64,000 nucleotides of DNA from assembly GCF_014236855.1 (NCBI RefSeq), contig NZ_CP051261.1:2418001-2482000 (forward strand), given 5' to 3'. The position numbers were made by a program, and so were the translations under genes. The stretch is from Xanthomonas sp. SI. Lineage in GTDB: Bacteria; Pseudomonadota; Gammaproteobacteria; Xanthomonadales; Xanthomonadaceae. Each line of letters opens with the position of its first letter. Within the stretch, counting starts at the first letter, position 1. Below, in pieces: positions 1-64,000 of the stretch. The notes beneath the pieces were generated by a model. It did no database searches and had not been told where the DNA came from. It worked only from the letters and a program-made list of their open reading frames with translations.

Positions 1-221
1 ACGACAGTGGTGTCGATCATGGCTGTGCTACCTCGTGGGGAATGTGCATCTGGGTGGCCGGGTGGCGGTAGGTTGAGGGCGATGTTCCGCTTCCGCCGCG
101 CGCGGGGCCTTGATCCAGATCAATGCCCTTGCCGGCCGCGATCGGCATCGTGGCGGCACGCGGCGGTCCCCATCCCAATGCCGCCTTACAATGGCGGCCC
201 GTTCGCCGCGCAGAGTCCGTT

Positions 222-2114
222 TTGACCGATCCCGCCGAGTCGTCCGCCATACCGCCTGCCGAGTCGCCGCACCTGCGGCAGCAACGCGTGCGCTGGCTGG
301 CGTCGCTGGCCAGCGCGGCGCGTGGGCGGCAACGGCTGGCCGCGGCCGCGATCAGCCTGTCCGGGGCGCTGCTGATCGTGCAGGCCGGCGCCATCGCCTG
401 GTTGCTGCAGGCCTTGCTGGTGGAGGGTAGTGAACTGCCGCAGGCGCTGCCCGCGTTCGCCATCCTGGCGCTGGTGCTGATCGTGCGCGCGCTGCTCGGC
501 GCCTGCGCTCAGCGCGCCGCCGGCGATGTCGCCGATGCGGCGAAGTTCGAACTGCGCCGGCGCGTGTACCGGCGCCTGCTCCAACGCGGCCCGCTGTGGC
601 TGCGCGGTCAGCGCAACGGCGAACTGGGCGAATTGCTGCTGGCCCACGGTGACGCGCTGGACGGCTACTACGCCGGCTACCAGCCGGCGCGGCTGGAAGT
701 GAGCGTGGTGCCGTTGCTGATCCTGCTCACGGTCGGCTGGAGCGACTGGGTGGTGGGCCTGCTGCTGCTGTTCACCGCGCCGCTGGTGCCGATCTTCATG
801 ATGCTGGTCGGCTGGGGCGCCGAAGCCGCCGGGCGCCGCCAGCTGCGCGAGCTGGCGCGGATGGGCGGGCATTTCGCCGACCGGCTCAAGGGCCTGGGCC
901 TGCTGCGCCTGTACGGCCGCGGCGAGGACGAACTGCGCGGCATCGCCGCCGCCGCCGAGGGCGTGCGCGAACGTACCTTGAAGGTGCTGCGCATCGCCTT
1001 CCTGTCCTCGACCGTGCTCGAGTTCTTCGCCTCGGTCAGCGTGGCGATGGTGGCGATGTACCTGGGCCTGAGCTACCTGGGCATGATCGCGCTGCATGCG
1101 GCAGTGCCGACCCTGGGCGTGGGCGTGTTCTGCCTGCTGCTGGCGCCGGAGTTCTACGCGCCGCTGCGGCGCCTGGCCGCGCACTACCACGACCGCGCCA
1201 ACGCGCTGGCGGCGGCGGCCGAGGTGGAGCGCCTGCTTGGCGAGCTGCCGGATGCGGCGGTAGCGCTGGCGCCGTGCGTGTCGTCGCCGGCCGTTGCCGC
1301 GCCGGCGCTCTCATCGCTGGCGCCGCCGTTGTCTGTGCGACCTGCGCCCGCGATGCCGGCAACGCCCGATGGGTACGCAGTGCCGACGCCTGCAGCACCG
1401 CCGACGCCTGTGGTGCCTGCAACGCTCGCATTGCCTGAAAAGCCTTCAGTCCCCGCAGCGCCCACGCAGCCGCTGCTGCGCGCCGAAGGACTGACGCTGC
1501 GCCCGCAAGGCGCGCGCTGCGACGCGCTGCAGGATCTGTCCTTCAGCCTGCAGCCCGGCCAGCGCCTTGCTCTGGTCGGACCCAGCGGCAGCGGCAAGAG
1601 CACGCTGCTCGAAGCGCTGGCCGGCTGGCTGCCGCCGCGCGCCGGCAGCCTGCAACTGCGTCCCGGATTGCGCGTCGGCTACGCCGGGCAGCGCCCGTAC
1701 CTGTTCCATGGCAGCATCGCCGACAACCTGCGCCTGGCCGCTCCGCGGGCCAGCGCCGCGCAGCTGCACGCCGCGGCCGAGGCGGCGCAGGTCATGCGCT
1801 TCGCCGCGCATCTGCCGCTGGGCCTGGAGACCGTGATCGGCGAGCGCGGCTTCGGCCTGTCCGGCGGCGAGGCGCGGCGCATCGGCCTGGCGCGGCTGCT
1901 GCTGCGCGATCCCGAACTGTTGCTGCTCGACGAACCCACCGCCTTCCTCGACCCGGACACCGAAACCGAACTGCTGCGCACCCTGGCCGCCTTCAGCCAC
2001 GGCCGCAGCGTGATCGTCGCTACCCACAGCGAGGCCGCGATGCGCTGGGCCGATAGCGTGCTGCAGCTGCCCGCGCGCGTGACGGCGGATGACGCGATCG
2101 GAGCCGCACCATGA
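222..2114 (+). CDS. cydD: Thiol reductant ABC exporter subunit CydD
   Basis: CydD pairs with CydC in an inner-membrane ABC exporter of cysteine and glutathione that keeps the periplasm reduced for cytochrome bd and heme protein assembly. Six hydrophobic segments fill roughly residues 1-330. The ATPase domain starts near residue 417, with Walker A GPSGSGKST (about 453), signature LSGGE (about 546) and Walker B LLLLDEPT (about 567). Between the two lies an unusual Pro/Ala-rich linker of about 75 residues (about 342-416). I chose a TTG start at 222, which begins near the family N-terminus. An ATG at 123 in the same frame would add 33 unconserved residues, and neither start has a clear Shine-Dalgarno. 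The stop overlaps the cydC start (ATGA), so the two are translationally coupled. No cydAB lies in the window. Confidence 0.93.
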   Translation: MTDPAESSAIPPAESPHLRQQRVRWLASLASAARGRQRLAAAAISLSGALLIVQAGAIAWLLQALLVEGSELPQALPAFAILALVLIVRALLGACAQRAAGDVADAAKFELRRRVYRRLLQRGPLWLRGQRNGELGELLLAHGDALDGYYAGYQPARLEVSVVPLLILLTVGWSDWVVGLLLLFTAPLVPIFMMLVGWGAEAAGRRQLRELARMGGHFADRLKGLGLLRLYGRGEDELRGIAAAAEGVRERTLKVLRIAFLSSTVLEFFASVSVAMVAMYLGLSYLGMIALHAAVPTLGVGVFCLLLAPEFYAPLRRLAAHYHDRANALAAAAEVERLLGELPDAAVALAPCVSSPAVAAPALSSLAPPLSVRPAPAMPATPDGYAVPTPAAPPTPVVPATLALPEKPSVPAAPTQPLLRAEGLTLRPQGARCDALQDLSFSLQPGQRLALVGPSGSGKSTLLEALAGWLPPRAGSLQLRPGLRVGYAGQRPYLFHGSIADNLRLAAPRASAAQLHAAAEAAQVMRFAAHLPLGLETVIGERGFGLSGGEARRIGLARLLLRDPELLLLDEPTAFLDPDTETELLRTLAAFSHGRSVIVATHSEAAMRWADSVLQLPARVTADDAIGAAP

Positions 2115-3790
2115 GCGGCTCCGCGCGCGACGACGACCTGCGCAGCGTGTTCGGCCGCCACCTCGGCCGCCTGCTGCTGACCGCGCTGCTGCTGTTGTGC
2201 ACGATGCTGGCCGGGGTCGGCCTGCTCGGCCTGTCCGGCGGCTTCCTGACCGCCGCGGCGCTGGCCGGCGTGGCCGGCATGGGCAGCGGCTTCAACTTCT
2301 TCTCGCCCTCGGCCGGCATCCGTGCCTTGACCTTCGCGCGCATCGCTTCGCGCTACGGCGAAAAGCTGGTCGGCCATGACGCTACCTTGCGCATCGCCCG
2401 CGACCTGCGCGTGTGGTTCTTCCGCCGCGCGCTGCCGTTGGCACCGGCCAAACTCGGCGCCAGCCGCACCGGCGAACTGCTGGCACGCCTGATGTCGGAT
2501 ATCGGCGAGGTCGATGGCCTTGTGGTCCGCGCATTGGCGCCGCTGGTGGCGCTGCTGGGCATCGGCGTGGCCGGCGTGGCCGCGGCCGCCGCAATCTACT
2601 GGCCGGCGGCGCTGCTGTTGGCGGTGCTTGCAGTAGCGATCGGCGCCGGCGTGCCGTGGCTGGTCGCGCGCGGCGGCCGCGTGCGCGAGCAGCGCCGCGC
2701 GCAGCAGCGCGAGACGCTGCGCACGCTGGCCTACGAAGGCCTGGAAGGTGCCGCCGACCTGGCCGCGCTGGACGCGCAGGCCGACTGGATCGCGCGCGTG
2801 GATGCCAGCGCGCACGACCTGCGCGCGCAGGACCGCCAGCAGCGGCAGCGCCTGATCGGCGGCAATGCGCTGCACGCGCTGTGCGCCGCGCTGGGCTTGC
2901 TGGCGATGCTGTGGATCGCGCTGGGCGCAGCGCGCGCCGATCTGATCGGCGCCGAGCAGGCGGCCGGATTGATCTTCCTTACCGTGGCCCTGCTCGAGGT
3001 CTGGGCCGGCGCCGGCCTGGCCTGGCAGGCGCTGCAATCCGGCCGCGTCGCCGCGCAGCGGCTGCAGGCCATCGCCGGCCAGAGCGCGCCGGTGGCCGAC
3101 GCCGCGCAGCCGCAACCGCTGCCCGATGTCGGCGACGTGCAGTTCGACGGCGTGGTCTTCGCCTGGCCCGGCGAGACCCGACACGTGCTCGACGGCATCG
3201 ACCTGCGCATCGCCCCGGGCGAGCGCGTGGCCATCTGCGGCGACAGCGGCAGCGGCAAGACCACGTTGTCGGCGCTGCTGCTGCGCTTGTGGGATCCGCA
3301 GCAGGGCAGCGTCCGCTATGCCGGCGTGGACCTGCGCGAGCTGGCCCAGGCGCAATGGCACCAGCGTATCGCCTGGCTGCCGCAGGGCGCGCCGGTGTTC
3401 GCCGGCAGCGTGCGCGACAACCTGCGCCTGGGAGCGATCGATGCCGACGACGCCAGCTTGCAGCGCGCGCTCGCCGACGTACGCCTGGGCGCGTGGCTGC
3501 ACGAAGTCGGCGGCCTGGACGCCTGGCTGGGCGAGAACGGCGCGACCATGTCGGCAGGCCAGGCGCGACGCTTGGCCCTGGCCCGCGCGCTGCTGCGTAA
3601 CGCACCGCTGCTGGTGCTGGACGAACCCACCGAAGGCCTGGACGTGGACACGGCGCAGGCCTTGCTGCGCGACCTGACCAGCGCGCTCGGGCAGCGCAGC
3701 TTGCTGCTGATCAGCCACGACGCGCTGCCCGACGGCGTGGTGCACGCGCGTTATCGGTTACAGCAGGGGCGGCTCGTGCCGCTGAACTGA
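2111..3790 (+). CDS. cydC: Thiol reductant ABC exporter subunit CydC
   Basis: Second half-transporter of the CydDC heterodimer. The 559-residue protein has an N-terminal membrane domain (hydrophobic stretches at about 18-60, 135-180 and 255-310) and a C-terminal ATPase domain with Walker A GDSGSGKTT near 376, signature MSAGQ near 479 (the usual LSGGQ is degenerate) and Walker B LLVLDEPT near 500. It starts inside the cydD stop codon. A degenerate signature in one half is common in heterodimeric ABC exporters, though the family identity rests mainly on pairing with CydD and on overall organisation. The gene ends at a convergent junction with a strong hairpin just downstream. Confidence 0.92.
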   Translation: MSGSARDDDLRSVFGRHLGRLLLTALLLLCTMLAGVGLLGLSGGFLTAAALAGVAGMGSGFNFFSPSAGIRALTFARIASRYGEKLVGHDATLRIARDLRVWFFRRALPLAPAKLGASRTGELLARLMSDIGEVDGLVVRALAPLVALLGIGVAGVAAAAAIYWPAALLLAVLAVAIGAGVPWLVARGGRVREQRRAQQRETLRTLAYEGLEGAADLAALDAQADWIARVDASAHDLRAQDRQQRQRLIGGNALHALCAALGLLAMLWIALGAARADLIGAEQAAGLIFLTVALLEVWAGAGLAWQALQSGRVAAQRLQAIAGQSAPVADAAQPQPLPDVGDVQFDGVVFAWPGETRHVLDGIDLRIAPGERVAICGDSGSGKTTLSALLLRLWDPQQGSVRYAGVDLRELAQAQWHQRIAWLPQGAPVFAGSVRDNLRLGAIDADDASLQRALADVRLGAWLHEVGGLDAWLGENGATMSAGQARRLALARALLRNAPLLVLDEPTEGLDVDTAQALLRDLTSALGQRSLLLISHDALPDGVVHARYRLQQGRLVPLN

Positions 3791-3831
3791 GCCGCACCGG
3801 TAGCGTGCCGGGTCAGCCATTGGTGCCCTCC

Positions 3832-3862
3832 GCGGCGAACGCAGCGCACAGGCGTTCGCCGC
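3832..3862. terminator. Hairpin between convergent cydC and DUF1294 gene
   Basis: A perfect 11-bp inverted repeat, GCGGCGAACGC at 3832-3842 and GCGTTCGCCGC at 3852-3862, encloses a 9-nt loop. It lies between the cydC stop and the stop of the opposite-strand gene, so it could end transcripts from both sides. There is no U-tract, so intrinsic termination is uncertain and mRNA 3'-end protection is an alternative. Confidence 0.45.
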
Positions 3863-3895
3863 GCCAGGCGCACACGGTCCGCGCCGCGGCGCGGA

Positions 3896-4522
3896 TCACG
3901 CGCTCAGCAAATTGCGCAACGCCTGCGCGTCCGCAGCCAGCAGCAGCCAGGCCAGCGCGAACAGGTTGAGCAGCACCGCGGCCCAGAACACGAACTGAAA
4001 GCTGATCTTGCGCGATTTGTGCCGAAACTGCCCCTGCGCGAACAGCGCGCCTGGCCAGCCGCCGGCCAGCGCCAGCAATTGCAGCGTCGTCTCCGGGGTC
4101 CGCCACTGGCCGCGCTGTGCCGCCGACTTGTCGATGCCGTACAACAGCAGCGCGGCGGCGCTGCAGCCCAGGTAGCAGGCCGCCAGCCACCCCGGTACGC
4201 GCCCGCTCGCTGCGGCACCGACGATGGCCAGCAAGGCGCCGGCACCGAGCCAGCGTCGCGGCAGCCAGGGCGCGGCATGCGCCGCCCCGCGGCGTGCGCC
4301 CGGCAGCGTGGCGCGAACCGCGCGGATACGCACGGCGGACACGCGCCCACGCGCATCGGTCGCGGTTTCGTAGGTGATCGCATCGCCGTCGCGCGGCCGC
4401 CGTCCCGCGCGCCGCTCGAACGCCTGGATATGCACGAAGGCGCGCGTGCCGCCGCCGTTGGGAACGACAAAGCCGAAACCGCTGGCGTCGTTCCAATCGC
4501 TCAGGCGTCCTTGATAGCGCAT
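3896..4522 (-). CDS. Cold-shock domain + DUF1294 membrane protein
   Basis: A 208-residue protein in two parts. Residues 1-70 resemble a cold-shock OB fold (RNP1-like GFGFV at 15-19 and FVHIQAF at 29-35). Residues 90-208 are hydrophobic with the DUF1294 pattern (YGIDKSAAQ near 128, GGWPGALFAQ near 154, FRHKSRKISFQ near 166) and about four membrane segments. Proteins of this architecture are found in many gammaproteobacteria, and their function is unknown. The start at 4522 leaves 26 nt after the metX stop. A start 11 codons earlier (4555) would overlap metX. The two genes are probably co-transcribed, but nothing ties their functions together. Confidence 0.85.
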   Translation of the reverse strand: MRYQGRLSDWNDASGFGFVVPNGGGTRAFVHIQAFERRAGRRPRDGDAITYETATDARGRVSAVRIRAVRATLPGARRGAAHAAPWLPRRWLGAGALLAIVGAAASGRVPGWLAACYLGCSAAALLLYGIDKSAAQRGQWRTPETTLQLLALAGGWPGALFAQGQFRHKSRKISFQFVFWAAVLLNLFALAWLLLAADAQALRNLLSA

Positions 4523-4548
4523 CGCACGGACATCGCGCGTGTCGCGGC

Positions 4549-5661
4549 TCAGCATTGCGCCAGGAACTCGCGCACCGCCGGCCCGAAACGCGCGAAATCG
4601 ACCAGGAACGCATCGTGTCCTTGCGGCGAGTCCAGACCCAGGAACTGCGCGTCGGCGCCGCCGGCGCGCAAGCCGTCGGCGATCTGCTGCTGTTGCTGCA
4701 CCGGGAACAGGATGTCGGTGTTGGCGCCGATCGCCAGCGCGCGTTCGATGCGGATCGTCGCCAACCCGGCGAGCACGTGGCCGCCGGCGTATTCGGCCAG
4801 GTCGAACCAGTCCATCGAACGGCTCAGGTACAGGTAGCAGTTCGGGTCGAAGCGGCGCACGAAGCGCCGCGCATGGCCTTCCAGGTAGCTTTCGACCTGG
4901 AATTCCAGGCCGAACGGATCCTCGTCGGCCTGGTCCGAATCCAGCCGCACGCGGCCGAAGCGGCCATCCCATTCCAGCGCCGAACGGTAGGTGATGACGC
5001 CCAGCTTGCGCGCCATGCGCATGCCCGACTCCGGATAGGTGGCCTCGTCGTAGTCGCCGCCGTTCCAGTTCGGATCCAGGCGGATCGCCTCGCGCTGCAG
5101 CGAGCGGATCGCGATCGAGAATGGCAATGCCTGCGCGCTGCCGGAGATGTTGATGTGGCTGCGCGCCAGTCCCGGATGCTGGCGCAGCAGCGCCAGCGCG
5201 GTCATGCCGCCCATCGAGTTGCCGATCACGCACGCCAGCCGCTCGATGCCCAGCGCGCGCACCACGTGTGCGGCGGCATCGGCGACGTCTTCGATCGACA
5301 ACTCGGGGAAGCGCAGGCGATATGGTTGCGCGTCGTCCGGATTCGGCGAGGCCGGGCCGGTCGAGCCCTTGCAGCTGCCCAGCGAATTCACGCAGATCAC
5401 GAACCAGCGCTGGGTGTCGATCGGCTTGCCGGCACCGAGCATCGCCTCCCACCAGCCGGGGCTGGGATCGTCGGCGTGCGCGGCGGCGTGCGCGTCCGGC
5501 GACAGCCCGGTGACGATCAGGATCGCATTGCTGCGGTCCGCCGCCAGCGTGCCCCAGGTTTCGTAGGCGACGCGCGCATCGCGCAGCTGGCCGCCGCGCT
5601 TCATCGGGAACGGCGAGGGCAGGGCGAGGAAGCGGCTGCCGGGAGGAATGAATTCGGTCAT
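4549..5661 (-). CDS. metX: MetX-family serine/homoserine O-succinyltransferase
   Basis: Alpha/beta-hydrolase-fold acyltransferase of 370 residues, normal for MetX. The nucleophile Ser149 sits in GNSMGG; Asp316 (NTDILFP) and His349 (QGHDAF) complete the triad. The acyl-binding loop reads LGSCKGSTGPASPNP (94-108). The enzyme activates the hydroxyl of homoserine or serine with an acyl-CoA. MetX enzymes of Xanthomonas relatives have been reassigned from homoserine acetyltransferase to serine O-succinyltransferase acting in cysteine synthesis, so the substrate cannot be read from family membership alone. No methionine-pathway neighbour is present to help. A pair of REP-like repeats lies upstream, between 5751 and 5841. 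Confidence 0.9.
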   Translation of the reverse strand: MTEFIPPGSRFLALPSPFPMKRGGQLRDARVAYETWGTLAADRSNAILIVTGLSPDAHAAAHADDPSPGWWEAMLGAGKPIDTQRWFVICVNSLGSCKGSTGPASPNPDDAQPYRLRFPELSIEDVADAAAHVVRALGIERLACVIGNSMGGMTALALLRQHPGLARSHINISGSAQALPFSIAIRSLQREAIRLDPNWNGGDYDEATYPESGMRMARKLGVITYRSALEWDGRFGRVRLDSDQADEDPFGLEFQVESYLEGHARRFVRRFDPNCYLYLSRSMDWFDLAEYAGGHVLAGLATIRIERALAIGANTDILFPVQQQQQIADGLRAGGADAQFLGLDSPQGHDAFLVDFARFGPAVREFLAQC

Positions 5662-5750
5662 GCGCCGATTCTAGCCGTGCCGCGGCGGCCGCGGCGTGCG
5701 TGCGGCGTGGCGAAGGACGGTGCGGAGGCGATGCGCGCGAGGTCGATGCT

Positions 5751-5841
5751 CCCTGTAGGAGCGGCTTCAGCCGCGACATGGGCGCCGGAAGGATGTCGGC
5801 TGCGGAAAATTGCTGTCACCGCTGAAGCCGCTCCTACAGGG
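5751..5841. repeat. REP-like inverted repeat pair
   Basis: Two copies of the motif TGTAGGAGCGGCTTCAGC, in opposite orientation (5751-5771 and 5821-5841), form a perfect 21-bp inverted repeat around a 49-nt spacer. Each copy also contains its own short stem (GCGGCTTCAGCCGC in the first). The same motif recurs at 53434-53508, with divergent relatives at 34944-35007 and 53601-53680. The element lies between metX and ccmI, which are on the same strand, in the promoter region of metX. Confidence 0.85.
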
Positions 5842-5849
5842 ACGCCGAG

Positions 5850-6926
5850 CTATGGCTTGCCGAGCACCAACTCCACCGGCGTCGCCGTCGGCAGCGTTAC
5901 CGTCACCGGTGCCGATTCCAGGTCGCCTTCCTGGCGCATCGCGTTGCCGCTGTTCGAGAGCCGCGCCAGCACCTGCACCTGCTTGAGCTGCGACAGCTTC
6001 TGCGTCGGCATCGGGCTGTCGCCGTCGCTCAGGGTCACGCGCAGCGGCAGCGATTGCAGCGGATGTTTCTGCACCGCGACCGGCATCGGCGGGCCACCGG
6101 GCACGCGCGCGATCACGAATACGCTGGCGTCGCCGCGCAGGCGCACGCGTGCGGCGAAGTCCGGATCCAGCGATACCGCAACGGTGAGCGTGCCGGCAGC
6201 GGCGGTTGCGGACGAAGCGGCAGGGTTCTGCGCGGCCGTTGCGCTTGCCGCAGCCGTCGCCGCTGCGCCTGGTGCGGCGGCCGGCAGCGCCGGCAAGCCG
6301 GCATCGGCACGCGCAGCATCGATCTGCGGACGCAGCGCCGCGGCAGTGGCGGCATCCACGCGCGGCAGCAGCGCTTCCCAGGTCGCCGCGGCCTCGGCAT
6401 GTTGGCCGCGCTGGCGCTGCGCGATGCCCAGGAACCAGGCGGCGCGCTCGTTGTTCGGTTCGACCTGCAAGGCATGCCGCAGCCAGGCGATGCCTTGCGC
6501 ATCGAACTGGCGCTGCGGCGTGGCCAGCGCGCGCGCTTCGGCCGCCTGCACCAGCCATTGCGCTTCATCCGGCGCCAGCTGCACCGCACGTGCGAACGCG
6601 GCGGCGGCTTCGTTGGGGCGGCCCAGCGACATCTGCGAACGCGCCAGCAGCGCCCAGCCTTCGGCGCGGTTGGGATCCTTGGCCAGCGCCGCCTGCAACT
6701 GCGCCACCCCGTCTTCCAGGTTGCGCGGCGCTTCGCGGTTCTGCGCCTGCAGCGCGCGCGGCGTGCCGACCAGTGCATACAACGCGGCGGCGGCCACGCC
6801 CAGCGCCAGCACCGCGACCGCGAGCAGCGGCGCGCCGCCGCGGCTGCGCCGCAACGGCCACAGCACCGCGCCGAACACCAGCGCGGCCAGGACCGCCGCG
6901 GCGGCATGCATGCCCCAGCTCAGCAT
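5850..6926 (-). CDS. ccmI: Cytochrome c biogenesis TPR protein CcmI
   Basis: A 358-residue membrane protein that presents apocytochrome c to the heme ligation complex (CcmF/CcmH). Two N-terminal hydrophobic segments (about 5-20 and 31-52) precede TPR repeats (for example AEGWALLARSQMSLGRPNEA and NERAAWFLGIAQRQRGQ), then a Pro/Ala linker and a C-terminal Ig-like domain with VSLDPDFAARV. The start at 6926 lies 4 nt downstream of the ccmH stop. It is the last gene of the ccm operon. In E. coli this domain is fused to CcmH; here it is separate. Confidence 0.9.
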   Translation of the reverse strand: MLSWGMHAAAAVLAALVFGAVLWPLRRSRGGAPLLAVAVLALGVAAAALYALVGTPRALQAQNREAPRNLEDGVAQLQAALAKDPNRAEGWALLARSQMSLGRPNEAAAAFARAVQLAPDEAQWLVQAAEARALATPQRQFDAQGIAWLRHALQVEPNNERAAWFLGIAQRQRGQHAEAAATWEALLPRVDAATAAALRPQIDAARADAGLPALPAAAPGAAATAAASATAAQNPAASSATAAAGTLTVAVSLDPDFAARVRLRGDASVFVIARVPGGPPMPVAVQKHPLQSLPLRVTLSDGDSPMPTQKLSQLKQVQVLARLSNSGNAMRQEGDLESAPVTVTLPTATPVELVLGKP

Positions 6927-6930
6927 CGCT

Positions 6931-7377
6931 TCACCATTCCTGTTCCTCCTGCGCCGGCGGCGCAGCGGCGGCCGGCGCGCGACGGCGCACCACCCAGACC
7001 ACGAGCAGCGCACCGGCGCCGAGCAGCAGCAACGGCCCGAACCACAGCAGCCAGGTGCGCGCTTCCACCTGCGGCCGGTACAGCACGAACTCGCCGTAGC
7101 GATCGACCAGGAAGCGCTTGATCTCCGCGTCCGAACGCCCCTGCTGCATCAGTTGCAGCACTTCGCGGCGCAGGTCCAGCGCGATCTGCGCATGCGAGTC
7201 GGCCAGCGACTGGTTCTGGCACTGCACGCAGCGCAGTTCGGCGGTCAGCGCATGGAAGCGCGCTTCCTCGGCCGCCGAACGGTAGGCCAGCGGGGTCTGA
7301 TCGGCCACCGGCTGCGCGCCGGCGTGCCCGGCGCATGCCAGCAGCACCAGCAGCAGCGCGAGCCAACGGCGCGTCAC
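6931..7377 (-). CDS. ccmH: Cytochrome c-type biogenesis protein CcmH (CcmL)
   Basis: A 148-residue periplasmic thiol protein that reduces the apocytochrome CXXCH motif before heme attachment. It has a signal peptide (residues 1-21, cleaved near GHAGA), the redox motif LRCVQCQNQS (C50 and C53), and a C-terminal membrane anchor (about 108-131) followed by an RRR stop-transfer. The GTG start overlaps the dsbE stop (GTGA), so translation is coupled to the upstream thioredoxin gene that is its likely electron partner. Confidence 0.92.
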   Translation of the reverse strand: MTRRWLALLLVLLACAGHAGAQPVADQTPLAYRSAAEEARFHALTAELRCVQCQNQSLADSHAQIALDLRREVLQLMQQGRSDAEIKRFLVDRYGEFVLYRPQVEARTWLLWFGPLLLLGAGALLVVWVVRRRAPAAAAPPAQEEQEW

Positions 7378-7976
7378 GGTGCGGCCCGGCCCTGCTTGGC
7401 GGCCGGCGCGTCGCGCTCGGCCTGCAGCAGCGCCGGCAGCAGTTCGTCCTGCACGATCTGGTCGGTCAATGCGCCCGAATGCTTCCAGCGCACCACGCCA
7501 TGCGCGTCGACCAGGAAGGTCTCCGGTGCCGCGGCCACGCCCCAGTCGATCGCGGTGCGTCCTTCCGGATCGAACAGCACCACGAAGAACGGATTGCCCA
7601 ACTGCTCCAGCCAGTGCAGCGCATCTTCGCGAGTGTCCTTCCAGTCGTAGCCGATCACCCGCACGCGCTTGGTCAGCGCGAAGCGGGTCAGCACCGGATG
7701 TTCCTCGCGGCAGGTGGCGCACCAGCTGCCCCACACGTTGAGCACGTACGGCGCGCCGCGCAGTTCGGCGCTGCGCACGCGGATCGACGCATCGTGCAGC
7801 ACCGGCAGTTCAAACGCCGGCGCCGGCTTGCCGATCAGCGCCGATGGCAGCGCATCGCGATCGGCCACCCCGGAGCGCTGCACCGCATAGAACATCAACG
7901 CCAGCAGGCCGAGGAAGAACAGGGCGCCGAGCACGATGGCGGCGAGCGGCAGGCGGCGTGGAGCAGGAGCGGACAT
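7374..7976 (-). CDS. dsbE: Thiol:disulfide interchange protein DsbE/CcmG
   Basis: A 200-residue membrane-anchored thioredoxin-like protein. One N-terminal membrane segment (about 11-30) is followed by a thioredoxin fold with WGSWCATCREEHP (C86 and C89) and the cis-Pro region VAAAPETFLVD (147-157). It passes electrons from DsbD to CcmH or the apocytochrome. The start codon overlaps the ccmF stop (ATGA) and its own stop overlaps ccmH (GTGA), placing it in an unbroken coupled chain. Confidence 0.95.
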   Translation of the reverse strand: MSAPAPRRLPLAAIVLGALFFLGLLALMFYAVQRSGVADRDALPSALIGKPAPAFELPVLHDASIRVRSAELRGAPYVLNVWGSWCATCREEHPVLTRFALTKRVRVIGYDWKDTREDALHWLEQLGNPFFVVLFDPEGRTAIDWGVAAAPETFLVDAHGVVRWKHSGALTDQIVQDELLPALLQAERDAPAAKQGRAAP

Positions 7977-9910
7977 CAGGATTTCTCCGGGGAACGACGG
8001 AAGCGCCGGTCGCCGGCGGTGACGAAGCCACCCAGCGCCATCAGCGCCGCGCCGAGCCAGATCCAGCGAACGAACGGTTTGACATGCAGGCGCATCGCCC
8101 AGGCGTTGCCGCCCAGCGGTTCGCCCAGGGCGATATAGACGTCGCCGAACAGGCCGGGATGGATACCGGCCTCGCTCAGGCTCTGTCCGCCGCTGGCGTA
8201 GACGCGCTTTTCCGGATGCAGCAGCGCCAGCGGGCGGTCGTCGCGCAGCACCTGCACGTGCGCGCGTTCGGACACGTAGTTGGGGCCGCGGATTTCGTCC
8301 AGGCTCTGGAACTCGAAGCGGTAGCGGCCCATCTGCAGGCTCTGCCCCGGCGCCAGCGCCACTTCGCGTTGCTGGTCCAGCGCTTCCACCAGCAGCGCGC
8401 CGGTCAGGAACACGGCGATGCCGGCATGCGCCAGGGTCATGCCCAGCATCTCGGCGGTGAAACGGCTGCCCTTGAGCTGGAAGCGGCTCCACACGAAACG
8501 CGCGGTGCCCAGCAGCACCCAGGCCGCGCCGGCCACGCCGGCGGCGGTCTTCCACGGTCCCTGCGGCGCCAGGAAGAAACCGAGCACGCCGGCCAGCAAG
8601 GCAAGCCCGGCCCACGGCGCCAGCAGCGCCAGCGGCCGCGACGGCTGTTCGCGCTGCCAGCGGGTCAGCGGGCCGAATGGCAGCAGCGCCACCAGCGGCG
8701 CCATCAGCACCAAGAACAGGGTGCCGAAGTAGGGCGGGCCGACCGACAGCTTGCCCAGTCCCAGCGCGTCGGCCAGCAGCGGATACAGCGTGCCCAGCAG
8801 CACCATCGCGCAGGCGCAGGTCAGCAGCAGGTTGTTGGCCAGCAGCAGGGTCTCGCGCGAGGACGCGGCAAAGCGCTGGCGTTCGTCGCCGGCGCTGGCG
8901 CCGACGCGCCCGCCGCGCAGCGCGTACAGCAGCAACGCACCGCCGCACACCAGGCTCAGGAACACCAGGATGAACAGGCCGCGGCCGGGATCGGCGGCGA
9001 ACGAGTGCACGCTGGTCAGCACCCCCGAACGCACCAGGAACGTGCCCAGCAGCGACAGCGAGAATGCCGCGATCGCCAGCAGCAGCGTCCAGGCGGTGAA
9101 GCTGCCGCGCTTTTCGGTCACCGCCTGCGAATGCAGCAGCGCCGCGCCGGCCAGCCATGGCATGAAGCTGGCGTTCTCCACCGGGTCCCAGAACCACCAG
9201 CCGCCCCAGCCCAGTTCGTAGTACGCCCACCAGCTGCCCAGCGCGATGCCGATGGTCAGAAAGCCCCAGGCCACGTTGGTCCACGGCCGCGTCCAGCGCA
9301 GCCAGCGCGCATCGACATGGCCGTCGAGCAGCGCGGCGATGGCGAACGCGAACGGCACCGCGAAGCCGACGTAGCCGGCGTACAGCAGCGGCGGGTGGAT
9401 CACCAGGCCCGGGTCCTGCAGCAGCGGATTGAGGTCGCGGCCTTCCAGCGGCGCCGGCAGCAGCCGCGCGAACGGATTGGAGGTGAACAGCAGGAACGCC
9501 AGGAACCCCAGGCTGACCAGCGCCAGCGTGCCGATCACCCGCGCCACCACCGGCGCCGGCAGGCTGCGCGAGAACAGCGCCACCGCGCCGGTCCACAGCG
9601 CCAGGATCAGCGTCCACAGCAGCAGCGAGCCTTCGTGCGCGCCCCATACCGCCGAATAGCGGTAGATCAGCGGCAGCAGCGAGTTGGAATTCTCGGCCAC
9701 GTAGGCCACCGAGAAATCCTGCACCAGGAATGCATGGGTCAACACCGCGAAGGCGCCGGCGACCAGCGCCAGCTGCGCGAACGCGGCCGGCCGCGCCACC
9801 GCCATCCAGCGCGCGTCGCCGCGCTGCGCGCCGGCCAGCGGCACCGCCGCCTGCAGCAGCGCGGCGAGCAGGGCCAGGATCAGCAGGACTTGCCCGAGTT
9901 CAGGAAGCAT
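7976..9910 (-). CDS. ccmF: Heme lyase CcmF
   Basis: A 644-residue polytopic heme lyase subunit that ligates heme to apocytochrome c. It shows the WWD heme-handling motif WGGWWFWDPVENA and about 14-15 hydrophobic segments, ending with a periplasmic domain and a final helix. The start MLPELGQ at 9910 was chosen because upstream codons in frame fall in a repeat sequence with no coding character. The gap to ccmE (about 120 nt) is filled by an inverted repeat, the only large gap in the distal half of this operon. Confidence 0.96.
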   Translation of the reverse strand: MLPELGQVLLILALLAALLQAAVPLAGAQRGDARWMAVARPAAFAQLALVAGAFAVLTHAFLVQDFSVAYVAENSNSLLPLIYRYSAVWGAHEGSLLLWTLILALWTGAVALFSRSLPAPVVARVIGTLALVSLGFLAFLLFTSNPFARLLPAPLEGRDLNPLLQDPGLVIHPPLLYAGYVGFAVPFAFAIAALLDGHVDARWLRWTRPWTNVAWGFLTIGIALGSWWAYYELGWGGWWFWDPVENASFMPWLAGAALLHSQAVTEKRGSFTAWTLLLAIAAFSLSLLGTFLVRSGVLTSVHSFAADPGRGLFILVFLSLVCGGALLLYALRGGRVGASAGDERQRFAASSRETLLLANNLLLTCACAMVLLGTLYPLLADALGLGKLSVGPPYFGTLFLVLMAPLVALLPFGPLTRWQREQPSRPLALLAPWAGLALLAGVLGFFLAPQGPWKTAAGVAGAAWVLLGTARFVWSRFQLKGSRFTAEMLGMTLAHAGIAVFLTGALLVEALDQQREVALAPGQSLQMGRYRFEFQSLDEIRGPNYVSERAHVQVLRDDRPLALLHPEKRVYASGGQSLSEAGIHPGLFGDVYIALGEPLGGNAWAMRLHVKPFVRWIWLGAALMALGGFVTAGDRRFRRSPEKS

Positions 9911-9921
9911 GGGGCGTGCGC

Positions 9922-10020
9922 CGGGACGCGGGACCCGGGACTCGGGACCCGGAAAAGCCAATGCTCAGGCCGCGCGCGGTCTTGCTGTTACGCGTCCCCA
10001 GTCCCGAGTCCCGCGTCCCG
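9922..10020. repeat. Mosaic GGGACTCGGGA inverted-arm element (ccmE/ccmF)
   Basis: The left arm (9922-9952) carries repeated GGGACNCGGGA units. The right arm (9991-10020) is their inverted complement (AGTCCCGAGTCCCGCGTCCC). The core between them contains CTTGCTGTTACG, which is also present in the element at 41034-41127. It lies inside the ccm operon, so transcripts must read through it. Confidence 0.8.
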
Positions 10021-10033
10021 CAAAAAACTCCAG

Positions 10034-10486
10034 TCACCGCGCCGCCTCCGCCACATCGTGCTTGCGATGCGCACTGCCCATCTTCTCTTCCAGTTCCTTG
10101 GGCATGTAGGTCTCGTCGTGCTTGGCCAGCACGTCCTCGGCCACGAACACGCCGTCGTGCATGCGGCCGGTGGTCACCACCGCCTGGCCTTCGCGGAACA
10201 GGTCGGGCAGGATCCGGTCGTAGCTGACGGTCAGCTGCGCATCGCCGTCGGTGACCCGGAACCGCGCCAGCAGCGAACCGGGCGCGCGCTGAAATGAGCC
10301 TTTCTCGACCATGCCGCCGAGGCGGAAGCGCGCGTGCTCGGCGGTCTTGCCGGCCAGCACTTCGGCCGGGGTGTACAGGTAGGCGGTGTTGCGCTGCAGG
10401 GCCATCGCCACCAGGGTGGTGGTCAGGCCGGCGGCCAGCACCAGCACCATCAACAGCAGCAGGCGGCGCTTGCGTTGCGGGGTCAT
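10034..10486 (-). CDS. ccmE: Heme chaperone CcmE
   Basis: A 150-residue membrane-anchored OB-fold protein that carries heme covalently from CcmC to CcmF. The N-terminal anchor is at about 8-29. The heme-attachment His123 and Tyr127 lie in [10 protein letters not shown], which is the canonical motif. The start overlaps the ccmD stop (ATGA). Confidence 0.96.
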
Positions 10487-10656
10487 CGGCTCAGGTCCAG
10501 CGTGGCCGGGTCGGGCTTGGGCTGCTGCTTGCGCTGCGCGCGCAGCCGCGCCGCGCGCAGGGCGCCGCGCAGCTGCAGCCGCGCCAGCACGAAGTCGGCC
10601 AGCAGCACGCCGACGAACACCGCATAGGCGCCGATCACGTAGGGCAGGTAGTTCAT
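10483..10656 (-). CDS. ccmD: Heme exporter protein CcmD
   Basis: A 57-residue single-span protein (membrane segment about 4-26, then a basic tail [12 protein letters not shown]), typical in size and charge for CcmD, which helps release holo-CcmE from the CcmABC complex. It overlaps ccmC upstream and ccmE downstream with ATGA junctions. Identity rests on size, topology and position rather than on strong sequence motifs. Confidence 0.9.
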
Positions 10657-11402
10657 CCGCGCGCCTCCGCCAGTTTCGCCACCCAGTCCTTGCCGGCCTC
10701 GCGGCGCAGGTTGTCGGCGCGCGCGCGCGCCAGCAGCGAGCCGGCGAACCAGAACTTGGTCGCCGCCACCATCAGCCACAGCGGCGGCAGCATGCTCGGG
10801 TCCATGCTCGACTGGCCGAACAGGCGGATGGTCTGGCCCTGGTGCAGCGAGTTCCACCACACCACCGAATAGCGGATCACCGGCAGCAGCACCACGCCGA
10901 CGATGGCCAGCAGCCCGGCCGCGCGCGCGGCGTTGCGGCGGTCCTCGATCGCCAGGTACAGGCCCATCACCCCGATGTACAGGAACAGCAGGATCAGTTC
11001 GGTGGTCAGGCGCGGGTCCCAGTCCCACCAGGCGCCCCACATCGGCTTGCCCCAGATGCTGCCGGTCAGCAGGGTGATCACGGTGAAGGCGGCGCCGATC
11101 GGCGCGCAGGCCATCGCCAGCACCTCGCACAGCTTGATCCGCCACACCTGCGCGATCGCCGCGTACAGCGCCATCAGCCCGAACACGAACAGGCTCATCC
11201 AGGCGCTGGGCACGTGGATGTAGAGGATGCGGAAGGCGTCGCTCTGCAGGCGGTCGGCCGGCACCACGAACAGCGCCTGCCAGATCCCCAGCCCGCCCAG
11301 CAGCAGCGCGGCCAGATAGCACCACGGCGTCCAGCGCGCGGCGAAGCGGTCGAAGGCGGGGGGCGAACCGAGTTGGTGGAACCAGCGGACGACGGAGGAC
11401 AT
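10653..11402 (-). CDS. ccmC: Heme transporter/handling protein CcmC
   Basis: A 249-residue six-span membrane protein that loads heme onto CcmE. It has the tryptophan-rich signature [13 protein letters not shown] and a conserved His in [11 protein letters not shown]. The gene is separated from the ccmB stop by 115 nt without an evident gene, and is followed by overlapping ccmD. Confidence 0.96.
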
Positions 11403-11517
11403 GCGGTCGATTCTAGCGGGCGGGGGGCTTGCTACGGTGCGGCGACAGCGGTGCGACGATGGACCTGGACAATACGATGGTACGGCCCGCGCCGCGCCGG
11501 CGCTGCGCCAAATGCGC

Positions 11518-12213
11518 TCAGCTCAACGAGATGCGGATCGCCGCCGCCGCCGCCAGCGGCGCCAGCACCAAGCCCAGCACCAGCCCGGCCGCCAGCAGCA
11601 GCAGGCCGCCGCTGGGATCCAGGCCCTGCGCCGCGGCCGCCACGCTGCCGGCGCCGAACACCAGCACCGGCACGTACAGCGGCAGCGCCAGCAGCGCGAC
11701 CAGGATCCCGGCGCGCTTCATGCTCACCGTCAGCGCCGCCACCACCGCGCCGATCAGGCTCAGCAGCGGCGTGCCCAGCGCCAACGATGCCAGCAGCACC
11801 GGCATGCGGTCATGCGGCAGGTGCAGCAATTCGCCCAGCAGCGGGGTCGCCACGATCAGCGGCAGCGCGGTGGTCAGCCAGTGCAGCAGCACCCGCACCA
11901 GCACCAGCCAGGCCAGCGGCACCGGCGCCAGCAGCCACTGTTCCAGCGAGCCGTCCTCGGCGTCGCCGCGGAAGAGGCTGTCCAGGGCCAGCAGTCCGGC
12001 CAGCAGCGCCGCCAGCCACAGCGCGGCGCCGGCGACCTCGCCGAGCAGGCGCGGCTGGTTGCCCAGCGCCAGCGCGAACAGGGCCACGATCAGCAGTGCG
12101 AACAGCGCCGGCTGCAGCGCATCGCCGCGGCGCCGCCACAGCAGGCGCAGGTCGCGCAGCAGCAGCGCGCGGGTGGCCTGCCACAACGAGGGCACCGGTG
12201 CGGCCAGGCTCAT
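11518..12213 (-). CDS. ccmB: Heme exporter permease CcmB
   Basis: A 231-residue permease with six hydrophobic segments and a conserved [17 protein letters not shown] loop (81-97), characteristic of CcmB. It forms the CcmAB ABC complex, which uses ATP to release holo-CcmE. The start overlaps the ccmA stop (ATGA). Confidence 0.95.
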
Positions 12214-12857
12214 GCGGCCACCCCGCTCAGGCTCAGCATGCGCGTGCGCACCGGCGGCGCGGCATAGGCGCCGTGGGTGGTGACCAGCGCCGCGCCGCCG
12301 CTGCGCAGGTGCGCGGCGATCATCCGGTTGACCAGGGTGATGCCGTCCAGGTCGAGGTTGGCGTAGGGCTCGTCGAGCAGCCACAGCGGCGCCGGCGACA
12401 GCCATACCCGGGCCAGCGCCAGGCGCTTCTTCTGCCCGGCCGACAGCTGCCGCACCAGGGTGTCCTCGTAGCCGGCCAGGCCGACGATGGCCAGCGCGCT
12501 GCCCGGCATCTGCTTGGCGCGGCGGCCCTGCAGGCCGCACAGGTAGTGCAGGTTCTCCAGGGTGCTCAGGTCCGCCTTCAGCGCGCCCAGGTGGCCCAGG
12601 TAGGCCATGTAGCGCGCGCGGTCGCCGCGGCGCACCGGGCGGCCGTCGATCTCGATGCGCCCGGCCTCGGCGCGCAGCAGCCCGACCAGCACCCGCAGCA
12701 GGGTGGTCTTGCCGGCGCCGTTGTCGCCCTGCACCAGCAGCGCCTCGCCCGCATCCAGATGGAAGTCCAGCGGGCCGAACACGGCGGCGTCGTCGCGGGC
12801 GAAGGTGAGCCCGTGCGCGGCCAGCAGCGGCGGCGGGGAATGCAACGGATCGGTCAT
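12210..12857 (-). CDS. ccmA: Heme exporter ATP-binding protein CcmA
   Basis: A 215-residue ABC ATPase with Walker [10 protein letters not shown], the degenerate signature [14 protein letters not shown] and Walker B LWLLDEP. It is the first gene of the leftward ccm operon. The start at 12857 was preferred to an ATG 57 codons upstream, because the region before it lacks family similarity and would run into the divergent promoter region. Confidence 0.94.
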
Positions 12858-13075
12858 CGGCGGAGTGCCGCACCGGGACGGGCGCGGCGGCAGGCGGTGG
12901 GTGCGGGAGGCGCGCATTGTATCGGCATGCGGCCACCCGGCGCGGGCGCCGCCGCGGCGACTGCGGTGCCGGCACAGCGGGCCGCGCGAAGAACGCTGTT
13001 TTGCGCGGCGGCGACGCATCGCCGGCAAGCGGCTTTGCGTACACTCGACGCTTTCCCGCTCCCGTACCCGGACGC
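12858..13075. other. Divergent intergenic region ccmA / aminotransferase
   Basis: 218 nt between two divergent genes. It should hold the promoter of the nine-gene ccm operon and that of the aminotransferase gene. I see no convincing -35/-10 pair, operator palindrome or small gene in it. Confidence 0.4.
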
Positions 13076-14224
13076 ATGCACCCGCAGACCAAGCTGCCCA
13101 AGGTGGGCACCACCATCTTCACCGTGATGTCGCAACTGGCCGCCGAGCACGGTGCGGTCAACCTGGGCCAGGGCTTTCCCGACTTCGCCGCGCCGGCGCG
13201 GCTGATCGACACGCTCGCCCAGGCGATGCGCGACGGCCACAACCAGTATCCGCCGATGACCGGGGTGCCGGTGCTGCGCCAGGCGATCGCCGGCAAGGCG
13301 TTGCGCTGCTACGGCGCGCAGGTCGATCCGGACACCGAAGTGACCGTGACCAGCGGCGCCACCGAGGCGCTGTTCAACGCCATCCATGCGGTGGTGCGGC
13401 CGGGCGAGGAAGTGATCGTGCTGGATCCGGCCTACGACAGCTACGAGCCGGCGATCGAGCTGGCCGGCGCGCGCGCGGTGCACGTGCCGCTGGACCCGCA
13501 GAGCTTCGCGGTGGACTGGGAGCGGGTACGCGCGGCGATCACCCCGCACACCCGGCTGCTGATCCTCAACAGCCCGCACAACCCGTCCGGCGCGATGCTC
13601 GGCGCCGACGACCTGCAGGCGGTCGCCGAGCTGCTGCGCGGCAGCGACATCTTCCTGATCTCCGACGAGGTCTACGAACACATCGTGTTCGACGGCCGCC
13701 GCCACGAATCGGTGCTGCGCTGGCCGGAACTGCGCGAACGCGCCTTCGTCGTCTCCAGCTTCGGCAAGACCTACCACTGCACCGGCTGGAAGATCGGCTA
13801 CGCGATCGCGCCGCCGGCGCTGAGCGCCGAATTCCGCAAGGTCCACCAGTACAACACCTTCACCAGCTTCGGCCCGGCCCAGTACGCCTTCGCTGCGATG
13901 ATTCGCGACGAGCCCGAACACGACGAACAGCTCGGCGCGTTCTACCAGGCCAAGCGCGACCGCTTCCGCGAACAATTGCTGACCACCCGGCTGAAGCCGT
14001 TGCCGGTGCCGGGCGGCTACTTCCAGCTGGTCGACTATTCGGCCATCAGCGACCTGCCCGACACCGAGTTCGTGAAGTGGCTGACCATCGAGAAGGGCGT
14101 GGCCGCGATCCCGCTGTCGCCGTTCTACCAGACCCCGCCGCCTGGCCAGCGCCTGGCCCGGCTGTGCTTCGCCAAGAACGAAGCGACGCTGGATGCGGCG
14201 ATCGAGCGGTTGCAGCGGCTCTGA
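13076..14224 (+). CDS. Methionine/glutamine-type aminotransferase
   Basis: A 382-residue fold-type I PLP aminotransferase (class I/II). The PLP lysine is Lys231 in [16 protein letters not shown]. Other marks are NLGQGFPDF near the N-terminus, NSPHNPSG and [12 protein letters not shown]. The sequence most resembles the YbdL/MtnE group, which transaminates 2-oxo-4-methylthiobutanoate using glutamine. The next gene encodes an omega-amidase, which fits glutamine as the donor. The start MHPQTKLPK at 13076 agrees with the family. Kynurenine/glutamine aminotransferase activity is the main alternative. Confidence 0.85.
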
Positions 14225-14233
14225 CGAGCCGCC

Positions 14234-14361
14234 GGGATTGGGGAGTCGGGATTGGGGATTCGCAGAAGCGGAGAGTCCGCTGATAAATCCAGCCCTCCGA
14301 TCCCCAATCGAGTTCCGAATCCCGCTTTTGCCAATCCCGAATCCCCAATCCCAAATCCCGG
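14234..14361. repeat. Mosaic GGGATTGGGGA inverted-arm element
   Basis: The left arm (from 14234) is made of GGGATTGGGGAGTCGGGATT units. The right arm (about 14326-14361) is the inverted form (CCAATCCCGAATCCCCAATC). It fills the gap between the aminotransferase and omega-amidase genes and ends 7 nt before the omega-amidase ATG, so that gene has no ordinary Shine-Dalgarno. Confidence 0.8.
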
Positions 14362-14368
14362 CCCCACC

Positions 14369-15199
14369 ATGACCGACCTCCGCATCTCCCTGATCCAAGG
14401 CGACACCCGCTGGCACGATCCGGCCGGCAATCGCGCGCACTACGCCGAGCTGCTGGCGCCGTTGGCCGGTGCCACCGATCTGGTGATCCTGCCGGAGACC
14501 TTCACCAGCGGTTTCTCCAACGAGGCGCTGGACCAGGCCGAGGGCATGGACGGGCCGACCGTGGCCTGGATCCGCGAGCAGGCGGCGCGGCTGGGGGCGG
14601 CGGTGACCGGCAGCGTGCAGTTGCGTTTGCCTGGCGAGGACGGCGTCGCGAAGGTGTTCAACCGCCTGCTGTGGGCCACGCCCGACGGCGCGCTGCAGCA
14701 CTACGACAAGCGCCACCTGTTCCGCTACGCCAACGAGCACCAGCGCTATGCCGCCGGGCGCGAGCGGCTGTGCGTGGAGTGGAAGGGCTGGCGGATCAAT
14801 CCGCAGGTCTGCTACGACCTGCGCTTCCCGGTGTTCTGCCGCAACCGCTACGACGTCGAGCGTCCCGGCCAGCTGGATTTCGACCTGCAACTCTTCGTCG
14901 CCAACTGGCCGTCGGCGCGCGCCTACCCGTGGCGCACCCTGCTGCGCGCGCGCGCGATCGAGAACCTGTGCTTCGTGGCCGCGGTCAACCGGGTGGGCGA
15001 GGACGGCAACGGCCTGCACTATGCCGGAGACAGCGCGGTGATCGACTTCCTCGGCCAGCCGCAGCTGGAGATCCGCGAGCGCGAGCAGGTGGTCACGACC
15101 ACGATCTCGGCGGCGGCGCTGGCCGCGCACCGCGCGCGCTTCCCGGCGATGCTCGACGCCGACGCCTTCACCCTCGGCGCGGCCAACGCCGATCGCTGA
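14369..15199 (+). CDS. Omega-amidase (nitrilase family, YafV type)
   Basis: A 276-residue nitrilase-superfamily hydrolase with the catalytic triad Glu43 (LPETF), Lys114 (YDKRHLF) and Cys148 (QVCYDLRFP). The subgroup hydrolyses alpha-ketoglutaramate, the keto product of glutamine transamination, to 2-oxoglutarate and ammonia. The neighbour upstream is a glutamine-compatible aminotransferase, so the pair probably drives methionine salvage transamination forward. Family and triad are clear; the exact substrate is inferred from context. Confidence 0.88.
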   Translation: MTDLRISLIQGDTRWHDPAGNRAHYAELLAPLAGATDLVILPETFTSGFSNEALDQAEGMDGPTVAWIREQAARLGAAVTGSVQLRLPGEDGVAKVFNRLLWATPDGALQHYDKRHLFRYANEHQRYAAGRERLCVEWKGWRINPQVCYDLRFPVFCRNRYDVERPGQLDFDLQLFVANWPSARAYPWRTLLRARAIENLCFVAAVNRVGEDGNGLHYAGDSAVIDFLGQPQLEIREREQVVTTTISAAALAAHRARFPAMLDADAFTLGAANADR

Positions 15200-15287
15200 A
15201 CGGCGCCGTGCCGTGCCGCGATCGCTGACGCCGTCTTGCATGGCGCGCTGCTAGGCTCGGCGCGTTTCCCATCCACGGAGCGTCGCC

Positions 15288-15725
15288 ATGCACAACAAAC
15301 TGTTGACCACCGCCGCGCTGCTCGCCGGCATCGCCTTCATGCCGCAGGCGCATGCCGCCGGCAACATCGATTGCCAGCTGCGCTTCAATCTTTCGGGCTG
15401 GTCGGTGTTCTACAAGACCGCCAGCGGCACCGGCACCATCACCTGCGACAACGGCTCCAAGATCCCGGTCAAGATCAGCGCCAAGGGCGGCGGCCTGAGC
15501 GTGGGCAAGTCGAAGATCGTCGACGGCCGCGGTCGGTTCACCGGCGCCTACACGCTCAACGACCTGTTCGGCACCTACGCCACCGCCGAGGCGCATGCCG
15601 GCGCGGACAAGTCCTCCGACGCGCAGGTCATGACCAAGGGCGATATCTCGCTGGCCCTGGCCGGCACCGGCAAGGGCTGGGACCTGGGCGTGGCGGTCGG
15701 CGGTTTCACCATCGAGCGGCGCTGA
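15288..15725 (+). CDS. Exported protein of unknown function
   Basis: A 145-residue protein with a clear signal peptide (cleavage near QAHA/AG, residue 23-24). The mature part is small, glycine-rich and predicted beta-rich, with two cysteines (CQLRF and ITCDNG) that could form a disulfide. I do not recognise a family. A GGAG Shine-Dalgarno sits about 10 nt before the ATG. It stands alone between the omega-amidase gene and a convergent lipoprotein gene. Confidence 0.75.
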   Translation: MHNKLLTTAALLAGIAFMPQAHAAGNIDCQLRFNLSGWSVFYKTASGTGTITCDNGSKIPVKISAKGGGLSVGKSKIVDGRGRFTGAYTLNDLFGTYATAEAHAGADKSSDAQVMTKGDISLALAGTGKGWDLGVAVGGFTIERR

Positions 15726-15806
15726 GCCGCGCGGCGCCGTCTGCGATCGCAGCGGCGCCAGGGCGCTGCGGCTTCCCGCAGGAGGCCGCGGCGCCGGCAG
15801 GTCCGC

Positions 15807-16499
15807 TCACTGCTGAGCGAACACCCAGGCCAACTGGCCGCGCACCGGTTCCTTGGTGGCCAGGGCCTGCTTGTACAGCGTACGCGCGGCCCAGCACGCG
15901 TCTTCGTCGCTGGCCTGCGCCATCTGCGGCAGCACCTTCAGCAGGCGCTGCTGCTGGTCGGAGGGCAGGGCGGTGATCAGGGTGGTCATCGCCGCCTGCA
16001 CAGCGTCCGGCGCCACGGTCTGCGGCGGCGTGTTGCTCAACTGCGCGTCGGTCGCCTTGAGCGAAATCTCGAACCATTGATCGATCTGCGCCGGCGGCAG
16101 CGTCTCCAGCCCCTGCAGCATCGCCGCGCTCATCGCCTGCGCATCGTTCGGGTTGCCGCCGCGGGCCAGCAGCGCACACTTGGGCACGTCCACTTTTTCG
16201 CTGACCGCGGCGAGGATTTCCAGGCGCTGTTCCAGCGTGGCATGGTCCAGCCGGGTGATGCCCTTCTGCGCCAGCTCGAAGCCGGCACGCTGCGCCTGCG
16301 CCTTGTCGCCCTGCTTGAGCAGCGCCACGTAGCGCGGGTCGTTGACCAGCTTGCGCAGCATGCGGTCGAACGGCTCGTGCAGCGGCGAACTCTTGGGATA
16401 GGGGTTCTGCGCGGCGGCGACTTCTTCCTGCACTTTCTTGCACGCGCCCAGGCTCAGCACGGCGGCGATCAACAGGGGCAGCAGTATCTTCCGTGACAT
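15807..16499 (-). CDS. Putative lipoprotein of unknown function
   Basis: A 230-residue protein with a lipoprotein signal (LSLGAC, lipidated Cys20), then a helical, charged mature part with further cysteines (KCALLARGG, DACWAARTLY). No catalytic motif is visible. It is divergent from the next exported protein gene, so the two may share a regulatory region (16500-16754). Confidence 0.75.
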   Translation of the reverse strand: MSRKILLPLLIAAVLSLGACKKVQEEVAAAQNPYPKSSPLHEPFDRMLRKLVNDPRYVALLKQGDKAQAQRAGFELAQKGITRLDHATLEQRLEILAAVSEKVDVPKCALLARGGNPNDAQAMSAAMLQGLETLPPAQIDQWFEISLKATDAQLSNTPPQTVAPDAVQAAMTTLITALPSDQQQRLLKVLPQMAQASDEDACWAARTLYKQALATKEPVRGQLAWVFAQQ

Positions 16500-16754
16500 G
16501 GAATCTCCCGATCGGTAGGCGCGCCGCCGCGGAAGTGGGCAGCGCAGGATGCGCAGGATATCGGCTTCCCCGCCTTCGCGCATCGGCGCCTCGGGAGTGC
16601 GGCCATGCGCGGATGCCGTAGCGGACCTGCGCGCCATGTCCACCTGCGCAGATGCAGACCGGTCGAACGCTTGTTGCGCAGGCAGTCGCTTGCCATGGCA
16701 AGATCGCCACCGACATCCGGCGTATGCGCATGCTGCAGGCAGGAGAGGCGATCG

Positions 16755-17381
16755 ATGGGCAGGATCTGGCTGGTGATTGTGTTCATGGCGCTGCTGTCGG
16801 CGCGCGAGGCGTCTGCGGCCGGGCAGGGCATGCAAGCCTGCGAGATCGACAGACCCGGGCTGCTGGCCCTGGATCGGCAACAGTTCGATCAGGACGTGCG
16901 CGGTGCCGGCGGCGGTTGGCGCGCCGTGGCGGCGCGTCCCGGCTGCGAAACCGCCGCGGCCGATCTGATCCGCGACTACAGGAAGGCGCATCCCGACGAC
17001 CCCAGCCTTCTCTATTGGCATGAAGGACAACTGCGCGCGTTCGCCGGCGACTATCCCGCCGCGATGGCGCTGATGCAGGCGTCCAAGAAGCCCGCGCCGC
17101 AGGACCCTACCGGATGGAATCCCTACGTCGATGCGACGATGGCCTTCCTCGCCCACGACAAGCAGGGCCTGGCGGCGGCAAAGAAGACGCTGGACGCGCT
17201 GCCGCCGGCACCGGACCTGCCGCCGTTGAAGGACGGCGTCATCGAGCTGCCGATGCAGGACGGGCAAGTGATCAAGATGCGCTGGCCGCCGAACGCGGAC
17301 GTCGTCGAAGGGCTGGCGCGGTGCATGGAAAAATCCTACGTCGTGGCCTACAGCCAGGAATGCCGGCCCGGCTCGCCTTAG
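16755..17381 (+). CDS. Exported protein of unknown function
   Basis: A 208-residue protein with a signal peptide (cleavage near ASA/AG, residue 21-22) and four cysteines in the mature chain. The central part (WHEGQLRAFAGDYPAAMALM) looks like a TPR-type helix pair. I recognise no enzymatic family. The start was fixed at 16755 by AGGAGAGG, 6 nt upstream, and by the signal peptide. Confidence 0.72.
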   Translation: MGRIWLVIVFMALLSAREASAAGQGMQACEIDRPGLLALDRQQFDQDVRGAGGGWRAVAARPGCETAAADLIRDYRKAHPDDPSLLYWHEGQLRAFAGDYPAAMALMQASKKPAPQDPTGWNPYVDATMAFLAHDKQGLAAAKKTLDALPPAPDLPPLKDGVIELPMQDGQVIKMRWPPNADVVEGLARCMEKSYVVAYSQECRPGSP

Positions 17382-17751
17382 CGCGCGACATCCAGCAACG
17401 AGCGGATCGCGCCACGCTTGCATTGCATGGGGCGAAGCCAGCAAGGGAACCACGTGTTGTCCGTGCCGGAGCGCTGATACGGCAGCGCGCATGCGCAACA
17501 GCGGCACTGATGGTCGGGCCTGTCCGGCCGCCAGCCGACACCGCGCGGCGTGATGACCCGATCGCCAGTCGGACGCTGCGAGGCAGTGCCGGCTGGCGAC
17601 CCGGCGGATCCAGCGACTCACTCGTGAAGCGACGACACGCCCTGGCTGGTGGTACCGCGGCGCGCGTCTGCGTGCCGGCAGCGCTTGCTCCATCTGCCGC
17701 TGGCCGCCTTGGCTACTGAGATCTGCAGCGCCTGCCGCCTCTGCGCCCAGC
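17382..17751. other. Intergenic region without a supportable gene
   Basis: 370 nt between convergent genes, up to the rluB terminator. Frames are open here only as a consequence of high GC. None has a start with a ribosome site or a recognisable protein. No repeat of the REP or GGGATT families was seen. Confidence 0.4.
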
Positions 17752-17781
17752 AAAAAGGGCGCCGCATGCGCAGGCGCCCTT
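17752..17781 (-). terminator. Rho-independent terminator of scpA-scpB-rluB
   Basis: On the minus strand, AAGGGCGCC and GGCGCCCTT form a 9-bp stem around a 9-nt loop, directly followed by a run of T. It lies about 45 nt beyond the rluB stop and is one of the clearest intrinsic terminators in the window. Confidence 0.85.
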
Positions 17782-17826
17782 GGTCTTGGCTGCTGCGGCC
17801 GGCAACGGGTGCCGGCCGCGTGGTGC

Positions 17827-19410
17827 TCAGCCGCCGCCGCGCGGACCGCGGTTGCCGCCGCCGCCGGGACGGCCGCCGCCACCCGGACGCCCGCCGCCGG
17901 GGCGATTGCCGCCCGGACGACCGCCGGGGCCACCCGGACCGCCCGGGCCGCGCTTCTGCCCGTCGGCGCGCGGACCGGCCGGACGCGCCGAGCGCGGTGC
18001 CGCGCCGTACGGGCTGAAGCCGGGATTGGCATGGTCGGACGGGAAGCTGGGTGCATTGCCCGGATGCCCGTACGGGTGCGCCTTGCGCTGGCCTTGTCCC
18101 TGACCCTGGCCGCCGCGGCCCTGGCCTGCGCCCTGGCCGGCACCGGCGCCGGCGGGGCGCGGCTTGCCGTAGGGACGACCCTGGCCTTGGCCTTGGCCCT
18201 GGCCCGGACCACGGGCAGCGGCGGGACCGGCATTGCGGTGGCCGGTCGGACCGGTGCTGACGCCGTCGGGCACGTACCAGGTGCGGAACGCGGCGGGGTT
18301 GCCGTCCGGCAGCGGCTTGGGCCCCTTCGGGGTGCGCTGCTTGAACGGCTTCTGCGCCTGCTGGGCGGCCATCTCGCCGCTGACGGTCAGCCCGCCGTGC
18401 GGCTTCTTGCCGCCGCGGCCGCGGCCGCGGTCCTCGCGGAAGTTGTCGAAGCGGCGCAGCTCGCGGCCTTCGTCGGCGACGTTGTGGCCGTTGACGTAGG
18501 CATTGCCGCCGCGGCCGACCTGCACGGTGGCCTTGGCCGCCTTGCGCTGGCCGATCACCGGCTGCAGGGTCAGCGCCGACGGGGTACCTTCTTCCAGCTT
18601 CAGTTCGGCGCGCAGCGCCTCGACCTTGTCCTGCGCCAACTCCAGCGATTGCCCGCGCAGCAGCTCGCGCGGCAGGCCGACCTTGCCGTAGCGGGTGCGC
18701 TTGAGGCGGCTGACCTGGCAACCCTGCGATTCCCACAGCCGGCGCACTTCGCGGTTGCGGCCTTCCTTGACCACCACGCGGAACCAGTCGTGCGAATCGG
18801 TGCCGCCGATGCGTTCGATCTCGTCGAACTTGGCGCCGCCGTCTTCCAGCAGCACGCCGCGCGAGAGGCGCTCGACCATGCTGTCGGGCACCTTGTCCTC
18901 GCCTTCCGGGGCGCGCACGCGCACCACGTACTCGCGCTCGATCTCGTAGGACGGATGCATCATGGCGTTGGCCATTTCGCCATCGGTGGTCAGCAGCAGC
19001 AGGCCGGTGGTGTTGATGTCCAGGCGGCCGATCGCGATCCAGCGCGCGCCCTTCAGTGCCGGCAGCGCCTCGAAGATGGTCGGGCGGCCTTCGGGGTCTT
19101 CGCGCGTGGTCACTTCGCCTTCGGGCTTGTTGTAGATCAGCACGCGCGCCGGCTCGGTCAGCGCGCTGGCGACGAAGCTGCGGCCGTCCAGCTCGATCCT
19201 GTCGCCGCTCTTGACCGACATGCCGGTCTGCGCGACCTCGCCGTTGACCTTGACCAGGCCGTCGGCGATGCGCTGCTCCAGCGCGCGGCGCGACCCCAGG
19301 CCGGCCTGCGCCAGGACCTTGTGCAGGCGTTCTTCCAGTTTCGGCTGCTCGGCGGCATCGCGCTTGAGCGAGAGCTTGTTCAACGACGGCTTGCGGGAGG
19401 TGTCACTCAT
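17827..19410 (-). CDS. rluB: 23S rRNA pseudouridine synthase RluB with long tail
   Basis: A 527-residue RsuA/RluB-family pseudouridine synthase: S4 RNA-binding domain at about 24-72 and catalytic domain at about 86-250 with Asp131 in GRLDINTTG. RluB modifies 23S rRNA near position 2605. E. coli RluB is about 290 residues. Here the last 200 or so residues are low-complexity Gly/Arg/Pro/Gln (for example GPGQGQGQGQG and GGPGGPGGRPGG), resembling an RGG-type RNA-binding tail. The start overlaps the end of scpB by 8 nt. Confidence 0.92.
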   Translation of the reverse strand: MSDTSRKPSLNKLSLKRDAAEQPKLEERLHKVLAQAGLGSRRALEQRIADGLVKVNGEVAQTGMSVKSGDRIELDGRSFVASALTEPARVLIYNKPEGEVTTREDPEGRPTIFEALPALKGARWIAIGRLDINTTGLLLLTTDGEMANAMMHPSYEIEREYVVRVRAPEGEDKVPDSMVERLSRGVLLEDGGAKFDEIERIGGTDSHDWFRVVVKEGRNREVRRLWESQGCQVSRLKRTRYGKVGLPRELLRGQSLELAQDKVEALRAELKLEEGTPSALTLQPVIGQRKAAKATVQVGRGGNAYVNGHNVADEGRELRRFDNFREDRGRGRGGKKPHGGLTVSGEMAAQQAQKPFKQRTPKGPKPLPDGNPAAFRTWYVPDGVSTGPTGHRNAGPAAARGPGQGQGQGQGRPYGKPRPAGAGAGQGAGQGRGGQGQGQGQRKAHPYGHPGNAPSFPSDHANPGFSPYGAAPRSARPAGPRADGQKRGPGGPGGPGGRPGGNRPGGGRPGGGGRPGGGGNRGPRGGG

Positions 19411-20422
19411 TTACTTGGCTCCGGCCGGCGCGGGGTGCGTCGGCCTGTGGTTCGGAATCGGCATCGTCAACAGCCACGGTCGTCGTCGCGACGGCGTTGT
19501 CTTCGGCTTCGTTCGCATCCGCCGCGCGCTCGCCCGGCGCGGCTTCGGGTTCGCCCGTCGGGGCGGTGTCTGCAGACGAGGCAGTCGCCGTGGCGGCGTC
19601 TGCATCGGTCTCGCGTTCGGTGTCTGTATCGCTGTGTGCGACGGCGCTGTCGTCCGCAGCGTGCGGATCGGCTGCGCTGTCGGCTTCGGCCTGTGCGTCC
19701 GGATCGGGTGCAGTCTCCGGATCGGATGTGGTGTCGTTGTCGACGCTCGCCTCGGCGGGCGGCGCGTCGGCTGCGTCGGCATCCGCTGCCGGCTTGGCCG
19801 CGTCGGTGTCCGCGTCGGCGTCGGCCGCTCCGGCCTGGGCCATGTCGCCGACCGGCAGGGTGTCGCGGTCCAGCTGCAGTTGCGGTTCCAGTTCGCCGAT
19901 GTCCTTCAGTTCCGACAGCGGCGGCAGTTCGTCCAGGCGCTTGAGCCCGAAGTAGTCGAGGAAGCCCTTGGTGGTGCCGAACAGCGCCGGCTTGCCGGGC
20001 ACGTCGCGGTGGCCGACCACGCGGATCCACTCGCGCTCTTCCAGCGCCTGGATGATGTTGCTGCTGACCGCCACGCCGCGCACCTGCTCGATCTCGCCGC
20101 GGGTGATCGGCTGGCGGTAGGCGATCAGCGCCAGGGTCTCCAGCGTGGCGCGGGTGTAGCGGGTCTTGCGCTCGGTCCACAGCCGCGCCACCCACGGGTG
20201 CACCTCGCTGTTGACCTGGTAGCGGAAGCCGGAAGCCACTTCCACCAGTTCCACGCCGCGTCCGGCGCAGGCCTCGCGCAATTGCTCCAGCGCCCGCTCG
20301 ATGCTGCCCGGCGGTGCCGGCTCGTCCTCGGGGAACAGGCCGTGCAGCTGGGCCAGCGGCAGCGGTTGGTTGGCGGCGAGCAGGGCAGCCTCGACGATGC
20401 GGTTGATCAGCGCTTGATCCAT
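19403..20422 (-). CDS. scpB: SMC-Scp complex subunit ScpB with acidic tail
   Basis: A 339-residue winged-helix kleisin-partner of the condensin complex. The conserved part (about 1-200) includes the RYTRATLETLALIAYRQPIT motif. After about residue 205 the chain becomes an acidic Ala/Asp/Thr/Glu low-complexity region (DADADTDAAKPAADADAAD) that ends with a basic RAGRSQVNE. The function of this tail is unknown. The gene lies 22 nt downstream of scpA and overlaps rluB. Confidence 0.92.
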   Translation of the reverse strand: MDQALINRIVEAALLAANQPLPLAQLHGLFPEDEPAPPGSIERALEQLREACAGRGVELVEVASGFRYQVNSEVHPWVARLWTERKTRYTRATLETLALIAYRQPITRGEIEQVRGVAVSSNIIQALEEREWIRVVGHRDVPGKPALFGTTKGFLDYFGLKRLDELPPLSELKDIGELEPQLQLDRDTLPVGDMAQAGAADADADTDAAKPAADADAADAPPAEASVDNDTTSDPETAPDPDAQAEADSAADPHAADDSAVAHSDTDTERETDADAATATASSADTAPTGEPEAAPGERAADANEAEDNAVATTTVAVDDADSEPQADAPRAGRSQVNE

Positions 20423-20444
20423 GCGTAAGGGGGTCTTCGAAAAC

Positions 20445-21383
20445 TCAGGTAGGGTCGTTGGCGGCGTCGATATCGTCGAACTCGCTGTTGAACTGCAGCG
20501 GTTCGTTGGTGTTGCCCAGCGCCAGCGACTTGACGTAGATCGGCGCCAGCGGCAGCCGTTCGCCGTTGCGAACGACCTGATCCATCGGCTCCTGGACGAT
20601 GTCCAGCAGCTGTTCCTTGGCCAGTTCCAGCAAGGCCAGGAAGGTGACCAGCACGCCCAGCTTGCCTTCCTCGGCGCTGAACAGCGATTCGAAACGGTAG
20701 AAGCGGCCGTCGTCCAGGCGGCTCAGCACATCGCCCATCCGCTGCCGCACGCTCAGCGCCTCGCGCTTGATCGCGTGGCCGCTGAACAGCTCGGCGCGCT
20801 TGAGCACGTCGTACAGCGCCAGCAGCATCTCCTTCAACTCCACCGGCGGCGGCAGCTTCACCGCGGCGCGGTCCGGCACATGCGCCTGCACCGGCGTGGT
20901 GTCGCGGTCCTGCCGCGGCAGCGCGTCGATGTCCTCGGCGGCCTGCTTGAAGCGTTCGTACTCCTGCAAGCGGCGGACCAGTTCGGCACGCGGATCGGCT
21001 TCCTCGCCTTCCTGCGCCGGCGGCCGCGGCAGCAGCATCCGCGACTTGATCTCGGCCAGGATCGCGGCCATCACCAGGTATTCGGCCGCCAGTTCGAAGC
21101 GCAGCTCCTGCATCACGTTGATGTAGTCCACGTACTGCCGGGTGATCTCGGCGACGGGGATGTCCAGGATGTCCAGGTTCTGCCGGCGGATCAGGTACAG
21201 CAGCAGGTCCAGCGGGCCTTCGAACGCATCCAGGATGACTTCCAGCGCATCCGGCGGGATGTACAGGTCCTGCGGGATCTGCAAGACCGGCTGCCCATGC
21301 ACCACCGCCAGCGGCATTTCCTGCTGCTGTGGCGCGGTCTGCTGGATTGGCGGGTTCGCGTCGAGCGCGAGTTCGGAGGTCAT
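20445..21383 (-). CDS. scpA: Segregation and condensation protein A
   Basis: The kleisin subunit of SMC-ScpAB, which compacts and helps segregate the chromosome. The protein is 312 residues from the chosen ATG. It shows the N-terminal kleisin motif FEGPLDLLLYLIRRQNLDIL and MAAILAEIKSRMLLPRP. A start 31 codons earlier is possible, but those residues have no family character. Confidence 0.93.
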   Translation of the reverse strand: MTSELALDANPPIQQTAPQQQEMPLAVVHGQPVLQIPQDLYIPPDALEVILDAFEGPLDLLLYLIRRQNLDILDIPVAEITRQYVDYINVMQELRFELAAEYLVMAAILAEIKSRMLLPRPPAQEGEEADPRAELVRRLQEYERFKQAAEDIDALPRQDRDTTPVQAHVPDRAAVKLPPPVELKEMLLALYDVLKRAELFSGHAIKREALSVRQRMGDVLSRLDDGRFYRFESLFSAEEGKLGVLVTFLALLELAKEQLLDIVQEPMDQVVRNGERLPLAPIYVKSLALGNTNEPLQFNSEFDDIDAANDPT

Positions 21384-21755
21384 CAGTTGGACGTCAGGTA
21401 CATCAGGTGTTGCGGTAGCGAAGGGCCGGGCAGGGGCGATCCGGCGCGGGGCCTTGCCAGCAGTACTGCAGTTCACGTCGCGTCATCCCCGCAACGCGAT
21501 CCACACTTCAACAGGACACAAGGCGTACGCCGCACGAGTCGCGGCGACGGAACAGCTTGAGGAGGACGTCTGCGCGGGCGGTGTCAGGCAGCGAATCGGT
21601 CGTCGGAAGGGGCTGGGGGAGCCGATCACCGACGGGCCGCTGCATCCGGCCGCGTGCAATGGAACCAAGGGTAATGCGCCAGCCGGGTCGGTGTCCAGCG
21701 CCGTGGCGCTAGAATTGTGCGGGGTTCATATGCGAAACGAAGGGCGGGTGGCGGT
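21384..21755. other. Divergent intergenic region scpA / yciI
   Basis: 372 nt between divergent genes. It must contain the promoters of the scpAB-rluB operon and of yciI-bolA. No repeat, palindromic operator or small gene could be supported. Confidence 0.4.
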
Positions 21756-22055
21756 ATGTGGTACGTGATCGAGGGATACGACGGCGCCGATGCGCTGCCG
21801 CGGCGGGCGGCGGCACGGCCGGCGCACCTGGCCAGGCTGGAGGCCTTGCAGGCCGCCGGACGCCTGCTGCTGGCCGGTCCATGCCCGGCGATCGACGCCG
21901 AGGACCCGGGTCCGGCCGGCTTCAGCGGCAGCCTGGTGGTGGCGGCGTTCGACTCGCTGGCGCAGGCCCGGGCCTGGGCCGAGGCCGATCCGTATGTGGC
22001 GGCGGGCGTCTACGCGCGGGTCGAAGTGCGGCCGTTCCGGAAGACGTTGCCGTGA
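21756..22055 (+). CDS. yciI: YciI family protein
   Basis: A 99-residue dimeric ferredoxin-like alpha/beta-barrel protein. It begins [17 protein letters not shown], has the conserved RPAHLARL and LLAGPCPA segments, and ends with [17 protein letters not shown]. YciI proteins lack a settled function, though some relatives are dehydrochlorinase-like. The stop overlaps the GTG start of bolA, so the two are coupled. Confidence 0.9.
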
Positions 22056-22351
22056 GCGCGCCCGCCCTGAGCGAGACGGCCGCGGGCCGGGTCGAGCGCA
22101 TCCGCGCCGCACTGCAGGCCGCGTTCGCGCCGCAGGCGCTGGAGGTCGAGGACGACAGCCACCGCCATGCCGGCCATGCCGGCGCGCGCGACGGGCGCGG
22201 TCATTTCAATGTCCGCATCGTCAGTCCGGCCTTCGCCGGCATGGCGCCGCTGGCCCGGCACCGCGCGGTCTATGCCGCGCTCGGCACGATGATGCAGACC
22301 GATATCCATGCGCTGTCGATCCGCGCCGAGGCGCCGCGCGACGCCGCCTGA
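22052..22351 (+). CDS. bolA: BolA family protein
   Basis: A 99-residue BolA-like protein starting with GTG inside the yciI stop codon (GTGA). It has the class signature of histidines (SHRHAGHAG and GHFNVRIVS) and the helix-turn [14 protein letters not shown]. BolA proteins bind monothiol glutaredoxins through an iron-sulfur cluster and affect cell shape and stress responses. The yciI-bolA order is common in gammaproteobacteria. Confidence 0.92.
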
Positions 22352-22492
22352 TCGGTCGCGCAGGCCACTCGTGGCGGACCGCCCGGTGCGCCGCGCCAAT
22401 GCCGCGGGTGCCGAGGAAAGCGGGATACATGCCGTAATTATGCTGCGTCGCGTCATGATTCCGGTGATTTCGCAACGAATCAAGTATTTGAA

Positions 22493-22506
22493 TTAAAACG
22501 TTTTTA
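22493..22506. promoter_or_regulatory. AT-rich palindrome upstream of lacI
   Basis: A near-palindrome TTAAAACGTTTTTA with a central CG sits in a strikingly AT-rich stretch (about 22480-22525) that stands out from the surrounding GC-rich DNA and is probably the lacI promoter. Central CG and A/T flanks are typical of LacI-family operators, but it does not fit the palindrome found elsewhere in this locus as well as 22540-22553 does. Confidence 0.4.
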
Positions 22507-22539
22507 TTGAAAAAATAACAAAAGGCTTCTGCCTCGTCC

Positions 22540-22553
22540 TGAAAACGATTACA
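22540..22553. promoter_or_regulatory. Predicted LacI-family operator at lacI
   Basis: TGAAAACGATTACA fits the palindrome TGWAANCGNTTWCA, which also occurs at 30097-30110 and 44581-44594. It lies 45 nt before the lacI start, a position that suits autoregulation. The match is seen in the sequence; regulator identity is inferred from proximity. Confidence 0.65.
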
Positions 22554-22597
22554 GTCCGCGCCAGTTTCTCAATGTCTCGGCCGCGGAGGGCGGCACG

Positions 22598-23617
22598 ATG
22601 GCGAAGAGCGCGGTCACCATCAAAGATGTCGCACGCGAGGCCCGGGTATCGGTGGCCACGGTGTCGCGTGCGCTCAACGGGCACGAGAACGTCGCCGAGC
22701 CGGTGCGCAAGTTGGTGCTGGAAGTGGCCGAGCGGCTGCGCTACAGCCCGCATGCGGCCGCGCGCAGCCTCAGCAGTCGCCGTACCCAGACCCTGGGTGT
22801 GGTGCTGCCGGACCTGTACGGCGAGTTCTTCTCCGAGTTGATCCGTGGCATCGACGGCGCGGCGCGCGCGCGCCGCCAGCATCTGCTGGTGTCCAGCTAC
22901 CACGGCGATCCGGAAGAGCAGGGCCGCGCGCTGCGCGCCATGCGCGGGCGCGTGGATGGCCTGCTGGTGCTGTCGCCGTACGCCGAGCGGCCTGGTTTCC
23001 TCACCGACAACCTGCCGCAGGCGCTGCCGACGGTGCTGATCAACACCTATCTGCCGGGCGCCGAATATCCGGTGCTGAGCATCGACGACCATGCCGGCGC
23101 GATGGCGATGACCGAGCACCTGCTGGCGATGGGCCATCGCCGCATCGCCTTCGTCGGCGGCCCGGAACTGAACTTCGATGCGCGCGAACGCCTGCGCGGG
23201 TTCCGCGACGCGATCGCCGCGCATCCGGGCGAGGTGCAGGGCCAGGAGTTTCCCGGACAGTTCGACGAAGCCTCGGGCCATCGTGCCGGGCAGGCGATGC
23301 TGCAGTCGGGCACGTTGCCCGACGCGGTGTTCGCCGCCAACGACATGACCGCGCTCGGCTGCCTGTACGCCTTCGCCCAGGCCGGCGTGCGCGTGCCCGA
23401 CGACATCGCGCTGGCCGGCTTCGACGACATCCCGCTGGCGCGTTTCGTTCACCCGTCTCTCACCACCATGCAGGTGAGTATCGCCGGCCTCGGCGAGCAG
23501 GCGATGCGGCGCCTGCTGCAGTTGATCGACCAACCGGGCAACGACGAGGGGCTGCGGCAGACGCTGACGCCGCTGCTCGTCGTGCGCGATTCCAGTCGCA
23601 AGGTCAGTAAGGAATAG
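22598..23617 (+). CDS. LacI family transcriptional regulator
   Basis: A 339-residue regulator. The N-terminal helix-turn-helix (about 7-27: TIKDVAREARVSVATVSRAL) and hinge helix (about 50-60) are followed by a periplasmic-binding-protein-like sugar domain (DAVFAANDMTALG and LAGFDDIPLARFVHP). GGAGGG lies 7 nt before the ATG. It heads the carbohydrate locus and probably represses receptors, hydrolase and transporter until a sugar ligand binds. The sugar itself cannot be read from the sequence. Confidence 0.92.
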   Translation: MAKSAVTIKDVAREARVSVATVSRALNGHENVAEPVRKLVLEVAERLRYSPHAAARSLSSRRTQTLGVVLPDLYGEFFSELIRGIDGAARARRQHLLVSSYHGDPEEQGRALRAMRGRVDGLLVLSPYAERPGFLTDNLPQALPTVLINTYLPGAEYPVLSIDDHAGAMAMTEHLLAMGHRRIAFVGGPELNFDARERLRGFRDAIAAHPGEVQGQEFPGQFDEASGHRAGQAMLQSGTLPDAVFAANDMTALGCLYAFAQAGVRVPDDIALAGFDDIPLARFVHPSLTTMQVSIAGLGEQAMRRLLQLIDQPGNDEGLRQTLTPLLVVRDSSRKVSKE

Positions 23618-23734
23618 GTGACGCCACATCGTCGTCGCCCGTGTCGCCATGTCGTTCGTAACGCTTCACTTGCTGCACTTTTTCGCTTGCTTCAAGCAAT
23701 CGCAACACCAACCAAGAACCACCCTGGAGGTTTC

Positions 23735-26698
23735 ATGCATCATCGTTCTCAGACCGCGGCTAGGCCTGCGCGCAAGCTTCTCACCTGTGCCCTGGCAAGT
23801 TGCCTGCTGCTGAGCGCTGCGCCGTCGTTCGCGCAGAGCACCGCCGCCACGATCCGTGGGCAGGTCGCGCTGGATTCGGCGCCGTCGGCGCAAGCGCAGG
23901 TCACCGCGACCAATCTGGCGACCGGTCTGTCGCGTACCGTGCAGGTCAACAACGGCAGCTATGCGGTCGGCGGCCTGCCGCCGGGCTCGTACCGCATCGA
24001 CCTGACCGCCAATGGCCAGACCACCTCGCAGAACGTCACCGTGCAGGTCGGCCAGACCGCGACGCTGAACCTCGGCGGCGCCGCGCCGGCCGCCACCGCC
24101 AGCGAAGGCGCCACCACGCTCGACGCGGTGCAGGTCACTGCGCCGCCGGTGCTGGTGGAGACCCGCACCTCCGAGAACGCCACCTACATCTCCAACGTGC
24201 AGATCGAGAAGCTGCCGCAGGCCACGCGCAACTTCCTGGAACTGGCCGATAGCGTGCCGAGCGTGCAGTTCCAGCGCGACGCCAAGGGCAACACCACGGT
24301 GCGCTCCGGCGCGACTTCGGCCAACGGCACCAACGTCTACATCGACGGCATCAGCCAGAAGAACTACGTGCTGACCGGCGGCGTCAGCGGCCAGGACTCC
24401 AGCCGCGGCAATCCGTTCCCGCAGTCGGCGATCGGCGAGTACAAGGTCATCACCTCCAACTACAAGGCCGAGTTCGACCAGGTCAGCAGCGCGGCGATCG
24501 TCGCCTCGACCAAGTCCGGCGGCAACGATTTCCACGGCAGCTTCTTCTGGGATACCACCAACGACGACTGGCGCGCCGAGAGCCCGCTGGAACGCGAGGC
24601 CGGCAAGCGCGACGATTTCTCCGAGACCCAGTACGGGGCGACGTTCAGTGGCCCGATCCTGAAGGATCGCGCGCACTTCTTCGTCGCCTACGAGGCCAAG
24701 GAATACACCACGCCCAATACGGTGATCCCGGGCGGCATCTATGCCGATCGCGTCGATCAGCTGCCGGGCGAACTGCAGCCGCTGGTCACCACCTACAGCA
24801 CTCCGTTCAAGGAAGACCTGTATTTCGGCAAGATCGACTGGACCATCGGCGACAACAGCCTGTTCGAACTGAGCGGCAAGTACCGCAAGGAAGACGAACT
24901 GTCCGACATCGGCGAGACCACCACCTACCAGCACGGCAGCACCAACGGGCAGGAAGAGAAGCGCGCCAACCTGCGCTGGCAGTACACCGGCGCCGCGTTC
25001 CTCAACGATCTGAACCTGAGCTACGAGAGCGCGTACTGGACCCAGGATCCGCTGACCAACGGCAGCGGCTATGTGCTGTCGTACGTGCCGCAGGCCGGCA
25101 ACGAGACCACCATCCTCACCGCCGGCGCCGGCAGCAGCTACCAGAACAAGGGGCAGGAAGGCTGGACCCTGCAGGACGACCTGACCTTGAACAGCATGGA
25201 CTGGCACGGCAGCCATACGGTCAAGATGGGCTTCAAGTACAAGGACATCGAGCTGGATTCGACCCAGATCAATCCGGCCAATCCGCAGTACTACTACAAC
25301 ATCCTGACCGACACCGACACGCCGTACCGGGTGCGCTGGGGCGACACCAGCGGCGGTTCGGTGGTGTCCAAGAACAAGCAGTACGGCATCTATCTGCAGG
25401 ACGACTGGGAAGTCAACGAGCACCTGACGCTCAACCTCGGCGTGCGCTACGACTACGAGAAGACCCCCTCGTTCCTCGACTTCGTCACCCCGGGCGACGT
25501 TGCCAGCGCGCTGCAGAACTGGAGCAACCTGGACAACGCCAACTACGACATCTCCAACTACATCAGCAACGGCCATAACCGCAAGGCGTTCAAGGATGCC
25601 TGGCAGCCGCGGCTGGGCTTCTCCTACGACCTGTTCGGCGACCAGGCGCACGTGATCTATGGCGGTGCCGGCCGTGCCTACGACCGCAACATCTTCGACT
25701 ACCTGGCGCTGGAGCAGCTCAACAACAGCTTCAAGTCGTACAGCTACTACTTCAACAGCGCCAACAACGCCTGCCTGGGCGACCCGTGCGTGCCCTGGAA
25801 CGAGAGCTACGCCACCCAGGCCGGCCTGGACGGGTTGGCGTCGGGCAACACCGGCGGCGGCGGCCGCGAGATCTACCTGATCGACAACAACATCAAGGTG
25901 CCGTACTCCGACCAGTTCAGCATCGGCATGCGCAACATGGTGCATCTGTGGGGCAACGACTGGTACACCGACGTGACCCTGAGCCGGATCGTGAGCAAGG
26001 ACGGCTTCGTGTTCCTGCGCGGCAACCGCCGTGCCGACGGTTCGTTCTTCCTGCCCGGCACCACCTCCGGCGTGCCGACCGATTCGCCCAACGGCTACAG
26101 CGCGATCGTGCTGGGCACCAACGGCCTGGAAACGCGCAATAACCAGCTGGCGCTGAAGCTGGACAAGCCGTACGACAAGGAGTCGGGCTGGGGCCTGACC
26201 GTGGCCTACACCTTCTCCGACGCCAAGGAAAACCGCCAGTACGGCGAGCACTACGCGCTGGACCAGGCGTCGATGGCCGGCTATGGCTGGCGCGAGGCCG
26301 GCGGCATCCCGAAGAACCGCCTGGTGGTGACCGGCATCTACGAGTTGCCGTACGCCATCACCCTGTCCGGCAAGCTGTCGCTGGCCAGCCAGACGCCGCG
26401 CTACGGCACCAACTGCCTGGCCGGCAACGACCAGTGCTATATCATCCAGTACAAGCCGGATTCCACGCTGGGCTACAAGGAATTCAGCCTGGCGGCGAAC
26501 AAGGAATGGGATACCGGCGCGGGCATCAAGTTCAACGTGCGCGCCGACGTCATCAACCTGTTCAACTGGACCAACTACGCCGACTACAACACCGATACCG
26601 GGACCTACGACGACCTCAACACGTCGTACGGCTCCGCGAACGGCGTGTTGGCGTCGCCGATGCGTACGTTCAAGCTGTCGTTCGGCCTGAACTGGTGA
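23735..26698 (+). CDS. TonB-dependent receptor, Oar-like (copy 1)
   Basis: A 987-residue outer-membrane receptor. A signal peptide (about 1-33) is followed by a carboxypeptidase-regulatory-like beta domain (about 40-115), a TonB-box-like LDAVQVTAP, a plug domain (NFLELADSVPSVQFQ, KSGGNDFHG) and a large beta-barrel ending in the aromatic FGLNW. GGAGG precedes the ATG by 4 nt. It probably imports an oligosaccharide, given its position between a LacI regulator and glycoside-processing genes. Its paralogue follows directly, and both share a related leader. Confidence 0.93.
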   Translation: MHHRSQTAARPARKLLTCALASCLLLSAAPSFAQSTAATIRGQVALDSAPSAQAQVTATNLATGLSRTVQVNNGSYAVGGLPPGSYRIDLTANGQTTSQNVTVQVGQTATLNLGGAAPAATASEGATTLDAVQVTAPPVLVETRTSENATYISNVQIEKLPQATRNFLELADSVPSVQFQRDAKGNTTVRSGATSANGTNVYIDGISQKNYVLTGGVSGQDSSRGNPFPQSAIGEYKVITSNYKAEFDQVSSAAIVASTKSGGNDFHGSFFWDTTNDDWRAESPLEREAGKRDDFSETQYGATFSGPILKDRAHFFVAYEAKEYTTPNTVIPGGIYADRVDQLPGELQPLVTTYSTPFKEDLYFGKIDWTIGDNSLFELSGKYRKEDELSDIGETTTYQHGSTNGQEEKRANLRWQYTGAAFLNDLNLSYESAYWTQDPLTNGSGYVLSYVPQAGNETTILTAGAGSSYQNKGQEGWTLQDDLTLNSMDWHGSHTVKMGFKYKDIELDSTQINPANPQYYYNILTDTDTPYRVRWGDTSGGSVVSKNKQYGIYLQDDWEVNEHLTLNLGVRYDYEKTPSFLDFVTPGDVASALQNWSNLDNANYDISNYISNGHNRKAFKDAWQPRLGFSYDLFGDQAHVIYGGAGRAYDRNIFDYLALEQLNNSFKSYSYYFNSANNACLGDPCVPWNESYATQAGLDGLASGNTGGGGREIYLIDNNIKVPYSDQFSIGMRNMVHLWGNDWYTDVTLSRIVSKDGFVFLRGNRRADGSFFLPGTTSGVPTDSPNGYSAIVLGTNGLETRNNQLALKLDKPYDKESGWGLTVAYTFSDAKENRQYGEHYALDQASMAGYGWREAGGIPKNRLVVTGIYELPYAITLSGKLSLASQTPRYGTNCLAGNDQCYIIQYKPDSTLGYKEFSLAANKEWDTGAGIKFNVRADVINLFNWTNYADYNTDTGTYDDLNTSYGSANGVLASPMRTFKLSFGLNW

Positions 26699-26704
26699 TT
26701 CCAG

Positions 26705-26741
26705 CCGCCGCGGCTCCCGACGCCGTTCGGGGCCGCGGCGG
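26705..26741 (+). terminator. Hairpin after the first receptor gene
   Basis: CCGCCGCGGC (26705-26714) pairs with GCCGCGGCGG (26732-26741), with a few more pairs (CCCGA/TCGGG) inside. It lies directly after the receptor stop. There is no good U-tract, so it may stabilise the mRNA end or only partly terminate. Confidence 0.5.
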
Positions 26742-27044
26742 TTGCAGGGACATGTTCTTGGTGTGGATGCACGCGATTGCCGGGACGCGCACGAGGTCGA
26801 AACAGCGCGTTGTCGTACATGCGGTGCCGACGCAGCGCGAATCAGCGCTCGGCGATCCGATGCGACCTTGCCGTGCGTCGTGGGCAGTGCCGGTGGAAAC
26901 GTTGGAAAAACATGGGCCGCGCAACGTCGTCGCTGCCCGTGTCGCTGCTGCTGATGCGTCACTTGTTGGATTTTTCTTTCTTTCTCGCATTCGGCCACTT
27001 CGCTCTTTCTGCAACCAGAACATGAAGAACCCCGGGAGGGTTTC
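26742..27044. other. Leader region of second receptor, duplicated from the first
   Basis: About 300 nt with no supportable gene. The last 125 nt resemble the region before the first receptor (23620-23734). Both contain CGTCGTCG followed by GCCCGTGTCGC, then a T/C-rich tract, then a purine-rich ribosome site and TTTCATG. This suggests that gene and promoter/leader were duplicated together. Confidence 0.55.
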
Positions 27045-30020
27045 ATGAAACATTCCATTCAATCGACGTGCCGGCCGCAACGCAGCGTACTTGCCTGCGC
27101 ACTGGCCGGCTGTTTGCTGCTTGCCGCCGCGCCGGTGCTCGCGCAGAGTACCGCCGCCACCATTCGCGGCCAGGTGACGGCCGATTCGGCCGCTGCCGGC
27201 AGCGCGAAAGTGACCGCGACCAACCTGGCGACCGGCTTCAGCCGCAGCGTCCAGACCACCGCGTCCGGCAGTTATTCGGTCGCTGGCTTGCCGCCGGGCA
27301 CCTACCGGGTCGACGTGCAGGCGGGCGACAGCACCAGCAGCCAGACCATCACCGTGCAGGTCGGCCAGGCGGCGACGCTGAATCTCGCCGCCGGTGGCGC
27401 CGGCACTGCCGCTGGCGGCGGCGCCACCACCCTGGACACGGTGCAGGTCACCGCGCCGCTGGCGGTGGAAACCAAGACCTCCGAGGTGGCCACCTACGTC
27501 ACCACGCGCCAGATCGAGGCCTTGCCGCAGAGCTCGCGCAACTTCCTGGCCTTCGCCGACACCGTGCCCGGCATGGTGTTCGAGACCAGCCCCAGCGACG
27601 GCTCGACCAAGCTGCAGTCCGGCGCGCAGAGCGCGAACAACATCAACGTGTTCATCGACGGCGTCGGCCAGAAGAACTACGTGTTGGCCGGCGGCATCAC
27701 CGGGCAGGACTCCAGCCGCGGCAATCCGTTCCCGCAGCTGGCGATCGGCGAGTACAAGGTCATCACCTCCAACTACAAGGCCGAGTACGACCAGCTCAGC
27801 AGCGCGGCGGTGTCGGCGGTGACCAAGTCCGGTGGCAACGATTTCCACGGCAGCTTCTTCTGGGACTACAGCAATTCCGATTGGCGCGCGGCGCGCGAGT
27901 CGGAGAAGGAGCAGGGCAGCAAGGACCGCTCCAAGGACGAGCAGTACGGCTTCTCGTTCGGCGGCCCGATCGTCAAGGACGTGGCGCATTTCTTCGTGAC
28001 CTACGAGGGCAAGGACTACTCCGCGCCGCAGGACGTGTATCCGGGCCAGGGCTATACCGTGGCCGAACTGCCCGCGTCGGTGCAGTCGGCGGTGCGCAAC
28101 AGCACCGTGCCGTTCCACGAGGACCTGTACTTCGGCAAGATCGACTGGGCGATCGACGACAACAACCTGCTCGAATTGACCGCCAAGCGCCGCGAGGAAA
28201 CCGGCCTGGGCAACATCGGCGCGCAGAACACCGAGTCCTATGCCACCGACAACCAGGTGGACGAAACCCGGGTGGACCTGCGCTGGCAGCTGACCATGGG
28301 CGACTGGCTCAACGATGCGCACCTGACCTACGAGAAGGCGTTCTGGTCGCTGGAGCCGAAGAACTTCGGCGACGGCTATGTGCTGACCGACGGCGCCGGC
28401 AACACCGGCAACGTGATCCTGGCCACCGGCGCCGGTTCCGGCGGCTACCAGCACAAGGGCCAGACCGGCCACTCGTTCCAGGACGACCTGACCTTCTCCG
28501 GCTGGGAAGGCCACACCCTCAAGATGGGCGTGAAGTACAAGCAGGTCGAACTGACCACGCTCGAGCAGCAGCCGTACAACCCGCAGTACTACTACGACAT
28601 CAACGACAGCACCACGGTGCCGTACTACATCAGCTTCGCCTCCGGCCTCACCGGTACCAGCCAGGGCGCGCTGACCTCCAAGAACAAGCAGTTCGGCCTC
28701 TATTTCCAGGACGACTGGGAGGTCAACGACCGGCTGACCCTGAACCTGGGCCTGCGCTGGGACTACGAAAAGACCCCGAGCTACCTGAACTACGTGACCG
28801 ATCCGGACGTGGTGGCGGCCATCTACGGCCAGGATCCGAACGCGCCGACCGGACAGAGCTACGCGCAGACGCTGGCGCTGGGCGGGATCGACATCTCCAA
28901 CTACATCAGCGACGGCAGCAACCGGCATGCGTTCAAGGATGCCTGGCAGCCGCGCCTGGGCTTCTCCTACGACCTGACCGGCGACCAGAAGCACGTGCTG
29001 TTCGGCGGCGCCGGGCGCTCCTACGACCGCAACCTGTTCGACTACCTGGCGCTGGAGCAGACCAAGGCCACCTACGGCAGCTACGGCTATTCGGTCAACA
29101 CCGCCGCGCATCCGTGCACGGTCGGCGTCAACAATTGCCTGGAGTGGGACGACGCGCTGCTGCAGCAGTCCACGCTCGATGGGCTGGTGGCGAACAACTC
29201 GGCGGCCGGCCGCGAGGTCGATCTGCTGGCCAACAATCTGAAGGTGCCGTATTCGGACCAGTTCAGCCTCGGCATCCGCGACACGTTCCAGATGCTGGGC
29301 TACGACTGGAACAGTTCGGTGACCCTGCAGCGCATCGTGTCCAAGGATGGGTTGGTGTTCCTGCTCGGCAATCGCCTGCCCGACGGCAGCTTCTTCGAGC
29401 AAGGCACCATTTCCGGTTCGCCGTGGAGCAATGGCGTACCGGGCTACGGTTCGCTGATCCTGGGCATGAACGGCCTGGAGACGCGCAACAACTCGCTGCT
29501 GCTGAGCCTGGAGAAGCCGTACACCTCCGAATCGCCGTGGAGCGTGAACTTCGCCTACACCTACAGCAACGCCAAGGAGAACCGCCAGTTCGGCGAGCAC
29601 TATGCGCTGGACTACCCGACGCTCGCCGGCTACGGCTGGTTCACCTCCGGCGGCGTCGCGCGGCACCGCCTGGTGGTCAGCGGCGTCGCCGACGGTCCCT
29701 GGGACACCACGTTCTCCGGCAAGCTGACCCTGTCCACGCCGGAGTACTACTACACAACCTATTGCCCGTCGGACGGGCAGTGCCGCATCCGCCAGTTCCA
29801 TCCCGACACCACGCTGGGCATCAAGCAGCTGGACCTGGCGGCGCAGAAGGTGTGGGACACCGGTTCCAACGTCAAGTTGAAGATGCGCCTGGATGTGCTG
29901 AACGTCTTCAACTGGAAGAACTACGACTCCTACAGCGTCGATTGGGACAGCGGCACCTATACCGGCTACGACCAGTACGCGACCCGGACCGCCAAGCTGT
30001 CGCTGGGCCTGGATTGGTAA
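27045..30020 (+). CDS. TonB-dependent receptor, Oar-like (copy 2)
   Basis: A 991-residue paralogue of the preceding receptor with the same architecture: signal peptide (cleavage near VLAQ), regulatory-like beta domain, TonB-box-like LDTVQVTAP, plug and barrel ending SLGLDW. Long identical blocks remain (for example GEYKVITSNYKAE and DAWQPRLGFSYDL), while extracellular loop regions differ, so the two may bind different oligomers. GGGAGGG precedes the ATG. It is not obviously co-transcribed with the next gene, because a hairpin and an operator-like site intervene. Confidence 0.93.
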   Translation: MKHSIQSTCRPQRSVLACALAGCLLLAAAPVLAQSTAATIRGQVTADSAAAGSAKVTATNLATGFSRSVQTTASGSYSVAGLPPGTYRVDVQAGDSTSSQTITVQVGQAATLNLAAGGAGTAAGGGATTLDTVQVTAPLAVETKTSEVATYVTTRQIEALPQSSRNFLAFADTVPGMVFETSPSDGSTKLQSGAQSANNINVFIDGVGQKNYVLAGGITGQDSSRGNPFPQLAIGEYKVITSNYKAEYDQLSSAAVSAVTKSGGNDFHGSFFWDYSNSDWRAARESEKEQGSKDRSKDEQYGFSFGGPIVKDVAHFFVTYEGKDYSAPQDVYPGQGYTVAELPASVQSAVRNSTVPFHEDLYFGKIDWAIDDNNLLELTAKRREETGLGNIGAQNTESYATDNQVDETRVDLRWQLTMGDWLNDAHLTYEKAFWSLEPKNFGDGYVLTDGAGNTGNVILATGAGSGGYQHKGQTGHSFQDDLTFSGWEGHTLKMGVKYKQVELTTLEQQPYNPQYYYDINDSTTVPYYISFASGLTGTSQGALTSKNKQFGLYFQDDWEVNDRLTLNLGLRWDYEKTPSYLNYVTDPDVVAAIYGQDPNAPTGQSYAQTLALGGIDISNYISDGSNRHAFKDAWQPRLGFSYDLTGDQKHVLFGGAGRSYDRNLFDYLALEQTKATYGSYGYSVNTAAHPCTVGVNNCLEWDDALLQQSTLDGLVANNSAAGREVDLLANNLKVPYSDQFSLGIRDTFQMLGYDWNSSVTLQRIVSKDGLVFLLGNRLPDGSFFEQGTISGSPWSNGVPGYGSLILGMNGLETRNNSLLLSLEKPYTSESPWSVNFAYTYSNAKENRQFGEHYALDYPTLAGYGWFTSGGVARHRLVVSGVADGPWDTTFSGKLTLSTPEYYYTTYCPSDGQCRIRQFHPDTTLGIKQLDLAAQKVWDTGSNVKLKMRLDVLNVFNWKNYDSYSVDWDSGTYTGYDQYATRTAKLSLGLDW

Positions 30021-30029
30021 AGGCTTTGC

Positions 30030-30064
30030 CGCGGCCACCCCGGAACGTTTAGGGTGGTCGCGGC
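30030..30064 (+). terminator. Hairpin after the second receptor gene
   Basis: CCGCGGCCACCC (30030-30041) pairs with GGGTGGTCGCGG (30053-30064) with one G-T pair and an 11-nt loop. It sits 10 nt after the receptor stop and just ahead of the promoter of the next operon. No U-tract follows. Confidence 0.55.
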
Positions 30065-30078
30065 GAGGCGGGAAGTAG

Positions 30079-30110
30079 GATAATTTCGCACATGCATGTA
30101 AACGATTTCA
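30079..30110 (+). promoter_or_regulatory. Promoter and LacI-type operator of GH144-ABC operon
   Basis: A -10-like GATAAT is at 30079-30084. The palindromic site TGTAAACGATTTCA is at 30097-30110, just downstream of where transcription would start and 16 nt before the start codon at 30127. That position suits repression. The site fits TGWAANCGNTTWCA, shared with the lacI and ATPase/zwf regions. No good -35 hexamer is evident. Confidence 0.6.
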
Positions 30111-30126
30111 CAGGGGTGTCGAAGGC

Positions 30127-31749
30127 ATGAAACTGGGCAGCGTCGCACGCTCACCATTGGTCCTGCTGCTGGCGGCGGTCGCGCTGCTGGCATCCTGCAA
30201 GAAAACCGAGGAGCCCTCCGTAGCGGAAAAGAAGCCGGTAAAAGTGATCCTGATCGAAGCGGAACTGCCCCCCAAGCTGGTCAAGCCCGAATTGCCGCCG
30301 CTGTTCGACGACATCGAACGACGCACCTTCCAGTTCTTCTGGGACACCACCAACGAGCAGAATGGCCTGGCGGTCGACCGCTATCCGTCGCGCCCGTTCG
30401 CCAGCATCGCCTCGATCGGGTTTGCGCTCACCGTCTATCCGATCGGCTACGAGAACGGCTGGATCAGCCGCGAGCAGGCGGTGCAACGCACCCTGACCAC
30501 GCTGCGCTTCCTGCGCGATGTGCCGGTCGGTCCGCAGCGCACCGGCCGCGCCGGCTACAAGGGTTTCTACTACCACTTCCTGGACATGCAGAAAGGCCTG
30601 CGCTACGACCAGTGGGTGGAACTGTCGAGCGTGGACACCGCGCTGCTGATGATGGGCGTGCTGTTCGCGCAGTCCTACTACGAAGGCGACAGCGCCGACG
30701 AGAAGGAGATCCGCCAGATCGCCGACACGCTGTATCGCCGCGTGGACTGGAAGTGGATGCAGCAGCGCACGCCGCTGATCACGATGGGCTGGTACCCCGA
30801 GCGCGGTTTCATCCAGCACGACTGGATGGGCTACAACGAAGGCATGATGGTCTACCTGCTGGCGCTGGGCTCGCCGACCCATCCGGTGGAACCGGATGCC
30901 TGGCTGGAGTGGACCCGCACCTACAACAAGGACTGGGGCGTGTACTACGGCCAGGAATACCTGGCGTTCGGGCCGCTGTTCGCGCACCAGTACAACCACG
31001 TCTGGATCGATTTCCGCGACATCCAGGACCAATACATGCGCGAGCACGGCATCGACTACTTCCTCAACAGCCGCCGCGCCACGCTCGCGCAGCGCGAGTA
31101 CGCCATCGACAACCCGATGAAGTGGAAGGAGTACGGCGAGAACGTGTGGGGCCTGACCGCCAGCGACGGCCCGCAGAACACCACCCAGGACTACCGCGGC
31201 GAACAGCGCCAGTTCTTCCACTACCGCACCCGCGGCGCCGGCTTGTTCGAAGCCTTCGACGACGGCACCATCGCGCCGACCGCGGCGGTGTCCTCGATCG
31301 TGTTCGCGCCGGAAGTGGTGATCCCGGCCACCCAGGAAATGCACAAGCGCTTCGGCGACTACATCTATTCCAGCTACGGTTTCCTGGATTCGTTCAATCC
31401 CAGCTTCAACTACGATATCCCGCTCAAGACCGGGCGCATGCTGCCCAACCGCGGCTGGGTCGCCGGCGACTACATCGGCATCGACCAGGGCGCGATCGTC
31501 ACCATGATCGCCAACTACCGCAACGAATTCGTCTGGAACGTGATGAAGAAGAACAAGTACCTGCGCACCGGCCTGGAACGCGCCGGCTTCAGCGGCGGCT
31601 GGCTGACCCCGGAGGGCGAGACCCAGCCGTTGCCGAAGAAGGACGAGCAGGCCGCCACGGCCCGCGCGCTGGGTATCGCCGAGTCGCGTGCCGCGTCCGC
31701 CGAAGCGCAGCCCAATCCCGCGCAACGCCAACAGCAGAATTCGCAATGA
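30127..31749 (+). CDS. GH144-like glycoside hydrolase lipoprotein
   Basis: A 540-residue protein with a lipoprotein signal (LLASC, Cys24) and the glucoamylase-like (alpha/alpha)6 domain classed as Pfam Glycoamylase and CAZy GH144. Characteristic segments are RRTFQFFWDTTNEQNGL (about 66-82), SIASIGFALT, YHFLD, ELSSVDTALLMMG, WMGYNEGMMVYLLALGSP and YGFLDSFNP. Characterised GH144 enzymes are endo-beta-1,2-glucanases; others in the family are uncharacterised. Lipidation places it in the outer or inner membrane facing the periplasm. The stop overlaps the next gene (ATGA), tying it to the sugar transporter. Confidence 0.85.
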   Translation: MKLGSVARSPLVLLLAAVALLASCKKTEEPSVAEKKPVKVILIEAELPPKLVKPELPPLFDDIERRTFQFFWDTTNEQNGLAVDRYPSRPFASIASIGFALTVYPIGYENGWISREQAVQRTLTTLRFLRDVPVGPQRTGRAGYKGFYYHFLDMQKGLRYDQWVELSSVDTALLMMGVLFAQSYYEGDSADEKEIRQIADTLYRRVDWKWMQQRTPLITMGWYPERGFIQHDWMGYNEGMMVYLLALGSPTHPVEPDAWLEWTRTYNKDWGVYYGQEYLAFGPLFAHQYNHVWIDFRDIQDQYMREHGIDYFLNSRRATLAQREYAIDNPMKWKEYGENVWGLTASDGPQNTTQDYRGEQRQFFHYRTRGAGLFEAFDDGTIAPTAAVSSIVFAPEVVIPATQEMHKRFGDYIYSSYGFLDSFNPSFNYDIPLKTGRMLPNRGWVAGDYIGIDQGAIVTMIANYRNEFVWNVMKKNKYLRTGLERAGFSGGWLTPEGETQPLPKKDEQAATARALGIAESRAASAEAQPNPAQRQQQNSQ

Positions 31750-33056
31750 GCGCATTGCCGATTCGCCGGTGGTTGTCGCTGGGCCTGCTGGTGCTGGCCG
31801 TCTGCGGTTGCGCGCGCGCGCCGCAGGGCGAGGTGGTGCGGTTCTGGGCGATGGGCCGCGAGGCCGAGGTGGTGGCCGAGCTGATTCCCGAGTTCGAGAA
31901 GGAGAATCCCGGCATCCATGTGGACATCCAGAACATCCCGTGGACCGCCGCGCACGAGAAGCTGCTGACCGCGTTCGCCGCCGATGGGCTGCCGGACGTG
32001 TGCCAGCTCGGCAACACCTGGATCCCCGAGTTCGCCGCGCTGGATACGCTGCAGCCGCTGCAGCCCTACGTGGATAAATCCAAGGTGGTCGATCCGAAGG
32101 ACTACTTCGCCGGCATCTGGGACACCAGCGTCATCGACGGGCAGCTGTACGGCGTGCCGTGGTACGTGGACACGCGCCTGCTGTTCTATCGCAAGGACAT
32201 GCTGAGGGACGCGGGCGTGGACAAGCTGCCGCAGACCTGGGCCGAGTGGGAGCAGGCCATGGCCGCGGTGAAGAAGCACGTGGGGCCGAAGCGCTACGCG
32301 ATCCTGATGCCGATCAACGAATTCGAGCAGCAACTGTCGCTGGGCCTGCAGCTGGACGATCCGCTGCTGCGCGACCACAACAACTACGGCAATTTCCGCA
32401 GCCCCGGTTTCCGCAAGGCGCTCGGCTTTTACGCCAACATGTTCGAACAGGGCTGGGCGCCGAAGATGTCCGAGACCCAGATCTCCAACGTGTGGGACGA
32501 ATTCTTCAACGGCTTCTACGCCTTCTACATTTCCGGGCCGTGGAATATCCGCGAGTTCCGCAAACTGGAGCCGGCGGCGCTGAAAGGGCAGTGGGGCACA
32601 ATGCCGCTGCCGGGTCCGAGCGGCCCAGGCGCCGGTATCGCCGGCGGCACCAGCCTGGTGATCTTCCGCAAGTCGCAGCAGAAGGACGCGGCGTGGAAGC
32701 TGATCGAGTTCCTGTCGCGGCCGCAGATCCAGGCGCGTTTCCATGCGCTGATCGGCGACATGCCGCCGCGGCGCAGTACCTGGGAGTATCCGTCGCTGGC
32801 CAACGATCCGCTGGCGCACGCGTTCCGCGACCAGTTGGAACGGGTCAAGCCGGCGCCGAAGGTGCTGGAGTGGGAGCGCATCGTGCAGGAAATGCGGCTG
32901 GTCACCGAGCGTGTGGTGCGCGGCGGCGAAAGCCAGGAGAAGGCGGTGCAGGACCTGGACAAGCGCGTGGACGAAATCCTGGAGAAGCGGCGCTGGATCT
33001 ACCAGCAGCAGCATCCGCAGGCAGCGGCCGCGCCGGCTGCGGGAGCGGCGCCATGA
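31746..33056 (+). CDS. Sugar ABC transporter substrate-binding lipoprotein
   Basis: A 436-residue family 1 extracellular solute-binding protein with a lipoprotein signal (LAVCGC, Cys20 or Cys22). Conserved features are VVRFWAMGREAEVV, DVCQLGNTWIPEFAALD, YGVPWYVDTRLLFYRKD and GGTSLVIFRKS. It delivers an oligosaccharide to the two permeases encoded next. It overlaps the hydrolase gene upstream and the permease gene downstream with ATGA junctions. Confidence 0.92.
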   Translation: MSALPIRRWLSLGLLVLAVCGCARAPQGEVVRFWAMGREAEVVAELIPEFEKENPGIHVDIQNIPWTAAHEKLLTAFAADGLPDVCQLGNTWIPEFAALDTLQPLQPYVDKSKVVDPKDYFAGIWDTSVIDGQLYGVPWYVDTRLLFYRKDMLRDAGVDKLPQTWAEWEQAMAAVKKHVGPKRYAILMPINEFEQQLSLGLQLDDPLLRDHNNYGNFRSPGFRKALGFYANMFEQGWAPKMSETQISNVWDEFFNGFYAFYISGPWNIREFRKLEPAALKGQWGTMPLPGPSGPGAGIAGGTSLVIFRKSQQKDAAWKLIEFLSRPQIQARFHALIGDMPPRRSTWEYPSLANDPLAHAFRDQLERVKPAPKVLEWERIVQEMRLVTERVVRGGESQEKAVQDLDKRVDEILEKRRWIYQQQHPQAAAAPAAGAAP

Positions 33057-33934
33057 AGCGCGGTTCCCTGGCCGGCTGGCTGTTCGCCGGGCCGGCGCTG
33101 ATCGTGATCGGCGTGTTCTTCGGCCTGCCGGTGCTGTCGGCGCTGGCGCTGAGCGTCACCGACTTCGATCTGTACTCGCTGGCCGACAGCAACCACCTGC
33201 GCTTCGTCGGCTTCGGCAACTACATCGAGTTGCTGCAGACGCAGATGTTCTGGAAGTCGCTGTGGAACACCACCTACTTCGTCATCGTCGGCGTGCCGCT
33301 GTCGATCGGCGCCTCGCTGGGCGCGGCGCTGCTGCTCAACGCGCCGGTGGCGCGGTTCAAGCCGCTGTTCCGCACCGCGTTGTTCGCGCCGGTGGTGACC
33401 ACGCTGGTGGCGGTGGCGGTGATCTGGCGCTACCTGTTCCATACCAGCTACGGCCTGGTCAACTACGGCCTGAGCCATCTGGGCATCGGCCCGATCGACT
33501 GGCTCGGCGACCCGCACTGGGCGATGCCGACGATCATGCTGTTCGCGGTGTGGAAGAACTTCGGCTACAACATGGTGATCTTCCTCGCCGGCCTGCAGGG
33601 CATCCCGCAGGACCTGTACGAGGCCGCGCGCATCGACGGCGCGTCCAAGTGGCGGCAGTTCCTGCACATCACCCTGCCGATGCTGGGGCCGGTGTTGCTG
33701 GTGGTCGGGGTGATCACCGTGTCCGGCTATTTCCAGCTGTTCGCCGAACCCTACGTGATGACCCGCGGCGACCCGCTGCAAAGCACGGTCAGCGTGCTGT
33801 ACTTCATGTTCGAGGAAGGCTTCAAGTGGTGGAACCTCGGCCGCGCGTCGGCGGTGGCGTTCCTGCTGTTCCTGATCATCCTGGGAGTGACCTCCGTGAT
33901 GCTGCGCTTCGGCCGCAAGAAGGACCTGGTATGA
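33053..33934 (+). CDS. Sugar ABC transporter permease (MalF-like)
   Basis: A 293-residue six-span inner-membrane permease of the CUT1 family. The cytoplasmic EAA loop, which contacts the ATPase, reads EAARIDGASKWRQFLHI, with TLPML following. It is translationally coupled on both sides. No ATPase is encoded in this operon; the likely partner is the MalK/UgpC-type protein at 44726-45817. Confidence 0.93.
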   Translation: MKRGSLAGWLFAGPALIVIGVFFGLPVLSALALSVTDFDLYSLADSNHLRFVGFGNYIELLQTQMFWKSLWNTTYFVIVGVPLSIGASLGAALLLNAPVARFKPLFRTALFAPVVTTLVAVAVIWRYLFHTSYGLVNYGLSHLGIGPIDWLGDPHWAMPTIMLFAVWKNFGYNMVIFLAGLQGIPQDLYEAARIDGASKWRQFLHITLPMLGPVLLVVGVITVSGYFQLFAEPYVMTRGDPLQSTVSVLYFMFEEGFKWWNLGRASAVAFLLFLIILGVTSVMLRFGRKKDLV

Positions 33935-34767
33935 GCCGCGAAATCGGCGCGTCGCGCTGGAACACGCTGCTGGTCAATGGCGGGCTGCTGGTGCTGGCGC
34001 TGGTCAGCCTGGCGCCGCTGCTGTGGATGGTGTCGGTGTCGTTCATGCCGGCGGGGCAGGCGAGCCGCTTCCCGCCACCGATGCTGCCCACCGGCCCGAC
34101 CCTGGCCAACTACGGCGAGCTGTTTTCGCGGACCGGCATGGCGCGCAACTTCGCCAACAGCCTGCTGGTGTCGTGCGCGATCACCTTCGGCTCGCTGCTG
34201 ATCAACACCATGGCCGGCTACGCCTTCGCCAAGCTGCGCTTCGTCGGCAAGGAGCGGATCTTCCAGGTGCTGCTGGCGGCGCTGGTGATCCCGGCGCAGG
34301 TGGCGATGCTGCCGCTGTTCCTGCTGATGAAGCAGCTGCACCTGGTCAACAACTTCGGCGGGGTGGTGGTGCCGGCGCTGGCGACGGTGTTCGGCATCTT
34401 CCTGGTGCGCCAGTACGCGCGCTCGATCCCGGACGAACTGCTGGAGGCCGCGCGCATCGACGGCGCCGGCGAACTGCGCATCTTCTTCCAGATCGTGCTG
34501 CCGATGCTCAAGCCGGTGCTGGTGACGCTGACCATCTTCACCTTCATGGCCGCGTGGAACGACTTCATGTGGCCGCTGATCGTGCTGACCGACCAGGAGC
34601 ACTACACCTTGCCGGTGGCGCTGGCGGCGCTGTCGCGCGAGCACATCATGGACGTGGAAATGATGATGGCCGGCGCGGTGGTGACGGTGATCCCGGTGCT
34701 GGCGCTGTTCCTGGCGCTGCAGCGCTACTACATCCAGGGCTTGCTGCTGGGTAGCGTCAAAGGGTGA
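33931..34767 (+). CDS. Sugar ABC transporter permease (MalG-like)
   Basis: A 278-residue CUT1 permease with six hydrophobic segments and the EAA loop EAARIDGAGELRIFFQIVLP. It pairs with the preceding permease. It starts inside that gene's stop codon. Two hairpins follow its stop (34768-34804 and 34809-34830), before the large glycosidase gene. Confidence 0.93.
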   Translation: MSREIGASRWNTLLVNGGLLVLALVSLAPLLWMVSVSFMPAGQASRFPPPMLPTGPTLANYGELFSRTGMARNFANSLLVSCAITFGSLLINTMAGYAFAKLRFVGKERIFQVLLAALVIPAQVAMLPLFLLMKQLHLVNNFGGVVVPALATVFGIFLVRQYARSIPDELLEAARIDGAGELRIFFQIVLPMLKPVLVTLTIFTFMAAWNDFMWPLIVLTDQEHYTLPVALAALSREHIMDVEMMMAGAVVTVIPVLALFLALQRYYIQGLLLGSVKG

Positions 34768-34830
34768 GGGAACGCGCTTGCGAGCCGCTGGCTCGCGCGT
34801 TCCCGAACGCCCGGCCATGGATGGCCGGGC
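34768..34830 (+). terminator. Two consecutive hairpins after the transporter operon
   Basis: The first hairpin starts at the first base after the permease stop: GGGAACGC...GCGAGCC pairs with GGCTCGC GCGTTCCC (34768-34804). The second is a perfect 10-bp pair, GCCCGGCCAT/ATGGCCGGGC (34809-34830). Neither has a U-tract. They may end or protect the transporter transcript, and leave the downstream glycosidase gene partly uncoupled. Confidence 0.45.
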
Positions 34831-34943
34831 AGACGTATCCGGAGCCGGTATGCTTCGCCATGGACGGCATGGGGGAATGCACGAGCGTGGGAACGCGCTT
34901 GCGTCGCTCGGCGCTGAACTGCCGGCCATGCTGAGGATGTAGC

Positions 34944-35007
34944 TGCAGGAGGGGCTTCAGCCCCGACGCCCTACCGGTCACGCGTCGGGGCCGAAGCCCC
35001 TCCTGCA
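34944..35007. repeat. REP-like inverted repeat (GGGGCTTCAGCCCC variant)
   Basis: TGCAGGAGGGGCTTCAGCCC (from 34944) and its near-complement GGGGCCGAAGCCCCTCCTGC (34987-35006) face each other around a short spacer. This is a variant of the GTAGGAGCGGCTTCAGCC family found at 5751 and 53434. It lies 33 nt before the start of the large glycosidase gene. Confidence 0.75.
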
Positions 35008-35039
35008 AACAAGCCAACGACACAACGGGAACGAGGTTC

Positions 35040-38000
35040 ATGACGGGAGCGGCGATGACGAGCAGACGGTGGACGATGGCCATCCTGGGCCTGGCGGCGG
35101 CGCAGGCCTTCGCCGCGGCGCCGACCGCACCGGTCCCGCTGGACGGCTTCAACAATCTCGACAACTGGCAGATCGTCGTCTCCAACCAGGTCACCGCCTC
35201 GACCCGGCTGGTGCAGGCCGCCAGCGGCGGCCGCGCCAAGGCGATCTGCCTGGATTACGACTTCAACGGCGTCTCCGGCTACGCCGGGATCCGCCGCGCG
35301 ATCCCGATCGACTATCCGGACAACTACCAGCTCGCGTTCCAGCTGCGCGGCGATTCGCCGAGCAACGACCTGCAGTTCAAGCTGGTCGATGCCAGTGGCG
35401 ACAACGTGTGGTGGGTCAACCGGCCGCGCTACGATTTTCCCAAGCAGTGGAGCACGGTCAGCTTCAAGAAGCGGCAGATCGACAAGGCCTGGGGGCCGAG
35501 CCCGGACAAGGAACTCAAGCGCAGCGCGCAGGTCGAGTTCACCATCTACAACCAGGTCGGCGGCAAGGGCACGGTGTGCTTCGATCAGCTGACCCTGACC
35601 CCGCTGCCGCCGCAGGACACTTCGCCGCTGACGGTGAAGGTCAGCGCCGACACCGCGCCGGCGCTGGAGCAGCGCATCGCCGACGGCAAGGCCGACACGG
35701 TGTGGTACAGCGGCAACGCCAAGACCCAGACGATCATGCTCGACCTGGGCAAGGTGCGCGAGTTCGGCGGCGCCAAGGTGCAATGGGCGCCGGGCGTGTA
35801 CGCCTCGCGCTACAAACTGCAGGGCTCGGCCGACGGCCGCAGCTGGCGCGAACTGCGCAACGTCACCGCCGGCAACGGCGGCACCGACTGGTTGCCGATG
35901 CCAGAAACCGAGGCGCGCTACGTGCGCATCGACCTGGAGGACGGCCCCAGCTTCCGCTACGGCATCGCCGACATCGCGCTGCAGCCGCTGGCCTTCGCCG
36001 CCACCCCGAACGATTTCGTCAAGTCGGTGGCGGCCGATTCCACCCGCGGCTGGTTCCCGCGCGGCTTCAGCGGCGAGCAGCCGTACTGGACCATCGTCGG
36101 CCTGGACGGCGGCCGCGAGCAGGGCCTGGTCGGCGAGGACGGCGCGATCGAAGTGGGCAAGGGCGGCTTCAGCATCGAGCCGTTCCTGCTGCTGGACGGC
36201 AAGCGCCTGAGCTGGGCCGACGTGAAGACCGCGCAGAGCCTGCAGGACGACTACCTGCCGATCCCCAGCGTGGACTGGAGCCACGACAACGCCGGCCTGC
36301 GCATCACCGCCTTCGTGCAGGGCACGCCGGAGCAGGCGCAGCTGGTGGCGCGCTACCGGCTCAGCAACCCGAGCAAGAAGCCGCACGACTACACTCTGGC
36401 GCTGGCGGTGCGGCCGTTCCAGGTGAATCCGCCCAGCCAGTTCCTCAACACCGTCGGCGGGGTCAGTCCGATCCATCTGCTGGCGTTCGACGGCGCCCAG
36501 GTGCAGGTCAACGGCGAGCCGCGCGTGTTCGCGGTGCAGAAGCCCGACGCGGCCTATGCCACCGCGTTCGACGCCGGCATCGACATCGAGCGCCTGACCG
36601 CCGACAGCGCCGCGCTGCCGCAGCAGGCGTCCGATGCCGACGGCCTGGCCTCGGGCGCGCTGTTGTACCGCGGGCGCCTGGCCCCGGGCGAAGTGCGCGA
36701 AGTGGCCTTGCTGATCCCGCAGACCGGCGCGCAGGCGCTGCCGTCCGGGTTCGACGCGGCGCGCGCGCAACAGCAGGTGGCCGAGCAGTGGCGCGAGAAG
36801 CTGGACCGGGTTCAGGTGAACGTCCCGGCCGAGGGCAAGCCGCTGGCCGACACCTTGCGCACCGCGCTGGCGCACATGCTGATCTCGCGGATCGGGCCGC
36901 GCCTGCAGCCGGGCACGCGCTCGTATTCGCGCAGCTGGATCCGCGACGGCGCGATGATTTCCGAAGGCCTGCTGCGCCTGGGCCGCGCCGACGTGGCGCG
37001 CGAATACCTGGAGTGGTACGCGCCGTACCAGTTCGCCAACGGCATGGTGCCGTGCTGCGTGGACGACCGCGGCAGCGACCCGGTGCCGGAGAACGACAGC
37101 CACGGCGAGCTGATCTTCGGCGTCGCCGACTACTACCGCTACAGCGGCGACCGCGCGTTCCTGGAAAAGATGTGGCCGCACGTGCTGGCCGCGTACGAGT
37201 ACATGGAACAGCTGCGGCAGAGCGAACGCACCGAGGAGAACCGGGCGCGCAACCCGGCGTTCTACGGGATGATGCCGGTGTCGATCAGCCACGAAGGCTA
37301 TTCGGCCAAGCCGATGCATTCGTACTGGGACAACTTCTGGGCGCTGCGCGGCTACAAGGACGCGGTGGAGATCGCCGCCGAGCTGGGGCGCGTCGACGAT
37401 GCGGCGCGCTTCGCCGCCGCGCGCGACGAGTTCCGCCAGGACCTGTACGCCTCGCTGCAGACCGCCACGCAGCAGCACCACATCGATTTCCTGCCCGGTT
37501 CGGCCGAGCTTGGCGATTTCGATCCCACCTCCACCACCATCGCGCTGGCGCCGGGCGGGGAGCAGGGCCGGCTGCCGCCGCAGCTGCTGGGCAACACCTT
37601 CGAGCGCTATTGGGGCGAGTTCGCCAGCCGCCGCGACGGCAAGCGCGAGTGGAAGGACTACACCCCGTACGAATGGCGCAACGTCGCCGCGTTCGTGCGC
37701 CTGGGCTGGCGCGAGCGCGCCTGGGACGCGACCCAGTTCTTCTTCAAGGACCGCGCGCCGCAGCCGTGGAACCAGTGGGCCGAGGTGGTCTCGCGCACGC
37801 CGCGCAAGCCGTTCTTCGTCGGCGACCTGCCGCACGCCTGGGTGGCGTCGGACTTCGTGCGTTCGACGCTGGACATGTTCGCCTATGCGCGCGACATCGA
37901 CGACAGCCTGGTGCTGGCGGCCGGCGTGCCGGCGGCCTGGTTCGACGGCAAGGGCATCGCGATCCAGGACCTGCGCACTCCGCAGGGCGAACTGAGCTAC

Positions 38001-38198
38001 CAGCTGCGGCGGCAGAAGAACCGCCTGACACTTGGCATCGGCGGCGGCCTGCGCGTGCCCAGCGGCGGCCTGGTGCTGCCGTGGCCGTATCCGGGCGAAC
38101 CCGGGCGCACCCTGGTCAACGGCGAAGCGGCGCAGTGGGAAAACGGCGAGCTGCGGATCCGTTCGTTGCCGGCGGATGTGCAGATTGAGGTGCGTTGA
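35040..38198 (+). CDS. Large multidomain exported glycoside hydrolase
   Basis: A 1052-residue exported protein. A signal peptide (about 1-27) is followed by a carbohydrate-binding-like beta domain (about 30-200), a discoidin/F5-8C-like domain (about 205-325: YASRYKLQGSADGRSWREL and ARYVRIDLEDG), a beta-sandwich (about 340-600) and an (alpha/alpha)6 catalytic domain (about 610-1050). The catalytic part shows RSYSRSWIRDGAMISEGLL, NGMVPCCVDDRGSDP and NDSHGELIF, reminiscent of GH15/GH63-like inverting glucosidases. The CAZy family is not certain. By context it finishes degradation of the oligosaccharide imported by the neighbouring system. An ATG at 35055 is an alternative start. Confidence 0.85.
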   Translation: MTGAAMTSRRWTMAILGLAAAQAFAAAPTAPVPLDGFNNLDNWQIVVSNQVTASTRLVQAASGGRAKAICLDYDFNGVSGYAGIRRAIPIDYPDNYQLAFQLRGDSPSNDLQFKLVDASGDNVWWVNRPRYDFPKQWSTVSFKKRQIDKAWGPSPDKELKRSAQVEFTIYNQVGGKGTVCFDQLTLTPLPPQDTSPLTVKVSADTAPALEQRIADGKADTVWYSGNAKTQTIMLDLGKVREFGGAKVQWAPGVYASRYKLQGSADGRSWRELRNVTAGNGGTDWLPMPETEARYVRIDLEDGPSFRYGIADIALQPLAFAATPNDFVKSVAADSTRGWFPRGFSGEQPYWTIVGLDGGREQGLVGEDGAIEVGKGGFSIEPFLLLDGKRLSWADVKTAQSLQDDYLPIPSVDWSHDNAGLRITAFVQGTPEQAQLVARYRLSNPSKKPHDYTLALAVRPFQVNPPSQFLNTVGGVSPIHLLAFDGAQVQVNGEPRVFAVQKPDAAYATAFDAGIDIERLTADSAALPQQASDADGLASGALLYRGRLAPGEVREVALLIPQTGAQALPSGFDAARAQQQVAEQWREKLDRVQVNVPAEGKPLADTLRTALAHMLISRIGPRLQPGTRSYSRSWIRDGAMISEGLLRLGRADVAREYLEWYAPYQFANGMVPCCVDDRGSDPVPENDSHGELIFGVADYYRYSGDRAFLEKMWPHVLAAYEYMEQLRQSERTEENRARNPAFYGMMPVSISHEGYSAKPMHSYWDNFWALRGYKDAVEIAAELGRVDDAARFAAARDEFRQDLYASLQTATQQHHIDFLPGSAELGDFDPTSTTIALAPGGEQGRLPPQLLGNTFERYWGEFASRRDGKREWKDYTPYEWRNVAAFVRLGWRERAWDATQFFFKDRAPQPWNQWAEVVSRTPRKPFFVGDLPHAWVASDFVRSTLDMFAYARDIDDSLVLAAGVPAAWFDGKGIAIQDLRTPQGELSYQLRRQKNRLTLGIGGGLRVPSGGLVLPWPYPGEPGRTLVNGEAAQWENGELRIRSLPADVQIEVR

Positions 38199-38202
38199 GG
38201 CC

Positions 38203-38341
38203 GGGATTCGGGATTGGGGATTCGGGATTCGCAACAGCAAAAGCAAAAGCAAAAAAAGCGCCGGCATGCCGGCGCTTTTTTGTTTCCCGATCGCGGGGAA
38301 CCGGGCTTTAGCGAATCCCTAATCCCTAATCTCTAATCCCG
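38203..38341. repeat. Mosaic GGGATTCGGGATT element holding a terminator
   Basis: The left arm (38203-38232) has GGGATTCGGGATTGGGGATT units, followed by GCAACAGCAAAAGC, the inverted form of the core seen at 41034-41127. The right arm (38306-38341) is the inverted form (CCCTAATCCCTAATCTCTAA). It contains the hairpin at 38253-38280. The right arm overlaps the last codons and stop of eda. Confidence 0.8.
38253..38280. terminator. Bidirectional intrinsic terminator
   Basis: A perfect palindrome made of AAAAAGCGCCGGC and its complement (28 nt) has A-runs on the left and T-runs on the right, so it can work in both directions. It serves the convergent glycosidase (+) and eda (-) transcripts. Confidence 0.9.
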
Positions 38342-38982
38342 CGCACAATCGCCGCCGCCTTCGCCGCGCTCTCGCGCACCTTGTCCCACTCGCCGTTGGC
38401 CAGCCAGTCCTTCGGCACCATCCACGAGCCGCCGATGCAGACCACGTTCGGCTGCGCCAGGTACTCGGCGGCGGTGCTTTCGCCGATGCCGCCGGTGGGG
38501 CACAGCTTCAGGTCCGCCAGCGGGCCGGCCAGGCCCTTGAGCATCGCCAGGCCGCCGACCGCGGTGGCCGGGAACAGCTTGCAGACGCGGAAGCCGCGCG
38601 CCATCAGCGCCAGCAGTTCGGTCGGGGTGGCCGCGCCCGGCACCACCGGCAGCGGCGCCCGCGCCAGCGCGTCGGCCAGCGCCGGCGGCGTGCCCGGGGT
38701 GACGATGAAATCGGCGCCGGCGTCGATCGCCTGCTGCAGTTGGGTGTCGGTGAGCACGGTGCCGGCGCCGATCTTGATGTCCGGCAGTTCGCGCTTGAGC
38801 ATCGCCAGCGCGTCCATCGCTACCGGCGTGCGCAGGGTCAGCTCGATCGCGGGCAGGCCGCCTTCGAGCAATGCGGCGGAGACGCGGCGCGCCTCGTCCA
38901 GGCTGTGCACGGTCACCACCGGCAGGATGCCGGCGGCGCGCAGGAGCTGTTCGGCGGTGTTCTGGTGTTCGGCAATCGTCAT
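38326..38982 (-). CDS. eda: KDPG/KHG aldolase (Entner-Doudoroff)
   Basis: A 218-residue class I aldolase that cleaves 2-keto-3-deoxy-6-phosphogluconate to pyruvate and glyceraldehyde 3-phosphate. The catalytic Glu47 is in IELTLRTP, and the Schiff-base Lys135 is in RVCKLFPA. TGGIGESTAAEYL binds phosphate. The last residues (GIRD) and the TAG stop are encoded by a GGGATTAGAGATTAG repeat unit. It is the last gene of the zwf-glk-pgl-edd-eda series, 97 nt after edd. Confidence 0.96.
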   Translation of the reverse strand: MTIAEHQNTAEQLLRAAGILPVVTVHSLDEARRVSAALLEGGLPAIELTLRTPVAMDALAMLKRELPDIKIGAGTVLTDTQLQQAIDAGADFIVTPGTPPALADALARAPLPVVPGAATPTELLALMARGFRVCKLFPATAVGGLAMLKGLAGPLADLKLCPTGGIGESTAAEYLAQPNVVCIGGSWMVPKDWLANGEWDKVRESAAKAAAIVRGIRD

Positions 38983-39079
38983 GGCAATCTCGTAGTCGCG
39001 ATGAGGGCGGGAGTGCATCGGCCGCAGGCGGCCGACGCTGGGGTGGCGTGGCGCCGTGTGGCGCCGGTCGGCCGCAGGT

Positions 39080-40996
39080 TTAGGCGTCCTTCGCCTCGTG
39101 CGGTGCGTCGGCGGCCTCGCTGCTGCGGCCCAGGTCGTACTCGGCGTCGTAGTTCCAGTCGTCGCCGTCGGCCGCGGGCGGGCCGCAGGAGATCGACATC
39201 GCACCCTGGTCGGCGGGGCCGACCACGCGGCGATTGATCGCGAACAGGTTGCGGCCGATGTCGTGCGCGGCCGGCGCGGTGTTCGGCGCCAGCGCACGCG
39301 CCGCCCACTCGGCGGCATCCACCAGCACTTCCAGGGTGCCGGCTTCGCCGTCCAGGCGCACGATGTCGCCTTCGCGCACGCGCGCGATCGGGCCGCCGCG
39401 CGCCGCTTCCGGGGTCACGTGGATCGCCGCCGGGAACTTGCCCGAGGCGCCGGACAGGCGCCCGTCGGTGACCAGCGCCACGCGCCGGCCCTGGTTCTGC
39501 AGCAGGCCCAGCAGCGGCGCCAGCGAATGCAGTTCCGGCATGCCGTTGGCGCGTGGTCCCTGGTAGCGCAGCACCACCACGAAGTCGTGCGGCAGCACGC
39601 CGGCGGCGTGCAGCTTGTTCAAGGCCTGCGGCGCATCGATGACCACGGCCGGCGCCTCGATGGTGCGGAATTCCGGCTTCACCGCCGACAGCTTGATCAG
39701 CGAACGGCCGATATTGCCGCGCAGCAGGCGCAATCCGCCTTGCGCTTCGAACGGATTGGAGGCAGGGCGCACCACGGTTTCGTCGGCGCTCTTGGCCGGG
39801 CTCGGCACGTAGGCCAGCGCGCCGTTCTGCACGCACGGCTCGTCGCCGTAGGCGCGCATGCCGCCGGGCACGATGGTGGCCAGGTCGTCGTGCATCAGCC
39901 CCGCGTCCATCAGCTCGCGGAACACGAAACCCACGCCGCCGGCCGCGGCGAAATGGTTCACGTCGGCTTCGCCGTTGGGATACACGCGGGTCAGCAGCGG
40001 CACGATCTGCGACAGCTCGTCCAGGTCGTCCCAGGTCAGCACGATGCCGGCCGCGCGCGCCACCGCCAGCCAGTGGATGGTGTGGTTGGTGGAGCCGCCG
40101 GTGGACATCAGCGCGACCGCGGCGTTGACGATCGCGCGTTCGTCGATCAGCCGGCCGAGCGGGCGGAAATCGCTGCCCAGCGCGGTGATGCGCAGCGCGC
40201 GCTCGGTGGCCTGCTGGGTCAGCGCGTCGCGCAGCGGCGTGCCCGGATTGACGAACGAGGCGCCGGGCAACTGCACGCCCATCGCTTCCAGCAGCACCTG
40301 GTTGGAATTGGCGGTGCCGTAGAAGGTGCAGGTGCCGGGCGCGTGGTAGGAGGCCGATTCGGCGGCCAGCAGTTCGTCGCGGGTGGCCTGGCCGGCGGCG
40401 TAGCGCTCGCGCACCTCGGCCTTCTGCTTGTTGGGAATGCCCGGGGTCATCGGCCCGGCCGGCACGAACACCGCCGGCAGGTGGCCGAACGCCAGCGCGC
40501 CGATCAACAGGCCGGGCACGATCTTGTCGCACACGCCCAGGTACAGGGTGGTGTCGAACATGTCGTGGCTGAGGCCGATCGCGGTGGCCTGCGCGATCAC
40601 GTCGCGCGAGAACAGCGACAGCTCCATGCCCGGGCGGCCCTGGGTCACGCCGTCGCACATCGCCGGCACGCCGCCGGCGACCTGCGCGGTGGCGCCGAGC
40701 GCGCGCGCGGTGCTGCGGATCATCTCGGGGTAGTGCTCGAACGGCTGGTGCGCCGACAGCATGTCGTTGTAGGCGGTGACGATGCCCAGGTTCGGGGTGA
40801 TCCCGCCTTCCAGCCGGCTCTTGTCGGTCGGGCCGCAGGCGGCGAAGCCGTGCGCCAGGTTGCCGCAGCTCAGGCGGCTGCGGAACGGGCCGTCGCGCAA
40901 TGCGGCGTCGATGCCGGCCAGGTAGGCGCGCCGCGACGGCACGCTGCGCGCGCGGATGCGTTCGGTGATCGCGTGGATTTTCGGATGCAGGCTCAT
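39080..40996 (-). CDS. edd: Phosphogluconate dehydratase
   Basis: A 638-residue [4Fe-4S] dehydratase of the IlvD/Edd family, converting 6-phosphogluconate to KDPG. Signature segments include [30 protein letters not shown] and [14 protein letters not shown]. coli Edd is 603 residues; the extra residues here are mostly at the C-terminus ([15 protein letters not shown]). A mosaic repeat (41034-41127) separates it from pgl upstream. Confidence 0.96.
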
Positions 40997-41033
40997 TGGC
41001 TGACGTGGCTATGAAGTGTGGGGGTGTTGTGAT

Positions 41034-41127
41034 CGGGACTCGGGACCGGGGACTCGGGACTCGAAAGAGCGGGAATGCGGCAGCGCTTTGCTGTTACGAA
41101 TCCCCACTCCCGCATCCCCAATCCCGG
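41034..41127. repeat. Mosaic GGGACTCGGGA element between edd and pgl
   Basis: The left arm (41034-41063) is GGGACTCGGGACCGGGGACT. The core is GCGCTTTGCTGTTACGAA. The right arm (41099-41127) is AATCCCCACTCCCGCATCCC. The core CTTTGCTGTTACG matches the element at 9922-10020 nearly base for base, which argues for one mobile or copied family. It ends 2 nt before the pgl stop codon. Confidence 0.8.
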
Positions 41128-41129
41128 CC

Positions 41130-41845
<716 letters not shown>

Positions 41846-41849
<4 letters not shown>

Positions 41850-42853
41850 GCAACGACTCCTGGGGATTCGCGTTCGGCATCGACCGCATAGGCGGCGGCG
41901 CCGAGCAGACCGGGACGGGGGTGGATCACCGCCAGCGACGGCACCCGCGCCATGATCGACGAAAAGCGGCCCTTGTGCTCGAAGCGCTGGCGGAAGCCGG
42001 AGTGCTGCAGCGCGTCGAGCATCTTCGGCACCAGCCCGCCGGTCAGGAACACGCCGTCCCAGGCGCCGTGCATCAGCACCAGGTCGCCGGCGATGGCGCC
42101 GAACACCGCGCAGAACACGTCGATGGTGCGCATCGCGCGGTAGTCGCCCTGCGCGGCGCGCGCGGTGATGTCCGCCGGCTGCAGCGGGCCCGGGTCGTCG
42201 CCGGCGATCTCGCTGAGCGCGCGATGGATGTTGACCAGGCCGGGGCCGCAGATCAGGCGTTCGTTGGACACGCGCCCGAACTGCTGCGACAGCAGCTCGA
42301 GAATGCGGATTTCCTCGGGCGTGCCCGGCGGGAAGCTGACGTGGCCGCCCTCGGTCTCCAGCGGGTAGCAGCGGCCGCCGCGGATCAGCAGGCCGCCCAC
42401 GCCCAGGCCGGTGCCCGGGCCGATCACGGCATAGTTGCGCGGCTGCGCGATCGGTGCCGGCTGCCACGCCGCGCCGCCGACCTGGACCACGTCCTGCGGC
42501 TGCAGCAGGCTGATCGCCATCGCCTGCGCGGCAAAGTCGTTGATCAGGTGCAGTTCGTCGAAGCCGAGCATGGCGCGGGTGCGCGAACGCGAGATCACCC
42601 ACGGATGGTTGGTGATCCGCGCCTCGTCGCCGTCGACGCGGCCGGCCACGGCGAACACGCCGCTGCGTGCGTCCACCCCGGTCTGCTGCAGGTAGTGGCG
42701 CGCCGCGTCGCCCAGCGACGGGAATTCCACCACCGCATAGGTCTGGGTGCTGTCGTCGAGCAGCGGCGTGGAGGCGCCGAGGTCGGCCAGCGCGAAGCGC
42801 GCATTGGTGCCGCCGATGTCGGCGACCAGCACCGGCCGCAGCGGCGCGCTCAC
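41846..42853 (-). CDS. glk: Glucokinase
   Basis: A 335-residue bacterial glucokinase of the ASKHA fold. The N-terminal phosphate loop is VADIGGTNARFAL; the glucose-contact segments HLINDFAAQA and LETEGGHVSF and the adenosine motif LTGGLVPKM are all present. It phosphorylates free glucose entering the Entner-Doudoroff route. The GTG start overlaps the zwf stop (GTGA) and its own stop overlaps pgl (ATGA). Confidence 0.95.
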
Positions 42854-44313
42854 GGCGTGTCCCGCTGCACGGCGCTGGCATCGTCGGCGGACACGTAGCG
42901 TTCGGCTTCCTGCGGACCCCAGCTGCCGGCCGGGTAGGGCAGCAGCGGCAGTTGCGCCTGTGCCCAGGCATCGCTGACGCTGTCGATCCAGGCCCAGGCC
43001 GCGCGCACTTCGTCGTCGCGCACGAACAGCGCGTGGTTGCCGTTGAGCGCGTCCAGCATCAACCGCTCGTAGGCGATGCGGCGATGCAGGCCGGTCGGCA
43101 CCGACAGTTCCAGTTCCAGCGGCTGCAGTTCCAGCGCGCCCCATTCCGGGCCGGCCAGGCTGCTCATCAGCCCCAGTTCGATGTTCTCCTGCGGCTGCAG
43201 TTGGAAGGTCAGCCGGTTCGGCGCCACGTGCTGCGCGTCGGGGCGCTCGAACAGCCAGTGGGTGACCGGCTTGAGCGTGACCACGATGCGCGTGGTGCGC
43301 TCGGCCAGGCGCTTGCCGGTGCACAGCCGGAACGGCACCCCGGCCCAGCGCCAGTTGTCGATGTAGGCGGTGACGCCGACGAAGGTCTCCACGTCGCTGC
43401 CTTCCGGCGGCTGGTAGGCCTGCGCCTGCTGGCCGTTGATGGTGCCGGCGGTGTAGCGCCCGCGCACGCTGTCGCGCGCGGCGTGCACGGCCTGCAGCGG
43501 ACGCAGCGCGCGCAGCACCTTGACCTTCTCGTCGCGGATGCGGTCCGCCTCCAGCGAGGCCGGCGGCTCCATCGCCACCAGGCACAGCAGCTGCAGGATA
43601 TGGCTCTGGACCATGTCGCGCAGCGCGCCGGAACGCGCGTAGTAGGCGTCGCGGCCGTCCACGCCCTCGCTCTCGGCGACCAGGATCTCCACCGACTCGA
43701 TGTAGTTGCGGTTCCACACCGCCTCCAGCAGCGTGTTGCCGAAGCGCAGCGCGATCAGGTTCTGCACCGCCGCCTTGCCCAGGTAGTGGTCCAGGCGGAA
43801 CACGCGGTCCTCGTCGATCAGCGCGCCGATCGCCTGCAGGATCTCGCGCGCGCTGGCCGAGTCGTGGCCGATCGGCTTCTCCAGCATCAGCCGGTTCGGC
43901 GCGGCCAGCGCGCCGCCCAGGGCCAGGCCCTGGCAGGTGCTGATGTACAGCCCCGGCGGGATCGCCAGGTAGCTGACGCACTTGCGCGAGGCCAGCTCGC
44001 GCACCGCGTCGGCCACCGACTCGGCGTTGCGCAGGTCCACCGAGCGGTAGTCGGTGCGATCCAGCAGCGACTGGATCACCGCCTCGCTGACCTGCGGCAT
44101 CGCCGCCTGCAGCCGCGGCTTGAGGATCTCGTGGAACTTGGCGGTGTCGTGCGGCGACAGCGCCAGCGCGCGGATGCGGAAGTCTTCCGGCAGGAAGCCG
44201 TCGTCGAGCATGCGCAGCAGCGACGGGAACAGGTAGCGCTGGGCCAGATCGCCGGTGGCGCCAAACAGCAGGAACGTATCGTGCATCGACCGGTTTTCGG
44301 TTTCGGGTGACAT
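42850..44313 (-). CDS. zwf: Glucose-6-phosphate 1-dehydrogenase
   Basis: A 487-residue NADP-dependent dehydrogenase, first step of the Entner-Doudoroff and pentose phosphate routes. The coenzyme motif FGATGDLAQRYLFPSL is near the N-terminus, and the substrate-binding peptide reads RLDHYLGKAAVQNLIALRF; the usual residue after GK is Glu, here Ala. I chose the ATG at 44313, which has AGGTGAT about 8 nt upstream. The ATG at 44286 (MHDTFLL) is a real alternative. It is the first gene of the five-gene operon and divergent from the ATPase gene. Confidence 0.94.
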   Translation of the reverse strand: MSPETENRSMHDTFLLFGATGDLAQRYLFPSLLRMLDDGFLPEDFRIRALALSPHDTAKFHEILKPRLQAAMPQVSEAVIQSLLDRTDYRSVDLRNAESVADAVRELASRKCVSYLAIPPGLYISTCQGLALGGALAAPNRLMLEKPIGHDSASAREILQAIGALIDEDRVFRLDHYLGKAAVQNLIALRFGNTLLEAVWNRNYIESVEILVAESEGVDGRDAYYARSGALRDMVQSHILQLLCLVAMEPPASLEADRIRDEKVKVLRALRPLQAVHAARDSVRGRYTAGTINGQQAQAYQPPEGSDVETFVGVTAYIDNWRWAGVPFRLCTGKRLAERTTRIVVTLKPVTHWLFERPDAQHVAPNRLTFQLQPQENIELGLMSSLAGPEWGALELQPLELELSVPTGLHRRIAYERLMLDALNGNHALFVRDDEVRAAWAWIDSVSDAWAQAQLPLLPYPAGSWGPQEAERYVSADDASAVQRDTP

Positions 44314-44725
44314 TTCGTCGATCACCTGGGGGCTAGTAGTGACGTGGCGTTGGTAAGCAAGCGGCGGAAGCGGCCTGTATCCGTCCTGCAGCTCGCGCGT
44401 GGGCATAGCGATGACGACCGCCAGGCGGGACCGCACGATCCGGGAGATGAATACGACTGCCAGACCTCTGAGCATACCTGTCTAATGCCTCAAGCATCAG
44501 AGCCGGCGCTCGGCGCACGCCGGGACGGCGGCGGCTGGCGGTTCGCATCGCAAGCCCTCCCAGGCGTCGATGTTGCCCCGTGAAAACGGTTACATGGCAG
44601 AATACCGCATTGCGATCCCATTGTTGCCTGTGTCGCTGGCACGATGCGAAGCGCATTCGTATGCACTGCCTTCGGGAGGGACCGGCGGCAGCCCGTCTCT
44701 CCAGCCGGAAACCGGATACCGCACC
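44314..44725. promoter_or_regulatory. Divergent control region zwf / sugar ATPase
   Basis: 412 nt between zwf and the ABC ATPase gene, with no supportable protein gene. It contains the LacI-type palindrome at 44581-44594 and must carry the promoters for the Entner-Doudoroff operon and for the ATPase. I found no clear -35/-10 pair. Confidence 0.5.
44581..44594. promoter_or_regulatory. Predicted LacI-family operator at ATPase/zwf
   Basis: TGAAAACGGTTACA fits TGWAANCGNTTWCA and differs at one base from the site before lacI (22540-22553). It is 132 nt ahead of the ATPase start and 268 nt ahead of zwf, so it could control either gene. Confidence 0.62.
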
Positions 44726-45817
44726 ATGGCGAAAGTACAACTGGACAACATCCGCAAGGTCTACGACAACGGCCAGGTCGCCGTGCACGGGGCCAGCTTC
44801 GAAGTGGCCGACGGCGAACTGATGGTGCTGGTCGGGCCCTCGGGCTGTGGCAAATCCACGCTGCTGCGGATGATCGCGGGCCTAGAAGAGATCAGCGGCG
44901 GCGAGCTGCGCATCGGCGAGCGCGTGGTCAACGACGTGGCGCCGAAGGACCGCGACATCGCGATGGTGTTCCAGAGCTACGCGCTGTACCCGCACATGAC
45001 CGTCGCCGAGAACCTGGCGTTCGGGCTGAAGCTGCGCGGCGAGAGCAAGGAGGTCATCGCGCGCCGCGTCGCCGCTGCCGCCGACACCTTGGGCCTGACC
45101 CCGATGCTGGACAAGCTGCCGCGGGCGATGTCCGGCGGCCAGCGCCAGCGCGTGGCGCTGGGTCGCGCGCTGGTGCGCGAGCCGGCGGTGTTCCTGCTCG
45201 ACGAGCCGCTGTCGAACCTGGACGCCAAGCTGCGCCATTCGGTGCGCACCGAGATCGCGCAGCTGCACCGCAAGCTCGGCACCACGATGATCTACGTGAC
45301 CCACGACCAGGTCGAGGCGATGACCCTGGGCCAGCGCATCGTGGTGCTCAAGGACGGACTGATCCAGCAGATCGACACGCCGATGGCGCTGTACGACCGC
45401 CCGGCCAACCTGTTCGTGGCCGGCTTCCTCGGCAGCCCGGCGATGAACGTGCTGCAGGGCCAGTTGGTCGAAGAGGGCGGCTTGCAGCAGCTGCAACTGG
45501 CCGACGGCAGCCGCGTTCCGCTGCAAGGCGCGCATGTCGCGCCGCAATGGCTGGGCCGGCCGATCGCGATCGGCGTGCGCCCGGAACACCTGCAGCCCAG
45601 CGAGGACGGGCAGGGCGGGTTCGAGACCACGATCGAGGTGATCGAGCCGGTCGGCAACGAGATCTTCGTCAACCTCAGCTACGGCAGCCAGCCGCTGGTG
45701 ATGCGGGTGGCACCGCGCGCGCTGCCCGGCCTGGGCGAGCGCTTACGCGTGGCGGTGCGCGGCGAGGCGCTGCACTTCTTCGATCCGGAGAGCGGCGAGC
45801 GTTTGTCGCCGGCCTGA
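44726..45817 (+). CDS. ugpC: Sugar ABC transporter ATP-binding protein (MalK/UgpC type)
   Basis: A 363-residue ATPase: Walker A GPSGCGKST (about 37-45), signature MSGGQRQRVALGRAL, Walker B VFLLDEP, and a C-terminal TOBE/regulatory domain (about 240-363). MalK-like ATPases often serve several CUT1 permease pairs. Here it is the only ATPase of this class in the window and shares an operator-like site with the ATPase-less transporter operon at 31.7-34.8 kb, its probable partner. The start MAKVQLDNI was chosen by family; the frame is open upstream as well. Confidence 0.92.
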   Translation: MAKVQLDNIRKVYDNGQVAVHGASFEVADGELMVLVGPSGCGKSTLLRMIAGLEEISGGELRIGERVVNDVAPKDRDIAMVFQSYALYPHMTVAENLAFGLKLRGESKEVIARRVAAAADTLGLTPMLDKLPRAMSGGQRQRVALGRALVREPAVFLLDEPLSNLDAKLRHSVRTEIAQLHRKLGTTMIYVTHDQVEAMTLGQRIVVLKDGLIQQIDTPMALYDRPANLFVAGFLGSPAMNVLQGQLVEEGGLQQLQLADGSRVPLQGAHVAPQWLGRPIAIGVRPEHLQPSEDGQGGFETTIEVIEPVGNEIFVNLSYGSQPLVMRVAPRALPGLGERLRVAVRGEALHFFDPESGERLSPA

Positions 45818-45914
45818 GTCATCGCGTCAATCGGCCGCGGCGCGTTCGAGAGAGCCGCCGCGCCGACGCAGTGCGCTGCCGAGGAGGGCAGGGAAGGCGA
45901 GCCGCGAGGCTCGC

Positions 45915-46781
45915 TCAGCGTGCCAGACCGTCGCGCAGCGGCTGCCAGTGCGCCGGATGTGCGTCGATCGACAAACCGGTCGGCGGCGCCTCCTCCAGCG
46001 GCAGCACCGCCAGCGCCAGCGTGCCGGCGACGCTGACCACGCTGCCCAGCGGCTGTGCATCGCGCAGCACCTGCGCGCCGACCTCGGCCACGCCGTCCAC
46101 TTTCAGCAATTGCAGCGCGCGCTTGGCCTTGCCCAGGAAATGGGTGCGGGCCACGATCTCCTGGCCCGGATAGCAGCCCTTCTTCACGCTGAACGCGTGC
46201 AGCCGGTCCAGTGCCAGCTGCTGCGGGGTCCATTGCTCGCGCTGGCCGGGATCGAGCCGCGCCAGACCCAGCGCCAGATCTGCCTGGCGCCACGCCGCGG
46301 CGAATGCAGGATCGGCCGGGCCCGCATCGGCCGTCGGCGCCAGCAGCAGCGTGCGCGGCAGCGCGTCGCCGCCCATGTCCAGCTCGATCACGCCGTGGTC
46401 ACCAGGCGCAGACGTCGCGCCCCGGGCCTGCTCGGGCATGCTCAAGCGCCCGAAGCCATGCAGATCCTCGCGTACCGTGATGCGCACCTTGCGCCGGAAC
46501 ACGAAGCGGTTCAGCGCCGTGGCGAGTTCCGCCGCGCCACCGTCCGGCAGCAGCACCAGCAAGTCGTCATCGGCGCGGCGCAGCAGCGCGAACAGCGCGA
46601 GCACCCGGCCCTTGGCGCTGAGCCAGGCGTTCCATTGCCAGTGGCCGTTGCGCAGCGCCTGCACGTCGTTGGCGAACTGCGCCTGGGCGAAAGCGACTGC
46701 ATCCGCGCCGCTCAACGCCACGTATTGCAGGTCTGGGAGCGCGGAAAAACCGGCGGAAGTGAGATTCAGGTTGTCAGGCAC
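45915..46781 (-). CDS. ygfZ: Folate-binding protein YgfZ
   Basis: A 288-residue GcvT-like tetrahydrofolate-dependent protein that supports assembly or repair of certain iron-sulfur enzymes. The signature KGCYPGQEIVAR is intact, including the functional Cys. The start is uncertain: a GTG at 46781 (VPDNLNLTS) places the N-terminus where the family usually begins, with no clear Shine-Dalgarno. It is divergent from the sdh cluster, separated by only 38 nt, which is interesting because SdhB is an iron-sulfur protein. Confidence 0.88.
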   Translation of the reverse strand: MPDNLNLTSAGFSALPDLQYVALSGADAVAFAQAQFANDVQALRNGHWQWNAWLSAKGRVLALFALLRRADDDLLVLLPDGGAAELATALNRFVFRRKVRITVREDLHGFGRLSMPEQARGATSAPGDHGVIELDMGGDALPRTLLLAPTADAGPADPAFAAAWRQADLALGLARLDPGQREQWTPQQLALDRLHAFSVKKGCYPGQEIVARTHFLGKAKRALQLLKVDGVAEVGAQVLRDAQPLGSVVSVAGTLALAVLPLEEAPPTGLSIDAHPAHWQPLRDGLAR

Positions 46782-46819
46782 GAGGGGGAGGACTAAAATT
46801 ACGCTGTTGTGAGACCCGC

Positions 46820-46990
46820 ATGATAGGCCAACCAACCCCCACACCCGAGTCCGATCCCGAAACGCAGCGACCCGCCGAGGAGAACACTCCGGAAGCGACG
46901 CCTGCGCCGCGGGAAATCGGCGGTCGCGGCGGCCTCGAGCCGACGCGCTACGGCGACTGGGAGAAAAACGGACGCTGCATCGATTTTTGA
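46820..46990 (+). CDS. DUF1674 / SdhAF4-like small protein
   Basis: A 56-residue protein. The N-terminal half is Pro/Glu/Thr-rich and probably disordered; the C-terminal half carries the full DUF1674 signature GGRGGLEPTRYGDWEKNG followed by RCIDF. Eukaryotic SDHAF4 (Sdh8) has this motif and chaperones flavinylated SdhA before it joins SdhB. The gene sits 60 nt before sdhC, at the head of sdhCDAB, which supports the same role here. The family match is confident; the biochemical role in bacteria is inference. Confidence 0.85.
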   Translation: MIGQPTPTPESDPETQRPAEENTPEATPAPREIGGRGGLEPTRYGDWEKNGRCIDF

Positions 46991-47050
46991 GCAGCTTTGA
47001 GCCAACGCGGCCTTAAGCACGCCGCCCAGCCGAGACAACGAGCCCAGCGA

Positions 47051-47443
47051 ATGGCGACCCGCGAACGTCCTCTTTCCCCCCACCTGCAGGTCTATCGCTG
47101 GCAGATCCAGATGGTGACCTCGATCCTGAATCGAGCCACTGGCATCGTGCTGTCGATCGGAGCCCTGGTCATCGCCGCCGGCCTGTTGGCGCTGATGCTC
47201 GGCCCGTCCTCCTGGAACCTCTTCCGCGATATCGCCGGCGCCTGGTACGGACAGGTGTTCCTGTTCGGCTGGACCTGGAGCTTCGCCTTCCACCTGTTCG
47301 GCGGCCTGCGCCACATCCTGCAGGACTTCGGCCAGGGCTACGCGGTGCGCGCCTTCGTCACCATGGGCTGGCTGTCGGTGATCCTCAGCCTGGTGCTGAC
47401 CGCCGCCGTGTGGGCCTACGTGCTGCTGGGAGCTTCCGCATGA
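47051..47443 (+). CDS. sdhC: Succinate dehydrogenase cytochrome b556 subunit
   Basis: A 130-residue three-span membrane anchor of complex II. RPLSPHLQVYRWQIQMVTSI at the start contains the quinone-site Ser/Arg region, and FHLFGGLRHILQD carries the heme-ligand His. The ATG at 47051 matches the family N-terminus. The stop overlaps the sdhD start (ATGA). Confidence 0.95.
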   Translation: MATRERPLSPHLQVYRWQIQMVTSILNRATGIVLSIGALVIAAGLLALMLGPSSWNLFRDIAGAWYGQVFLFGWTWSFAFHLFGGLRHILQDFGQGYAVRAFVTMGWLSVILSLVLTAAVWAYVLLGASA

Positions 47444-47826
47444 ACCGCTACCGTACCCCGTTGAAGAACGTCCGCGGCCTGGGCGCGGCCAAGACCGGCA
47501 CCGAGCATTTCGTGGTGCAGCGGCTGACCGCCACCGCGCTGGTGCCGCTGTCGATCTGGTTCCTGATCTTCGTGCTGGGCCTGATGGGGTCGGACTACGT
47601 CGCCGCCACCGAGGCGGTGGCCAAGCCGTGGAACGCGATCCTGCTGGTCGGCTTCCTCATCGCCGCGTTCTGGCATGCGCAGCTGGGCATGCAGGTGGTG
47701 CTGGAAGACTACGTGCACACCTCGCTGCTGGCCCTCGCGGCGCAGACCATCGTGCGTTTCGTCGCCGTGCTCGGCGCCATCGTCAGCATCTTCGCCGTGG
47801 CGCGCATCGCGCTGGGCATCGCCTGA
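47440..47826 (+). CDS. sdhD: Succinate dehydrogenase membrane anchor subunit
   Basis: A 128-residue three-span anchor. It begins [20 protein letters not shown] and has the conserved [17 protein letters not shown], with the heme-side His and the quinone-site Tyr. It is coupled to sdhC, and 34 nt separate it from sdhA. Confidence 0.95.
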
Positions 47827-47860
47827 TCCGCCGGCGCCCCCTCTAGGAACCCCCATTTCG

Positions 47861-49651
47861 ATGTCCGCTTACAAGATCACCGAACACAAGTACGACATGG
47901 TCGTGGTCGGCGCCGGCGGCGCCGGCCTGCGCGCCACCTTCGGCCTGGCCCAGAAGGGCCTGCAGACGGTGTGCCTGACCAAGGTCTTCCCGACCCGTTC
48001 GCACACCGTGGCCGCGCAGGGCGGCATCTCCGCCGCGCTCGGCAACATGGGCGAGGACGACTGGCGCTACCACTTCTACGACACCATCAAGGGTTCGGAC
48101 TGGCTGGGCGACCAGGACGCGATCGAGTACATGTGCCGCGAGGCGATCCCGGCGATCATCGAGCTGGAGCACTACGGCGTGCCGTTCTCGCGCACCGAGG
48201 ACGGCAAGATCTACCAGCGTCCGTTCGGCGGCATGACCACCAAGTACGGCGAAGGCCCGTCCGCGCAGCGCACCTGCGCCGCCGCCGACCGCACCGGCCA
48301 CGCCATGCTGCACACGCTGTACCAGCAGTCGCTGGCGCACAACGCGCGCTTCATGATCGAGTACTTCGCGCTGGACCTGATCTTCGACGAGGAAGGCGTG
48401 TGCCGCGGCGTGCTCGCGCTGGACATGGCTGAAGGCTCGCTGCACCTGTTCCGCGCCCACGGCGTGGTGCTGGCCACCGGCGGCTACGGCCGCGCCTACT
48501 TCAGCGCCACCTCCGCGCATACCTGCACCGGCGACGGCGGCGGCCTGGTGATGCGCGCCGGCCTGCCGATGCAGGACATGGAGTTCGTGCAGTTCCATCC
48601 CACTGGCATCTACGGCGCCGGCTGCCTGATCACCGAGGGCGTGCGCGGCGAAGGCGGCATCCTGCGCAACAGCAACGGCGAGCGCTTCATGGAGCGCTAC
48701 GCGCCGCACTACAAGGATCTGGCCTCGCGCGACGTGGTGTCGCGTTCGATGACCGTCGAGATCCGCGAAGGCCGCGGCGTCGGCGAGCACAAGGACCACA
48801 TCCTGCTCGACCTGACCCACCTCGGCCCGGAAGTGATCAACGAGAAGCTGCCCGGCATCGCCGAGAGCGCGCACATCTTCGCTGGCGTCGATGTGGCCAA
48901 GCAGCCGATCCCGGTGATCCCGACCGTGCACTACAACATGGGGGGCATTCCGACCAACTACCACGGCGAAGTGGTGCGCAAGGACGGCGACAACCCCGAT
49001 GCGGTGGTGCCGGGCCTGTACGCGATCGGCGAGGCGGCCTGCGTGTCGGTGCACGGCGCCAACCGCCTGGGCTCCAACTCGCTGCTTGACCTGGTGGTGT
49101 TCGGCCGCGCGGTGGCGATCCGTTGCGCCGAGACCATCAAGAGCGGCGCGCCGCACAAGACCCTGCCCAGCGATTCCTGCGACAAGGCGTTGGGCCTGCT
49201 CGACAAGCTGCGCAATTCCAACGGCGGCACGCCGACCTCGGTGATCCGCGACAAGATGCAGCGCACCATGCAGTCCGACGCGGCGGTGTTCCGCACCAGC
49301 AAGACGCTCAAGGAAGGCGTGGACAAGATGGCCGAGATCTACGCCACCTTCGAGGACGTGAAGGTCTCCGACCGCTCGCTGGTGTGGAATTCGGACCTGA
49401 TCGAGACCTACGAGTTGAACAACCTGCTGCTCAACGCGGTGGCGACGATCAACTCGGCCGAGCAGCGCAAGGAAAGCCGCGGCGCGCATGCGCACGAGGA
49501 TTTCCCGGACCGCGACGACGTCAACTGGCAGAAGCACACCCTGGTCAACGTCGACGACAAGGGCCAGTGCAGCTTCGACTACCGCCCGGTGCACATGTAC
49601 ACGCTCAGCAAAGACGTCGACGTGGTGCCGCCGAAACCGCGCGTGTACTGA
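47861..49651 (+). CDS. sdhA: Succinate dehydrogenase flavoprotein subunit
   Basis: A 596-residue flavoprotein that oxidises succinate to fumarate. The dinucleotide fold [12 protein letters not shown] is at the N-terminus. The covalent FAD histidine is in [11 protein letters not shown], and the active-site region includes HPTGIYGAG and the catalytic Arg segment of [18 protein letters not shown]. It ends with the conserved [21 protein letters not shown] mosaic repeat lies between it and sdhB. Confidence 0.97.
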
Positions 49652-49658
49652 CCAAAGC

Positions 49659-49743
49659 CGGGATTGGGGATTGGTGATTCGGGATTCGAAGCACTTCGTT
49701 TCCTGCTCTCAACGCCTCCCCAATCCCTAATCCCCAATCCCGG
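49659..49743. repeat. Mosaic GGGATTGGGGATT element between sdhA and sdhB
   Basis: The left arm (49659-49688) is GGGATTGGGGATTGGTGATT and the right arm (about 49716-49743) is CCCCAATCCCTAATCCCCAA. The core differs from the TTGCTGTTACG type. It interrupts an operon whose products form one enzyme, so it must be transcribed. Confidence 0.78.
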
Positions 49744-49755
49744 ATTTTAAAAGCC

Positions 49756-50538
49756 ATGGCAGAGTTCACCCTCCCCAAGAATTCCAAGATCGGCAAGGGC
49801 AAGCACTTTCCCGCCACCGGCGCGAAGAATGCACGCACCTTCAAGGTCTACCGTTGGAATCCGGACGACGACAGCAATCCGCGTACCGACACCTACGAGG
49901 TGGATCTGGACGCGTGCGGCCCGATGGTTCTGGACGCGCTGATCAAGATCAAGAACGAGATCGATCCGACCCTGACCTTCCGCCGTTCCTGCCGCGAAGG
50001 CATCTGCGGTTCGTGCGCGATGAACATCGACGGCACCAACACCCTGGCCTGCACCAAGGCGATCGCCGACTGCGGCAAGGCCGAAGTGCCGATCTATCCG
50101 CTGCCGCACATGAGCGTGATCAAGGATCTGGTGCCGGACCTGACCCACTTCTACGCGCAGTACGCGTCGATCAAGCCGTGGATCCGCACCCAGACCCCGC
50201 CGCCGCCGGACCGCGAGCGGCTGCAGTCGCCGGAAGACCGCAAGAAGCTCGACGGCCTGTACGAGTGCATCCTGTGCGCGTGCTGCTCGACCAGCTGCCC
50301 GAGCTACTGGTGGAACGGCGAGCGCTATCTGGGCCCGGCGATCCTGCTGCAGGCCTACCGCTGGATCATCGACTCGCGCGACGAGGACACCGGTGCGCGC
50401 CTGGACGATCTGGAAGATCCGTTCAAGCTGTATCGCTGCCACACCATCATGAACTGCGCGCGGACCTGCCCGAAGGGGCTGAACCCGGCGCTGGCCATCG
50501 CCGAGATCAAGAAGCTGATGATGGCGCGCCGCGCCTGA
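49756..50538 (+). CDS. sdhB: Succinate dehydrogenase iron-sulfur subunit
   Basis: A 260-residue subunit carrying three iron-sulfur clusters: [2Fe-2S] ligands in [15 protein letters not shown] and TLAC, then [4Fe-4S] and [3Fe-4S] ligands in [16 protein letters not shown] and [17 protein letters not shown]. It transfers electrons from SdhA flavin to the quinone site in SdhCD. Confidence 0.97.
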
Positions 50539-50669
50539 TCGGCTAGCGTTCCACTACGGACGGCAGGCCCGTCCGACTTGCGCGGCACCGGCTCTCGGGT
50601 TCGGTGCCGCGCGCGTTTTCGGCGGTCGCCGCAGCAGGCGTCCGCCCACCAAGACAAGGGTGCGATGCG

Positions 50670-50918
50670 ATGGACGAAGCCACCGAACTGAAGAAGCTGC
50701 GCTGGCGCTGCCGGCGCGGCATGCGCGAGCTGGACCAGCTGTTCGGGCGCTACCTGGACCGGCGCTGGGCGCAGGCCTCCGAGGCCGAGCGCGGGGTTTT
50801 CCTATACCTGCTCGAATGCGAGGACGATAAGTTGTGGCGCTGGTTCATGGGCTACGAGGCTTGTCCCGATGCACGCGCCGCCGATCTCATCGCCACCATC
50901 CGCGCCATGCCGGCTTGA
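50670..50918 (+). CDS. sdhE: FAD assembly factor SdhE
   Basis: An 82-residue protein with the essential RGMRELD motif (RGxxE), which binds SdhA and promotes covalent FAD attachment. Other conserved parts are [18 protein letters not shown]. The ATG at 50670 was chosen as the family start. It overlaps the next gene by 50 nt, as in E. coli, where sdhE (ygfY) and ygfX overlap. Confidence 0.93.
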
Positions 50919-51324
50919 GTGGCGCCCCTCGCGCTGGCTGCTGGCGGCGCTGGCGCTGCTGAGCGTGCTGGCGCCGTTGTCGATCCTGGGTTCGGATATG
51001 CCGCGCGCCTGGGCCTGGCCGGCGGCGGCGCTGGCCGCGCTGTACGCGGCATGGCTGCTGCGGCGTGAGGCGCGGCGGGCGCCGCATGCGCTGCTGATCC
51101 CGGCGCAGGGCAGCGTGGCGGCAAGCGTCGATAGCCGGCCGGTCGCGGCGCTGCAGGTGGACTGGCGCGGGCCGCTGGCGTTCGTGCGCTGGCGTGACGC
51201 GGATGGCCGGGCAGGGCGCCTGGCCTGGTGGCCGGACACGCTGCCGCCGCCGGCACGACGTGAACTGCGTCTGGCCGCTCAGGCCCGTGCCGCTTCGTCT
51301 GCGCCGCCGCAGATGGCACCATAG
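50869..51324 (+). CDS. YgfX-like membrane protein
   Basis: A 151-residue protein with two membrane segments (about 22-42 and 48-66) close to the N-terminus, followed by a soluble beta-rich domain ([18 protein letters not shown] and [16 protein letters not shown]). This layout and the 50-nt overlap with sdhE match E. coli ygfX (cptA), once proposed to be a toxin acting on the cytoskeleton with SdhE as antitoxin. Sequence conservation of YgfX is weak, so the call rests on topology and position. Confidence 0.7.
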
Positions 51325-51347
51325 CGCTCCCTGGATGGTGGCTGCGC

Positions 51348-52592
51348 ATGTTCAAACCCTTACCCGTGGCCATCGGCCTGCGCTACCTGCGCGCCAAGCG
51401 CCGCAACAACTTCATCTCCTTCATCTCGATGGCCTCGATCCTCGGCATCGCGCTGGGCGTGACCGTGCTGATCACCACGCTGGCGGTGATGAGCGGCTTC
51501 CAGAAGGAGATCCGCGACCGCCTGCTGCAGATGGCCGCGCATGCCACGGTCAGCGCGCAGGGCGCGCCGATGGAGAACTGGCAGCACGCGGTGGACGTGG
51601 CCACCCGCGATCCGCGCGTGGCCGGCGCCGCGCCGTACGTCGAGGAAGAGGCGCTGCTCACCGGGCAGCGCAACCAGCCGGCGATCGTGCGCGGCATCCT
51701 GCCCAGCGAAGAGGCCAAGGTCTCGGTGCTGGCGCAGAAGATGAAGCAGGGTTCGATCGACAGCCTGACCCCCGGTTCCTACAACATCCTGCTCGGCCAG
51801 GAACTGGCGCTGTGGCTGGGCGTGGGCGTCGGCGACAAGGTGGTGGTGATGCTCGGCGAACCGCAGGCCAGCCCGATGGGCATGGTGCCGCGCTACAAGC
51901 GCTTCACCGTCAGCGGCATCTTCGAGGCCGGCTACAACGAGATCGACCGCGGCCTGGCGGTGACCAGCATGCCGGACATGCAGCGCGTGCTGCGCATGGG
52001 CGACGGCGTCACCGGCGTGCGCCTGAAACTGCACAACATGGACCTGGCCTGGGACGTGGCGCGCGACCTGGCGCTGAACCTGCATGGCCCGTACATGGTC
52101 AGCGACTGGACCCGCGAGAACGCCAACCTGTACCAGTCGCTGAAGATGGAAAAGACGGTGATGGGCATCCTGCTGTCGTTGATCATCGCGATGGGCGCGT
52201 TCAACCTGGTGTCCTCGCAGGTGATGCTGGTCACCGACAAGCAGGCCGACATCGCCATCCTGCGCACGCTGGGGCTGAGCCCGGGCGGGGTGATGCAGGT
52301 ATTCATGGTGCAGGGCACGCTGATCGGCGTGTTCGGCACCATCGCCGGGGTGATCGGCGGCATCCTGCTGACCTTGAACCTGGAGCGGATCCTGGCTGGC
52401 ATCGAGGCGCTGTTCAACATCAAGCTGCTGCCGGAGGACGTGTACTACATCACCGGCCTGCCCACCGACATGCAGCCGCACGACGTGGTGGTGATCACCA
52501 TCGTCGCGCTGCTGATGAGCTTCCTGGCCACGCTGTATCCGGCCTGGCGCGCGGCGCGCACGCAACCGGCGGAGGCGCTGCGTTATGAATGA
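51348..52592 (+). CDS. lolC: Lipoprotein-releasing ABC transporter permease (LolC/E family)
   Basis: A 414-residue FtsX-type permease with four membrane spans (one N-terminal, three in the C-terminal part) around a large periplasmic domain. It begins [22 protein letters not shown] and has the coupling region [20 protein letters not shown]. With LolD it extracts lipoproteins from the inner membrane for LolA. Only one permease gene is present here, so it may act as a LolF-type homodimer unless a second lies elsewhere. It overlaps lolD by 8 nt. Confidence 0.92.
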
Positions 52593-53340
52593 GCATCGGG
52601 ACATGGGACTCGGGACTCGGGACTCGGAAGTGCACAAGTCACGGCAAGCAGACGCGGCGATCCGTGCCGAGGGTTTGGGCAAGACCTATGCCGAGGGCAA
52701 GATGCGCACGCCGGTGTTCGACGGGCTGGACCTGAGCGTGGCGCCGGGCGAGACCGTGGCCATCGTCGGCGCGTCCGGTGCCGGCAAGAGCACGCTGCTG
52801 CACCTGCTCGGCGGGCTCGACGTGCCCACCGCCGGCGAGGTGTACGTGGCCGGGCAGCGCATGTCGGCGCTGTCGGACGCGGCGCGCGGCCAGCTGCGCA
52901 ACCGCTCGCTCGGCTTCGTCTACCAGTTCCATCACCTGCTGCCGGAATTCACCGCGCTGGAGAACGTGATGATGCCGGTGCTGCTCGGCGGCGCCGCGGT
53001 CAAGGACGCCGACGCGCGCGCGCGTGCCTTGCTGGAATCGGTGGGCCTGGGCCATCGCCTGGAGCACAAGCCCGGCGAGCTGTCCGGCGGCGAGCGCCAG
53101 CGCGCGGCGGTGGCGCGCGCGCTGGTCAACCGCCCGGCTTGCGTGCTCGGCGACGAACCGACCGGCAACCTCGACGACAAGACCGCCGCCAACGTGTTCG
53201 CGCTGATGCTCGATCTCAATCGCGCGCACGGCACCAGCCTGGCTCTGGTCACCCACGACCGCAGCCTGGCGCGCAAGCTCGACCGCGTGCTGGAACTGCA
53301 CCAGGGCAAGCTGCGCGAACTGGCGCCTGCCGACGTATAG
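52585..53340 (+). CDS. lolD: Lipoprotein-releasing ABC transporter ATPase LolD
   Basis: A 251-residue ATPase with Walker [10 protein letters not shown], signature [15 protein letters not shown] and Walker [12 protein letters not shown]. LolD proteins usually start near the AIRAEGL segment. The first 22 or so residues here ([20 protein letters not shown]) are partly encoded by a GGGACTCGGGACT repeat array. A start further in is possible but would have no obvious ATG before the conserved domain. Confidence 0.93.
52598..52627. repeat. GGGACTCGGGACT array inside the lolD start
   Basis: Three to four tandem GGGACTC units follow the lolD ATG by 13 nt and are read as coding sequence. The unit is the same as in the elements at 9922 and 41034, but no inverted right arm is seen here, so this looks like a half-element. 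Confidence 0.7.
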
Positions 53341-53433
53341 CGGCCGCGTGCCGGCGTGGAATGCGCGTCGGCATGGACATGGCCTTTCGGTAGCGACGAA
53401 TGCATCCTGGGACCATGGCGGTTCCGGCGATCG

Positions 53434-53508
53434 GTCGCGGCTGAAGCCGCTCCTACAGTGCACCCAGCCGCCGGCCACGCCCCCTGTAGGAGCGGCTTCA
53501 GCCGCGAC
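53434..53508. repeat. REP-like inverted repeat pair (25-bp arms)
   Basis: GTCGCGGCTGAAGCCGCTCC (from 53434) and its complement at 53484-53508 form a perfect 25-bp inverted repeat around a 25-nt spacer. The sequence is the same family as 5751-5841, with the units in the opposite order. It sits between the convergent lolD and SDR genes and can fold into a strong hairpin in either transcript. Confidence 0.85.
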
Positions 53509-53600
53509 GAACGAAGCCGGAGTTTTTCCGGTCATGGAACACCCGGTGGCCCGATGGGCCGAAGCCACGTGGAGTCGCCCCACAACGAGGGCGCTGCACT

Positions 53601-53680
53601 GTGGGAGGGACTTCAGTCCCGACGCGGTCCGGTCGCGGCATCTCCAATGCTTCGCTCGTCGCGACCGAAGTCGCTCCTAG
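53601..53680. repeat. Degenerate REP-like pair
   Basis: GGGAGGGACTTCAGTCCCGAC (53603-53623) and CGCGACCGAAGTCGCTCC (about 53660-53677) are diverged members of the same family, each keeping the internal short stem but with changed loop flanks. Confidence 0.65.
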
Positions 53681-53783
53681 ACCCACCGGACGAAGACCCT
53701 CAAATCCCATCAATTCGACAATCCCGCATCGCGGCTCTCGCAGCGGCAGCAGCCAACCCGCCGATGCTGCGACTCTGCGACCC

Positions 53784-54848
53784 TCAGGGAATCACCCGCT
53801 GCGCGCGCAGCCGTGCGAACAGTTCCAGGAACGACGCGCGGCTGTCGTAGTAGCCGAGGAAGCCGAGGTCGCGGCTCTTGGTCATGTCGTTGACGCACTC
53901 GATCTCGCGGCCGAGGTCGGCATCGGTGTGCCACCACGACGCCAACTGGTCCACGTCCGCCTGCACCAGCCCATGGCGTTCGGCGATCTCTCGCCACTGC
54001 GCCGGGGCGGTGTGCTGCAGGCGCGGTTGCAGCGGCATCGGCGCATCCGGATACGGTGCCGCTTCCAGGCCGAAGAACGCGGCGATCTCGCCCCACATCC
54101 AGCGCCAGCGGAACACGTCGCCGTTGACCGTGTTGAACGCCTGGTCGCGCGCGGCCGGACTGGTCGCGGCCCAGGCCAGCTGGCGGCCGAGCAGGCCGGC
54201 GTCGGTGAGGTCGGTGAGGCTGTCCCATTGCGCGCGCGAGCCGGGAAACACGAACGGCTGCCCGCTGTGCTTGCACAGCGTGGCGTACACCGCCAGGGTC
54301 ACGCCCATGTTCATCGCATTGCTGCCGTTGGCCTGGCCGATCATGGTGTGCGAGCGGTGCACGCTCCAGCCGAAACCGTGGCGTGCGGCAGCGTCGAACA
54401 GCAGGTCTTCCAGCGTGTAATAGAAATTCTCGCCGGGCTGGCGCGGCTCGCTTTCGCGGAACGGCGTCTCCGCCTTGCCGCTGCCGTAGTGCTCGAACGA
54501 CCCCAGGTAGTGCTTGGTGCCGGTGACCAGCGCCATGTGCTGCAGCGCTGCGCTGTCCAGGCCTTCGCACAGGTGGCGCAGCATCGCGCCGTTGGCGGCG
54601 ACGTTTTCCTTCTCGGTGTCGCGCCGCGTCCAGGTGCAGAAGAACACGTGGCTGATCGGCAGTCCGCGCAGCGCGGCGATGGTCGCATCGCGGTCGAGCA
54701 GATCGGCCGCGACCGGAATCACGCCTTCCTGCGGGACCGGGCGGCGCGCCAGCCCATAGACGGTCCAGCCTTCGGCAACGAGAACGTTTGCCAGGTTGTA
54801 GCCGGAGATGCCGGTGACCCCGACCACCAATGCGGTGCCCTTGCGCAT
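53784..54848 (-). CDS. SDR family oxidoreductase (PRISE-like)
   Basis: A 354-residue extended short-chain dehydrogenase with the NADP fold VVGVTGISGYNLAN at the N-terminus. TWTRRDTEKENVAANGAM, HMALVTGTKHYLGSFEHYG and the active-site segment FYYTLEDLLF resemble plant progesterone 5-beta-reductase/iridoid synthase relatives, which reduce enone double bonds. Bacterial members are mostly uncharacterised, so the substrate is unknown. The gene stands alone, convergent with lolD. Confidence 0.85.
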   Translation of the reverse strand: MRKGTALVVGVTGISGYNLANVLVAEGWTVYGLARRPVPQEGVIPVAADLLDRDATIAALRGLPISHVFFCTWTRRDTEKENVAANGAMLRHLCEGLDSAALQHMALVTGTKHYLGSFEHYGSGKAETPFRESEPRQPGENFYYTLEDLLFDAAARHGFGWSVHRSHTMIGQANGSNAMNMGVTLAVYATLCKHSGQPFVFPGSRAQWDSLTDLTDAGLLGRQLAWAATSPAARDQAFNTVNGDVFRWRWMWGEIAAFFGLEAAPYPDAPMPLQPRLQHTAPAQWREIAERHGLVQADVDQLASWWHTDADLGREIECVNDMTKSRDLGFLGYYDSRASFLELFARLRAQRVIP

Positions 54849-55106
54849 GTGCGGATTTCCTTACGACGTAAACCGCGCACGCTAGCCGCAGGCCGATGAA
54901 CATGCGGCGAAAAGCGCCTTGAATGCGGCACCGGCCACGCGTTAAGAGGCGAATTCCTACCTCCCCTGCAGGACTTGGCCGATAGCAGGAGGTAACAGCG
55001 GTAGGCGAGGCTGTCCAGGCAGTTGGATCATGGTCGCGCAATCGTTCGCGCTGGCCGCTGTTATGTCTCCATTCGTACCCTGTCCGCGCCAAGGAGTGGC
55101 GATCGC
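54849..55106. other. Divergent intergenic region SDR / comEC
   Basis: 258 nt that should contain the promoters of the SDR gene and comEC. I see no repeat, operator palindrome or small gene. Confidence 0.35.
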
Positions 55107-57677
55107 ATGCAGCAGTGTCCCGGATCTGCGAATGACCATGCGGACCTGGCGCAGGCGTCTGCGCCGACGTCTGCGCCGCCGCCGCGTAGCGCGGTCGCCC
55201 CGTTCGGCATCGCCGTCGCCGCCAGCCTCGCCGCCGGCGTGCTGGCCGCCTTGTGGCTGCCGCGCTTGGCGCCGTGGCCGTTGTCGCTGGCGCTGCTGTT
55301 CGGCGGCATCGCGGTCTGCATCGGCAGGCCGCGCTGGCGCTGGTTGGGCGCCTTCGCCGTGGGCGGCGGCTGGCTGGGGCTGATCGCCGGCATGGTGCTG
55401 GCGCGGCAACTGCCTGCCGACTGGGAGAAGCGTGTGACGACGCTGCAGGGGCAGGTGGTGGAGTTGCCGCAGGCCGAGGTGCGGCGCACGCGGTTCATGT
55501 TCCGGGTGGACGCCGATCCCACGCAGCCGGCGCCGTTGCGCGGACGTTTGTTGCAGCTGGCCTGGTACGACGATTTCGGTGCGCAGGTCGCTGGGCCGCG
55601 CACGGCGCTGCATGCCGGCGCGCGCTGGCGTCTGAGCGTGCGCCTGCGCGCGCCGCGCGGGCTCAGCAATCCGGGCGGCTTCGATGCCGAGGCGTATGCG
55701 CTGGCGCAGCGGATCAGCGCCAGCGGCTACGTGACCGCGCCGCACGAGGCGGTCGAACTGGCGCCGGGGCAGGGCATCGATGCCTGGCGCGAACGCCTGG
55801 CGGCGCGAATCGCGGCAGCGGTGCCGACCGCGTCGGCGCGCTATGTGCAGGCGCTGGCGCTCGGCGACACGCGCACCCTGGACGATCGCGACTGGCGCAT
55901 CCTGCGCGCCGCCGGCCTGACCCATCTGATCGCCATCTCCGGCTTCCATGTCGGCCTGGTCGCCGGCGCGTTCGCGCTGCTCGGCGGCGGGCTTTGGCGG
56001 CTATGGCCGCCGCTGGGGCGGCATTGGCCACGGCGCCAGGCCGCCGCGCTGCTGGCGGTGCTCGGTGCCGGCGGCTACACCGTGCTGTCCGGGATGGCGC
56101 TGCCCACCGTGCGTACCGCGCTGATGATCGCGGTGGTCGTGGTCGCGCGGCTGTGGCGGCGCCCGGTGCGGGTGGTCGATGCGCTGGCGCTGGCGGCGAT
56201 CGTCATGCTCGGGTTCGACCCGCTGGCGGTGCTGTCCGCGGGCTTCTGGCTGAGCTTCCTCGGCGTGGCCTGGCTGGCCTGGTGCATGCCGGTCGCGGGC
56301 AGCGGCTGGCGCGACAAGCTGCGCGAATTCCTGTCGGCGCAGGGCGTGGCCACGCTGGGCCTGCTGCCGCTGAGCACGATGCTGTTCGGCCAGGCCTCGG
56401 CGGCCGGGCCGCTCGCCAACCTGCTGGCGATCCCGTGGTGGAGCCTGGTGGTGGTGCCGCTGGCGCTGCTCGGCACCGCGCTGGAGGCGGTGCACGCCGG
56501 CGCCGGGGTGTGGGCATGGCGCGCGGCGGCGGCATGCTTCGACCTGACCTGGCCGTTGTTCACCGCACTGGGCGAAAGCCGCTTTGCGCTGTGGTGGCTG
56601 CCGGAGGCGCGCGACTGGGCGCTGCCGCTGGCGCTGCTCGGCGCGTTCTGGCTGCTGTTGCCGCGCGCGGTGCCGGGCAAGCCGCTGGCGGCGCTGCTGT
56701 GGTTGCCGCTGTTCTGGCCGCCGCTGGAGCGGCCGGCGGCGGGCGAGGTGGAACTGGTGATGATCGACGTCGGCCAGGGCCTGTCGGTGCTGGTGCGCAC
56801 CGCACGACATCAGTTGCTGTACGACGCCGGCCCGGCGATCAAGGACGGCTACGATGCCGGCGAGCGCGCGGTGGTACCGACGCTGCACGCGCTCGGCGTG
56901 GCGCGCCTGGACCGGACCGTGATCAGCCATGGCGACAACGACCATGCCGGCGGCTTCGAGGCGGTGCGCGCGGCGCTGCCGGTCGGCCTGGCCGAGGCAC
57001 CGGCCGGCGCGCCGGTGCGGGTGGACCGGCCGTGCCTGGCGGGAACCTTCTGGGAGTGGGACGGGGTGCGTTTCCGCTTCCTGCATCCAGCGCCCGGCTT
57101 TCCCTATCTGGACAACGAGTCGAGCTGCGTGCTGCGGGTGGAAAGCGCGCATGGCGCGATGCTGCTGACCGGCGACATCGGCGATGTCATCGAAAGCCGG
57201 CTGCTGCGCCAGGCGCCGCAGGACCTGCGCGCCGAGGTGGTGCTGGCACCGCATCACGGCAGCGCGCATTCCTCGCAGGCGGCCTTCGTCGCCGCCACCG
57301 GCGCGCGGCTGGTGCTGATCTCGGCCGGCGAGGGCAACCGCTTCGGCCATCCGCGCGCGGCGGTGGTGGCGCGCTGGCAGGCGTCCGGCGCCGAGGTCGC
57401 GACCACCCCGCAAGGCGGCGCGCTGCGCGTGTGGCTGGGACGCGCCGGCCTGCAGCTGCGCGAACGGCGGCCGTGGCGGGCGCGGCTGTGGGATGCCGCG
57501 GAGCGGGCGCGGGCGGCTGCTATCCTATCGGCCAGTGAACGAACGGCCGAACGTGCCGGAGGGTTGCAACGTGTGGGAACTGGTCAAGGCCGGTGGCTGG
57601 CCGATGGTGCCGTTGCTGCTGTTGGGCGTGGTCGCGCTGGCGATCGTGCTGGAGCGGTTCTGGAGCCTGCGCCGTAG
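55107..57677 (+). CDS. comEC: DNA internalisation protein ComEC/Rec2
   Basis: An 856-residue inner-membrane protein forming the channel for single-stranded DNA uptake in natural transformation. N-terminal DUF4131 and OB-like region (about 30-210), a competence membrane domain with HLIAISGFHVGLVAG and about eight spans (about 240-530), and a C-terminal metallo-beta-lactamase-like domain with HGDNDHAGG and APHHGSAHSS. AAGGAG lies 11 nt before the ATG. The frame runs 107 nt past the exbB start, giving a C-terminal extension of Arg/Ala/Gly residues unlike the family. Confidence 0.92.
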   Translation: MQQCPGSANDHADLAQASAPTSAPPPRSAVAPFGIAVAASLAAGVLAALWLPRLAPWPLSLALLFGGIAVCIGRPRWRWLGAFAVGGGWLGLIAGMVLARQLPADWEKRVTTLQGQVVELPQAEVRRTRFMFRVDADPTQPAPLRGRLLQLAWYDDFGAQVAGPRTALHAGARWRLSVRLRAPRGLSNPGGFDAEAYALAQRISASGYVTAPHEAVELAPGQGIDAWRERLAARIAAAVPTASARYVQALALGDTRTLDDRDWRILRAAGLTHLIAISGFHVGLVAGAFALLGGGLWRLWPPLGRHWPRRQAAALLAVLGAGGYTVLSGMALPTVRTALMIAVVVVARLWRRPVRVVDALALAAIVMLGFDPLAVLSAGFWLSFLGVAWLAWCMPVAGSGWRDKLREFLSAQGVATLGLLPLSTMLFGQASAAGPLANLLAIPWWSLVVVPLALLGTALEAVHAGAGVWAWRAAAACFDLTWPLFTALGESRFALWWLPEARDWALPLALLGAFWLLLPRAVPGKPLAALLWLPLFWPPLERPAAGEVELVMIDVGQGLSVLVRTARHQLLYDAGPAIKDGYDAGERAVVPTLHALGVARLDRTVISHGDNDHAGGFEAVRAALPVGLAEAPAGAPVRVDRPCLAGTFWEWDGVRFRFLHPAPGFPYLDNESSCVLRVESAHGAMLLTGDIGDVIESRLLRQAPQDLRAEVVLAPHHGSAHSSQAAFVAATGARLVLISAGEGNRFGHPRAAVVARWQASGAEVATTPQGGALRVWLGRAGLQLRERRPWRARLWDAAERARAAAILSASERTAERAGGLQRVGTGQGRWLADGAVAAVGRGRAGDRAGAVLEPAP

Positions 57678-58248
57678 CGAAGTGCTGCCGCCGGGGCTGG
57701 GCCAGGAAGTGCGCAACTGGGCCACGCGCGGCAAGCTCGACCCCACCCACATCGAGTCGCTGCGGCGCAATTCGCCGCTGGGCGAGCTGCTCGCCGCCGG
57801 CCTGGACGTGCGCAGCCGGCCGCGCGAGGTCGTCCGCGAACGCATCGAGGACACCGGCCGCCACGTCGTGCATCGCATGGAGCGGTTCCTGAACGCGTTG
57901 GGCACGGTGGCCTCGGCCGGGCCGCTGCTCGGCCTGCTCGGTACCGTGGTCGGCATGATCCAGATGTTCCTGGGCATCCTCGACCATGGCGTCGGCGACG
58001 TGAACCAGCTCGCCGGCGGCATCGGCAAGGCGCTGGTGTGCACCGCCACCGGCATGATCATCGCGGTGCCGGCGCTGGTCTTCCACCGCTATTTCAAGAG
58101 CCGCATCGCCGGCTACATCATCGAGATGGAGCGCGAAGCCACCGCTCTGAGCGACGTCCTCGACGGCCACGGCCGTGCCGGTGCGCCGACCCCGGCCGCG
58201 CCGCGCCCGGCTGCGCGCGGCGGCGCCGCTGCGCCGGCCAAGGGCTGA
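57571..58248 (+). CDS. exbB: MotA/TolQ/ExbB proton channel protein
   Basis: A 225-residue three-span protein of the ExbB/TolQ family, with the conserved channel segment ASAGPLLGLLGTVVGMIQMF and ALVCTATGMIIAVPALVFHRY. The GTG start is supported by GGAGGG 7 nt upstream. It lies inside the comEC reading frame, so translation of the two overlaps. With ExbD it supplies proton-driven energy to TonB or a TonB-like partner. The C-terminal tail is Pro/Ala-rich. Confidence 0.9.
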   Translation: MWELVKAGGWPMVPLLLLGVVALAIVLERFWSLRRSEVLPPGLGQEVRNWATRGKLDPTHIESLRRNSPLGELLAAGLDVRSRPREVVRERIEDTGRHVVHRMERFLNALGTVASAGPLLGLLGTVVGMIQMFLGILDHGVGDVNQLAGGIGKALVCTATGMIIAVPALVFHRYFKSRIAGYIIEMEREATALSDVLDGHGRAGAPTPAAPRPAARGGAAAPAKG

Positions 58249-58252
58249 GCCG

Positions 58253-58690
58253 GTGCGGATCCGCGACGACCGCGGCCAGGACGAGCCGCATATCGACCTG
58301 GTGCCCCTGATCGACGTCATCCTTGTCCTGATCATCTTCTTCGTAGTGACCACCACCTTCGACGCCCGTTCCACGCTGCAGCTGCAGCTGCCCAACGCCA
58401 GCGACCAGCACAACCCGGCGCCGCCGCGTGCGCTGAGCGTGCTGGTCAACGCCGACGGGCACTATTTCATCAACGATCAGGAAGTGCTGCGCACCGACGT
58501 GGAGTCGGTCAAGCGCAGCATCGCCCAGGTCGCCGGCGACGACCGCGAGCAGCCGGTGCTGCTGCGCGCCGATGCGCGCACGCCCTACCAGGCCGTGGTC
58601 ACCGCGCAGGACGCGCTGGGCCAGCTCGGCTTCCGCCGCATCGCCATCGCCACCGCGCCGGAAGTCAACGCGCCGGAAGTCAAGCGGTGA
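58253..58690 (+). CDS. exbD: Biopolymer transport protein ExbD
   Basis: A 145-residue protein with one N-terminal span carrying the functional Asp ([20 protein letters not shown]) and a periplasmic domain. It starts with GTG 4 nt after exbB and overlaps msbA by GTGA. TonB itself is not encoded in the window. Confidence 0.92.
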
Positions 58691-60435
58691 GCGGCAAAAT
58701 GGCACCGGTCTGGCCGATCTACCGTCGGCTGCTCGGATATACCCGCGCCTATTGGGTGATGCTGGCGGCCGCGCTGGTGGCGATGGTGGTGGAAGCCACC
58801 GCCGGCTACTTCTTCACCCGGCTGATGGACCCGTTGGTCAACCGCGGCTTCGTCAATCCGGAGGCGCGCATGGCGGTGCTGCTGCCGCTGGCGATCCTGG
58901 GCCTGTTCGTGATGCGCAGCTTCGCCACCTTCGTCGGCGACTACTGCATGGCGCGCACCGGGCGCAGCGTGGTGCGCGATCTGCGCGAGCAGGTGCTGGC
59001 CAAGTACCTGCACCTGCCGTCCTCGCACTTCGACGTCGAGGCCACGCCGGTGATGGTCAGCCGGCTGAACTTCGATACCGAACAGGTCACCCAGGCCGCC
59101 GCCGATGCGTTGAAGACCATCGTCGCCGACACCCTGACCATCTTCTACATGCTGGTGGTGATGCTGCAGATGAGCGTCAAGGTCACCCTGGCGCTGCTGG
59201 TGGTGGCGCCGTTGATCGGGGTCATCGTGTCCTACGTCGGCAAGCGCTACCGCAAGATCAGCCGCGGCATCCAGGACGGCATGGGCTCGATGGCGCAGAG
59301 CGCCGAGCAATCGCTGAGCGCGCAGCAGGAAGTGAAGGTGCACGGCACCCAGTCGCTGGAGATCTCGCGTTACGCGGTGCTGGCCAACCGCATGCTGGGC
59401 CTGAACATGAAGGTCGAGACCACCCGCGCGCTGGCCTCGAGCATGGTCCAGTTCCTGGCCGCGGTGGCGCTGGCGGCGATCGTCTGGGTCTCCACCCGCG
59501 AAGCGCTGGCCGGGCGCCTGAACCCGGGCCAGTTCATCGCGCTGATGACCTCGATGATGGCGATCATCCCGTCGCTGCGCCGGCTGACCAGCGTGCAGAC
59601 CTCGATCTCGCGCGGCGTGGCCGCGGCCGAACGCCTGTTCTCGATCCTGGACACGCCGGAGGAGCGCGACAGCGGCACCGTGTCGGTGCAGCGCGTGCGC
59701 GGCGAACTGGCGTTCGACGGCGTGATGCTGCGCTACCGCCAGGACAGCGGACTGGCGCTGGACGACATCAGCTTCACCGCCAAGCCGGGCACGGTCACTG
59801 CCATCGTCGGCCGTTCCGGCAGCGGCAAGACCAGCCTGGTACGGCTGGTGCCGCGCTTCTACGAACCCAGCGGCGGCAGCATCACCCTGGACGGGGTGGC
59901 GCTGCACGACTACCGCCTGCACGACCTGCGCCGGCAGATCGCCCTGGTCGGGCAGCGGGTGATGCTGTTCGACGACACCATCGCCGCCAACATCGCCTAT
60001 GGCACGCAGGCCAGCGACGCGCAGATCCGCGCCGCGGCCGAGGCGGCCAACGCCTGGGAGTTCATCGAGCGGCTGCCGCTGCAGCTGCGCACCCCGGTCG
60101 GCGAGAACGGCGCGCTGCTGTCCGGCGGCCAGCGCCAGCGCCTGGCGATCGCCCGCGCGATCCTGCGCGACGCGCCGATCCTGATCCTGGACGAAGCCAC
60201 CGCCGCGCTGGACAACGAATCCGAGCGTCTGGTGCAGGACGCGCTGCACCGGCTGATGCCCGAGCGCACCACGCTGGTCATCGCGCACCGCCTGTCCACC
60301 ATCGAACATGCCGACCAGGTGCTGGTGATGGACCACGGCCGCATCGTCGAGCGCGGCACCCACCACGCGCTGCTCGCCCAGGGCGGCCTGTACGCCCACC
60401 TGCACAGCATGCAGTTCCGCGAAAGGCAGCCTTGA
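58687..60435 (+). CDS. msbA: Lipid A export ATP-binding/permease MsbA
   Basis: A 582-residue half-size ABC exporter that flips lipid A-core across the inner membrane. Six N-terminal spans (about 18-310) are followed by an ATPase domain with Walker [10 protein letters not shown], signature [15 protein letters not shown] and Walker [13 protein letters not shown]. The GTG start overlaps the exbD stop, and the stop overlaps the lpxK ATG by one base (TGATG). Confidence 0.95.
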
Positions 60436-61469
60436 TGAGCGGTCGCGGGCCACACACGCCTGGCTACTGGTATGGCCAGGGCACGCCGCCGCTGTACGCG
60501 CAGGTGCTGACCCCGCTGTACGCGGCGGCGATCGGCCTGCGCCGCGCGCTGTACCGGCGCGGCTGGCGCAAGCGCTACAGCATCGCGGTGCCGGTGGTCG
60601 TGGTCGGCAACCTCACCGCCGGCGGCACCGGCAAGACCCCGCTGACCATCGCCCTGGTGCGCAAGCTGCAGGACGCCGGCTGGAAGCCGGGCGTGGCCAC
60701 CCGCGGCTACGGCCGCAGCCAGGACCAGGTCGCGCGCTGGATCGAAGCGGGGACCACGCCGGAACTGGGCGGCGACGAGCCGGTGCTGATCGCGCACAAG
60801 ACCGGCGCGCCGGTGCGGGTGGACCGCGACCGCGTCGCCGCCGCGCGCGCGCTGCTGCAGGCCGGCTGCGACATCGTGGTTTGCGACGACGGCCTGCAGC
60901 ATTACCGCCTGCAGCGCGACATCGAGATCGAAGTGGTCGACGGCCAGCGCCGCTACGGCAACGGCCGCCTGCTGCCGGCCGGGCCGCTGCGCGAGCCGGT
61001 GGCGCGCGGCCGCGAATGCGATTTCCGGGTCATCAACCTGGGCCAGGCCAGCGACGTCGGTGAGGTCCAGGCCGGTTTCGGCGAATGGGCGATGCGCCTG
61101 CGCATCGACAGCGCGCAACCGCTGCAGGGCGGCCGCGCGCGCGCCTTGCGCAGCTTCGCCGGGCAGCGCGTGCACGCCGTCGCCGGCATCGCCCATCCGC
61201 AGCGCTTCTTCGACATGCTGCGCGCGCACGGCATCGGCGTGGTGCCGCACGCGTTTCCCGACCATCACCGCTACCGCGCCGCCGACCTGTCGTTCGGCAG
61301 CGAACTGCCGGTGCTGATGACCGAGAAAGACGCGGTCAAGTGCGCGCAGTTGGTCGACGACTGGTGTTTCAGCGTGCCGCTGCTGGCGGAGTTGCCGGCC
61401 GCATTCTGGATCGGCCTGCTCGACCGGCTGGACAAGCTGCGCGGGCGCAGCGGCGACGCCAGCGAATAG
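60435..61469 (+). CDS. lpxK: Tetraacyldisaccharide 4'-kinase LpxK
   Basis: A 344-residue membrane-associated kinase that phosphorylates the lipid A disaccharide. Features are the P-loop [18 protein letters not shown], the [15 protein letters not shown] motif and GPLREP. In Xanthomonas relatives, kdsB usually follows msbA-lpxK; here about 520 nt without a recognisable gene follow instead. Confidence 0.95.
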
Positions 61470-61988
61470 CGGCGGACGCTGCGCCGCGTGCATGCGCAGC
61501 CAGTGAAGACTGGAGAGGCGGTGCAGGGGGCAAAACCCTGTGAACGCCAACCAGCCCGGCGGCTTCGGCTGTCCGGATTGCGCCTGGCCCGATCGCGATC
61601 ACGCCTCGATAGGATAGGGGCCACAGCTCGCTGTCGCGATGCGCCGCAAGTGCCGCCTGGATCACGCGCAGCAGCTGAGTATCTGCGGGTGTGCCCGCCG
61701 GTATAACCGTGTCATCGCCGCGATCGTCGCGATCGCTGCCACGCGCAGACCGCTGGCGTGGCGGCGCATGCGCAGCTGCTGCCGCATGTCCCGCCTGCAG
61801 GCAGGCCTGCTGTTCGTTTCCATGCCGCGGCCGACCTGATTGCCGCGACCTCGAACACGCCGCAGCGCTGCAGCGCCAACGTGTGGCCGCGTGCCGAGAA
61901 ATTGTCTGCGCTCGCCATCGCCATTCGGCAAGGCGGACATCGGCGCATTGCGCTGTCCGCCTGCCTTGCCCACTTGCAACAGGCCCGC
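61470..61988. other. Intergenic region after lpxK without a supportable gene
   Basis: 519 nt between convergent lpxK and the receptor gene. It contains a GGCGGACA/TGTCCGCC stem (61932-61961) close to the receptor stop, without a U-tract. No reading frame has both a credible start and a recognisable product, and no kdsB remnant was found by eye. Confidence 0.4.
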
Positions 61989-64000
61989 TCAGAATCTGTA
62001 GTTCAGCGACAGCGAGGTGTTACGCGGCGCGCCGTAGTAGCCCTGTGCCCAGTACAGGCTGTTGATGTACTTGCGGTCGGTGACGTTGTAGACGTTGAGC
62101 GTGGCGCTGAATTGCGGGGTGAAGTCGTAGTGCGCCATCAGCCCGAGCAGCGCATAGCTGCCCTGGCGGGTGAAGATCTCGTTGCCGCTGGTGTCCAGCG
62201 CCTGTTGGTCGCGGTAGATATCGCCCTGCCAGGTCAGCGTCGCGCCCAGTTTCAGCGCCTCCCACTGTGGAACGGTGTAGGTGGTGGCGAGCTTGAAGCT
62301 GCGACGCGGTACGTAGGTGCGCACGTTGCGGCCCGCATCGTCCTTGAGGCTCAGCTGGGTGTAGCCGGCGTTGAGCTGCCAGTGGTCGCCGAGCCGGCCG
62401 GCGAGGTCGAACTCGTAACCGGTGGAGGTCGCGTCCACCGCCTTGTAGGTCTGCACGTTGCCGATGTAGAGGTTGGTTTCGGCGGTGTTGTCCTGCTTGG
62501 CGCGGAACAGCGCGAACGAGGCGTTGACCCGCTGCTGCAGCCACTGGCCCTTGATGCCCAGTTCGGCGTTGCTGCCGGTGATCGGGTCCAGCACCTGCAG
62601 GTTGCGGTCCAGCTCGGTCTGCGGATTGAAGATCTCCGCATAGCTGGCGTACAGCGCGTAGTTCGGGTCGAAGTTGTAGACCGCGCCGACGAACGGGGTG
62701 GTCTTGCTGTCGTCGTAGACGTGCTGCACGCCGTAGTTCTGGCCGCGGCTCTCGATCCGGGTGTGGTTGACGCCGGTGATCAGCTTCAGCGCGTCGCTCA
62801 GGTTCCAGCGCGCGGTGGCGTAGGCGCTGCGGCGGGTGATGTCGAAGTCGGCGCTGTCGGAATAGGCGTCGAAGCTCGGCTTGGGATAGTCGCCGTTCCA
62901 GCCTTCCAGCGCCGGCAGCGCGGTGCCGATGTCGTTGCCGTACCACGACAGCTGATCGGCCTGCACGCGGCCCCATTTCACGCCGACGACCAGCTCGTGT
63001 GTACGGCCGCCGAGCGCGAACGGGCCGCTCGCGTAGACGTCGGCGTACTTCTGCGTCTCTTCGCTGCCGTACTGCGACGGGTAGGCGTACAAGCCCAGGC
63101 CGGTGCCGCGCTCCGGGGTGCCATAGACGTAGAACAGCTGGCTGTCGTTGTCGAGCTTGCGGTAGTTCAATGCGGCCTTGAGCTGCCAGTCCGCGCCCAG
63201 CGCCTGCTGCAGTTCCACGAACGCGCGTTTGTCCTGCGTGGTCCAGTACGACCAGTCGGCCGAAGTGCTGGTGGAGCGGGCGTAGTCGGTGGCGCTGCCG
63301 TCGCTGTAGAACAGCGGCAGCGCGCCCCACATGCCGCCGGTTGAATCGTTCTTCTGGTAGCTGGCGCCCACGCTGAGGCGGGTGCTGTCGCCGAGGTCGG
63401 CTTCGACGATGCCGTAGAAGCTCTGCTTCTTCAGCGCATAGCGGTCCAGGTAGCTGTCGCCGTCCTGGCCGACGGCGACGAAGCGCCCGCGCACGCTGCC
63501 GCTGGCGTTGAGGCGGCTGGACAGGTCGGCGTCGACGCGGCGCGTGTCCCAGCTGCCCACGGTCACGCCGGCGCTGGCCTGCAGTTCGTCGGTGGGGCGC
63601 TTGCGCACGAAGTCGATCGTCGCCGACGGGTTGCCGGTCGAGGACAGCAGGCCGTTGGCGCCGCGCAGCACCTCCACGCGCTCGTACATCGCCGTATCCA
63701 GGTCGCCTTCGGCGCCGCCGTTGGTGAACGGCAGGCCCAGTCCGTCGACCTGGAAATTGAGGATGTCGAAGCCGCGCGCGGTGTAGTAGGTGCGGTCGGT
63801 CTCGATCTTCTCGACGTTGACCCCAGTGGCCAGCGCGAGCACCGCATTGGCGCTGTCCAGGCCGAAATCGTCCATCTGCTCGCGGCTGATCGTGCTCACC
63901 GACTGCGGCGTTTCCAGCGGGCTCAGCAGCAGGCCGGTGCCGGTCGCGCTGGCCGGCGCGGTGTAGCCGTCGGCACGCTGCGCGACCACGTCGAGCTTGT
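61989..64000 (-). CDS. TonB-dependent siderophore-type receptor (5' end outside window)
   Basis: The last 670 or so residues of an outer-membrane receptor; the start codon and signal peptide lie beyond the window edge. The plug domain begins near the visible N-terminus (SPLETPQSVSTISREQMDD, then TDRTYYTARGFDI and YERVEVLRGANGLLSSTG NPSAT) and the barrel ends in YNVTDRKYINSLYW and LNYRF. The plug pattern matches FhuE/FpvA-type ferric siderophore receptors rather than the Oar-like receptors at 23.7-30.0 kb. The ligand is unknown. ExbBD upstream could energise it. Confidence 0.9.
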   Translation of the reverse strand, partial: KLDVVAQRADGYTAPASATGTGLLLSPLETPQSVSTISREQMDDFGLDSANAVLALATGVNVEKIETDRTYYTARGFDILNFQVDGLGLPFTNGGAEGDLDTAMYERVEVLRGANGLLSSTGNPSATIDFVRKRPTDELQASAGVTVGSWDTRRVDADLSSRLNASGSVRGRFVAVGQDGDSYLDRYALKKQSFYGIVEADLGDSTRLSVGASYQKNDSTGGMWGALPLFYSDGSATDYARSTSTSADWSYWTTQDKRAFVELQQALGADWQLKAALNYRKLDNDSQLFYVYGTPERGTGLGLYAYPSQYGSEETQKYADVYASGPFALGGRTHELVVGVKWGRVQADQLSWYGNDIGTALPALEGWNGDYPKPSFDAYSDSADFDITRRSAYATARWNLSDALKLITGVNHTRIESRGQNYGVQHVYDDSKTTPFVGAVYNFDPNYALYASYAEIFNPQTELDRNLQVLDPITGSNAELGIKGQWLQQRVNASFALFRAKQDNTAETNLYIGNVQTYKAVDATSTGYEFDLAGRLGDHWQLNAGYTQLSLKDDAGRNVRTYVPRRSFKLATTYTVPQWEALKLGATLTWQGDIYRDQQALDTSGNEIFTRQGSYALLGLMAHYDFTPQFSATLNVYNVTDRKYINSLYWAQGYYGAPRNTSLSLNYRF

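What the first reader, a model, noticed from the sequence alone, without database searches (positions are those of the whole stretch)
22540..44594. One palindrome at three promoters predicts a sugar regulon joining lacI, GH144-ABC operon and ATPase/zwf
Seen: TGAAAACGATTACA (22540), TGTAAACGATTTCA (30097) and TGAAAACGGTTACA (44581) all fit the palindrome TGWAANCGNTTWCA with central CG. Known: LacI-family regulators bind such operators. Inference: the LacI protein encoded at 22598 represses its own gene, the hydrolase-transporter operon, and the divergent ATPase/zwf region, so sugar import and Entner-Doudoroff catabolism respond to one inducer. The three sites are all in control regions and none was noticed inside genes.
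Basis: partly seen in the sequence, partly recalled or inferred. Interest (0 to 1): 0.78.

Follow-up and report, generated by a model that had tools for sequence, protein, structure and literature searches.

The report
LacI regulon for beta-1,2-glucan use
Three copies of one short DNA palindrome mark the switch points of a predicted gene-control circuit by which Xanthomonas and its relatives turn on genes that break down and import beta-1,2-glucan sugars, including a transporter motor gene that lies apart from the rest; the circuit is ordinary in kind, though our searches turned up no description of it.

Summary
The three palindromes are where stated, match exactly, and exceed chance. They behave as conserved operators. 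In the genus, 18 of 18 genomes with this lacI carry the sites before lacI, GH144 and the ABC ATPase; the two lacI-less genomes have lost the GH144 site and have degraded ATPase sites. In 75 further family genomes the ATPase site is exact in 63 and within one mismatch in 66, covering 25 of 27 genera. It is exact in 15 of 16 genomes where the ATPase is at least 77 kb from lacI or on another contig. GH144 is closest to a proven beta-1,2-glucanase, and the ATPase is the genome's only OB_MalK one: it would supply the motor the GH144-linked transporter lacks. The zwf/Entner-Doudoroff part is weaker. The site stays 51-198 bp from the ATPase whatever lies opposite. In 44 of 75 genomes that is a GH1 beta-glucosidase, with the site within 50 bp of its start; zwf, where opposite, is 102-371 bp away. 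Verdict: a conserved LacI-family regulon of a known kind; zwf control in this genome is unproven.

The parts
22540..22553 (.). operator 1, TGAAAACGATTACA, 58 bp before lacI
   Evidence: present in 18 of 18 genus genomes with this lacI (17 exact, 1 with 1 mismatch) and in 74 of 74 lacI-bearing GH144 loci at <=1 mismatch (41 exact)
22598..23617 (+). LacI-family regulator, recognition helix VSVATVSR
   Evidence: Pfam LacI and Peripla_BP_3; helix compared with the 10 paralogues
23618..26698 (+). TonB-dependent outer-membrane receptor 1 (OMP_b-brl_4); true start uncertain, possibly about 23939
27045..30020 (+). TonB-dependent outer-membrane receptor 2 (OMP_b-brl_4)
30097..30110 (.). operator 2, TGTAAACGATTTCA, 30 bp before GH144
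   Evidence: exact in 18 of 18 lacI-bearing genus genomes, best match 3 and 4 mismatches in the 2 lacI-less ones
30127..31749 (+). GH144 endo-beta-1,2-glucanase (by homology)
   Evidence: PF10091; closest solved structure 8xul, XCC2207, shown active in PMC12102758 (passages)
31773..33056 (+). ABC sugar-binding protein
   Evidence: closest solved chains 3uor, then Lin1841 5ysb
33053..33934 (+). ABC permease 1
33931..34767 (+). ABC permease 2
35040..38198 (+). F5/8-type-C plus hairpin-glycosidase-like protein, usually next after permease 2 in relatives; no match with <=2 mismatches to the motif in front of it
38326..44325 (-). eda, edd, pgl, glk and zwf (Entner-Doudoroff genes), divergent from the ATPase; possible but unproven target
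44581..44594 (.). operator 3, TGAAAACGGTTACA, 145 bp before the ATPase and 256 bp from the zwf start
44726..45817 (+). MalK/UgpC-type ABC ATPase, the only OB_MalK match of the genome

Best explanation
The LacI-family protein at 22598 is the local repressor of a beta-1,2-glucan (sophoro-oligosaccharide) utilisation regulon. It binds the 14-bp palindrome TGWAANCGNTTWCA at three promoters: its own (lacI and probably the receptor genes behind it), that of GH144-SBP-permease-permease, and that of the lone MalK-type ATPase that completes the transporter. Without substrate the three are repressed; a beta-1,2-gluco-oligosaccharide or a product of it would bind the sugar-binding domain and free the operators. 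Shown: the sites, their conservation, their co-occurrence with lacI, their loss or degradation in the lacI-less genomes examined, and their persistence where the ATPase is unlinked. Inferred: that this protein binds them, repression, the inducer, and operon extents. Direct control of zwf in this organism is possible but is not what keeps the site in place across the family.
For: Exact sites with low chance expectation. All three promoters carry a site in 18 of 18 lacI-bearing genus genomes; the 2 lacI-less ones keep GH144 and the ATPase but have no GH144 site (3 and 4 mismatches) and degraded ATPase sites (1 and 2 mismatches). lacI-upstream site in 74 of 74 lacI-bearing GH144 loci, GH144 site in 53 of 74, a site at the receptor gene start in 7 of the other 21. 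ATPase site exact in 63 and <=1 mismatch in 66 of 75 family genomes, against means of 0.0 and 0.025 in 40 Markov resamplings, in 25 of 27 genera. Exact in 15 of 16 genomes where the ATPase is at least 77 kb from lacI or on another contig. Only OB_MalK ATPase. 2 of 11 LacI-family proteins have this recognition helix. GH144 closest to the characterised XcSGL.
Against: 14 of 74 lacI-bearing loci have no site before GH144 or at the receptor, and 7 of 73 lacI-bearing family genomes have none before the ATPase; six of the 7 are one genus, the seventh is G043. In the examples inspected no alternative palindrome like the motif stood in its place. The 62% paralogue shares the recognition helix and could bind the same sites. 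The motif also occurs at four other places in the genome. No consensus sigma-70 promoter was found at the three regions. No binding or expression data.
Confidence: 0.83

Rival explanations
1. One reading: operator 3 also controls the divergent zwf-glk-pgl-edd-eda genes, so one inducer switches import and Entner-Doudoroff catabolism together.
For: The site lies between the two divergent genes. zwf is the opposite gene in 26 of 75 family genomes (18 with a site), and zwf or glk follows GH1 in the same direction in 24 of 44 GH1 genomes. LacI-family control of zwf operons was predicted elsewhere, e.g. Caulobacter GluR (PMC4052901, section 11 read).
Against: The site sits 102-371 bp from zwf when zwf is opposite, but within 50 bp of the GH1 start when GH1 is opposite, and 51-198 bp from the ATPase throughout. 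No second site with <=1 mismatch lies from -2000 to -500 of the ATPase in the 75 genomes, a stretch that covers the zwf starts found behind GH1. A block nearer zwf (about 44450-44489), conserved also in the lacI-less genomes, may be zwf's own control region (inference).
Confidence: 0.3
2. The palindrome is a generic LacI/GalR-type sequence read by several regulators, above all the 62% paralogue at 5139676; the three sites are shared with it or belong to it.
For: The paralogue has the same recognition helix, and a related site (TGCAAGCGGTTACA, 1 mismatch) lies before its own gene cluster. The GH3 site is kept in 20 of 20 genus genomes including the two that lack this lacI.
Against: The two genus genomes that keep a paralogue-like LacI but lack this lacI have no GH144 site and a degraded ATPase site. 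The other nine paralogues have different recognition helices.
Confidence: 0.12
3. The match of three sites is coincidence in AT-rich intergenic DNA.
For: Three of the seven exact genome copies (DUF2628, lhr-like ORF, purB) have no obvious sugar role.
Against: Conservation at the same promoters in the genus and, for the ATPase site, in 25 of 27 other genera.
Confidence: 0.02

Closest known systems
LacI/GalR-family local sugar repressors (general)
   Same: LacI helix-turn-helix and periplasmic-binding-protein-like sensor domain; CG-centred palindrome; site before its own gene; cluster with receptor, glycosidase and transporter
   Different: Below the cut-off of every NCBIfam LacI-family model it matched (best RbsR 211 bits, cut-off 382); substrate is beta-1,2-glucan by inference
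SuxR of Xanthomonas campestris (passages seen in PMC1790865)
   Same: LacI/GalR-family regulator in a locus with a TonB-dependent receptor
   Different: Sucrose locus with a major-facilitator transporter; here an ABC transporter whose ATPase is encoded apart
GluR of Caulobacter (PMC4052901, section 11 read)
   Same: Predicted LacI-family regulon that includes zwf-pgl-edd-glk; close to BglR beta-glucoside regulators
   Different: 20-bp motif, other lineage, central metabolism is its core; here the conserved core is glucanase, transporter and ATPase
XcSGL (XCC2207) GH144 endo-beta-1,2-glucanase (PMC12102758, passages seen)
   Same: Closest solved relative of the GH144 here, 1038 bits
   Different: The passages seen describe the enzyme, not its regulation; the one 'laci' hit in that paper is a bacterial family name

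Membership tests
LacI-family transcription factor | N-terminal LacI helix-turn-helix domain | tested here: met
   PF00356, 56.3 bits, cut-off 27
LacI-family transcription factor | periplasmic-binding-protein-like sugar sensor domain | tested here: met
   PF13377, 128.6 bits, cut-off 26.5
LacI-family transcription factor | CG-centred palindrome before its own gene | tested here: met
   74 of 74 lacI-bearing loci at <=1 mismatch
LacI-family transcription factor | binds that palindrome and responds to a ligand | not testable with these tools
   needs a binding assay
NCBIfam LacI-family models (RbsR, CytR, GalR, PurR and others) | score over the curated cut-off | tested here: not met
   19 models matched, each below its cut-off
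One regulon of lacI, GH144-transporter and ATPase | sites at all three promoters where the regulator is present, lost where it is absent | tested here: met
   genus: 18 of 18 with lacI have them, 2 of 2 without are lost or degraded; exceptions in other lineages
Regulon including zwf/Entner-Doudoroff genes | site kept at promoter distance of zwf independently of the ATPase | tested here: not met
   gap 102-371 bp; no separate site at zwf behind GH1
GH144 endo-beta-1,2-glucanase | homology to characterised GH144 enzymes | tested here: met
   8xul XCC2207 1038 bits, 5gzh 134 bits
GH144 endo-beta-1,2-glucanase | activity on beta-1,2-glucan | not testable with these tools
   shown for XcSGL, not for this protein

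The most novel reading that the evidence does not exclude
An operator kept at a divergent GH1 beta-glucosidase/ATPase promoter in most relatives stayed with the ATPase while the opposite gene was exchanged for zwf or glk. This would wire Entner-Doudoroff metabolism directly into a beta-1,2-glucan regulon, so that one oligosaccharide inducer commands both import and catabolism in Xanthomonas.
Probability: 0.3. Interest if true: 0.55.

Novelty: new member of a known kind. Interest (0 to 1): 0.42.

Why it matters
It assigns a regulator, an operator code and a likely substrate to a receptor-transporter locus found through much of the family. It offers an explanation of how an ABC transporter without its own ATPase gene gets one under the same switch, and gives a test of whether a sugar regulon can gain or lose central-metabolism genes by exchange of neighbours. 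Beta-1,2-glucans are made by bacteria and act in symbiosis and pathogenesis (beginnings of the abstracts of PMC12102758 and PMC11842490 seen), so the natural trigger is of interest.

Tried and rejected
A second operator before lacI (TTAAAACGTTTTTA at 22493, 2 mismatches, 47 bp upstream of operator 1) looked like the partner of the paired sites in other xanthomonads, but by eye it is not kept in the 17 other lacI-bearing genus genomes (the G002 version has 3 mismatches), so I do not count it. The GH3 gene with a 1-mismatch site (590122) was tested as a regulon member; the site is kept in 20 of 20 genus genomes including the two lacI-less ones, so it cannot be assigned to this LacI. Consensus promoter scans found none at the three regions, which says little. 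In the lineages without GH144 or ATPase sites I looked at 11 GH144 and 9 ATPase upstream regions for another CG-centred palindrome; the few found were G+C-rich, unlike the motif, or lay inside zwf, and none recurred. Structure prediction of the 35040-38198 protein was wanted to name its activity and was not available. Literature: ten answered searches listed no paper whose title or abstract start describes this regulator; most listed papers were not opened, so a mention inside them is possible. The LacI comparative study PMC4052901 has no 'Xanthomon' in its main text, but its supplement and the RegPrecise database could not be read, so an earlier prediction is not excluded. and the alignment ignored contig strand and are wrong for the minus-strand genomes; one search replaces them.

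Full report
Observation. The genome, a single 5.25 Mb contig, has 7 exact matches and 16 with at most one mismatch; the reversed control pattern has 1 with at most one mismatch. Over 20 genomes of the genus there are 118 exact matches (my sum of the per-genome counts) against 1 for the control; 53 of the 118 lie at the three promoters studied here (17 + 18 + 18). Named relatives found through the GH144 protein put the window in Xanthomonas; the nearest listed is X. bonasiae, 99% identical in GH144 (very near records may be left out of that list).

Genes. Pfam gives a LacI-family regulator at 22598, two TonB-dependent receptors, GH144 (PF10091) at 30127, a binding protein and two permeases, an F5/8-type-C protein with weak hairpin-glycosidase matches, and on the other strand eda, edd, pgl, glk and zwf; then a MalK/UgpC-type ATPase at 44726. 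The transporter genes beside GH144 include no ATPase. The ATPase at 44726 is the only OB_MalK match of the genome; there are 8 SBP_bac_1 matches, of which the window's scores highest. The closest solved structure of the GH144 protein is XCC2207, an enzyme of X. campestris reported to act on beta-1,2-glucan with narrow specificity (PMC12102758, passages seen). The binding protein is closest to 3uor and then to Lin1841; that Lin1841 binds beta-1,2-gluco-oligosaccharides is recalled, not from a call.

Conservation in the genus. lacI has an orthologue of at least 91% identity in 18 of 20 genomes (the window's own included); the other two, G001 and G013, match only with a protein 60% identical, like the paralogue. 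All 20 keep GH144 and the ATPase. In the 18, the lacI site is exact in 17 and has one mismatch in 1 (G019), the GH144 site is exact in 18, and the ATPase site is exact in 18. In G001 and G013 the GH144 site is gone (best 3 and 4 mismatches) and the ATPase site is degraded (1 and 2 mismatches). This is a natural knock-out, though the two genomes may share one loss event.

Conservation in the family. I examined the 80 best of more GH144 loci. lacI is found in 74, and 74 of these 74 have a site near its start (41 exact, 33 with one mismatch). A GH144 site is present in 53 of the 74 (50 exact, 3 with one mismatch). Of the other 21, 7 have a site at the start of the receptor gene and 14 have none. 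Of the 6 loci without lacI, 3 begin too close to GH144 to show it (site exact) and 3 have about 10 kb of upstream sequence (no site with up to 2 mismatches). For the ATPase, 84 of 150 family genomes have an orthologue at E <= 1e-120, 8 of them in the genus; I took 75 of the other 76 (G074 lies at a contig end and was left out). The site is exact in 63 and within one mismatch in 66; the exact ones start 51-198 bp before the ATPase; 40 Markov resamplings give means of 0.0 and 0.025. The 66 span 25 of the 27 genera sampled. The 9 without it are G059 and G068, which have no lacI match (G068 by exclusion, since the list of misses is cut short), and 7 with lacI: six of one genus (g9) and G043.

Trans action. 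ATPase and lacI are 13-24 kb apart in 57 of the 73 lacI-bearing genomes (48 exact, 3 with one mismatch). In 16 they are at least 77 kb apart or on different contigs, and 15 of these 16 keep an exact site (for some short contigs the true distance is unknown). So the site is kept without linkage. Counting genus and family together, 81 of 91 lacI-bearing genomes have an exact ATPase site and 0 of 4 lacI-less ones do; the hypergeometric value of 3e-4 ignores relatedness. lacI presence here is by best match; orthology of the matches of 54-70% identity rests mostly on their position 13-24 kb from the ATPase, not on a tree.

What operator 3 serves. I classified the nearest recognisable gene opposite the ATPase in the 75 genomes. 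A GH1 beta-glucosidase is opposite in 44, with a site in 44 of 44, lying from 12 bp inside the projected GH1 start to 50 bp before it. zwf is opposite in 26 (site in 18, gap 102-371 bp). glk is opposite in 5 (site in 4, gap 220-284 bp). Within the 2 kb held, zwf follows GH1 in the same direction in 15 and glk in 9. GH1 was confirmed by Pfam in 3 of the 44 (PF00232) and rests on tblastn in the rest. The constant partner is the ATPase, with GH1 the usual second neighbour; in Xanthomonas zwf stands where GH1 stands in most relatives. No second site with at most one mismatch lies from -2000 to -500 in the 75 genomes, so zwf behind GH1 has no operator of its own there. In the window the site is 145 bp from the ATPase and 256 bp from the likely zwf start.

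Which regulator. Eleven LacI-family genes are in the genome. Only this one and the one at 5139676 have the recognition helix VSVATVSR. Recalled, not from a call: E. coli GalR, with a like helix, reads a like palindrome. The paralogue's own cluster (an F5/8-type-C protein, LacI, receptor) has a 1-mismatch site in front. Cross-binding is possible and is the main open point on specificity.

Judgement. The Entner-Doudoroff link is plausible in relatives and unproven here. It is a new member of a known kind; ten answered literature searches listed no description of this regulator, but most listed papers were not opened and RegPrecise and paper supplements were out of reach.

Noticed in passing
G000:C1:590122 (L033:5123): TGTAAACGTTTTCT lies 61 bp before a GH3 (BglX-like) gene; a 1-mismatch site is kept there in 20 of 20 genus genomes, also in the two without this lacI; perhaps a target of the paralogue.
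   Followed up: partly
G000:C1:3217087 (L030:5588): Exact motif copy between a DUF3829 gene and purB; a second TGAAAACGGTTACA copy also appears in several other genus genomes, not checked for position.
   Followed up: no
G000:C1:2211337 (L028:5338): Exact symmetric motif at the start of an ORF that joins an endonuclease/exonuclease/phosphatase domain to a GH3 glycosidase, a combination that struck me as unusual.
   Followed up: no
G000:C1:5136000-5148000 (L039): Paralogous cluster of F5/8-type-C protein, LacI (62% identical) and TonB receptor with a one-mismatch site in front.
   Followed up: partly
L073, L075, L076, L078-L083 (upstream of lacI): Other xanthomonads have two exact sites 46 bp apart before lacI, a possible cooperative or looping pair; not seen in the window's own clade.
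   Followed up: partly
G161, G113, G131, G027, G147, G092 and G043: Genomes with lacI but no site before the ATPase; the two that could be matched to GH144 loci (G131, G043) keep the site before lacI but have none before GH144, as if the regulon had shrunk to self-control.
   Followed up: partly
L088: A record titled Bacillus subtilis carries this locus in a form like the Stenotrophomonas ones; probably a mislabelled or contaminated assembly.
   Followed up: no
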